From an uncultured Anaerolineaceae bacterium (GTDB lineage: Bacteria; Chloroflexota; Anaerolineae; Promineifilales; Promineifilaceae), in the NCBI GenBank assembly GCA_937967805.1, contig CALBTC010000479.1:1-37018 (forward strand): DNA of 37,018 nucleotides, read 5' to 3'. How positions within the stretch are numbered: the first letter of the stretch is position 1; every line of letters begins with the position of its first letter. This document shows, piece after piece, positions 1 through 37,018 of the stretch. Position numbers and translations under genes: made by a program. The notes below the pieces were generated by a model. The model was not told the DNA's origin and searched no databases. It saw only the letters and a program-made list of their open reading frames with translations.

Positions 1-864
1 CGGGGGGTGTGTGTTGATCTTGGTGGCGGTTTCCTCATCCTCTACGTTATCGTCCACTCCTGCGGCAGGTTCGTAGTGGTATGCACCACCAACCGCACCC
101 ATTTACGCGATTATGCCGACGCTATTACGGAGAATACGGCCGCAATCCTTGTGGCTCATTACTCCAACTACAAAATCATCGGCTTCAGCAGTGAACCAAC
201 GCTGGACGAATTGGCCGAACTGGCCCATGAGCACAAGCTGCCATTGCTGTATGACCAGGGCAGCGGCGCACTGTTGGACACCGCACCTTACGGCCTGGAA
301 CCAGAACCGACCGTGCTTGATGGCCTGGCAGCCGGAGTGGATTTGGTAGCCTTTAGCGGCGATAAACTGTTGGGTGGGCCGCAGGCGGGCATTTTGGTGG
401 GACGGGAAGAATTAGTGGCCCAACTGAAGCGCCATCCGCTGGCCCGCGCCGTGCGCGCCGACAAGCTGTGCCTGGCCGGATTGTCCGCTACGCTCACCCA
501 TTACCTTACCGAAAACGCGCTCACGGAGATACCTGTCTGGCGCATGATTTCTCGACCGCTGGAGGAGATTGGCTCTGAAGCAGATACCTGGGCAGCACGC
601 TTGCAAGAGATGGGCATCAAGGCAGAGGTTGTGGACGGCCGTTCCACCGTCGGCGGCGGCAGTTTGCCCGGCACTAGCCTGCCCAGCCGGGTTGTGGCCA
701 TCAGCCACGATGACCCCGATCAGCTGGCCACCCGCCTGCGTCAAGAGAAAGTACCGGTGATTGGCCGTATTCAAGACGGCCGTTTCCTCATCGATCCGCG
801 CACCATTTTGCCGGATCAGGTTGAAATGTTACTGCAATCCCTGGTAAACTGTGCGATGGAGTAA
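1..864 (+). CDS. selA: L-seryl-tRNA(Sec) selenium transferase, 5'-truncated by window edge
   Basis: SelA is the PLP enzyme that converts seryl-tRNA(Sec) to selenocysteinyl-tRNA(Sec), so the host probably makes selenoproteins. The frame is open from base 1 and ends at TAA 862-864, giving about 287 residues of a family usually near 460; the N-terminal part lies outside. The PLP lysine is in the motif FSGDKLLGGPQAG (Lys codon 364-366), preceded by the LYDQGSGAL segment. The SelA signature CTTNRTHLRDY is present around bases 82-114. The first ~85 bases read as RG-x-x-VDLGGGFLILYVIVHSCGRF where the family has roughly RGQLVEIGGGFRIPDVM-QSGA-L, so this edge carries many unexpected substitutions and may be low-quality sequence. 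No selB or tRNA-Sec is in the window. An ATG-like start at base 7 is not the real start. Confidence 0.9.
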   Translation, partial: RGVCVDLGGGFLILYVIVHSCGRFVVVCTTNRTHLRDYADAITENTAAILVAHYSNYKIIGFSSEPTLDELAELAHEHKLPLLYDQGSGALLDTAPYGLEPEPTVLDGLAAGVDLVAFSGDKLLGGPQAGILVGREELVAQLKRHPLARAVRADKLCLAGLSATLTHYLTENALTEIPVWRMISRPLEEIGSEADTWAARLQEMGIKAEVVDGRSTVGGGSLPGTSLPSRVVAISHDDPDQLATRLRQEKVPVIGRIQDGRFLIDPRTILPDQVEMLLQSLVNCAME

Positions 865-895
865 ACATTAGAAACGTTCTTTTTAATATTTCGGA

Positions 896-960
896 CACAG
901 ATGAACACAGATTTTCACAGATGAAAAGTGTAACTGTGTTCATCTGTGAAAATCCGTGGC
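896..960. repeat. Inverted repeat of the CACAGATGAACACAG type
   Basis: A 15-bp arm at 896-910 (CACAGATGAACACAG) is exactly complementary to 934-948 (CTGTGTTCATCTGTG). A second overlapping pair (GATTTTCACAGATGA and TCATCTGTGAAAATC) uses the middle. It fills the selA-tsaD gap and forms the tsaD leader. I infer a dispersed intergenic repeat; it lacks a T-run, so it is not a typical intrinsic terminator. Confidence 0.7.
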
Positions 961-971
961 CCATTTCTTAA

Positions 972-1985
972 ATGAATACAACCAGACAAAACAGCCGTAT
1001 TCTGGCTATAGAGACATCTTGTGACGAAACGTCGGCAGCTGTGGTGGAAGACGGCCGTACCATTCTCAGCAACATCATTGCCAGCCAGGTAGATTTGCAC
1101 GCCCAGTTTGGCGGCGTCTTCCCGGAAGTGGCCTCGCGCAAACATGTGGAAGTGATTCATGCCGTGGTGCAGCAGGCGTTGGAAGAGGCCCACATGGGGC
1201 TGGACGACATTGACTGCATTGCCGTCACGCGCGGTCCCGGTTTGGTAGGATCGCTGCTGGTGGGCGTGAACATGGCCAAAGGATTGGCCCTGGCGCGCAA
1301 CAAGCCATTTTTGGGCATCAATCATATTGAAGGGCACGTTTATTCGCTCTGGCTCACCGAGCACGTAGATGAAATTGAGTTCCCCTTGCTGACGCTGGTG
1401 GTTAGCGGTGGCCACACGGAACTGTATTTGATGACCGGTCATGGCCAATACCAGCATTTGGGCGGCACGCTGGACGACGCGGCCGGGGAAGCATTTGACA
1501 AGGTAGGACGGGTGCTGGGCCTGCCTTTCCCTGGTGGACCGGCCATCGACAAGCTGGCTCCGTCGGGCAATGCGACGGCGTTTAAGTTTCCTCGTGCGGT
1601 TATGGAAGACGGCTACAATTTTAGTTTTAGCGGTCTAAAAACGGCCGTTGCCCGGCAAATTAAACATTTCAACAAAACCAAACTACCGGTAGAGGATTTG
1701 GCCGCCAGTTTTCAAACGGCCGTGGTTGAGGCCCTGGTGACTAAAACAGAACGGGCGGCAACCGCATATGGGGTAACGGCCGTGCATCTGGCCGGCGGCG
1801 TCTCGGCCAACAAGGAGCTGCGGCGTACCATGACAGAGCAGCTTTCTATACCTGTCCGGTACCCTCCTCCTATTCTCTGTACCGATAACGCCGCTATGAT
1901 AGGATCAGCAGCGCATTGGCACTATGTGAACGGCCGTCGCGATGCGCTGAATTTAGATGTCATCCCCAGCTTGCAGCTTATTTAG
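972..1985 (+). CDS. tsaD: tRNA N6-adenosine threonylcarbamoyltransferase TsaD
   Basis: TsaD (formerly Gcp/YgjD) transfers threonylcarbamoyl to A37 of ANN-decoding tRNAs, completing t6A with TsaB/TsaE partners; it acts in the cytoplasm. The 337-residue length fits the bacterial family. Seen directly: the ASKHA-fold opening ILAIETSCDETSAAVV at residues 10-25, the metal-binding His pair in NHIEGH (His118, His122), the glycine-rich SGGHTEL at 145-151, GEAFDKVGRVLGLPFPGGP at ~172-190, and CTDNAAMIG at 303-311 holding the third metal-ligand Asp. The ATG at 972 is chosen because the conserved N-terminus begins eight residues later; no clear ribosome-binding site is visible and the leader consists of an inverted repeat. 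Five ACGGCCGT octamers lie inside the gene. Confidence 0.97.
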   Translation: MNTTRQNSRILAIETSCDETSAAVVEDGRTILSNIIASQVDLHAQFGGVFPEVASRKHVEVIHAVVQQALEEAHMGLDDIDCIAVTRGPGLVGSLLVGVNMAKGLALARNKPFLGINHIEGHVYSLWLTEHVDEIEFPLLTLVVSGGHTELYLMTGHGQYQHLGGTLDDAAGEAFDKVGRVLGLPFPGGPAIDKLAPSGNATAFKFPRAVMEDGYNFSFSGLKTAVARQIKHFNKTKLPVEDLAASFQTAVVEALVTKTERAATAYGVTAVHLAGGVSANKELRRTMTEQLSIPVRYPPPILCTDNAAMIGSAAHWHYVNGRRDALNLDVIPSLQLI

Positions 1986-1994
1986 CGGCAAAAT

Positions 1995-2028
1995 TGTCGG
2001 GCAAATTTACAGGCAATTTTGCCCGACA
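1995..2028 (+). terminator. Hairpin after tsaD, possible terminator
   Basis: Arms TGTCGGGCAAA (1995-2005) and TTTGCCCGACA (2018-2028) are exact complements around a 12-base loop, starting 10 bases after the tsaD stop. There is no T-run afterwards, so termination is inferred from position only. Confidence 0.45.
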
Positions 2029-2143
2029 TCAGTAAACTATGGAAGATAAAACGGCCGTAACAACAACAGTAACATCTTCGCAATAATATAAAGCTATAAA
2101 ACCTATTACTTATGGGTTGCTAACCAATAGTAGTTATTTGGCA

Positions 2144-4279
2144 ATGTATCGTGGTATTATGATTCAAATGGATCACTCTATTCAAGACGCAGACTTCACC
2201 CCCGAGCTGAGGGATAGCGATCGGCTTCACACTTTGTATGTGGTTAACGACATGCTAAAGCAGGTAGAAGCAGATGGTCTCAACATCAACCTCATCCTTC
2301 CCCGCGTACTTAACCTCTCTGTACAACAGTTGGAAGCGCATGATGGCAGCATTATTGTCGTCAATGAAATGTTGAAGATTGAATATGCCTGGCTAACCGG
2401 TGATCAAAACCAAAATAACCATTCCGAAGAGTTTCTGGAATCTATCATGAACAGCGGGGTGGCCGGATGGGTCATCCGCAACCACGAGCCATGCATTATT
2501 CTTGATACGCAAACCGACGAGCGTTGGCTGCCTCGTCCGGGACATATTACCAGCCATAAATCCTGGTCAGTTATTTGCACGCCGTTTTCCATACGCAATC
2601 GCGTCATTGGCGCCATTACCATTCATAAAGCCGGTGTAGACCAATTTGATGAGCGCGATCTCAATCTGTTAACCGCCATTTCCAATCAGGCGGCCAGCAG
2701 CATTGAAAACGCCCGCCTCTATGAAGCTTCCCAACGCCAGCTCAAGATTTCTGCCCTGCTCAATGAAGCCAGCCGGGTCATTAACTCCTCGCTAGACATT
2801 AACGAAATTATGCAGTCACTGCTGGCGCAGATGAATGATTTCCTCAATGCAGAAGCGATTTCCATTGCCCTGGTAGACAAACAAACGAATGAGCTGGTGT
2901 ACCAGGTGGCCGAGGGCATCGGCGCCGAGGAAATTGTGGGGCTGCGGCTACCCAGCAGCCAGGGTTTGTCTGGCTGGGTGATGACAAACTCGGAGCCGGC
3001 GCTGGTGTCTGATACCAGTTTAGACCCCCGTTTTCACCACCTGGGTGACGAACGCACCGGGTATGAAACATTGGCCATGATTTGCGCCCCGATGATTTTT
3101 AAAGGGGATGCGCTGGGCACCATTCAGGCAATTAATCCCAGTGAAGGCACCTTTACCGAAGAAGATTTAGATGTGTTGGTAAATCTGGCCAATATTGCCA
3201 GTACGGCCATTGCCAACGCCCAACAGTATGCGCGTACCGTCGCCGCCGAAGCCCGTTTCATCAGCCTCTTCCAGGATACGGTTGATCCCATTATTTTGAC
3301 CGACATGCGCGGCCGTATCGTGGAAGCCAACCGCCGGGCTTCCGATATGCTGGGCTACAGCCGCAGCGAGCTGCTGTCGATGGCCATTCAAGATTTGCAC
3401 CCGGATACGGCCGTTCTGCCTAAAGCCAAACGAATCCGCTCAGACAAAGTTTTGATGTTCCAGAGTGACGTGCGCGCTAAAAACGCGCCGCCCATACCCA
3501 TGGAAGTGTACGCCAAGCGCACCATTCATGGCGACGACAACCTGCTGCAATGGATCCATCACGACATCACCGAGCAGGTAGAATTGGAGAAAATGCGCGA
3601 AGATTTAACCGCCATGCTATTCCACGACCTGCAGAGCCCACTGGGTAATGTTATTTCTAGCCTGGAGCTGCTCGCTTACGAAATCCCCCCGGAATCAGCC
3701 AATTCACCACTTTACGCCATGCTGGACATTGCCAGACGCAGCAGCCGCCGCCTGGAAACGTTGATCCGTTCCCTGCTAGACATCAATCGCCTGGAAGCGG
3801 GACAACCGATTACAGAACAAAGCCGGGTGGATATAAGCAGGCTGGTTGACGAGGTTTTTGAAATTGAACGGCCGAATTTCGAGCAGCGTCGCGTCCATTT
3901 TGCCAACACCTTACCCGACGATTTTCCTCACGTTTTTGTAGAAGAAGATATGATTCGGCGTGTCCTGGTCAACCTGGTTAACAATGCCCTCAAATACAGC
4001 AGTGAGGATCAAACCATCACGGTCTCCGGCCAGCTTCTGCCAGAAAATGACCGGCTGCTTTTATCGGTTAGCGATCAGGGCAGCGGTATCCCCAAACAGT
4101 TCCGCGAATCTATCTTCGAGAAGTTTGAGCGTATTGCCGCCAAAGACAGCGATGCCAAGGGTCTGGGGCTGGGACTGGCATTTTGCCGCCTGGCGGTTGA
4201 GGCACATAACGGCCGTATTTGGGTCGATGATGCGCCGTCTGGCGGGGCACGTTTCAACTTCACTCTACCTCTGGCATAA
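2144..4279 (+). CDS. GAF-GAF-PAS sensor histidine kinase
   Basis: A soluble-looking sensor kinase of about 711 residues with no hydrophobic membrane segment. Order (from this ATG): a first GAF domain ~45-195 and a second ~215-365, each ending in the typical NLA/ISNQAASSIENARLY-like helix, a PAS domain ~372-485 (DPIILTDMRGRIVEANRRASDMLGYS), then HisKA with the phosphoacceptor His in MLFHDLQSPLGN (His codon 3623-3625). The HATPase_c boxes follow: N box NLVNNALKYS, G1 DQGSGIP, F box FEKFERI, G2 GLGLGLAF. All catalytic motifs look intact. No response regulator is adjacent, so its partner is elsewhere. The start is uncertain: a TTG at 2117 and ATGs at 2144, 2159 and 2168 are in frame, and none has a convincing ribosome-binding site. 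The ligand of the GAF domains cannot be told. Confidence 0.93.
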   Translation: MYRGIMIQMDHSIQDADFTPELRDSDRLHTLYVVNDMLKQVEADGLNINLILPRVLNLSVQQLEAHDGSIIVVNEMLKIEYAWLTGDQNQNNHSEEFLESIMNSGVAGWVIRNHEPCIILDTQTDERWLPRPGHITSHKSWSVICTPFSIRNRVIGAITIHKAGVDQFDERDLNLLTAISNQAASSIENARLYEASQRQLKISALLNEASRVINSSLDINEIMQSLLAQMNDFLNAEAISIALVDKQTNELVYQVAEGIGAEEIVGLRLPSSQGLSGWVMTNSEPALVSDTSLDPRFHHLGDERTGYETLAMICAPMIFKGDALGTIQAINPSEGTFTEEDLDVLVNLANIASTAIANAQQYARTVAAEARFISLFQDTVDPIILTDMRGRIVEANRRASDMLGYSRSELLSMAIQDLHPDTAVLPKAKRIRSDKVLMFQSDVRAKNAPPIPMEVYAKRTIHGDDNLLQWIHHDITEQVELEKMREDLTAMLFHDLQSPLGNVISSLELLAYEIPPESANSPLYAMLDIARRSSRRLETLIRSLLDINRLEAGQPITEQSRVDISRLVDEVFEIERPNFEQRRVHFANTLPDDFPHVFVEEDMIRRVLVNLVNNALKYSSEDQTITVSGQLLPENDRLLLSVSDQGSGIPKQFRESIFEKFERIAAKDSDAKGLGLGLAFCRLAVEAHNGRIWVDDAPSGGARFNFTLPLA

Positions 4280-4421
4280 GCAGTAAAAGCAGCGCCATCT
4301 TCTGCCACTTATCCTCCTGCAAATCAGCTCGACAAGCTCCTCTATGCCAGCAGCATAGATGCACCCGCGCATTATTCTGGTATTATTAGCAGCATCGATC
4401 CAACCTTGTGGAAATTGTGGC

Positions 4422-5648
4422 ATGGCAAGCAATAGGCTTTATTATCAAAATGCGTATACAACCCGGTTCGAAGCAAACGTGGTGGATCGGGTGAGGGAGA
4501 AAGAGCAAACGGCCGTTATCCTCGACCAAACTTTCTTCTATCCTACCTCCGGGGGCCAGCCATTTGATATTGGCACCATCAACAATATTCCCGTCCAGAA
4601 CGTCACCATTCGCGAGAAAGACGAGGCGATCCTGCATTGGATGGACACGACAGAGCTGTGGCAGGATAAAGTTGTGGGGCAGATTAATTGGCCGCGCCGC
4701 TTTGACCACATGCAGCAGCACACCGGCCAACATATTCTCTCCCAATCATTCATTCAAATAGCCCAGGCAGAAACGGTTGGCTTTCATCTGAGTGACAATA
4801 CGCTCACGATTGATTTGCATACCACCCAGCTTACACCCGGCCAGGTAGAAGAAGCTGAATTTTTAACCAACCAGATCATCTGGCAAAATCGTCCGGTCCA
4901 CATCCGTTTTGTCACGCCGGAACAGGCGCAAAAGCTGGCGCTGCGCAAGCTGCCTCCGGGACGCCAGGACAAGCTGCGTCTCATCGAAATTGACAAATTT
5001 GACCTCACGGCCTGTGGCGGCACCCACGTGCAGCGCACTGGCGAAGTGGGCATGATCAAAATCGTAAAGCTAGAGCGGCAAAACAATCAACTGCGCGTAG
5101 CGTTTGTCTGCGGCCAGCGCGCCTTGCACGATTACCGGCTTAAAAACAGCATCGTCAACCAGCTTTCTGCCGAACTCACTACAGGCGTCGGTGAAGTTGT
5201 GGAGAACGTGCTGCGCTTCAAGGAAGAAACGAAAGAAAACCGGCGGCAGTTGAAGAAACAGCAGGAGCAGCTGCTATACTTTGAAGCAGCTGAGCTGCTG
5301 AAAACGGGTAAAAAGGTGGGGGAAACGGCCGTTATCACCCACGTCTTCACCAGCGAGGAAAGCGATCCCGGCCAGTTGCGCATTTTGGCCAATCACCTCA
5401 CTCAAAATGGCCAGGTCGTGGCTCTGCTAGGGTTGGCTGGTGAAAAATCCCAACTGCTCTTTTGCCGCTCGCAAGATGCGCCGGGTGAGATGAACCAGCT
5501 CATCAAACCTGCCCTGCAAATTTTAGGATCAGCGGCCGGCGGCGGCACGGCCGTCATGGCCCAGGGCGGCGGACCCAGCACCGACGCCGCTCGCGTCCAG
5601 CAGGCCATCGAGAAAGCAGAACGCCTACTCATCGGCCAAATTCGCTAA
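4422..5648 (+). CDS. Alanyl-tRNA editing protein (AlaX-like with DHHA1 domain)
   Basis: A stand-alone relative of the AlaRS editing and C-terminal domains that would deacylate Ser- or Gly-tRNA(Ala). About 408 residues. An N-terminal beta-barrel carries the DQTFFYPTSGGQPFD motif. The catalytic zinc site is visible as HMQQHTGQHILSQSF (HxxxH) and TACGGTHVQRTGEVG (CxxxH). A coiled-coil stretch rich in Lys/Glu/Gln (about bases 5210-5285) is followed by a DHHA1-type C-terminal domain with a glycine-rich GSAAGGGTAVMAQGGGP. It lacks the aminoacylation domain, so it is not alaS. The ATG at 4422 is preferred over an in-frame ATG at 4359, because the family usually begins with an RLYY-type segment and the 21 extra residues look unrelated. 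The MBL-fold gene starts 13 bp downstream, suggesting one operon. Three ACGGCCGT octamers encode Thr-Ala-Val. Confidence 0.92.
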   Translation: MASNRLYYQNAYTTRFEANVVDRVREKEQTAVILDQTFFYPTSGGQPFDIGTINNIPVQNVTIREKDEAILHWMDTTELWQDKVVGQINWPRRFDHMQQHTGQHILSQSFIQIAQAETVGFHLSDNTLTIDLHTTQLTPGQVEEAEFLTNQIIWQNRPVHIRFVTPEQAQKLALRKLPPGRQDKLRLIEIDKFDLTACGGTHVQRTGEVGMIKIVKLERQNNQLRVAFVCGQRALHDYRLKNSIVNQLSAELTTGVGEVVENVLRFKEETKENRRQLKKQQEQLLYFEAAELLKTGKKVGETAVITHVFTSEESDPGQLRILANHLTQNGQVVALLGLAGEKSQLLFCRSQDAPGEMNQLIKPALQILGSAAGGGTAVMAQGGGPSTDAARVQQAIEKAERLLIGQIR

Positions 5649-5661
5649 TAACAGGAAGCTT

Positions 5662-6525
5662 ATGCAAGAAATCGCGGAAAATGTTTTTATAGCCACTGAA
5701 TATGATGGCGTTAATGTGGGTGCCGTGCGCACACGTCGGGGCATCATCGCCATAGACGTGCCCTCATACCCGCGTCAGGCACGCGACTGGGCCATGCGGC
5801 TGCACACGCTCACGCCTCGCTCGGTGCAATACACCATTCTGACCGATTATCATGGCGACCGCATTTTAAATGCCCGCTGGCTCAACGCACCTATTATCGC
5901 CCACGAAGCCACGGCCGATAAGCTGCGTAGCTACGACAAACGGTATCCACAGCAGCTGCTAGAAAGCCTGGCCAGCCGCAATCCGGAATTCGGCCGGGAG
6001 CTAAGCCAAAGCCCGGTGGAGCACGCCAGCCTGAGCTTTACTAAATTGATGCACCTGTGGAAGGGCGGCACTGAAGTTCGTCTGTTTGCCACGCCGGGAC
6101 CCACAGCGGGCAGCATTGGCGTTTATTTGCCTGACAGCGGCATGTTATTCACGGGCGACGCCGTTGTAACCGACATGCCGCCTTTGCTTGTGGAAGCAGA
6201 TACGGCCGCATGGCTGGAAACCATCAAGCAAATTCAAAATTGGCCCGATCCCATTCACCACATCATTCCCGGTCGAGGCCAACCATGCAGCCTGGAGGCA
6301 TTAACGGCCGTTGCCGATTACATACAAACCATGCGCCGGCAGCTAGAAGAACATATCAAATCACAGCGCCCCCGTGAAGAAATCCATACCTATCTTCTAG
6401 ACTTTCTAAACCGTTATCCTGACGCTTCGCTCCCCATAGATTGGCTCAAAAGACAAATAAAATCCAGTTTGGATCATGTCTATGATGAGATACAATTAAC
6501 CAACAATAACGAACAACCTGAGTAA
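5662..6525 (+). CDS. Metallo-beta-lactamase-fold protein with degenerate metal site
   Basis: A 287-residue MBL-fold protein. The fold is recognisable: the strand pairs around RTRRGIIAIDVPSYP, the LTDYHGDRILN segment where HxHxDH is expected, ATPGPTAGS where TPGHTxGS is expected, MLFTGDAVV, and HIIPGRGQP where PGHG is expected. Compared with active family members the first His is Asp62, the last His of HxHxDH is Arg67, the TPGH His is Pro147 and the PGHG His is Arg205; only His64, Asp66 and Asp166 remain. It is therefore probably not a normal binuclear metal hydrolase, and may bind something else or be a structural relative. A ribosome-binding site AGGAAG lies 5 bases before the ATG. The 13-bp gap to the AlaX-like gene suggests co-transcription. 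Confidence 0.85.
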   Translation: MQEIAENVFIATEYDGVNVGAVRTRRGIIAIDVPSYPRQARDWAMRLHTLTPRSVQYTILTDYHGDRILNARWLNAPIIAHEATADKLRSYDKRYPQQLLESLASRNPEFGRELSQSPVEHASLSFTKLMHLWKGGTEVRLFATPGPTAGSIGVYLPDSGMLFTGDAVVTDMPPLLVEADTAAWLETIKQIQNWPDPIHHIIPGRGQPCSLEALTAVADYIQTMRRQLEEHIKSQRPREEIHTYLLDFLNRYPDASLPIDWLKRQIKSSLDHVYDEIQLTNNNEQPE

Positions 6526-6584
6526 TACCTTACACCCTCTTTTTTGGGCAGAGTACCACTTTTACACGACAGGGAAGAGATGTT

Positions 6585-7298
6585 ATGAGAAATCAGAAGT
6601 ACGCGGCCAAGCAGGCCTTACAACTTGTTCCGTTTTTTAACAATCTGCAAGATGATGAAGCCAAAAGCCTTTCCAAACGACTCGTGCTGCGCCGCTTTGG
6701 CCCCGACCAGGTAATTTTTCATCACGGCGATCCCGGTGGGTTGCTGTACATCATCATTAAAGGTAAAGTGAAAATCACCCACACCACGCTGGATGGGCAA
6801 GAAGCGATGCTGGCCATCTTCGGCGCCGGAGACTTTTTTGGCGAGCTGGCCCTCTTGGATGATTCACCCCGTTCGGCCACGGCCGAAGCGTTGGAAGAAA
6901 CCGAAACCCTCACGCTGCACCGGGAAGAGTTCATTCGCTACATTGGCGACAATCCAGATTTTGCCCTCCACGTGCTGCATACACTGGCCCAACACATCCG
7001 CCGGCTCAACAACCAGATTAGCGATATTTTCTTCCTCGATTTACCGGCTCGGTTGGCGCGCCAGCTGCTGCAGTTGGCAGCTCAGCACGGCCAAAAAACG
7101 GAGGATGGCATCCGCATTGAGCTATCGCTGACGCAAACCGATCTGGCTGAAATGACCGGGGCCACCAGGGTGAGCATCAACAAAGCATTAGGGCGCTTCC
7201 GGCGCGCCGGCTGGGTAAAAGTAGGCGGGCGTAAATTCACCATCCTCGATGAAGATGAGCTGCAAAACCTGATCCAAATTTCGGGCGGCTCTGTCTAG
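6585..7298 (+). CDS. Crp/Fnr family transcriptional regulator
   Basis: 237 residues with an N-terminal cyclic-nucleotide-binding beta-barrel (~15-130) and a C-terminal winged helix-turn-helix (~165-230). The phosphate-binding-cassette-like stretch FGELALLDDSPRSATAEA includes the Gly-Glu and Arg-Ser positions that contact cyclic nucleotide in CRP, so a cyclic nucleotide ligand is plausible. There is no cysteine in the protein, which argues against an FNR iron-sulfur or redox type. The recognition region reads LTQTDLAEMTGATRVSINKA. An AGGGAAGAG ribosome-binding site precedes the ATG. It stands alone between the MBL gene (59-bp gap) and a repeat-filled intergenic region; its targets are unknown. 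No ACGGCCGT octamer lies within it. Confidence 0.93.
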   Translation: MRNQKYAAKQALQLVPFFNNLQDDEAKSLSKRLVLRRFGPDQVIFHHGDPGGLLYIIIKGKVKITHTTLDGQEAMLAIFGAGDFFGELALLDDSPRSATAEALEETETLTLHREEFIRYIGDNPDFALHVLHTLAQHIRRLNNQISDIFFLDLPARLARQLLQLAAQHGQKTEDGIRIELSLTQTDLAEMTGATRVSINKALGRFRRAGWVKVGGRKFTILDEDELQNLIQISGGSV

Positions 7299-7301
7299 TA
7301 A

Positions 7302-7408
7302 TCGGTAATGTCGCTGAGCAACCGCTTCGCGTACAGTGGGTCAGTAATCGGTAAACAGTAAACCGATTACCATTCACCGATTACCGCTTACCGAATACCA
7401 TTCACCGC
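7302..7408. repeat. Heptamer (TTACCGA-type) inverted tandem repeat
   Basis: The gap between the crp-like and phosphoesterase genes is filled with 7-base units. The right half reads GATTACC ATTCACC (7365-7378) and then further GATTACC, GCTTACC, GAATACC and ATTCACC units, ending near 7406. The left half carries the complementary units (AATCGGT and similar, ~7303-7350), so the whole can fold. The same family occurs at 16861-16920. It resembles the short tandemly repeated repetitive (STRR) sequences of filamentous cyanobacteria in layout; that comparison is inference. Confidence 0.75.
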
Positions 7409-7411
7409 TCT

Positions 7412-8230
7412 ATGAGATTGCTTGCCACCAGCGATCTGCATCTAAACCAGGTGGAGAACCGGGCTGCACTAAGCCGAATGCCGGCTCACCCCAACGATTG
7501 GCTCATTGTAGCCGGCGATGTGGCTGAAAAGGTCAGGCTTTTTCGGCAGGCGATGGATTTGCTCACCAGTCGTTTCGCTCGCGTCATCTGGACCCCCGGC
7601 AATCACGACCTCTGGACTCTCCCCACTGACCACGAAAGCAAACGTGGCCTGGCCAAATATTTTCAACTGGTAGAAATTTGCCGGGAATTTGGCGTCTTGA
7701 CGCCTGATGACCCATACATACAGTGGCCAACCAGCAGCTCCCCTTTGTTCATCGCTCCCACGTTTACCCTGTACGATTACAGCTTTCGGCCGGACACCGT
7801 TTCAGCTGAGGAGGCGCTAAGCTGGGCCGAGGCATCTGGCGTTGTGGCCACAGATGAGATTCTACTGCACCACGATCCTTATCCTTCTCGGGAAGCATGG
7901 TGCTACGCTCGCTGCCAAACCACGGAAGAACGCCTGACGGAAACGGCCGCACACGGCGCCATCATCCTCGTCAACCATTACCCCCTCCGCTACGATCTCG
8001 TCAATCTCAAAACTATCCCCCGCTTTTCTCTCTGGTGCGGCACCAAGTTAACCGAGGATTGGCATAGGCGGTTTCCGGTAACGGCCGTTATCTACGGCCA
8101 TTTGCACATTCGCGGCACCCATCACCGGGATGGCGTTCGTTTTGAAGAGGTTTCGCTGGGCTACCCGCAAAACTGGCAACCGGCACGCGGCATCCAGCCC
8201 TACCTGCGCCAAATTCTGCCACAAGATTAG
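7412..8230 (+). CDS. Calcineurin-like metallophosphoesterase
   Basis: A 272-residue cytoplasmic metallophosphoesterase. The metal ligands are all visible: Asp8 and His10 in SDLHL, Asp36 in VAGDVAEK, Asn64-His65 in PGNHDLW, a His in VNHYPL, and the closing GHLH motif in YGHLHIRGTHH. The enzyme class hydrolyses phosphoesters using two metal ions; the substrate cannot be told from sequence (nucleotide, phosphoprotein and sugar-phosphate substrates all occur). The start follows directly on a heptamer repeat that fills the leader, and no clear ribosome-binding site is seen. The gene converges with the RemA-like gene 6 bp downstream. Confidence 0.9.
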   Translation: MRLLATSDLHLNQVENRAALSRMPAHPNDWLIVAGDVAEKVRLFRQAMDLLTSRFARVIWTPGNHDLWTLPTDHESKRGLAKYFQLVEICREFGVLTPDDPYIQWPTSSSPLFIAPTFTLYDYSFRPDTVSAEEALSWAEASGVVATDEILLHHDPYPSREAWCYARCQTTEERLTETAAHGAIILVNHYPLRYDLVNLKTIPRFSLWCGTKLTEDWHRRFPVTAVIYGHLHIRGTHHRDGVRFEEVSLGYPQNWQPARGIQPYLRQILPQD

Positions 8231-8236
8231 ACAAAC

Positions 8237-8599
8237 TCATTCATGCAAGGTCTCCCGAATGCGGCGCTCCAGCCAGTTGAGGTCCCAGTTGCCCTGCTCG
8301 CGAACAATGCGGCGCAGCATCGGGTCAATCTCCTGCACCGTCTCAAGGATGTCGGACAGCAGTTGGAACTGCTCCTGCGCCTTCGTCACCTCAACCGGCA
8401 GCGACACCATGTCGCGCAAAATGGTGCCCTCGGTGCGCGAGGCGATGAATGGGTCCGGCTGACCCTCAACAAAAACGCGGGTGCGCTGGCCGGGACCACG
8501 CCCTTCATCATCTTCAATCGGCTCTAGCCCTACGATACTGTCTGAACGAAAATATTTGCCGTAGCCCAGGGCCACCATGAGACCTTTTTCAACACGCAT
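8237..8599 (-). CDS. Small RemA/DUF370-like protein
   Basis: A 120-residue protein. Residues ~8-65 (MVALGYGKYFRSDSIVGLEPI, then a Gly/Arg-rich turn with QRTRVFVEG and IASRTEGTILRDM) resemble the layout of RemA/DUF370: an N-terminal GYG or GFG strand, an 'I-x-x-I-x-P' strand, an RRTR-type turn and a closing S-x-x-T-x-x-T-I. RemA is a DNA-binding regulator of biofilm matrix genes in Bacillus. The C-terminal half (~66-120) is predicted helical with Gln/Glu/Leu and is not typical of RemA. The ATG at 8599 has a good GGAGGG ribosome-binding site 8 bases upstream, better than the in-frame TTG at 8614. Function is inferred from weak resemblance; a conserved hypothetical is the fallback call. Confidence 0.6.
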   Translation of the reverse strand: MRVEKGLMVALGYGKYFRSDSIVGLEPIEDDEGRGPGQRTRVFVEGQPDPFIASRTEGTILRDMVSLPVEVTKAQEQFQLLSDILETVQEIDPMLRRIVREQGNWDLNWLERRIRETLHE

Positions 8600-8710
8600 G
8601 GGATTTCCCTCCAATCAATTGCGTTAAGACACAGATTTGCAGCCAGATTAGTATAGCATAGAGGACTTGTAACATTTTAGTGCATAAACCAGCAAGCAAA
8701 TAATACTCCT

Positions 8711-8780
8711 GTCATGCCCGCGCAGGCGGGCATCCACGAGGCTCGCCAGCAAATGGATTCCCGCTTCCGCGGGAATGACA
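8711..8780. repeat. Dispersed inverted repeat with GGATTCCCGC/GCGGGAATGAC ends
   Basis: This element begins GTCATGCCCGCGCAGGCGGG and ends CCGCGGGAATGAC. The outer arms are complementary (GTCAT..CCCGCG with CGCGGGAATGAC). A second copy lies at 32732-32789. The rest of the intergenic stretch 8600-8910 shows no gene that I can support. Confidence 0.75.
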
Positions 8781-8911
8781 AGCTGAGATACAAGCTATTC
8801 GGCATAACACGATGATTTCGCTAAAATAGCGCCTTTGCTTAACCAAATCTCACATTAAGGTAAGCAATCTGTAAGGGTGACTGTGTATAAAGAAAGAAGC
8901 TCTGCTAATTC

Positions 8912-8972
8912 AGGGGTGGCAGTCCTTGATATTTAAAGGGCTAAACAAGAGAGTATCAGGACTGCCACTCCT
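8912..8972. repeat. GGCAGTCCT inverted repeat upstream of the GT/YYY gene
   Basis: Left arm 8912-8931 (AGGGGTGGCAGTCCTTGATA) pairs with right arm 8954-8972 (TATCAGGACTGCCACTCCT) with one mismatch and one bulge. It ends 20 bases before the ATG of the next gene. A related element sits 26 bases before the Agl23-like gene at 20006. It could be a dispersed repeat, a leader hairpin, or both. Confidence 0.7.
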
Positions 8973-8992
8973 TTGTGTGCGTATTTTTGCCT

Positions 8993-11900
8993 ATGACTAT
9001 TTTGGAAGATAACGCGCCGGAACCAGCGCCGGATACGGCCGTTCCCACCCCAACTGAATCTGAAGAAGGTGCCAGACGGCCGTTTTCCTGGGAATCGTTC
9101 AGCCTGATTATCTTGCTGCTCATCCTGGCCATGGCAGCCTACTTTCGCTTTACCGGGCTCACCTGGGGCGAAGGCTTCTTCCTCCATCCCGACGAATTTT
9201 TCCTGATGGACGTGGCCAGCCGCCTGCAGCCGGCCGACAGCTTCATCGAATACCTGCGCACCTCGGAATCGCCGCTGAATCCGTACAACGTCGACAAGGG
9301 ATTTTACGTCTACGGCAACTTCCCCATGACGTTCACCCGCTACTTCGCCGACTGGGCCACCTCTTTCTGCAACAACTTTGCCGACCTGTGTACCCAAACC
9401 TACAACAGCTACTTTGGCTTGCAGCAAAGCGGCCGGTTCCTCTCTGCTCTCGTTGATTTGATCACGGTTTTCCTCACGTTTCTCATTGGGCGACGGCTGT
9501 ACAGTTGGCAAGCCGGTTTGCTGGCAGCGTTTTTCCAGGGAACGGCCGTCATGGCCATTCAGCAATCCCACTTTTTTACGATGGACAATTGGGCCGCCTT
9601 TTTTACGGCGCTGGGGGTGTATACGGTCGTGCGCGCCGCCGGCTTTGGCGATGACAAACTCAAGTGGCAGCTTCGCTGGTGGATACTGTTTGGGCTCAGT
9701 TTGGGATTGGCCGTCGCTTCCCGGATCAACGTTGCGCCGCTGGCGGTGATCATCAATATTTCGGCCGTGGCCTGGCTGGTAAGGCGCGGCCACACCTGGC
9801 GCAGCCTGCGCCAGACCAGCCTCGGCTCGCTCGACTTCCAACGCGTCTTGCTAGGTGTGCTGGTGGCCGCGACCGTCTCGCTTGTCGTGTTTCGCATTGC
9901 CCAACCTTACGCCTTTGCCGATGCCGCCATTGCCCGTAATGAAATCTTCAGCCAGACCGGTGAAGAGCCGGGCAGTGTGGAAGTTGTTTTGCGCTCGATT
10001 ATGGGTTTCAATCCGCATTGGCGCAGCAACATGGATGAAATTCAGCAGCAGCAAAGCCCCGAAGCTGTCTTTCCGCCGGCGCTGCAATGGACCGACCGGG
10101 ATGCCATTATTTTCCCCTTTACTAACATGGTACTGTACGGCATGGGGCTCACCGCCGGATTGGCCGCCTGGGCCGGGCTGTTCTGGGCGCTGTGGCGCAT
10201 CGTACGCGCCCGGCCGGATTGGTTAGCACATGCCATTCCCGTCACCTGGAGCCTGCTCTACTTTTTGTTCATGGGCACCCGCTGGGTCAAGTCAATCCGC
10301 TACTTTTTGCCCATCTACCCCACCCTCTTTTTGCTGGGCGGCTGGGCGCTGTGGTTCATCTGGCAGCGGGCGCGGCAAAGCGAGCAGCGGCGCAATCTCA
10401 AGCAAGGATTGGCCGCCGGCCTGATTGTGCTGGTGGTGGTGCCCAGCTTTTTGTGGGCCAACGCCTTTGTGCAAATTTACAGGGAACCCGTTACCCGCAT
10501 CGCCGCATCGCAATGGATGTTTGAGAACATTCCCACTGGCGCGACGCTCATTTATGAAGCCGAAGGCCAGGCCAAAGAGCTGACGCTGCCGTTAAAAGGG
10601 TACGATTTTCAGCCGGGGGGCAATCCGCTCTTTTTGCCCGTCATATTGCCTGAAGACGGCACGGTGACGGCCGTTCGCCTCAACAATCTATACATCCCCA
10701 CCTCGTTCAGCACCGGACAAGATCATGCAGTTACCATGCAGGCCAGCTTCCTCAACGGCCCCAGCGAGACAACGGAACTGGTTGTAGGCGAGGAAGAAGC
10801 GAGCTATACGCTGGATTTGCCGGAAACGGCCGTTACCGCCAACGCACCGCAGCAGCTCATGCTGGAACTCACCGCCGGCAGCCCCGTCCGCGCCGAAACC
10901 AGCTTGCTGATGAATGAGCATTGGGACGGCATATTGCCTTACGACGTGAACGGCCGTTCCGCCTACGGCGCCCACTTCACCGAGGTCACCGGCGGGCAGC
11001 GTCCCATCACCAACCCCGACAGCCCGGAAAAGCGCGATGAGATGGTGCAATGGCTGGAAGAGGCCGATTACGTCGTCCTGAGCAGCCAGCGTGCCGTCTG
11101 GTCGCTGCCCCGCCTGCCGCTTACGTATCCCATGACCACCCGCTACTACGAGGCGCTGTTCTGCGGCGAGTTAGGCTTTGAGCTGGTCGCCGAGTTCCAC
11201 GCCCCGCTGCAAATTGGCCCGCTCTACATCAGCGACACCACGGGGCAGATTGGCTGGGGTGAAATGCCGGAGATCGGCTGGCCGCCGCCGGGCGATCTGG
11301 CCGCCGAGGAAGCGTTTAGCGTCTACGACCATCCGCCGGTCTGGATTTTTGCCAAAACAGAAGCGTACAGCCGGGAAAATACGGTCAGCATTTTGGGCGA
11401 GGTGGATTTGAGCCAGGCGGTTTTCATGAATCCCGGCCAGGCCACCGAAGCACCTAATGGGCTGATGCTGTCGGAAACGGCCGAAACCATTCAGCGCAGC
11501 AACGGCACTTTCAGCGACATTTTCAATCCGGACGGCATTCTGTCGCAAAATTCGTGGCTGGCGGCTGTGGTCTGGTGGCTGGCGGTCATTGCTTTGGGAG
11601 TGGTCACCTTCCCGCTGGCGTTTGCCATTTTCCGCGGTTTGCCCAGCAAAGGGTACATCCTGGCGCGCATCCTCTCCATTTTGCTCATTTCTTATTTTGT
11701 CTGGCTCAGCGCCAGCATCAATTTGTTCCAAAATACGCGGGGCACGCACCTGCTGGCGCTGCTCGTTATCGTGATTTTGAGCGGGCTGGTGCTGCTGCGG
11801 CGCGGCGGTGAGATTCGCGCCTGGATACAGAACAATCTGGCATTCATCGGCGTGGTGGAGTTGGTGTCGGTTGGCCTTTATCTCGTCGCCATTCTCATCC

Positions 11901-14107
11901 GCGTGCGCAACCCGGACGTTTGGGACGTGATTTGGGGCGGCGAAAAGCCGATGGACCTGACTTATTTTACGGCCGTTCTCAAATCCGCCACCTTCCCGCC
12001 ATACGATCCGTGGTTTGCCGGTGGCTACATCAACTATTATTACTACGGCTTCGTCTACGCCGGCGTCCTCACCCAGATTTTGGGCATCATCCCCACTGTG
12101 GCCTACAACCTGAATTTGTCGATGCTGTTTAGCTTTACCGGCATGGCGGTGTTTAGCGTGGCTTATGACCTTGACGCGGCCCGTGACAAGGTGACCAATC
12201 ACTCCGTCACCCCTTCACCCCTTCACCCCTTCACCTTGTCACCCCGTCACCGTGTCAGCATCGCTGCCGGGCTCATTGCCGCCACCCTGGCCATCCTTCT
12301 GGGCAATCTGGGTGAAGTGGGCGTACTGACCGATGCCTGGTACCGGGCGGGAAATCCAACGCTGGAAGAAACGATACCTGTGGTGGGAACGGCCGTACGC
12401 ACCCTGGACGGCGGCTTTAAGGTGATGAGCGGCACGCCGGCTCCTATCTATCCCGGCGACTGGTTCTGGACCGCCACCCGCGTGCTCAATTTTAACCCCG
12501 GTGAAGCCGGCCCGATCACCGAATTTCCCTTCTTTACCTTCCTTTACGGCGACCTGCACGCCCACATGATTGCCCTGCCGCTGACGATGCTGGCATTGGC
12601 CTGGGCGGTGTCGCTGGTGCTAAAAACAAGAGATGAGAGAACCTGTCCTGAGCTTACCGAAGGATTAGAAATTAGAGATTTGCCTGAAGCAAGCTCAATC
12701 TCCAATCCCCAATCTCCAATCTCCCCATCCTGGTGGGAAACTGCCCTTATCTGGTTTACCGGGGCGCTGTCCATCGGCGTACTGCAGGCGACCAATATTT
12801 GGGATTTGCCTACTTACGCCGTGATTGGCGTGCTGGCGGTGATTTATGTGGCGATTGAGCAGAACGGCCGTACCCTAAACCTACAGCTTTTGGGGCAAAT
12901 TGGGCTGAAAACGGCCGTGCTAATCGGTCTCGCTTTCCTGCTTTTCTGGCCTTTCTCCAGCAACTTTGGCGCCGGTTTCAACTCGATTGTCCTCTGGGAC
13001 GGTTCCACCAGCTACCTGAGCAATTATCTGGTCATCTACGGTCTGTTTTTGTTCTTCGTGTTGACCCACCTGGCGCGGGAGTTCCGCGCCTGGACGCGCA
13101 CCTGGACGCAGGAAGGGTTGCGGCAGTGGGAGCCGGCCGCCGCGCCGCTGCTGCTGGCTTTGGGCCTGTACATCATCCTGCTCCTGATTTTATTCCGCAT
13201 GGCGTACTGGATTGCCCCGCTGGTGCTGACGCTCACCATCATTGCCGGACTGCTGGGGCTGCGGCCCAATCTGCCTGCTGCCCGCCGCATTGTGCTCATT
13301 TTGATTGCCTCAGCGCTGGGCATTACCTTGTTTGTGGAATTTTTTGTAGTGGAAAATACCGTAGGGCGAATGAACACCGTCTTTAAGTTTTACATGCAGG
13401 TGTGGCTGCTGTTGAGCGTGGTGGGCGGGGTGACGGCCGTTTGGGCCTGGCCCACCATCCAAAAGAAAGAAACCATGCGCAAGGCGTGGCTGGCGGTGCT
13501 GGGCGTGCTGGTGGCTGCGGCAGCTCTTTACCCCATCCTGGCTACCAAAGCCAAGTGGGATGTGCGCCTGACTCAGGAAGCGCCCATTACGCTGGACGGC
13601 ATGGCCTTCATGCCTTACGCCACCTACACGGAGAGCGCCGGCGGCAGCAGCGGCAATGTACCGCTCTCATTTGATTACGAGGCCTTAAAGTGGATGCAGC
13701 AAAACATCTCCGGCTCGCCGGTAATTGCCGAGGGGTACAGCGACAACTATTATCGCTCGGCCACCAACCGGGTGGCCATGTACACGGGGCTGCCCAGCAT
13801 CATTGGCTGGAGCGGCCACCAGCGGCAGCAGCGGGCTATTTTACCCGGCCAGTTCATCGACCTGCGCATTCAGGATGTACACATGCTGTACAACACAACA
13901 TCCGTAGTTGAAGCGCAAAACATCCTGTCCAACTATGATGTGAGCTACGTCTACGTCGGCCAGTTGGAATGGGTGCTGTACAACCCAAACGGTTTGAATA
14001 AGTTTGAGCAGATGGTGGAGATGGGACTTTTGGAAGAGGTTTACCGGAATGCGGGAACGAGCATTTACAAGGTTTTAGAGAGTGAGGCTGTCACGTTGAG
14101 TAATTAA
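8993..14107 (+). CDS. GT39-like membrane glycosyltransferase fused to a YYY (DUF2298) domain
   Basis: A 1704-residue polytopic membrane protein. Residues 1-30 are an acidic, Pro-rich cytoplasmic tail. About 35-500 form a GT-C/GT39-like multi-spanning region with the first-loop HPDEFF motif (Asp67-Glu68), the usual acidic site of polyprenyl-phosphate-dependent transferases. About 500-840 is a largely hydrophilic, probably extracytoplasmic stretch. From ~850 a second set of membrane helices carries the YYY signature [14 protein letters not shown] (~residue 1012), GDLHAH (~1186) and FKFYMQVW, matching the Chlor_Arch_YYY family. The C-terminal extracytoplasmic part holds [14 protein letters not shown]. 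The ATG at 8993 is preferred over a GTG at 8975. In-frame short-repeat tracts sit at ~12190-12255 and ~12642-12727 in predicted loops. It is likely an envelope glycosyltransferase; donor and acceptor are unknown. Confidence 0.88.
12190..12255. repeat. Octamer CACCnnnT tandem repeat inside coding sequence
   Basis: Eight-base units CACCCCTT (three times), then CACCTTGT, CACCCCGT and CACCGTGT run through ~12202-12251, preceded by the complementary GTGACAAGGTGACC. The frame stays open and the tract encodes a Pro/Ser/Thr/His-rich loop. The same units recur in the next gene at ~16036-16073. Confidence 0.8.
12642..12727. repeat. Composite repeat with heptamer AATCTCC array inside coding sequence
   Basis: A CCTGTCCTGAGCTTACCGA-type segment (12642-12660) is followed by GGATTAGAAATTAGAGATT (12662-12680) and a complementary heptamer array of AATCTCC/AATCCCC units (~12697-12724). 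The tract is in frame and encodes a hydrophilic loop that interrupts the membrane part of the YYY domain. Confidence 0.8.
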
Positions 14108-14109
14108 CC

Positions 14110-14137
14110 GTAGGGGCGCAGCGCGCTGCGCCCCTAC
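14110..14137. repeat. Perfect 28-bp GC-rich palindrome between the two YYY genes
   Basis: The sequence from 14110 (GTAGGGGCGCAGCG) to 14137 (CGCTGCGCCCCTAC) is a perfect palindrome with no loop. It fills most of the 42-bp gap between the two paralogous genes, starting 2 bases after the stop codon. No T-run follows. It may be a REP-like repeat or a transcript-stabilising hairpin. Confidence 0.85.
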
Positions 14138-14149
14138 CAGGATACATTC

Positions 14150-16864
14150 ATGTTAGCTTGGGAAGACATTTTTGCGGCGTTGCGATGGTGGGGTGTGTTG
14201 TTTCTGTTGGGAACGGCCGTCACTCCGCTCACTTTTTATCTATTCAAACGGCTGCCGGACCGGGGTTATGCCTTTGTAAAGATGCTGGCCCTGCTGTTGG
14301 TCAGTTACCTGTTCTGGCTGCTGGGCAGCTTGGGCTTTTTGCAAAACAATCTGGGCGGCATTTTGCTGGCGATGACGCTAATGGTTGGCCTCTCCTATTG
14401 GGCCTACCGTCACAGCGGGTCTGAACTGCGCGCCTGGGTTTGGGGTCATTGGAAACATATTTTGCTGACCGAGCTGGTTTTTGCCCTGCTGTTTGGCCTA
14501 TGGGTTTGGGTGCGGGCGCAAAACCCGGCCATCGTGGCCACAGAAAAGCCGATGGAGTTTGCCTTCCTCAACGCAGCGGGGCGCAGCGCCACTTTCCCAC
14601 CGGTTGATCCCTGGCTGTCTGGCTTTGGCATCAGCTACTACTATTTTGGCTACGTGATGAGTTCGGTGCTGGCGCGGTTAGCGGCCGTATCTGAACCGGT
14701 TGCCTTTAATTTGGCCATCGCCTGGCTGTTGGCCGGTACAGGTGTGGGGGCGTTTGGCATTGTATATAATTTGGTGGCGAGTTATGGACATTTCCTCCAA
14801 CAAAAAGCTTCCCGCCTTGCCCTCACTTTTGGTCTGATTGCCGCCATCGCCTTGCCCATTGGCGGCAATCTGCAAATCATCCTGGAACTGCTGCACGAGA
14901 ATAACGTTGGTTCGGCCCAGTTCTGGCAATGGCTGAACGTGCGCGATATCAACATGGCACCTAGCCCAGACAGCATTGCGCGCTATGAAACCAGCGGCTG
15001 GTGGTGGTGGCGCTCCTCCCGCGTCATTAACGAACATTCCCTCACCGGCCAGATCATTGAGGGGCTGGAGCCGATTGCTGAATTTCCCAGCTTCAGCTTC
15101 ATTTTGGGCGACCTGCATCCCCACGTTTTAGCCTTGCCCTTTGCCTTTTTGAGTCTGGCGGTGGCGTTTTTGTGGTGGCTGGGTCAGGAAGAAGAGGCGA
15201 TTGGAGATTGGAGATTGGAAAATACTGGATTTCAATCTCTAATCTCTAATCTCCAATCTCTTATCCCCAACAAACCGCTATGGGCCTTAACGGTCCTCGT
15301 GCTGGGCGGGCTCTCTTTCCTGAACACCTGGGATGTGTTGATTCATCTGTTTGTGGTGTTGGGAGCGTTTGTGCTGAGCCGCTGGCGTCGGTTTGGCTGG
15401 CGCACTCAATGGTTAACGGAGGCGTTTTGGCTGGCGCTGCTGCTGGTCATTCCGGCCATTTTGCTCTATCTGCCGTTTTATTTGGGCTTCCGCTCGCAGG
15501 CCGGCGCACCCTTCTTGCTGCCGACGCTGGTACGCCCCACCCGCCTGCCGCAATTTTTGATTATCTTTGGCCTGCCGCTGCTGAGCATTTGGGCGCTGGT
15601 TTTGAGCCTGGCGAGCCGCTACCAATTTAGCCGTTGGAAGTCCGGGCTGGCGACGGCCGTTTTCCTCATTCTTGGCCTGTTTGTTCTGGCGCTGCTGCTG
15701 GGCTGGGTTGTGGCCAGCGGCGGCGAAGGAGCGGCACGCATTGGCGGGTTGGCCGGCGAGCTGGGGCTGACGCTGCCGCCACGGCCAGAGGGGGATGTAG
15801 CGCTCGGTTGGGGATTAACGGCCGTTGCCGCCATCTTGCCCGCCTACTTGCAAGGGCGCCTGGCCTACCCCGGCCTCACCCTCATGCTCGCCGCCCTGTT
15901 GGGGCTGGTCGTCATGGCCTGGCAAGGATTGTTCAGTAAAAAGCGTAGAACACAACGTTACCCAGAGGAATTCCAGAGCAACACAGAGGATTTGGAGAAA
16001 GTTTCACCCCATCACCCAGCGATGCACGCATCGCCCACCTTGTCACCCCGTCACCATGTCACCCACTCACCGCTGCCCTTCGTCCTCCTTCTCATTGCCA
16101 CCGGCGCGCTGCTGACGCTGGGGCCGGAGTTTGTCTATTTGCGCGACAATTTTGGGATGCGGCTGAATACGATATTCAAATTTTATTATCAAGCGTGGGT
16201 GATGTTTGGTGTGGCTGGGCTGTTTAGCCTCTCTTATTTGTGGCTGGCAGTGAAGCAAGGCAGCCGCAAGCTGGTGCCTGCGGCGGTGACGGTGGTGTAT
16301 GCGGCCGTATTCCTCGGCACCCTGCTCTTCCCCTATTTTGCTATCCAATCCCGTGCCATTGAGTATCGCGGCCCGGTCGATTCGGCCAATCGCCTGCCCG
16401 CCACGCTGAATGGGCTGGCGCAGATGGCCACCTTCAACCCCGACGATTACGCCGCCATCATGTGGCTGCGCCAAAACGTCAGCGGCACGCCCACGATTGT
16501 GGAGGCGGTCGGCGGGCAATATTCGCCTGAAGGACACGGGCGCGTTTCGGCCAGCACGGGCATTCCCACGCTGCTGGGCTGGGCCGGGCACGAATACCAG
16601 TGGCGCGGCTACAGCACGCCTGAGCCGGCCGAGCGCGAGCCGGTGGTGCGCGACATTTACATCGTGCCCGGCTGGGAAAACAGCAATATCGCCAACGTGC
16701 TCAACCAGTACGATGTGGCTTACATTTATGTAGGCAATCTGGAACGCAGCACCTATGGCGTGAACGGCCGTTTGCCTGGTGTAAATAAGTTTAACGAACA
16801 GCTAGAGGTTGCCTACCAGGGCGGCTCTGTTACCATTTACCGCTGGCAAGACAGTGACCGGTGA
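14150..16864 (+). CDS. YYY (DUF2298) family multi-spanning membrane protein
   Basis: 904 residues, paralogous to the C-terminal half of the preceding gene. Shared landmarks, in order: a first pair of helices with KRLPDRGYAFVKMLALLLVS, the ATFPPVDPWLSG segment, the YYYFGYV signature (~residue 162), GDLHPH (~320), NTWDVL, the NTIFKFYYQAW helix, and the C-terminal extracytoplasmic motif IPTLLGWAGHEYQW. There is no N-terminal GT39-like part. Family knowledge: Chlor_Arch_YYY proteins occur in Chloroflexi and archaea; their reaction is not established. Three in-frame low-complexity tracts lie in predicted cytoplasmic loops: ~15199-15260 (heptamers), ~15950-15998 and ~16004-16073 (octamers). It follows the previous gene by 42 bp and is probably co-transcribed. 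Confidence 0.87.
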   Translation: MLAWEDIFAALRWWGVLFLLGTAVTPLTFYLFKRLPDRGYAFVKMLALLLVSYLFWLLGSLGFLQNNLGGILLAMTLMVGLSYWAYRHSGSELRAWVWGHWKHILLTELVFALLFGLWVWVRAQNPAIVATEKPMEFAFLNAAGRSATFPPVDPWLSGFGISYYYFGYVMSSVLARLAAVSEPVAFNLAIAWLLAGTGVGAFGIVYNLVASYGHFLQQKASRLALTFGLIAAIALPIGGNLQIILELLHENNVGSAQFWQWLNVRDINMAPSPDSIARYETSGWWWWRSSRVINEHSLTGQIIEGLEPIAEFPSFSFILGDLHPHVLALPFAFLSLAVAFLWWLGQEEEAIGDWRLENTGFQSLISNLQSLIPNKPLWALTVLVLGGLSFLNTWDVLIHLFVVLGAFVLSRWRRFGWRTQWLTEAFWLALLLVIPAILLYLPFYLGFRSQAGAPFLLPTLVRPTRLPQFLIIFGLPLLSIWALVLSLASRYQFSRWKSGLATAVFLILGLFVLALLLGWVVASGGEGAARIGGLAGELGLTLPPRPEGDVALGWGLTAVAAILPAYLQGRLAYPGLTLMLAALLGLVVMAWQGLFSKKRRTQRYPEEFQSNTEDLEKVSPHHPAMHASPTLSPRHHVTHSPLPFVLLLIATGALLTLGPEFVYLRDNFGMRLNTIFKFYYQAWVMFGVAGLFSLSYLWLAVKQGSRKLVPAAVTVVYAAVFLGTLLFPYFAIQSRAIEYRGPVDSANRLPATLNGLAQMATFNPDDYAAIMWLRQNVSGTPTIVEAVGGQYSPEGHGRVSASTGIPTLLGWAGHEYQWRGYSTPEPAEREPVVRDIYIVPGWENSNIANVLNQYDVAYIYVGNLERSTYGVNGRLPGVNKFNEQLEVAYQGGSVTIYRWQDSDR
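15199..15260. repeat. Heptamer GATTGGA/AATCTCT inverted array inside coding sequence
   Basis: Left arm: three GATTGGA-type units from ~15200. Right arm: CAATCTC/TAATCTC units to 15260. The arms are complementary. The tract is in frame and falls between the GDLHPH-containing helix and the next helix, the same place as the heptamer tract at 12642-12727 in the paralogous gene. Confidence 0.85.
16004..16073. repeat. Octamer CACCnnnT repeat with internal hairpin, inside coding sequence
   Basis: CACCTTGT, CACCCCGT, CACCATGT and CACCCACT-like units occur at ~16036-16070, preceded by a small hairpin GCGATGC-AC-GCATCGC (~16018-16033). In frame in the second YYY gene. It is the same unit family as 12190-12255 but at a different place in the protein. 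Confidence 0.75.
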
Positions 16865-16945
16865 TCAGTAATCGGTAGGTCGGTGATCAGTTATCCGATT
16901 ACCGTTCACCGATTACCGAAATTGGAGATTAAAGATTGGAGATTT
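16861..16945. repeat. Heptamer repeats between YYY and GT39-like genes
   Basis: Two heptamer families sit side by side. ~16861-16920 has CGGTGAT/CAGTAAT units on the left and GATTACCG/TTCACCG units on the right, matching 7302-7408. ~16921-16945 has ATTGGAG units, matching 15199-15260. The repeat begins inside the stop codon region of the upstream gene and runs into the proposed start of the next one. Confidence 0.75.
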
Positions 16946-18693
16946 TCCCGACACCGCAAGCCATACACCGCCAGCCCGTTGCCGGCTGGCTGAGCCGCCT
17001 GACGGTGGCTGATGGTCTGCTGGCGGTTGTGCTGCTGGCAGCGGCCATTTTGCGCCTGGCGAATTTGGACCAGCTGCCCTTGTCTGACACCGAAGCGACG
17101 CAGGCTTTGGCGGTGTGGCAGTTTTGGCAGCCAGATGCGGCCGTTTTCGCCCCCGGCAGTCCAGCCTATTTCAGCCTCACCGGCTGGCTGACGCAAATTT
17201 TTGGCTTTGGCGATGGCGTCATGCGCCTTGTTCCGGCCCTGTTTGGTGTGGGGTTGGCTTACCTTCCCTGGCTGCTGCGCCATCGGTTGGGTACCCAGGG
17301 GGCATTGGTGACGGCCGTTCTGCTGGCCATCTCTCCCCTAAACAGCGTCACGTCGCGCACCGCCGGCGGCGACAGCATCGCCATTTTTGCCTTGCTGCTG
17401 CTTTTTATTGCCTTTATTCGCTACCAGGAAACGGCCGCAGCGCGCTGGCTCTATACGCTTTTTGCCGCTTTGGGATTAGGTTTGACAAGTTCGGCCGTTT
17501 TTTACAGCGGCCTGGTTACCTTGCTGCTGGCCTGGTTTGTACATTCGCGGCTGGGCCTGTCTTTGTTTGTGGCCGGCTGGCATGTAGAGCCTACGGAATC
17601 GAATTGGCGGCAGGGAACGGCCGTTGGCATTGTCATTTTTATTTTGCTGAGCAGTTTCTTCTTGCTGCTGCCCAGCGGCATGGGTGCCTCGGCTGGACTT
17701 GCCGGTGACTGGGTGCGGCAGTTTGGCGGTGCTGCTTCCCTGGATCCACTGCTGGCCCTGGTGCGTTACGAACCCGTACTCGCTCTTTTGGGAGTTGTGG
17801 CCATCATTTGGGCCATACTGCGCAGCCAGCCGCTGGCGCTTTTTGCCGTGTATTGGCTCAGCAGCGGTCTAATTTTGCTGCTGTTACAGCGTCAATTTAT
17901 GGCCAACGCCCTGCTGTTGACGCTGCCGGCAGCCCTGCTCGCAGGCATCATGGTCAACGCGGTCTGGCGGCGGCGCTGGGATCGATTTAGCGGCAGTGCG
18001 GCTCTGGCCGGCCTGGCGGGAGCTTTTATTTTGCTGGTCAATCTGGCACGATTAGGCCGCACCATACAGCAAAATCCGCAGGAAAGCAGTTTCTACTTTC
18101 TGATCATTTTGCTGACGATCATCTTTATCGGCCTGGTGCTTTATTTTGTGGCGGCGGAGGACAGTACGGCCGTCGCCCAGGGACTCCTGCTGGCCATTCT
18201 GGGCTTCTTTCTGGTTTTCCAGTGGGGTACCGGCTGGTGGCTGGGGCAGCAGGGGGCTAACGATCCGCGTGAGCGCTGGGTGAGCAACGGCACCGACGTG
18301 GCTATTCGCGAGCTGGTCGAAACAGTGCGCACGATCTCGCGCCAGCTTACTAATTCAGATTCACAGCTGGAGATTGCCACCACGCTGGACGTACCGGCGC
18401 TCACCTGGTATCTGCGCGATTTTGATCGATTGGAGCAGTTCAGCACGCTGCCGCTTGTACCGGCACAGCAGGTGTTCATCACCGCAGAAAACGGTGACTC
18501 CTCTTTAGCCACAGGTTACAGCGGCACCGATTTTGCCGTTCGCCGCAGCAAACCCGTGCCACCCACCGGGCCGTCTGAAACGGCCGTTTACGACACCTTC
18601 CGCTGGTGGTTTTTCCATGAATCAACGGCCGTAGTGCCCGTTGAGCGGGCCATCGTCTGGGTTCGGGCCGATTTACTGACGAGGCAGCCATAA
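16936..18693 (+). CDS. GT39-like membrane glycosyltransferase family protein
   Basis: About 585 residues with around 12 hydrophobic segments beginning at ~25 (DGLLAVVLLAAAILRLANL). The first loop after helix 1 has LPLSDTEATQALAVWQF, at the position of the acidic DE motif of GT-C transferases, but with Asp and Glu separated by Thr (Asp51, Glu53). The arrangement RLVPALFGVGLAYLPWLLRHRLG and SPLNSVTSRTAGGDSIAIF is typical of the GT39/PMT_2 type. A short soluble extracytoplasmic tail (~470-585) follows. The start is uncertain: the TTG at 16936 lies inside a heptamer repeat just after an in-frame TAA, and later in-frame GTG codons exist. It overlaps nothing and its stop is 1 bp before the sigma factor ATG, suggesting one transcript. 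Confidence 0.8.
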   Translation: MEIFPTPQAIHRQPVAGWLSRLTVADGLLAVVLLAAAILRLANLDQLPLSDTEATQALAVWQFWQPDAAVFAPGSPAYFSLTGWLTQIFGFGDGVMRLVPALFGVGLAYLPWLLRHRLGTQGALVTAVLLAISPLNSVTSRTAGGDSIAIFALLLLFIAFIRYQETAAARWLYTLFAALGLGLTSSAVFYSGLVTLLLAWFVHSRLGLSLFVAGWHVEPTESNWRQGTAVGIVIFILLSSFFLLLPSGMGASAGLAGDWVRQFGGAASLDPLLALVRYEPVLALLGVVAIIWAILRSQPLALFAVYWLSSGLILLLLQRQFMANALLLTLPAALLAGIMVNAVWRRRWDRFSGSAALAGLAGAFILLVNLARLGRTIQQNPQESSFYFLIILLTIIFIGLVLYFVAAEDSTAVAQGLLLAILGFFLVFQWGTGWWLGQQGANDPRERWVSNGTDVAIRELVETVRTISRQLTNSDSQLEIATTLDVPALTWYLRDFDRLEQFSTLPLVPAQQVFITAENGDSSLATGYSGTDFAVRRSKPVPPTGPSETAVYDTFRWWFFHESTAVVPVERAIVWVRADLLTRQP

Positions 18694-18694
18694 A

Positions 18695-19312
18695 ATGAGT
18701 CGTTTTTCCGACCAGATTTTCCAACCGTGGCGCACAGAACTCCCTGCCTACGCCGATGAGCAAAGCTACACGCTTATCCAACGCTGCCTGGCCGGTGAGG
18801 AAACTGCCTATGTGGCGCTGTATAACCAGTATGCCGGGATGATTTACCGGCTGTGCTACAGCTTGCTGCAGCATCGGGAAGATGCCGAAGAAGTGCTGCA
18901 AGACAGTTTTGAATACGCCTTCCGCAAGCTGGCAAATTATGACGCCAACAAGTCAGCCTTTAAGACGTGGCTGTACCAGATTGCCGTCAGCCGCTGCCAC
19001 AACAAGCGGCGGCGCAAATGGCTGCCTACCTTTTCGCTGAGCCAATTGGTAAACCAGGAAATAACGGATTCTGACTCCCCCACGCCGGCGGAGACGATTC
19101 AGCTCACAGAGCGGCAGCAGGTGGTGTGGGCAGCTATTCAGGAATTATCTGACAAGCTGCGGGAAACGGCCGTCCTGCGCTACTATGAAGGATTTTCTTA
19201 CGTGGAAATTGGCCAGATTTTGGGGATTCCCACCAAAACGGCCGAATCCCGAATGCGGCTGGCGCACAACGCTTTGCGCGAGTCGCTGGCGGAGCAGATT
19301 GAACATGATTGA
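18695..19312 (+). CDS. ECF-type RNA polymerase sigma factor
   Basis: 205 residues. Sigma region 2 spans ~25-95, with the YAGMIYRLCYSLLQHREDAEEVLQDSF core followed by FKTWLYQIAVSRCHNKRRR. Region 4 spans ~135-190, with LRETAVLRYYEGFSYVEIGQILGIPTKTAESRM as helix-turn-helix. There is no region 3, which is the ECF layout. The ATG sits 1 bp after the stop of the membrane glycosyltransferase and the 3' end overlaps the next gene by 8 bases, so it is probably translationally coupled to both. It would direct transcription of an envelope regulon, controlled by the membrane protein encoded next. Target promoters were not identified. Confidence 0.93.
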   Translation: MSRFSDQIFQPWRTELPAYADEQSYTLIQRCLAGEETAYVALYNQYAGMIYRLCYSLLQHREDAEEVLQDSFEYAFRKLANYDANKSAFKTWLYQIAVSRCHNKRRRKWLPTFSLSQLVNQEITDSDSPTPAETIQLTERQQVVWAAIQELSDKLRETAVLRYYEGFSYVEIGQILGIPTKTAESRMRLAHNALRESLAEQIEHD

Positions 19313-19907
19313 AACGGATAAAAAAGCCACAGAGAGAAAAGAGAGCTTAGAGGTTTTGAGTCTCATCTCAAAAACCTCTGTGAACGCTGTGGCCAATAGT
19401 CTGGCTCCCACAAATCTGCTGCAAGAATATGTGCTCGATTTGCTGCCACCGGCTGAAAAACAGCAGTTGGCTCAAAAAATCGGACGTGATCCGGCTTTGT
19501 TGCAGCAGGTTCGGCAAGAACGGCAGGTAGGAGAGTTGGTGAAAAGCACTTTGCAGCAAGCGGGTGCCGTAGAAAACGGCCGTCTGGCCCATTTGATGCC
19601 GGCAATTCCCAAACAGAAACGGCCGTTCTGGTCCAGTTTTGCCCCGCGCCAGGTGGCGATGGTGGCAATGCTGTTCGTTTTGCTGCTGGGTGGCTGGCAG
19701 TGGTTAAACAGCAGCCAGTCGGCCATCTGGCAATCAACACCGACGATTGTCGCCGTCACGGCCACCACAACACAGACACCCACCGCCACTGAAACGCAAC
19801 GGGTGCCTACGGAAACGGCCGTGGCCCGCCAAACCGAGCCCGAGATCATTTTGACGCCGGCGCCGCTGCCGACACCGGTTGCGGCCGTTCCGGTAAACAC
19901 AAATTAA
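19305..19907 (+). CDS. Putative membrane-bound anti-sigma factor
   Basis: 200 residues, starting at an ATG that overlaps the sigma factor stop by 8 bases. The N-terminal cytoplasmic part has LLQEYVLDLLPPAEKQQLAQKI (~38-59), the pattern of anti-sigma helices, but there is no His/Cys zinc motif and no cysteine. A single membrane helix lies at ~116-134 (QVAMVAMLFVLLLGGWQWL), followed by a ~65-residue Thr/Pro-rich extracytoplasmic tail. Position directly after an ECF gene, the single helix and the topology support the call; the sequence match itself is weak. Codons ~8-30 are made by an inserted inverted repeat (19326-19393), so the N-terminal start of the folded part is probably after residue 30. 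Confidence 0.7.
   Translation: MIETDKKATERKESLEVLSLISKTSVNAVANSLAPTNLLQEYVLDLLPPAEKQQLAQKIGRDPALLQQVRQERQVGELVKSTLQQAGAVENGRLAHLMPAIPKQKRPFWSSFAPRQVAMVAMLFVLLLGGWQWLNSSQSAIWQSTPTIVAVTATTTQTPTATETQRVPTETAVARQTEPEIILTPAPLPTPVAAVPVNTN
19326..19393. repeat. Inverted repeat inside the anti-sigma coding sequence
   Basis: Outer arms GCCACAG (19326-19332) and CTGTGGC (19387-19393). Inner arms AGAGGTTTTGAG (19349-19360) and CTCAAAAACCTCT (19367-19379), complementary with one extra A. The element is in frame in the N-terminal coding part. Confidence 0.75.
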
Positions 19908-19917
19908 ACTTGAATCC

Positions 19918-19979
19918 AGGACTGGCAGTCCTCAAAGTAATCTGGTTACTGTCAACTAAAATTGAGGACTGCCAGTCCT
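19918..19979. repeat. GGCAGTCCT inverted repeat upstream of the Agl23-like gene
   Basis: Arms AGGACTGGCAGTCCTCAA (19918-19935) and TTGAGGACTGCCAGTCCT (19962-19979) are exact complements, and each arm is itself nearly palindromic. It ends 26 bases before the ATG at 20006. It shares the GGCAGTCCT core with 8912-8972. Confidence 0.8.
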
Positions 19980-20005
19980 AAAAAACTGAGAACGCTGGAA
20001 TTTTT

Positions 20006-23000
20006 ATGACTGACCTGACAACGCCTGAACCCAAAACCGACTTATTAACCCGGCCTTTATTGGCAACGCTCAACATTGACTGGGAGAAAACTGCTTATTT
20101 CCTCATTTTGCTGGCGGCGATCATCACCCGCTTCTGGGGGCTGGGCGACCGGGTAATGAGCCACGATGAAAGCCTGCACACCCAGTTTTCTTACCAATAC
20201 TTCATTGGCGACGGCTTCAGCCACACGCCGTTGATGCATGGCCCATTTTTGTTCCACCTCACCCCCATCTTCTACTGGCTGTTTGGCGATAGCGACTTTT
20301 CGGCGCGGCTTCCCGTGGCCATTTTTGGCATCATCCTGGTGGCGATGCCCTATTTCTTGCGCCCCTGGCTGGGCAAACTGGGCGCGCTGGCCGCCAGCTT
20401 CTTCTTTCTCATATCGCCTTACCTCACCTACTACTCCCGCTACATTCGCCACGACATTTACGTCATTGTCTGGGCGATGATTATCTTTATCGCCATCTGG
20501 TATTACTTCCAGAAACGAGAAGAGAAATATTTATGGTGGTTTGCCGCCGGCAACGCGCTGATGTTCTCTACGAAAGAGGTGTCCTTTATTTACGTTGCCA
20601 TCTTTGGCAGCTTTTTGATCATTCGTCTGCTGCCGCAAATCTGGATGGCGCCCTGGCTGCGCAACAATTTAAGCAGGCTCACGTCGCCGGTGCTGCTGGG
20701 GCTGCTGGGGCTCTTGATGATTGGCGGTGGTCTATTGGGCCAGCAGTTGGCTGGCGAACCGGAGCCAATCGCTACGCCGGAGGATACCGGCGTTTTTGCC
20801 GCCGATCCTGAAACCGATGCCCAGGTAACCCCCGAAGCTGACCAGGCCAGTGTGGTGGAAGCCCGCCTGGGCTGGGTACAAATCGTGGGTATCTTTGCCC
20901 TGTCTGCCGGGTTGTTTTGGGTGGCGGCGCGTTTTCGGCCGTTTTTGAAGAACTACAGCGAATTTGATCTCATCGTCCTGTTTACCACCCTTATCTTGCC
21001 CATGGCGTCGCCGCTGCTGGTGGTCATGGCCGGCGGCAATCCACGCGACTATACCTTTAACAGCTGCGTGTTGGAGGGGCAGGAGACGATGTCGGCCATC
21101 CAGCTCTTTTTTGCCCGGATGGGCAATGCCACCTGCTGGGGTGCCTTTTTTGATTCGCCGATGTTTTTAACGGCCGTTTTCCTCTTCATCACCTTTCTCG
21201 TGGCGGTGCTGGTGGGTCTATGGTGGGACCAACGGCGCTGGCTCATTGCCGCCGGTATTTTCCACGCCATCTTTTTTGTGCTGTATACCTCCGTTTTTAC
21301 CAACTTACCCGATGGCTGGATCAGCGGCACCATTGGGTCGCTGGGTTATTGGCTGGAGCAGCAAGACGTGGCCCGGGGCAACCAGCCGCCGTTTTACTAC
21401 TTTTTCGTGGTCCCCTTTTACGAATTTTTGCCGCTTATCTTCTCGCTGCTGGCCATCCGGTTCTGGCTTATCAAGCAGCGCATCAACCAGGTGACAGGGT
21501 ATTGGATTACGGCCGTACTGCTAACCTTGCTGGGCTACAGTCTAAGTAACTGGCTGTTTAACCTGGGCAACGTGGCCCAGGGCCTGGAGCCAAATCGTCT
21601 GCCCGGCATTTTGGTAGCCTTGCTCATTTTGGGCATTGCCATTTTGGGCTGGTTCCTCATCCGGCGCGAGCAGATTTTGCGGGCCCATGGCCTGGAAAAG
21701 AGCTTGATGGGCCTCCTGGCAAAGGACATCATGTGTGAATTTGTGGCGTTTGTGAGCTGGTGGCTGGCGCTGACCTGGGTGGCTTACAGTGTGGCCGGAG
21801 AAAAGATGCCCTGGCTGAGTACCCATTTTGTCATCCCAATGGGCTTGCTGGCCGGCTGGTACATCAACGAGCGGTTCAAGGATTTTAACTGGCGCGACCT
21901 GTTTTCCAGGCAATCGCTGCTTTACGTGGGGCTGACATTGGGGCTCATTGTGGCCATTTTTGTGGCGCTGGGGCCGGTTTTGCTGGGGCGGGTGCAGTTG
22001 GGCAACCAGCAGTTGAGCAACCTGAACCAGTTGGGGCGCGTTCTTGGTGGCATCGTGCTGGCGGCGGTTGTCTTTTGGTTCTGGCAGCAGGTGCGCGAGC
22101 GGATGAACGGCCGTCTCCGCCGTCCCTTGCTTGTATTATCTGCTCTGATCCTGCTCAGCATCCTCACCGTGCGCTTCATGTATCTGTCCAGCTTCCCCAA
22201 CGCCGATTACGCGCGCGAATTCATGGTGTATGCGCACGGTGCCCCCGCCGCTAAAAGCATGGTGCTGGACCAGATCGAAACGCTCTCCATGCGAATGCAC
22301 GGCGACAAAAGCATTCGGGTCGCCTTTGGCGGCAGCGGTGTCTCCTGGCCGTTTACCTGGTACATGCGCGAATATCCCAATCGCGTCTATTTTGGCGAAA
22401 CGCCGTCGGCCAACCTGAACGAATCCCCCATTGTGCTGGTAGGGCGCAGCAACTGGGATGAAGTGGACCGGCTGTTGGGCAACAATTACACCTACCGCAC
22501 CTACACCTACCTCTGGTGGCCGATGGAAGAATATCGCAACATCAATTGGGCCGCTATTTTGGGTGATCCCAACCGGCCGGAGGGAATGGAGCGGCGCGGC
22601 TTGCTCAACCCCAACGTGCGCGAGGCGCTGTGGGACATCTTCTTCTACCGCGACTATAGCAAATACAGCCAGACGTTTGGCGGCACCCTAACCGATGGCC
22701 AATGGCCGCTGCGGGACGATTTGCGCCTCTACGTGCGTAAAGACGTGCTGGCCGATCTGTGGGATTTTGGCCTGGAAGCGGTGGGGGCGCCCGGTTTAGA
22801 AACACCATATGAAGAAGGCGAGATTTCCGTCTTTCCCACTTTGGTCATGAATCCCAGCGGCGTGGCCGGCGCCACAGAAGAACAGCTTTTTGCCCCGCGC
22901 AACGTGGCGGTGAGCAGTGACGGCCGACTCTACGTTCTGGACTCCGGTAACCAACGGGTGCAAATTTATGATGCCGAGGGGCGGTTCGTCGACAGCTTTG

Positions 23001-23944
23001 GCAGCCCCGGCGCGGGTAACGGCCAGTTTAGTCCCGAAGGTCAAGGACCGTGGGGATTGGCCATCGACGAAGAGTTTGTTTATGTAGCCGATACGTGGAA
23101 CCATCGCGTGCAGAAATTTACCCTGGACGGGCAGTTTGTGGCCGCTTACGGCCGTCCCGGTAACACCATAGACGACCCGGCCGGGCAAGGACTGGGGCTC
23201 TTTTTTGGTCCACGAGAAATCGCCCTCACCTCCGATGGACGTATCCTGGTGACCGACACCGGCCATCATCGCATTCAAATCATGGATGCCGAGGGTAACT
23301 TCATCGGACAGTTGGGCGCCGGTGGCGATCAGTTTGGCAGCGGGCTGGGCCAGTTCTATGAACCGGTGGGCATTGCCGTGAGCAACGATGGGTTTGTCTA
23401 CGTGGCCGATACGTGGAACGGCCGTATCCAGCAGTTCACTTCAGACCTGATTCCGGTTAATGAATGGCTGCTGGACACCGGCTGGCCGGCCAACACTTCC
23501 ATCAACAATAAACCTTACCTGGCGGTCGACAGCGGTGGTCGCGTCTACGTCACCGATCCGGAGGCGGCTCGCGTGCTTATCTTTGGGCCGGACGGCAGCT
23601 ATTTGGGCAAATTTGGCCAGTTTGGCACCGACGCCAACAGCCTGAATCTGATCAACGGCATCTTCATCGACAATCAGGACAACATCTACATTGCCGATGC
23701 GGGCAACAACCGCGTACTCAAATACGCGCCGATTTTCCCGCCGGTCTTGCCCATTGAAGAGCCGGAGGAGCCAATCGAAGAACCGGTAGAAGAGGAACCT
23801 GTAGAGGAGGCAGACGAAGAGCCGACCGAGGCTGTTGAAGAAGAGGAACCGGCTGAAGAGGAAAGTGATGAGGCAGATACGGCCGTTGAGCCCACGGAAG
23901 CCGTTCCTCCCACCCAACCGTCAACGGACGAGAATGACAGTTAA
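20006..23944 (+). CDS. Agl23-like (TIGR03663) membrane protein fused to an NHL-repeat propeller
   Basis: 1312 residues. ~30-740 is a multi-spanning GT-C-like region with the first-loop motif VMSHDESLHTQFSYQY (Asp54-Glu55) and SPYLTYYSRYIRHDIYV, matching the TIGR03663 group linked in archaea to the N-glycosylation protein Agl23. A 60-residue insert rich in Asp/Glu/Pro lies at ~250-290. A soluble region with WWPMEEYRNINW follows. ~955-1240 holds NHL-type repeats (VYVADTWNHRVQKF, VYVADTWNGRIQQF, IYIADAGNNRVLKY), predicted to form a beta-propeller outside the membrane. The last ~65 residues are almost entirely Glu/Pro/Thr/Asp. The fusion suggests an enzyme or flippase partner with a built-in extracytoplasmic binding platform. 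An intrinsic terminator lies 22 bp after the stop. Confidence 0.87.
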   Translation: MTDLTTPEPKTDLLTRPLLATLNIDWEKTAYFLILLAAIITRFWGLGDRVMSHDESLHTQFSYQYFIGDGFSHTPLMHGPFLFHLTPIFYWLFGDSDFSARLPVAIFGIILVAMPYFLRPWLGKLGALAASFFFLISPYLTYYSRYIRHDIYVIVWAMIIFIAIWYYFQKREEKYLWWFAAGNALMFSTKEVSFIYVAIFGSFLIIRLLPQIWMAPWLRNNLSRLTSPVLLGLLGLLMIGGGLLGQQLAGEPEPIATPEDTGVFAADPETDAQVTPEADQASVVEARLGWVQIVGIFALSAGLFWVAARFRPFLKNYSEFDLIVLFTTLILPMASPLLVVMAGGNPRDYTFNSCVLEGQETMSAIQLFFARMGNATCWGAFFDSPMFLTAVFLFITFLVAVLVGLWWDQRRWLIAAGIFHAIFFVLYTSVFTNLPDGWISGTIGSLGYWLEQQDVARGNQPPFYYFFVVPFYEFLPLIFSLLAIRFWLIKQRINQVTGYWITAVLLTLLGYSLSNWLFNLGNVAQGLEPNRLPGILVALLILGIAILGWFLIRREQILRAHGLEKSLMGLLAKDIMCEFVAFVSWWLALTWVAYSVAGEKMPWLSTHFVIPMGLLAGWYINERFKDFNWRDLFSRQSLLYVGLTLGLIVAIFVALGPVLLGRVQLGNQQLSNLNQLGRVLGGIVLAAVVFWFWQQVRERMNGRLRRPLLVLSALILLSILTVRFMYLSSFPNADYAREFMVYAHGAPAAKSMVLDQIETLSMRMHGDKSIRVAFGGSGVSWPFTWYMREYPNRVYFGETPSANLNESPIVLVGRSNWDEVDRLLGNNYTYRTYTYLWWPMEEYRNINWAAILGDPNRPEGMERRGLLNPNVREALWDIFFYRDYSKYSQTFGGTLTDGQWPLRDDLRLYVRKDVLADLWDFGLEAVGAPGLETPYEEGEISVFPTLVMNPSGVAGATEEQLFAPRNVAVSSDGRLYVLDSGNQRVQIYDAEGRFVDSFGSPGAGNGQFSPEGQGPWGLAIDEEFVYVADTWNHRVQKFTLDGQFVAAYGRPGNTIDDPAGQGLGLFFGPREIALTSDGRILVTDTGHHRIQIMDAEGNFIGQLGAGGDQFGSGLGQFYEPVGIAVSNDGFVYVADTWNGRIQQFTSDLIPVNEWLLDTGWPANTSINNKPYLAVDSGGRVYVTDPEAARVLIFGPDGSYLGKFGQFGTDANSLNLINGIFIDNQDNIYIADAGNNRVLKYAPIFPPVLPIEEPEEPIEEPVEEEPVEEADEEPTEAVEEEEPAEEESDEADTAVEPTEAVPPTQPSTDENDS

Positions 23945-23965
23945 ACGGCCGTCGGCCTAAAACCC

Positions 23966-24002
23966 AGACCTGCCAGAGCAGAAATTCTGGCAGGTCTTTT
24001 TT
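23966..24002 (+). terminator. Intrinsic terminator ending the glycosyltransferase block
   Basis: Perfect 11-bp stem AGACCTGCCAG (23966-23976) and CTGGCAGGTCT (23987-23997), a 10-base loop, then a run of six T. It lies 22 bases after the Agl23-like stop codon. The stem shares the ACCTGCCAGGT core with repeats at 24887 and 24966, so a dispersed repeat may have been recruited as terminator. Confidence 0.88.
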
Positions 24003-24030
24003 GTATCCTTAAGCCACGAATTAAAATGGA

Positions 24031-24089
24031 ACGCTGATTTGCCTGATTCCCGTGATCATTTTTATCAGGCCAATCAGGGGAATCAGCGT
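24031..24089. repeat. Imperfect inverted repeat in the leader of the FabG-like gene
   Basis: ACGCTGATTTGCCTGATT.. (24031-24056) pairs with ..AATCAGGGGAATCAGCGT (24064-24089) over 26 bases with about five mismatches. It ends 10 bases before the ribosome-binding site of the next gene, so folding could affect translation. Confidence 0.65.
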
Positions 24090-24111
24090 CCTATTTTCGA
24101 AGGAGAATGGA

Positions 24112-24870
24112 ATGGATTTCACGGAAAAGGTAGTTTTGGTAACGGGCGGATCGCGGGGCATTGGCCGGGCGATTTGCCGGCAGTTTGCTCAGCGTGGGGC
24201 GCAGGTGGTGGTGCATTACAACAGCAACCGGACCGCCGCAGAAGAAACGGCCGCATACGTCCCCGGCAGCAATCACCACATCGTCCAGGCGGAGTTGGGC
24301 AGTGAAGATTCGCTGGAAATGATGGTGAAAGAGGTAGTGGGCAGGTACGGCCGTATCGACATCCTGGTTAACAACGCCGGCATCTATGAAGATCATCCGC
24401 TGGCCGAAGTGTCCTTTGCCGAGTGGCAGGCGGCGTGGCAGCAAACGTTGGCGGTGAATTTGGTCGGGGTGGCCAACCTGACCTATTTGGTGGGGCAGCA
24501 GATGATTGCGCAGGGATACGGCCGTATCGTCAACGTCTCCTCGCGCGGCGCGTTTCGCGGTGAACCGACCGCCCCCGCCTACGGGGCGAGCAAAGCCGGG
24601 CTCAACGCCATGAGCCAGTCGCTGGCCAGATACCTGGCTCCGTACAACATTTTTGTCGGCGTGGTGGCCCCCGGCTTTGTAGAAACCGACATGGCCGCCG
24701 ATCATCTGGCCGGGGAAGCCGGTGATGCCATTCGCGGACAAAGTCCCCTCAACCGTGTGGCCACCCCGGACGAAGTTGCCTATCCCGTGCTGTTTTTAGC
24801 CGCCGAAGGCACCCAGTTCCTCACCGGCGCCATCATCGACGTCAACGGCGCCTCCTACCTGCGCACCTGA
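24112..24870 (+). CDS. Short-chain dehydrogenase/reductase, FabG-like
   Basis: 252 residues, classical SDR. The Rossmann cofactor loop TGGSRGIGRAI is at ~11-21, the Asn-Asn-Ala-Gly motif in ILVNNAGIYEDH, the catalytic Ser in VNVSSRGAFRG, and Tyr-x-x-x-Lys in YGASKAGLN; the C-terminal PxEVAxxVLFLAAEGTQFLTGAIIDVNG pattern is typical of 3-oxoacyl-ACP reductases. The family reduces 3-oxoacyl or related carbonyl groups with NADPH; the real substrate is not certain. The ATG at 24112 is chosen because an AAGGAG ribosome-binding site lies at 24100-24105, while the in-frame upstream start at 24052 would be inside the inverted repeat. It appears to be a single gene downstream of the terminator. Confidence 0.93.
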   Translation: MDFTEKVVLVTGGSRGIGRAICRQFAQRGAQVVVHYNSNRTAAEETAAYVPGSNHHIVQAELGSEDSLEMMVKEVVGRYGRIDILVNNAGIYEDHPLAEVSFAEWQAAWQQTLAVNLVGVANLTYLVGQQMIAQGYGRIVNVSSRGAFRGEPTAPAYGASKAGLNAMSQSLARYLAPYNIFVGVVAPGFVETDMAADHLAGEAGDAIRGQSPLNRVATPDEVAYPVLFLAAEGTQFLTGAIIDVNGASYLRT

Positions 24871-24886
24871 ACCGCCTTACCAAACC

Positions 24887-24980
24887 AAACCTGCCAGGTT
24901 TACACAGAAACTTTGCCATTAAGAGACCTCGTGAAGCAAACCAACTTCACACACAATCATCTTGAAAACCTGTCAGGTTT
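24887..24980. repeat. Two AAACCTGYCAGGTTT near-palindromes
   Basis: AAACCTGCCAGGTTT (24887-24901) and AAACCTGTCAGGTTT (24966-24980) are odd-length palindromes differing at one base, in the 310-bp gap before the SLC12-like gene. They share their core with the terminator stem at 23966. Confidence 0.7.
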
Positions 24981-25107
24981 CTTCGACATAAATCAGTTAA
25001 ATCTTGAGGTGAATGAAAGCCAGCTAACGGATGTGTACAAAAGGGATTTACCGAATTTACGGCAAGCATTTTTAAATGAGATTTTGGAATTAGCAAGTGA
25101 GGGCTAA
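24913..25107 (+). CDS. Doubtful 64-codon open frame
   Basis: A TTG-started frame of 64 codons that runs through one AAACCTGTCAGGTTT palindrome. Its second half (DVYKRDLPNLRQAFLNEIL, AT-richer than its neighbours) looks protein-like but I do not recognise it. No ribosome-binding site is clear. It may be a remnant of a displaced gene joined to repeat sequence. The stretch 25108-25180 holds nothing I can name beyond the ribosome-binding site of the next gene. Confidence 0.2.
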   Translation: MPLRDLVKQTNFTHNHLENLSGFFDINQLNLEVNESQLTDVYKRDLPNLRQAFLNEILELASEG

Positions 25108-25180
25108 AATCAATTTTGCAACTTTAGAAAAGATTGCCTAAACTCGATCATGCTCGATTTCAACAACGCAAGGTAGGTTA

Positions 25181-27394
25181 ATGACTGTCAAAAACAACAT
25201 CTCAACAGCCGCAGCAGGACGATTTGGCACGTTTACCGGGGTTTTTACCCCCAATATCCTCACCATTTTAGGCATCATTCTCTTCCTTCGCGTGGGCTGG
25301 GTAGTAGGCCAGGCCGGGCTGTGGGGGGCACTGACCATTGTGGTGCTGGCTAACCTCATCTCGTTTCTCACCGGGCTGTCGCTTTCGGCGATTGCCACCA
25401 GTATGGACGTGCGCGCCGGGGGCAACTATTACCTCATCTCCCGCTCGCTGGGGCTGGAGGTGGGCGGCGCGATCGGCATTCCGCTTTACCTTTCCCAGGC
25501 AATCTCGATTGCGTTTTACATCATCGGCTTTACCGAGGCGCTGCTGGCCATTGAATTTTTCCAGCAGTTTGACCCACGGCTGATTGCTACGGCCGTTGCC
25601 CTCCTGTTCGCCCTTATCGCCTACGTGGGCGCCGATTTTGCCCTGCGCATTCAATTTTTCATTTTGGCCGTCCTGGTCATCGCCCTCATTTCGTTTTTTG
25701 CCGGCGGCTGGAACAGCTTCGTGCCCATCAACTTCGCCGCCAACTACACCAGCGGCAATAACTTCTGGACCGTGTTCGCCGTCTTCTTTCCGGCAGTCAC
25801 CGGCATCGAGGTGGGAATTAGCCTCTCCGGCGATTTGAAGGACCCCAGCAAGAGCATTCCCAAGGGCACGATATTGTCGATTGTGGTAACGGCCGTTGTC
25901 TACATCCTGGCCGTATTCTGGTTTGCCGCCCACCTCACCGCCGATGAGCTGATCAACAACAATCTGGCGATGCAAAGCGTGGCGCTGGTGCCCGGCCTCA
26001 TTTTAGCCGGCGTCTGGGCCTCTACCCTATCGTCGGCGCTGGGCAGCGTGCTGGCCGCACCGCGCACCCTGCAGGCCATTGCCCAGGACCGCGTTTTGCC
26101 CACCTGGATGGCCGGTAAAATGGGCAGCCAGACCGAACCGCGCGTGGCCGTGCTGCTTTCTGCGGCCGTGGCAATCGGCGTCATCTGGTTGGGCGATCTC
26201 AATTTTGTCGCCCCAATCATCTCCATGTTTTTCCTGAACACCTACGGCATGGTCAACCTGGTCGCCGGCATTGAAAAGCTGGTGGGCAACCCCAGCTACC
26301 GACCCCGCTTTCAGATTCCCTGGCCGGTTTCCCTGCTGGGAGCGATGGGGTGCTACGGCGCGATGTTCCTCATTAGCCCGGTAGCCACTATCATTGCCAT
26401 TGTTATCACCTATGGCGTCTTTTTTGCCCTGGAACGGCGGCAGGTCCGGCGCACCTGGGGCGACGTGAAGAGCGGCATCTGGACCGCCCTGGCCCGCTAC
26501 GCACTGCTCCAGCTAGAGACGGAACCACGAAGCCCAAAAAATTGGCGGCCCAACTTGATTGTCTTCACCGGCCAGCCGCACAATCGGGAGCAGCTGGTGG
26601 CCGTAGCCGACTGGCTGAGCTTAGGGCGCGGTATCGTGACCTTCTTCCAGCTCATCATTGGCGATGTGGAGAAGCTGGTGGGCAAAAATCTGCGGGAGAC
26701 AGCACGCCGCCAGATTCGCAACTACATTCAGAATCATGGCATGACCGCGTTTGCCGAAGCCGAGGTGGTGGCCGATTTTCAGCAGGGGGCGCTGACGCTG
26801 GCTCAGTCCCACGGCATCGGCAATCTGGCACCAAACTCAATCTTGCTAGGTTGGAGCCGCACGTCGCAGGGGCGCATCATGCAGGTCGATTTGATGCGTC
26901 AGCTGGTGGCGGTGCGCAAATCGGTTCTCTTTTTAAACTACGATTACGAACGGGGATTTGGCCAGAAGCGGATCATCAACGTCTGGTGGCAGGGGCGCGG
27001 TGGCAATGCCGATTTAAAGCTGCTGCTGGCTTACCTCATCCAGCAGCACGGCGATTGGTTCCAGTCACAGATTAGGCTGCTGCGCATTATCGACGGCAAG
27101 GACGGCATTTCCCAGACCCAAAAACATCTGGAGCAGATGCTGGCCGACGTGCGGGTAGAGGCAGAGCCGATGGTCATCGTACGACAAGATCCACGCCAGC
27201 CAATTGCTGAGGTTATCAAGGAAAACAGTCGGGATGCCGATCTAACGCTGTTGGGAATGAAACTACCTACCAAAGAAGAATCTGCCCCTTACAGCCAGCG
27301 ATTGGACGGGTTGGTTCAGGCGGTTGGCACGGTTCTGCTGGTGCGCAATGCGCAGCTGGATGAAGATTTGCTGACAACGGGTGGTGAAGCATAA
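25181..27394 (+). CDS. SLC12-like (cation-chloride cotransporter type) APC-superfamily permease
   Basis: 737 residues. About 12 membrane helices occupy ~15-430: the first begins GTFTGVFTPNILTILGIILFLRVGW, the signature of the SLC12/NKCC-like branch of the APC superfamily, and the second continues with ATSMDVRAGGNYYLISRSLG. Further conserved stretches are FFPAVTGIEVGISLSGDLKDPSKSIPKGT and APRTLQAIAQDRVLP. The C-terminal cytoplasmic domain (~440-737) opens NWRPNLIVFTGQPHNREQL and ends DADLTLLGMKLP, as in eukaryotic SLC12 tails. Probable substrates are inorganic ions or amino acids; which ones cannot be told. A ribosome-binding site AAGGTAGG precedes the ATG. It is transcribed alone; the 110 bp to the next gene contain one ACGGCCGT and no supported gene. 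Confidence 0.9.
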   Translation: MTVKNNISTAAAGRFGTFTGVFTPNILTILGIILFLRVGWVVGQAGLWGALTIVVLANLISFLTGLSLSAIATSMDVRAGGNYYLISRSLGLEVGGAIGIPLYLSQAISIAFYIIGFTEALLAIEFFQQFDPRLIATAVALLFALIAYVGADFALRIQFFILAVLVIALISFFAGGWNSFVPINFAANYTSGNNFWTVFAVFFPAVTGIEVGISLSGDLKDPSKSIPKGTILSIVVTAVVYILAVFWFAAHLTADELINNNLAMQSVALVPGLILAGVWASTLSSALGSVLAAPRTLQAIAQDRVLPTWMAGKMGSQTEPRVAVLLSAAVAIGVIWLGDLNFVAPIISMFFLNTYGMVNLVAGIEKLVGNPSYRPRFQIPWPVSLLGAMGCYGAMFLISPVATIIAIVITYGVFFALERRQVRRTWGDVKSGIWTALARYALLQLETEPRSPKNWRPNLIVFTGQPHNREQLVAVADWLSLGRGIVTFFQLIIGDVEKLVGKNLRETARRQIRNYIQNHGMTAFAEAEVVADFQQGALTLAQSHGIGNLAPNSILLGWSRTSQGRIMQVDLMRQLVAVRKSVLFLNYDYERGFGQKRIINVWWQGRGGNADLKLLLAYLIQQHGDWFQSQIRLLRIIDGKDGISQTQKHLEQMLADVRVEAEPMVIVRQDPRQPIAEVIKENSRDADLTLLGMKLPTKEESAPYSQRLDGLVQAVGTVLLVRNAQLDEDLLTTGGEA

Positions 27395-27504
27395 CCGCAA
27401 GAAAGTTCAAGAAACGGCCGTCTCCCCCATCACAGCCGACACCATGTACGCCCTCATTGCCGATTTGCGTGCTTTGTGTTGAATTTCTCTGTCTTATCTA
27501 AATC

Positions 27505-30231
27505 TTACCGCATTACAACCGGCAGGTATTGGTAGAAGTAGTCGCTCAGGTACACGGCAAAAGAATCGCTGCCGGTAACGAGGACCTGATTCTGCACCGC
27601 GTTGCTGCTCTTTGGCCCTGTATCATCAGGATCAGAGGCGGTGGCCACGTTGCTGATGGTCAGGCTGCCTGTGGCCGTGGCGCTGGTGACTGCCGGCGAA
27701 TTAACTACCACGTTGGGGCAACTGTACATCTGGCCGGCCCCGGCGGCCAGCGTTTGCGGCGTGCTCAGGGAGGGCGTGCAGCCGGTGATGCCGGGCGCGC
27801 TCACCTGTACGTTGCTCAGGCTCAGGCTGCCGTGGCTGTTGGTGACGGTAATGGTGTAGGTGACCTGTTCACCACTTTTAATGACGGCGGGAACGGCCGA
27901 CACAGCCACAGCCAGCGCCAACGACGGATCAACGTCAGCCGTGCAGGTGTAGCTGGCGCTGCTGCCCGGGTTAATAATCACCCCAGTGTCCATTAGATCA
28001 CCGGCAATGCCATTGCAGACTGGATTCACCAGAGCAGAAGGGAACGTGTCCGTGACAGTGGTATTGTTGGCGGGACCACCTGTATTATTTACCCCGATCA
28101 AATACGTGAGCGTCTCCCCCGGTGCAACGCTGCTGATCGGATTGACGCTCTTGCTCACCGATAAGGCGGGATCGCCGCTGGCCTCAATTGTAAAGTTGGC
28201 GTTGGAAATGTCGAAGAAAATGTTGTCGGCGCAGCTTACCCGCACGCGGGCGCTGCTGGTAACAATGTTGGGCGCCACGACGCTGGCGCTGCCATCATTG
28301 AGGGTACTGTCTCCGTTCAGCAAATCAGTTGGATAGGTAAATCCGCCGTCGGTGGAGAGATGAATATGGACGTTGGCACAGCTAATTGGACTCTGGTCAG
28401 TATTGGCCACGTTCCAGGTAACGGTTTGGCTGGTGGTGCCCATCCAGGTCTCACTTCCATTGGGTGCCGTCACGCCAAATTGAGCGCCGGTATCAACGGC
28501 CGTTACCGTCGTCGAGTCGTAAGCTACACCGCCGGCCGGCACTTGATTATCTCGGACAGTGAGACGGAAATTCATGGTACGGGCATAACTTGGCAGCAAT
28601 TCACCGATCGTCTGCGTATTGTTCACAATGTCAGAAATCTGAGGAAACGTCCGCGAAGGGGACGAAGTTGCCGGGAAAGAACGGAAAATTGGTGCATCTC
28701 CCGATGGAAAACGAGGATCGCCTGCCGGGCCGAGATCAAATTCTTCCCAGTTATATGTGAGCGATGATTCGTTGCCTGGGTCTGTGGCCGAGCCGATGAG
28801 TACAAAGGGAGTGGTCAGCGGAATGTTGTAGCTGGCACCAGCATCTACAGTGGGGGGTGTGTTGCCCGTATTCGTCAAGGAAAGACCACAGCTACCACTT
28901 ACTTCTGCGGTTGTAGTTGTGAAGAAAACGATTTCATCAAAACTAATGCCGTGGAAATAATCATCGCTGTTACTTTGAATATTTTGCGGGCTGCAAATCC
29001 CTGCATAGCCCATAATTGTAGAACCACTTCCCGGTTCATATGCCGTTAAAGCGTTGTACTGATTGTTTGCACCACAGGCATTGGCATTGCCGTTAAACGT
29101 ATGGTTGCCTGAAAATTGATGGCCCATTTCATGCGCCACATAATCAACATAGAATGGATCGCCTTCAGGTTCGGGCAAGCCGGTCACGCCCTGAGCTTTG
29201 GATGAAGGGCTACAAACCACACCCAGCCCGGCAATGCCACCGCCGCCGGTGCTAAAAACATGGCCTACATCGTAATTGGCCGGGCCGATAACAGCGTCCA
29301 GGTTCGATTGGTTTTGACTCAACATGGCAAAGCCATCGTTGTTGGTATAGGGATCATTCTCCTCATCGATGTAAATAACAAGATCATTATTGGCAACAAG
29401 CTGAAAGGAAACGGCGACTTCTCGTTCATAAATGCCGGCAACACGATTGATGGCGGTCGTGATTTCGGCCATTGCATCATTAACAGTGCCACCATGATAC
29501 TGCGTGTACTCGCCGGTGGCGGCGACGGCCAAACGGTAGGTGCGCAGCATGCCGCCGGAGCTGATAGCGCCGGTAATCGCTTCCGGCTTTTCGGCCGTTT
29601 CGTCTTCATGCTCGACGACCACGTCCGGTTCAAAATCAGCAGGCAGGTTGGGGATGAAATCGTTGGCATAGTAACTTTGGTACATGTCTATACCGGCGGC
29701 GCTGTATGGATCGATGAAAACACGGCCGTTTACCGACAAGATCATGGCGTGAAACCCTTTGGGCGTGGTGTCCAGCCGGGCATAGGCGGTGGGGTCGTCC
29801 AGGCCAATGCCGGCGTAGGTTTGAATTGCGGGGAATTTGGCGGCGAGGTCAGGGTGCATGACGGCCGTTTGGGTGATTTGGAAACGGCCGTAACTCCCAT
29901 CCGGCAGCGGCAGCGAGAGAATGACCTCGCTGGTTTCCGCTTCAGCGGCGCCAACCGGTGTGCCGGACAGCAAATTGTTGAGTTTCGTCCAGTCCAGCGA
30001 AACCACCCGGTAAGCCGTGGGCACGATTACTCGCTCGCCATCCAGGCGCAGCATCGCTTCATTAACCTCCTGCCAGAGACCGTCGGCCGACTGCGCCCCT
30101 GTTTGGGCAGCGGTCACGTCTTGCTGACCGCCGGCGGCTGTCCCCAAAGCAATCAGCAATCCCAGGCCGACAACACCCAGGATAAGCCATAAATTCTTCA
30201 TTTTATTACTTGCTTGTTTTACACGATTCAT
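27505..30231 (-). CDS. Secreted reprolysin-like metallopeptidase with PKD-like and DUF11 domains
   Basis: About 908 residues. An N-terminal signal peptide (KNLWLILGVVGLGLLIALGTAAGG) is followed by a propeptide-like region and a metzincin catalytic domain, with HEMGHQFSGNHTF (bases ~29101-29139) supplying three zinc His. Position 8 of HExxHxxGxxH is Ser with Gly one place later, which also occurs in this family. Then come a PKD-like domain (PPTVDAGASYNIPLTTPFVLIGSATDP), a beta-sandwich domain, and DUF11-type repeats (VSKSVNPISSVAPGETLTYLI; VIKSGEQVTYTITVTNS). The last residues are YLPVVMR. Start chosen at the ATG at 30231, with GGAG 12 bases upstream; an alternative is 30201. Likely a cell-surface or secreted protease; substrate unknown. 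Confidence 0.87.
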   Translation of the reverse strand: MNRVKQASNKMKNLWLILGVVGLGLLIALGTAAGGQQDVTAAQTGAQSADGLWQEVNEAMLRLDGERVIVPTAYRVVSLDWTKLNNLLSGTPVGAAEAETSEVILSLPLPDGSYGRFQITQTAVMHPDLAAKFPAIQTYAGIGLDDPTAYARLDTTPKGFHAMILSVNGRVFIDPYSAAGIDMYQSYYANDFIPNLPADFEPDVVVEHEDETAEKPEAITGAISSGGMLRTYRLAVAATGEYTQYHGGTVNDAMAEITTAINRVAGIYEREVAVSFQLVANNDLVIYIDEENDPYTNNDGFAMLSQNQSNLDAVIGPANYDVGHVFSTGGGGIAGLGVVCSPSSKAQGVTGLPEPEGDPFYVDYVAHEMGHQFSGNHTFNGNANACGANNQYNALTAYEPGSGSTIMGYAGICSPQNIQSNSDDYFHGISFDEIVFFTTTTAEVSGSCGLSLTNTGNTPPTVDAGASYNIPLTTPFVLIGSATDPGNESSLTYNWEEFDLGPAGDPRFPSGDAPIFRSFPATSSPSRTFPQISDIVNNTQTIGELLPSYARTMNFRLTVRDNQVPAGGVAYDSTTVTAVDTGAQFGVTAPNGSETWMGTTSQTVTWNVANTDQSPISCANVHIHLSTDGGFTYPTDLLNGDSTLNDGSASVVAPNIVTSSARVRVSCADNIFFDISNANFTIEASGDPALSVSKSVNPISSVAPGETLTYLIGVNNTGGPANNTTVTDTFPSALVNPVCNGIAGDLMDTGVIINPGSSASYTCTADVDPSLALAVAVSAVPAVIKSGEQVTYTITVTNSHGSLSLSNVQVSAPGITGCTPSLSTPQTLAAGAGQMYSCPNVVVNSPAVTSATATGSLTISNVATASDPDDTGPKSSNAVQNQVLVTGSDSFAVYLSDYFYQYLPVVMR

Positions 30232-30270
30232 TATTGATTTTGCTCCAAAATATATCCCCCAACACAAATT

Positions 30271-31173
30271 TTAGTCAGTAACCTGCCTGCGCTGCTGCCA
30301 GGTAACAATAATAACGCCCAGCAAAACGGCCGTTCCACCCACAAACCCCTGCACGGTTGGTGCCTCACCAAACAGCAGGTAGGACCAGATGATGGCAATC
30401 ACCGGGCTAAGCGTTAACACAATAGCATGATGACTAACCTGTAAGCGGCGCAGCGCCAGATAATATAGAGCTCGGCTGAACACAATATTCACCGTAGCCA
30501 CTAAAAGCAGCACCAGCCAGGCAGCACTGCTGGGCCGCTGCCAGCTCCCCTGCCCCGCCATAAAGAGCAGTAAAAAGAATGTTGTGCTGCCTACGCGAAA
30601 CAAAAAGAAGTTGGCAAAATCTATCTCCTGCCCATACCGTTTCACTACGGCCGCGTGCAGCGCGTATAGAAGTGATGCAGCCAACACCAGCAGCGATCCC
30701 AGACGCAAAACATCCCCCGGCTGAAAGCTAATGACAAAAATGCCCAGCAGCGCCACACCCGCACCTGCCAGCTCAATCTGATGCAGCTTCTCGCGCAGCC
30801 AAAAGAGACCAAACGCCAGGGCAAACAGGATAGACGTTTGCGCCAGCATGGAAGCGGTACCGGCATCGACGTAACGCACGGAGGCAAAGCTTAGTGCGGT
30901 TGCCCCGGCCACCAACAGTCCAACCGCGGCAAAAAACCAGATATTGTGCCGCAGCACATCAAGCCGGACTTTGCGCTGCCAGATAAGGAAAACGGCCGTT
31001 TCCACCGTAGCAATGCCCAGGACAAAAAGCGCCGCCTGCACCGGCGGCAGGTAGTTGCGCAGCAAGCGGGCAAACACATAATGCAAGCTATCTAACAAAA
31101 GCAAAACGGTGATAACCAGGGGAACATTTCGCAGCAGTGGAAATGGCATTGCGGCATTGTTTTGTTGTATCAT
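30271..31173 (-). CDS. EamA/DMT-superfamily transporter
   Basis: About 300 residues with ten hydrophobic helices in two repeated halves, the EamA (drug/metabolite transporter) layout. First-half landmark: ALSFASVRYVDAGTASMLAQTSILFALAFGLFWLREKL. Second-half counterpart: LSPVIAIIWSYLLFGEAPTVQGFVGGTAVLLGVIIV. These are the conserved GxxxAxxxxxxxP- and E-containing ends of the helix pairs. Substrate is unknown. The ATG at 31173 is chosen because the 36 residues before it (from 31281) lack membrane character. Its stop is 39 bp from the start of the metalloprotease gene on the same strand, so the two may be co-transcribed. Confidence 0.88.
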   Translation of the reverse strand: MIQQNNAAMPFPLLRNVPLVITVLLLLDSLHYVFARLLRNYLPPVQAALFVLGIATVETAVFLIWQRKVRLDVLRHNIWFFAAVGLLVAGATALSFASVRYVDAGTASMLAQTSILFALAFGLFWLREKLHQIELAGAGVALLGIFVISFQPGDVLRLGSLLVLAASLLYALHAAVVKRYGQEIDFANFFLFRVGSTTFFLLLFMAGQGSWQRPSSAAWLVLLLVATVNIVFSRALYYLALRRLQVSHHAIVLTLSPVIAIIWSYLLFGEAPTVQGFVGGTAVLLGVIIVTWQQRRQVTD

Positions 31174-31304
31174 TGCCGAGACAGTGTAGCGGCTGGCTGA
31201 ACGGCCGTCAACCAACAAAATATTACTAGCGCCTGGTTGTCGGTCGGTGGTTATTTTGACCCACAACGAGCAAGCGGCCACTGGCCATTGGGAGAAAAAC
31301 GAAC

Positions 31305-32096
31305 ATGATGAATTGGCAACCAGACATGCTGCGGGGGCAAACGGCCGTTATCACCGGCGTGAGCCGCAAAATTGGCATTGGCGCAGCAATCGCCCGGGCT
31401 TTGGCGGAAGTGGGCTGTAACCTATTCACCACTTATTTTCGGCCGTACGATGCCAACATGCCCTGGGCCAGCCACGAAAATGAGGCGCTGGAAATTGTTG
31501 AAGAATTGCAAAAATTGGGGGTGGACGCTGCCGGTTTTGAGCTGGATTTAAGCCGGCCCACTGCCCCGGCCGAGTTATTTGCCGTGGTGCAAGAACGGTT
31601 TGGTGCGGCCAACATTTTGGTCAACAATGCGGCCTACTCCACCAGCGAAAACATCGATCAGCTCACGGCGCAATCGTTAGACAACCACTACGCGGTTAAC
31701 ATGCGTGGAATGGCACTGCTGTGCCGGCAGTTTGTGCAGCAGTTTGGTGAGGGCGAGCGGGTGGCAAACGGCCGGATCATCAACATCAGCTCCGGGCAAG
31801 GCTATGGCCCGATGCCGGAGGAGCTGGCTTACGCCGCCAGCAAGGGGGCGGTCGAGGCGTTCAGCCTCAGCCTTAGCGCCGAACTGGCCAGCCGGGGCAT
31901 TACCGTCAATGCGATTGACCCCGGCATCACCGACACCGGCTGGATTACCGACGATTTGCGGCAAACCGTTGTGGCCCGGGCGCCTATGGGCCGCATCGGC
32001 ACGCCGGAAGATGCCGCCCGGCTGGTGCGTTTCCTGGCTTCACCGGAAGCCGGCTGGATTACCGGCCAGCTTATTCGCTCGCGCGGGGGTCTATAA
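31305..32096 (+). CDS. Short-chain dehydrogenase/reductase
   Basis: 263 residues. The cofactor loop reads ITGVSRKIGIGAAIAR, a longer glycine-rich loop than in FabG proper, and a cofactor-side Arg/Asn pattern (TTYFRPYD) follows strand 2. Asn-Asn-Ala is in ILVNNAAYS, the catalytic Ser in INISSGQGYG, and Tyr-x-x-x-Lys in YAASKGAVEAF. The C-terminal IDPGITDTGWI resembles 3-oxoacyl-ACP-reductase-like SDRs. The substrate is unknown. A GGGAG ribosome-binding site lies 10 bases before ATGATG, so the start is either 31305 or 31308. It diverges from the EamA gene and its 3' end overlaps the VOC gene on the other strand by 26 bases. Confidence 0.92.
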   Translation: MMNWQPDMLRGQTAVITGVSRKIGIGAAIARALAEVGCNLFTTYFRPYDANMPWASHENEALEIVEELQKLGVDAAGFELDLSRPTAPAELFAVVQERFGAANILVNNAAYSTSENIDQLTAQSLDNHYAVNMRGMALLCRQFVQQFGEGERVANGRIINISSGQGYGPMPEELAYAASKGAVEAFSLSLSAELASRGITVNAIDPGITDTGWITDDLRQTVVARAPMGRIGTPEDAARLVRFLASPEAGWITGQLIRSRGGL

Positions 32097-32487
32097 GACA
32101 ATATACGTCAATGCGCACCCCAAACGGATCGTCCACGCAGCAGTACCGCATCGGCACATACATCTCTGTATCCTCTGGCGTATGGATTTCTTTTGACCCT
32201 GCGGCCAGCAATGCGTCATGCAAACGGTCCACTTCAGCCGGTTCCGCTACCTGAATCGCAAACTCTGTGTTGTGCGGATTGCTTTCTGCGGCCGTGCCAA
32301 ATTTGCTCTCAAACAAAGTCAGCCAGGTCGCCCCCAATTCCCAGCCATAGTGAGGATCTTTTGCATCAACCTGGTCTGGCGGGCCAAAAATCTTGGTATA
32401 AAACGTTACGGCTTCATCCAGGTCTAAAAAGTAGAGCGAAATAAAGTTCAAATCAATAATCTTGAAAGGCTTTGTTTTTTCTGCCAT
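32071..32487 (-). CDS. VOC (glyoxalase/bleomycin-resistance) superfamily protein
   Basis: 138 residues, one pair of beta-alpha-beta-beta-beta units. The opening FISLYFLDLDEAVTFYTKIFG and closing DDPFGVRIDVYCLID are typical of the VOC fold. The middle contains LFESKFGTAAESNPHNTEFAIQVAEPAEVDRLHDALLAAG. The reaction cannot be assigned. The ATG overlaps the stop codon of a DinB-like remnant (TAATG), showing an ancestral operon. An AGGGAA ribosome-binding site is present. The 3' end overlaps the SDR stop on the plus strand by 26 bases. Confidence 0.88.
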   Translation of the reverse strand: MAEKTKPFKIIDLNFISLYFLDLDEAVTFYTKIFGPPDQVDAKDPHYGWELGATWLTLFESKFGTAAESNPHNTEFAIQVAEPAEVDRLHDALLAAGSKEIHTPEDTEMYVPMRYCCVDDPFGVRIDVYCLIDPRASE

Positions 32488-32657
32488 TATGCTGTTCCCT
32501 CATTTGGATAGTTTGTCAATCGCTTAACCCACAATGCAACCATTAGTGTCCGCCAGCTCCGTAAGATTTCAAGCTGGCCGGTGTGGTATGTTTCGTGCCA
32601 ATGCAGGCCGTTGATGCGGTCCCCGACTGTCATGTTGTGTTCTTCACTGTAATAGGT
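32487..32657 (-). pseudogene. 3' remnant of a DinB-family gene
   Basis: On the minus strand the frame ending in the TAA at 32489-32487 reads LTYYSEEHNMTVGDRINGLH then WHETYHTGQLEILRSWRTL, which is the C-terminal signature of DinB/YfiT-type four-helix proteins (metal-binding His in W-H-x-T-Y-H-x-G-Q). About 56 residues remain of a family near 150-170. Upstream, the frame hits a stop at once in a 22-bp palindrome (32655-32676), so the 5' part is missing. The remnant was probably co-transcribed with the VOC gene before truncation. Found by hand translation. Confidence 0.65.
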
Positions 32658-32676
32658 CAATTTTTAAAAATTGACC
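32655..32676. repeat. 22-bp perfect palindrome at the DinB break point
   Basis: GGTCAATTTTTAAAAATTGACC is a perfect palindrome located exactly where the DinB frame breaks. GGTCAATTT recurs at 33160-33168, so the ~500 bases between may be an inserted or displaced block. Confidence 0.7.
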
Positions 32677-32731
32677 AGCGGTTCTCTACTCAAACGACGA
32701 ACAGCCGGCTACAAAATCGACACCTAAGCTT

Positions 32732-32789
32732 GTCACTCCCGCGCAGGCGGGCGTCCAGAGGTATGGATTCCCGTTTTCGCGGGAATGAC
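32732..32789. repeat. Second copy of the GTCAT..GGGAATGAC dispersed repeat
   Basis: Begins GTCACTCCCGCGCAGGCGGG and ends CGCGGGAATGAC, matching the element at 8711-8780 at both ends with a different and shorter middle. Confidence 0.75.
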
Positions 32790-33270
32790 AGGCGAAGGCC
32801 TTTTAAAAAACTACACCTCGCCTTCAAACATGAAGATGGCTTCGCCTGCCGAACCTTTCAGCGTATAGAAGCTGTTACAAATTTGCAAACGATTCAGCAA
32901 ACGATCGCCTTTATGATCGAAAAAAATCTTGAGATTGCTTGTTGCCGGCCGCAATTGTCTCCCCATCATGTCGGACCAGCCAGTATTCACCTCGGCTGCT
33001 TTTGATTTTCGTCCAACCGCGTAATTTTTTGTGTAAGTTTTATGATGTACCTTGTCTAATGGAGAGAAAGATATTTTAGATCCATCAGCACCACAATAAA
33101 CAACCTTAATTGCTCGTTGCCGTTCACACTGATCAAACAATTTAGAGTTTTGCTAAAGCGGTCAATTTCCAAAGCCAGTATCGGAAATGAACCGTTCATT
33201 TAGACGTTCTTGCGTCCATAAGTTGATCCCTTTGTAAAAGAAGTTCCTGAGTAAACCAGGAGGGGTTCTC
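32790..33270. other. Gene-poor stretch before the cytochrome-like gene
   Basis: No gene that I can confidently support. A TTG-started minus-strand frame at 33140-32811 (109 codons, containing NLKIFFDHKGDRLL and SFYTLKGSAGEAIFMFEGEV) is AT-richer than its surroundings and could be a small orphan gene or a remnant. No ACGGCCGT octamer occurs between ~31350 and 33300. The segment 33141-33257 is plain AT-rich leader; a ribosome-binding site follows at 33258-33265. Confidence 0.4.
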
Positions 33271-36200
33271 ATGCTTCCAAAGTTTCAGACACGTCCAGTT
33301 TGGGCTGTAACGGCCGTATTCCTGCTCGCTCTAATTCTATTCAGCATCCGGCCACAATCAGCCTCGGCCGACAATGCTCTCGTTCGTCTCAACGGCATCA
33401 TGGCCGGGCTAAACGGCGACTCCCAGGTGCAGTACGTCGTGCTGGAGGTTGCCAACAACGACCAGCTAGAATGGGGCCCACAGCCAGAAGACCCACCCGG
33501 CGCTCCAGGGCGCACGATGCTCGTTTTTTACAATGCACTGGGTACCCAAACCGGCCGTTTCGTTTTTCCCAGCGATCCCCCGGCCAATGCCACAAACGTG
33601 CTGGTAGCCACCGCCGAATTTGCCGCTTTGCCCGGTGCTCCCACGCCGGACTTCATCATGCCTGCGGAAATGGTGCCGGTCGCCGGGAAGGTTGCCTTCC
33701 AGAACAATCCCGACAACCCGAACGCCAGTCCGGTGAATGTGGCCCTGAGTTACGGGGGAGCAACCTTTACCGGCAGCACTGCCGGAGCTACGGACGGTCC
33801 CCATCCGGCCGAGCTGCCCATCCTCAACACCGTCAGCTTGCAGCGGGTGGGCGGCACCGGCTTTGGCACCGGCTCGCAAACGAATGCTGATTTCAGCCCA
33901 GGGCCACCTAATCCCATCAACAGCGCCAACCAGGAGTTCGCCGTCCTGCCCGCCGTCGCTTCCATCGCCGACCAGGGTGAAATTTTGTTTAAGGAAGAGA
34001 CCTTTTTGGGCAACGGCCGTACCTGCGCCTCCTGCCATCGACCGGAAAATGGCGACTTTGGCCTTTCTCCAGAGCAGGTAAACAGCCTGTTTCAGGCCAA
34101 CCCGATGGACCCACTGTTTGTGGCTGAGTACAACATCAACACGCTCGTTGTCAGCTCGGCCGCACCTTCCGGTTTTGCCCAGCCCAGCGACCTCCGCGGC
34201 GAAATCAGCGGCACAACCGGCAGCGCCACCGTGCTGGCCGGCAGCGGCAACACCTACCTGGTTTACGCCGGGGGTAATCTCTCCGGCACCATCACCGACG
34301 GTTTTGGTAACAGCGCTACCTTTGTCTCCTGGACGCCGGGCAATCTGGCCGGCCCTAACCCGGTCAACGGCAGCGCCAACGGTCTGGAAAATTTCACCAT
34401 GTTGCACGGTCCCTCCACAAACACAGATGGCTTTCCCCTGGGACGCGCCCTCATCCTGGAAAACATCGACGGCTTCGATCAACCGGAAGTATTCCGGGCA
34501 TCGCCACCATTGTTCAACGTGGCTGAGACAGCGCCGTATGGCTTCAGCTCAGAAATTCCCACCCTGGCCGAGTTTTCGCAAGGGGCCGTTGTGCAACACG
34601 CCACACGCAGCTTGAACCGCATACCCTGGGTCGATTTTCGTCCACCGACACAGGATGAATTGGCCGCTTTGGAGGCGTTTCAAAATAATATCCGCATCCC
34701 GGCTGACGGTAATTACGATCTGGATCGCTTTACCATTTCTGACCAGCAAATCCAGGGTAGAGACCTGTTTTTCAGCAACGAAATCCAGTGCTCCCGGTGT
34801 CACTCTGGCCCGGTTCTGGCCACCACCGATGGCACCATTCCCGGCATTGCCGAGGGCGTTAACGCCAGGTTCAACACCGGCACCGATGAAGTGACCTTTA
34901 ACGATCCGGACGGCGTGCCCAACGAACCCCCCAGCTCCGCGCCAGGACCGAGCACCCGAACATACAGTACGCCAGGTCTGTTTGGCACAGCTCTCACCGC
35001 ACCGTTTTTCCACAATCACGGTCGAGCAACGCTTTTGTTTGCCGTTCAATTCTATCGCGTACCGGAATTTGTGGACTCTCCTTCTTTTGACATTACCGGC
35101 TTTGTGCCCATCGGGGCAACCTCCGGCAACGACGTGCCCGTAGTGGCTTTTCTGGAAGCGCTGATTGAGCCGCCAACGGTCTGCGCCAGCGGCTGCGACT
35201 TCCCCAATTTACCTACGGCCCTGGCCAATGTCCCTGATGGCACGTCGCTTACTCTCAGTGGCGTTCACAATGTTTCCACCACCCTGCAACCAACACAATC
35301 GGTCGTATTGTATGGTGGGGATGAAGCGGTCATCAACTGGACCGGCGGGGCAAACGACAGCCTGATTGAAGCCGGTAACAGTAATCTAACCGTCATGAAT
35401 CTAACGTTGAACTGCGCCCAAAGTTGTGGCACGGCCACGGCCGTTCGCAGCACGGGCAGCGGCCAACTACTCATCAAAAACAACAATATCAATGGCTTTG
35501 CTACGGCCGTCCAATCTGACGGCACAGGCGAAGTGACGGTTAAGGGCAATACGCTGTCCAACAACACCAATCCATTCGAGCAATCGGCCGGAACGCTGGA
35601 AGCATATGCCAACAATGTAAGCGGCTTCAACACCGCTTTTAGCAGCAGCAGCGGCACGGCCAATCTCAACAACAATTTTTGGGGCACAGCGCTGGGCAAC
35701 GCACCCGCAGGCCTGCCCCAGGCCGCCTGGGACACTCGCCTGGCAGCGGAAGTCGTAACGTGGACAGACACGTCCAGCCGCATCGGTCGCGCCAAGCTGG
35801 GTGATGCCGAACTGGAAAGCAGCGATGACAGCGGAACGGCCGTTTTGGTGAGTTACGGCCGTTCCCCGGCCAACGCCCCGTTCAGTGAACCACTCACCGG
35901 CGGAGCGCTCTGCTCTGACTACTACGAGCTGTTTGCTCGAGGTGCTATCACGGCTGGTGCTACCTGGACCCTCAACATTCCCGTAGATAACAACGCCGCC
36001 TGCAATGCTGACGTTTTGGCCCAGCAAGCGCTGCGGCAAGTTGGCAATCCCGCCGACTGCACCGGCACGGGCAATCCCGCCTGCTGGGCCGCTGCCGCCG
36101 ACGTCACAACCAGCGGCCAGACGCTGCAAATAAGCGGCCTGACCACAACAGCACTGACGCGCGGCACTTTTGCCGCTGACGTCAGCAGCAGCGGCCAGCC

Positions 36201-37018
36201 AACACCGACGCCTGAACCGACAAACACGCCGACGGCAACGGCCGTACCACCCACACCTACCAATACACCGATACCGACCGACACTCCCACTGTTGGCCCC
36301 AGTCCCACACCAACGGCAACGGACACCCCAACAGCGACTGCAACCTCAACGCCGACGCCAGTTCCCACAAATACGCCTTTACCGACGGACACACCAACAC
36401 CTGTTTCCAACTTCGTCTTTAATCCAGAAGCAGATGCGGTGATTCTCAGCAATCGGCCGGAAAATAACCTGGGATTATCTACGCAGCTCAGTACCGATGC
36501 CGCCCCAGAAATCAACTCGCTGCTGCGCTTTAATGTACAGGATATTAGCGGCACCATCACAGACGCCACGCTGCGGCTCTTTATTCAAACGGATTCCACC
36601 ATTGGTTTTGACGTGTTTGAAGTGGCGGATAACAGTTGGGGGGAAACTTCTGTGACATTCGACACTGCACCCACGATCGGCAGCTTCATTAACAGCTCCG
36701 GCGCTACCATTGCAGGCAATGTCATCGAAATTGATATTACCAATGCCGTCTTGGGCAACGGTCAGGTGAGTTTTGCCCTAACCAGTGCAGACAGCAATCG
36801 AATTTTGATGAGCAGCCGTGAAGGGGCAAATCCGCCGGAGCTGGTTATCAATGTGGCGCTTGGCCCAACAGCAACGCCCACCATCACGCCAGTCCCGCCG
36901 ACGGCTACGAGCACACCAACAGCTACCAATACACCGCTGCCACCAACCGCAACAAATACGCCTACGGTCGGCCCCAGCCCCACACCGACCAATACGGCCA
37001 CAGCAACACCCATTCCGC
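33271..37018 (+). CDS. Large secreted dihaem cytochrome (CCP/MauG-like) with beta-helix and CBM96-like domains, 3' end outside window
   Basis: The frame is open from ATG 33271 (ribosome-binding site AGGAGGGG, 6 bases upstream) to the window end: at least 1249 codons with no stop, read codon by codon. A signal peptide ([17 protein letters not shown]) leads. Two haem-binding motifs, CASCH (Cys252) and CSRCH (Cys507), and the segment [20 protein letters not shown] match the cytochrome-c-peroxidase/MauG type. ~630-960 includes a beta-helix-like run ([38 protein letters not shown]). A Thr/Pro-rich linker (~977-1045) precedes a DNRLRE/CBM96-like domain (~1048-1195, [31 protein letters not shown]). 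A second Thr/Pro linker runs off the edge. Probably an exported redox protein displayed at the cell surface; oxidant and partner are unknown. Confidence 0.88.

What the first reader, a model, noticed from the sequence alone, without database searches (positions are those of the whole stretch)
1..37018. ACGGCCGT is a highly iterated palindrome, a HIP1-like signal
By hand count the octamer ACGGCCGT occurs about 65 times in 37 kb (examples near 635, 1050, 1638, 4207, 5329, 9031, 12910, 15819, 19617, 24517, 28497, 30990, 35836). A random 8-mer at uniform base use is expected about 0.6 times. The near variants GCGGCCGT, TCGGCCGT and CCGGCCGT together appear fewer than 20 times, so the outer A/T matters and plain GC content does not explain it. 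Most copies are inside genes, commonly read ACG GCC GTN (Thr-Ala-Val) and otherwise as Asn/Asp-Gly-Arg, so the motif shapes protein sequence. Established parallel: HIP1 (GCGATCGC) in cyanobacteria. The motif contains CGGCCG and GGCC, so a solitary methyltransferase, a repair or uptake signal, or a segregation site are candidate roles (inference).
Basis: partly seen in the sequence, partly recalled or inferred. Interest (0 to 1): 0.88.

Follow-up and report, generated by a model that had tools for sequence, protein, structure and literature searches.

The report
Genome-saturating palindrome in Chloroflexota bacteria
A group of uncultured Chloroflexota bacteria, and at least one phage with the same pattern, carry the eight-letter DNA palindrome ACGGCCGT at most of the places their proteins allow, thousands of times per genome, while sister lineages use the same core with other outer letters; it resembles the unexplained HIP1 palindrome of cyanobacteria and offers natural variants with which to test it.

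Summary
ACGGCCGT occurs 66 times in the window (0.68 expected) and 2,887-15,176 times in 28 of 56 genomes of its order; 279 class genomes outside the order hold at most 430. It is conserved as an exact 8-bp block: main-frame third codon positions are 94-95% conserved inside, 58-67% just outside. In A-type loci 1487 of 1677 positions that proteins permit are filled, and 831 of 865 Thr-Ala-Val tripeptides are written with it (114 expected). The core CGGCCG is shared; the outer pair is A..T in 28 genomes, T..A in two, G..C in one, unfixed in six, and one genome uses TGCCGGCA. A tailed phage record holds 227 copies in 65.5 kb. An orphan methyltransferase is not supported but not excluded: no C5, N4 or D12 family searched tracks the motif. 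Best reading: a HIP system with a new core, kept by a sequence-directed DNA-level process whose protein is unknown. New variant of a known kind; no report found in the papers searched.

The parts
635..642 (.). ACGGCCGT copy 1
776..783 (.). ACGGCCGT copy 2
1051..1058 (.). ACGGCCGT copy 3
1641..1648 (.). ACGGCCGT copy 4
1716..1723 (.). ACGGCCGT copy 5
1776..1783 (.). ACGGCCGT copy 6
1930..1937 (.). ACGGCCGT copy 7
2051..2058 (.). ACGGCCGT copy 8 (outside the 18 ORFs)
3407..3414 (.). ACGGCCGT copy 9
4209..4216 (.). ACGGCCGT copy 10
4509..4516 (.). ACGGCCGT copy 11
5325..5332 (.). ACGGCCGT copy 12
5547..5554 (.). ACGGCCGT copy 13
6304..6311 (.). ACGGCCGT copy 14
8081..8088 (.). ACGGCCGT copy 15
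9035..9042 (.). ACGGCCGT copy 16
9076..9083 (.). ACGGCCGT copy 17
9542..9549 (.). ACGGCCGT copy 18
10667..10674 (.). ACGGCCGT copy 19
10826..10833 (.). ACGGCCGT copy 20
10950..10957 (.). ACGGCCGT copy 21
11969..11976 (.). ACGGCCGT copy 22
12389..12396 (.). ACGGCCGT copy 23
12864..12871 (.). ACGGCCGT copy 24
12911..12918 (.). ACGGCCGT copy 25
13433..13440 (.). ACGGCCGT copy 26
14213..14220 (.). ACGGCCGT copy 27
15653..15660 (.). ACGGCCGT copy 28
15818..15825 (.). ACGGCCGT copy 29
16764..16771 (.). ACGGCCGT copy 30
17311..17318 (.). ACGGCCGT copy 31
17617..17624 (.). ACGGCCGT copy 32
18166..18173 (.). ACGGCCGT copy 33
18580..18587 (.). ACGGCCGT copy 34
18625..18632 (.). ACGGCCGT copy 35
19166..19173 (.). 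ACGGCCGT copy 36
19576..19583 (.). ACGGCCGT copy 37
19619..19626 (.). ACGGCCGT copy 38
19815..19822 (.). ACGGCCGT copy 39
21170..21177 (.). ACGGCCGT copy 40
21509..21516 (.). ACGGCCGT copy 41
22107..22114 (.). ACGGCCGT copy 42
23148..23155 (.). ACGGCCGT copy 43
23418..23425 (.). ACGGCCGT copy 44
23879..23886 (.). ACGGCCGT copy 45
23945..23952 (.). ACGGCCGT copy 46 (outside the 18 ORFs)
24347..24354 (.). ACGGCCGT copy 47
24518..24525 (.). ACGGCCGT copy 48
25589..25596 (.). ACGGCCGT copy 49
25889..25896 (.). ACGGCCGT copy 50
27414..27421 (.). ACGGCCGT copy 51 (outside the 18 ORFs)
28496..28503 (.). ACGGCCGT copy 52
29722..29729 (.). ACGGCCGT copy 53
29861..29868 (.). ACGGCCGT copy 54
29884..29891 (.). 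ACGGCCGT copy 55
30326..30333 (.). ACGGCCGT copy 56
30992..30999 (.). ACGGCCGT copy 57
31201..31208 (.). ACGGCCGT copy 58
31341..31348 (.). ACGGCCGT copy 59
33310..33317 (.). ACGGCCGT copy 60 (not assigned to a gene)
34013..34020 (.). ACGGCCGT copy 61 (not assigned to a gene)
35437..35444 (.). ACGGCCGT copy 62 (not assigned to a gene)
35503..35510 (.). ACGGCCGT copy 63 (not assigned to a gene)
35836..35843 (.). ACGGCCGT copy 64 (not assigned to a gene)
35855..35862 (.). ACGGCCGT copy 65 (not assigned to a gene)
36238..36245 (.). ACGGCCGT copy 66 (not assigned to a gene)
972..1985 (+). tsaD gene (PF00814), used to find relatives, for the tree and for the codon alignment

Best explanation
ACGGCCGT is the highly iterated palindrome (HIP) of an uncultured Anaerolineae order. 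Shown: the lineage holds it thousands of times per genome as an exact 8-bp unit that overrides codon choice and adds amino acids to proteins. The inner hexamer CGGCCG is enriched in nearly all sampled members of the order, and the outer pair is A..T, T..A, G..C or unfixed by lineage. In A-type genomes one correct outer base gives intermediate retention and the core with neither gives none above background. Inferred: a sequence-specific DNA-acting protein, probably a symmetric dimer, reads core plus outer base on each strand. Repair or retention of DNA is biased towards sites it recognises, so that in time most positions where the protein sequence tolerates the octamer become and stay one, on chromosomes and on mobile DNA. 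A change of that protein's specificity at the outer base would explain the T and G types, and a loss of outer reading the core-only types. Whether the bias lies in mutation and repair (a drive) or in selection for more sites is not settled; the filling of most permitted sites makes me favour drive. The protein is not identified, and no cytosine-methyltransferase family tested fits the role.
For: Genome-wide and clade-bound: 28 of 56 order genomes carry 2,887-15,176 copies; 279 class genomes outside the order hold at most 430. DNA-level maintenance: octamers intact in 1092 of 1245 comparisons, 6-GC control octamers in 38430 of 98835; main-frame third positions 0.94-0.95 inside, 0.58-0.67 just outside, background 0.67. 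Recognition unit: core within the full octamer 987/1101 intact, with one outer base 207/280, with none 82/204, controls 0.37-0.42. Filling of permitted sites: Thr-Ala-Val frame 831/865 (114.2 expected), X-Gly-Arg frame 495/566, third frame 161/246; outgroup loci 3/100, 0/102, 0/70; window 37/37, 17/21, 2/7. Proteins overridden: TAV 32.8 per 10,000 residues against 3.3-8.3 for its permutations. Outer-pair switches: TCGGCCGA 9414 in G020 and 7668 in G038, GCGGCCGC 12040 in G051, each filling its own permitted sites (203/232, 78/137, 51/84 and 120/149, 50/71, 31/45). Core-only state: CGGCCG 16.8 and 16.6 times expected with all 16 outer combinations in G021 and G056. Mobile DNA: tailed phage record 227 in 65.5 kb; in the 60 kb of it examined 61/64, 70/75 and 29/32 permitted sites are filled.
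Against: No protein was found, and there are no methylation data or experiments. Copies closer than 50 bp are rarer than random in four of five samples (18 seen, 38.8 expected over all five; G038 2 against 10.5; window 6 against 5.8), and two T-type genomes are mildly more evenly spaced than random (CV 0.80 and 0.81, P 0.008 and 0.007); a pure drive predicts neither. Inner one-off variants are only mildly below expectation (213 against 271) and C2T variants are slightly raised (68 against 45), so there is no sign of a repair that restores C from T. Fill fractions are inflated, because the motif creates some of the tripeptides counted, and are lower outside the main frame (161/246) and in T, G and TGCCGGCA types. 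Pairs share loci and are not independent. The dense mobile records were found by asking for clustered copies, so their density is biased upward.
Confidence: 0.5

Rival explanations
1. Each site is selected for a function of its own, for example chromosome organisation, recombination or repair in the manner proposed for HIP1; more sites are better, with no bias in mutation or repair.
For: Near-complete conservation and no inner decay halo fit strong site-wise selection. Close pairs are rarer than random in four of five samples and spacing is mildly even in two T-type genomes. For HIP1, maintenance by selection was inferred by others (Xu et al. 2018, known here only as cited in a passage of PMC6604393).
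Against: Most synonymously permitted positions are filled (1487 of 1677 in A-type loci). Spacing is random-like in the window and G051, and gappy in G003. A phage record and other mobile-type records carry as many copies per kb or more (selected for density).
Confidence: 0.33
2. An orphan cytosine methyltransferase recognising CGGCCG or GGCC marks the site, and methyl-directed mismatch repair (Elhai's GmeC model for cyanobacterial HIPs) ratchets sequences towards it.
For: [quoted passage not shown] it also names four HIP1-rich strains without a recognisable CGATCG enzyme). GGm4CC methylation exists in Synechocystis (PMC6560206, start of abstract and passages). Many genomes here hold some PF01555 or PF00145 enzyme.
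Against: PF00145 has no match in 14 of 28 A-type genomes and PF01555 only weak ones (best E above 1e-10) in 6 of 28; five lack both (G002, G018, G024, G025, G048). The D12 enzymes typed are Dam family (10 of 10). The Dcm-like enzyme shared by three core-only genomes and G040 is of a widespread type. Under the GmeC model a methylase of the first C predicts only GCGGCCGC, the pair of 1 of 31 genomes with a fixed outer pair; a methylase of the inner C predicts no outer pair at all. Genomes are MAGs: TsaD itself is missing or partial in 2 of 28 A-type genomes, so single absences prove little.
Confidence: 0.12
3. A DNA-uptake signal: competence machinery prefers the octamer, and biased uptake plus recombination drives it up, as for DUS and USS.
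For: Uptake bias is argued to be a molecular drive for short oligomers (PMC1939737, passages).
Against: Known uptake sequences are not palindromes and are commoner in non-coding DNA than expected; here density is 1.86 per kb coding and 1.49 per kb non-coding in the window. Competence genes were not searched.
Confidence: 0.05
4. Codon usage, base composition or an assembly artefact produces the excess.
For: None found beyond the GC-rich make-up of the motif.
Against: Codon usage predicts 114.2 of 865 Thr-Ala-Val as the octamer, 831 observed; the reversed control pattern occurs 64-403 times in G001-G006 where the octamer occurs 8,313-12,866 times; the excess recurs in many genomes, in all frames and outside ORFs.
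Confidence: 0.01

Closest known systems
HIP1 (GCGATCGC) of cyanobacteria
   Same: GC-rich palindromic octamer of the form NCGNNCGN, about 500-2500 copies per Mb, one-off variants mostly at the first and last base, and a rare outer-pair swap (TCGATCGA) (Elhai 2015, abstract and section 2.3 read). HIP1-dense records also exist among viral contigs (33 of 80 fetched loci at 1.5 per kb or more).
   Different: Core CGGCCG, not CGATCG (CGATCG is below expectation in 27 of 28 A-type samples); Chloroflexota host; outer pair A..T, T..A or G..C by lineage; core-only genomes; no cognate methyltransferase found.
Alternate HIPs of single cyanobacteria (GGCGCC, rCCGGy, GCsGC)
   Same: A different palindrome replaces the main one in a single genome, as TGCCGGCA does in G034.
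   Different: Those are reported each with a matching methyltransferase (Elhai 2015, section 2.5 read); here one class dominates half of the genomes of an order.
DNA uptake sequences (DUS, USS)
   Same: Short, very abundant, genome-wide, argued to rise by molecular drive (passages).
   Different: Those are not palindromic and favour non-coding DNA.

Membership tests
Highly iterated palindromes (HIP class) | Palindromic GC-rich octamer as top octamer, about 500-2500 per Mb | tested here: met
   Top octamer in the window; 995-2,102 per Mb in 27 of 28 A-type genomes, or 991 for G023, and 437 in G025
Highly iterated palindromes (HIP class) | Kept above the conservation of its surroundings | tested here: met
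Highly iterated palindromes (HIP class) | One-off variants deviate mainly at the first and last base | tested here: met
   A1T 5.7, A1G 3.7 and A1C 1.3 times expected; inner variants together 0.79
Highly iterated palindromes (HIP class) | Putative cognate DNA methyltransferase in the HIP genomes (Elhai 2015) | tested here: inconclusive
   No family searched is coextensive; target specificities unknown, genomes are MAGs of unstated completeness
HIP1 proper | Sequence GCGATCGC | tested here: not met
   Core is CGGCCG
DNA uptake sequence | Non-palindromic 9-10-mer, commoner in non-coding DNA | tested here: not met
   Palindrome; coding 1.86 and non-coding 1.49 per kb in the window
DNA uptake sequence | Preferred uptake by competence machinery | not testable with these tools
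   Needs an uptake assay; competence genes not searched
Restriction site | Avoided by phages and mobile DNA of the host | tested here: not met
   Phage record 227 copies in 65.5 kb; records were chosen for clustered copies, so phages that avoid it would not have been seen
Phosphorothioate (Dnd) target | dnd genes in the genomes with the motif | tested here: not met
   DndE (PF08870) in 3 of 56 genomes; other dnd and ssp genes not searched

The most novel reading that the evidence does not exclude
A protein-overriding molecular drive: some sequence-reading activity in these cells turns most tolerated positions of any resident DNA, chromosome, plasmid or phage, into one octamer, rewriting the proteome on the way (Thr-Ala-Val several-fold enriched). 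Its outer-base specificity has been swapped between lineages of one order, leaving thousands of sites of a different octamer, largely at other positions, and it needs no DNA methyltransferase of the known cytosine families. HIP1 of cyanobacteria would be another instance of the same kind of activity.
Probability: 0.37. Interest if true: 0.93.

Novelty: new variant of a known kind. Interest (0 to 1): 0.86.

Why it matters
HIP1 was described in 1995 (reference seen) and its cause and role are still debated in the papers read here. This order offers natural contrasts within one group of related genomes: the same core with three fixed outer pairs, core-only genomes, low-count genomes, a replaced core, and a phage that carries the motif. 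Comparing complete gene sets across these states could point to the protein, and the outer-pair switch makes specificity testable. It also shows that a DNA motif can dictate codon choice at most permitted sites and change protein composition, which matters for codon-usage statistics, phylogenetics and host prediction for phages.

Tried and rejected
Methyltransferase hypothesis: PF00145 (13 genomes; 56 genomes), PF01555 and PF02086 were searched. D12 proteins were treed (50 rows) and ten of them typed (ten of ten Dam family). The best PF01555 hits of 30 genomes fall into several groups (the hit lists are capped, so weaker hits were not seen as places). The PF00145 group shared by G021, G056, G057 and G040 is Dcm-like and widespread. 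None tracks the motif. Local profiles found only weak methyltransferase-like hits in the mobile pieces and none in the window. DndE: 3 of 56. Vsr-type repair was not searched as a family; the slight excess of C2T variants speaks against it.

In-situ switching of the outer pair was looked for in tsaD. At the best shared site 33 genomes have ACGGCCGT; none of the two T-type and one G-type genomes has its own octamer there, which the protein would not allow. T-type G020 keeps ACGGCCGT at that site, and so do the low-count G028 and G052. The tsaD tree has a weak backbone and a doubtful row (G055), so the order of gains and switches is not resolved; loss within the A clade (G035, G040-G047) is only suggested.

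Spacing regularity is not general. Viral scan for TCGGCCGA clusters: 6 loci, one short one with 5 copies in 2.7 kb (L298), the others at 0.77 per kb or less. Literature: the searches 'highly iterated palindrome', HIP1 with Chloroflexi and palindrom, ACGGCCGT, CGGCCG with overrepresented, iterative palindrome terms, octamer with Chloroflexi and HIP1 with selection showed no report of this motif; only open-licence PMC text was searched. That GGCC is a phosphorothioation target in some bacteria and that Dam enzymes read GATC are partly recalled.

On checking I found that the deficit of close pairs had been left out; it speaks for selection, so I lowered the best explanation from 0.55 to 0.5 and the novel reading from 0.40 to 0.37, and raised the selection rival from 0.30 to 0.33.

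Full report
Observation. ACGGCCGT occurs 66 times in 37,018 bases, where dinucleotide shuffles give 0.68. All other palindromic octamers occur 7 times or fewer. The commonest flanks are A before and T after (42 and 35 of 66), but only the 8 bases are conserved (below).

Where it comes from. The window encodes SelA, TsaD, two DUF2298 proteins and other ordinary genes. Its TsaD is 96, 94 and 90% identical to that of three Anaerolineae MAGs and 79% to three more Chloroflexota MAGs. No genome is held for the window itself. Six whole genomes of these relatives hold 8,313-12,866 copies each, seven more distant ones hold 7-50; the same pattern read backwards occurs 64-403 times in the six.

Distribution. 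In the order of G001, 56 held genomes were counted (150 were asked for). I of them A-type (2,887-15,176 copies, ACGGCCGT dominant). TCGGCCGA dominates in G020 (9,414) and G038 (7,668), where ACGGCCGT falls to 198 and 85. GCGGCCGC dominates in G051 (12,040, against 83 and 65). Six genomes (G021, G055-G059) hold raised but unfixed counts of all three; G055 leans to A (2,982 against 925 and 797), G056-G058 to T, G059 to G. G034 holds TGCCGGCA 3,665 times and ACGGCCGT 14 times (control column), and its sample has CGGCCG at 0.11 of expectation. The other 18 hold 84-646 copies of ACGGCCGT. In a class-wide draw of 298 genomes every count over 1,000 belongs to this order, and the highest among the 279 not in the order set is 430; the other octamers were not counted there.

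Core and outer pair. In samples, CGGCCG is 16.8, 16.6 and 10.4 times the base-composition expectation in G021, G056 and G059 with all 16 outer combinations, while 192 of 210 cores in G051, 193 of 235 in G038, 123 of 188 in G020, 220 of 334 in G003 and 66 of 113 in the window have the type's own outer pair. Against a first-order Markov model the core is 1.5-13 times expected in the samples of 52 of 53 order genomes (G034 is the exception; three genomes not sampled, several samples under 5 kb), and 0.62 in 35 pooled loci of more distant Chloroflexota, of which seven lie in genomes checked not to be in the order set.

Conservation. In a four-way alignment of syntenic DNA the 23 window copies are all intact in L002 (83.6% identity), 18 in L001 (85.8%, two more in gaps) and 15 in L003 (70%). 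Over 24 pairs of loci 1092 of 1245 octamers are intact, against 1016/2606 for octamers of the form NCGNNCGN and 38430/98835 for other 6-GC octamers. Among 374 copies in ORFs of 16 pairs, third codon positions inside the octamer are 0.94-0.95 conserved when A is at codon position 1, 0.97-1.00 when it is at position 2, and 0.87-0.97 for the 31 copies with A at position 3. Third positions just outside in the main frame are 0.67 and 0.58; the background is 0.666. Pairs share loci and copies, so these counts are not independent.

What is recognised. In 21 A-type pairs the core inside a full octamer is intact in 987/1101, with one correct outer base in 207/280, with neither in 82/204, like controls at 0.37-0.42. 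So in A-type genomes the unit is core plus outer base, and each strand's 7-mer seems to count by itself. In the single pair of core-only genomes the bare core is intact in 14 of 18 and control hexamers in 4 of 22 (small sample). One-off variants at inner positions sum to 213 where 271 are expected in 843 kb holding 1,573 octamers (166 against 163.5 in a comparison set with 7 octamers), so there is no cloud of decaying copies; outer one-offs are raised (A1T 200 against 35, A1G 238 against 65, A1C 73 against 55).

Filling of permitted sites. I counted positions where the protein sequence allows the octamer by synonymous codons. In the window 37 of 37, 17 of 21 and 2 of 7 are filled in the three frames. 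In 65 A-type loci (263,900 residues of ORFs) 831/865, 495/566 and 161/246 are filled, 1487 of 1677 in all; in 35 outgroup loci 3/100, 0/102 and 0/70. T-type loci fill their own octamer in 203/232, 78/137 and 51/84; the G-type in 120/149, 50/71 and 31/45; G034 fills TGCCGGCA in 5/6, 29/57 and 38/71. Codon usage elsewhere in the same genes predicts 114.2 of the 865. Thr-Ala-Val itself stands at 32.8 per 10,000 residues in A-type loci, against 3.3-8.3 for its five permutations and 3.5-6.2 in the G, T, none, weak, X, core-only and outgroup sets (8.7 in the small G055 set). So the motif also changes proteins. The fill fraction is inflated by tripeptides that the motif made, but only 34 Thr-Ala-Val not written with it remain where a background of roughly 90-165 would be expected from the other sets (my estimate).

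Spacing. Gaps look random in the window and in G051, mildly even in G020 and G038 (CV 0.80 and 0.81, P 0.008 and 0.007) and gappy in G003; copies closer than 50 bp are 18 where 38.8 are expected over the five samples. This speaks for some cost or lack of gain of close sites, against a pure drive.

Mobile DNA. A scan of viral contigs for three copies within short gaps gave 14 loci, four of them at 2.5 per kb or more. One is a tailed phage with terminase, portal and major head genes: 227 copies in 65.5 kb; in 60 kb of it 61/64, 70/75 and 29/32 permitted sites are filled. The others hold 226 in 100.4 kb, 106 in 46.2 kb and 85 in 33.5 kb; two have partition and FtsK-type genes and may be plasmids, one of them also with anti-repressor and transglycosylase genes; the third gave no clear family. 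The search favours dense records. The same scan with HIP1 gave 33 of 80 fetched loci at 1.5 per kb or more. By contrast an 8.6-kb gap in G003 holds a helicase, an Eco57I-type methylase, a GmrSD protein and a DprA-like protein, a defence-like island.

Mechanism. The phage argues against a restriction target. The core has no A, and GCGGCCGC no A or T, so an adenine methylase cannot be the common cause. PF00145 has no match in 14 of 28 A-type genomes, PF01555 only weak ones in 6, and five lack both, while TsaD is missing or partial in 2 of 28. D12 enzymes are present at E below 1e-20 in 25 of 28, but ten of ten typed belong to the Dam family, and D12 enzymes also occur in low-count genomes such as G027, G028, G035 and G052. 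A methylase outside these families, different methylases in different genomes, or one lost from single incomplete genomes is not excluded. I commit to a sequence-reading protein coupled to biased repair or retention, at 0.5; the identity of the protein and the kind of bias are inference.

Comparison. This works like HIP1 and meets the tested marks of the HIP class except the methyltransferase, which is inconclusive. Elhai (2015) reports an outer-pair variant TCGATCGA and single-genome alternates in the cyanobacteria studied (sections 2.3 and 2.5 and two of three parts of the discussion read; the strings Chloroflex and CGGCCG do not occur in it). I found no report of this motif in the searches listed.

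Noticed in passing
G034 (loci L120, L173-L178, L230): A genome of the same order has TGCCGGCA (3,665 copies) instead of the motif, and CGGCCG at 0.11 of expectation in 82 kb.
   Followed up: partly
L290 (record G064), L284, L295, L283: A tailed phage and other viral-collection records carry ACGGCCGT at 2.2-3.5 per kb, at or above chromosomal density; possibly usable as host markers.
   Followed up: partly
L322, L316, L339, L323 and others of L303-L382: Viral-collection loci with HIP1 (GCGATCGC) at up to 5.4 per kb, presumably linked to cyanobacteria; hosts not checked.
   Followed up: no
L164:5447-14438 (G003): Octamer-free 8.6-kb defence-like island: helicase, Eco57I-type methylase, GmrSD, DprA-like protein.
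   Followed up: partly
L077, L081-L083, L085, L086, L089: A PF01555 enzyme family, 70-74% identical to L077 in six other genomes (A-type and one weak), with an SPPY motif in the two sequences printed; target unknown.
   Followed up: partly
window 8975-16864: Two adjacent long proteins with DUF2298, followed by further proteins with PMT_2 domains.
   Followed up: no
G003:C48, G014:C3, G037:C413: DndE genes (phosphorothioation) in three A-type genomes.
   Followed up: no
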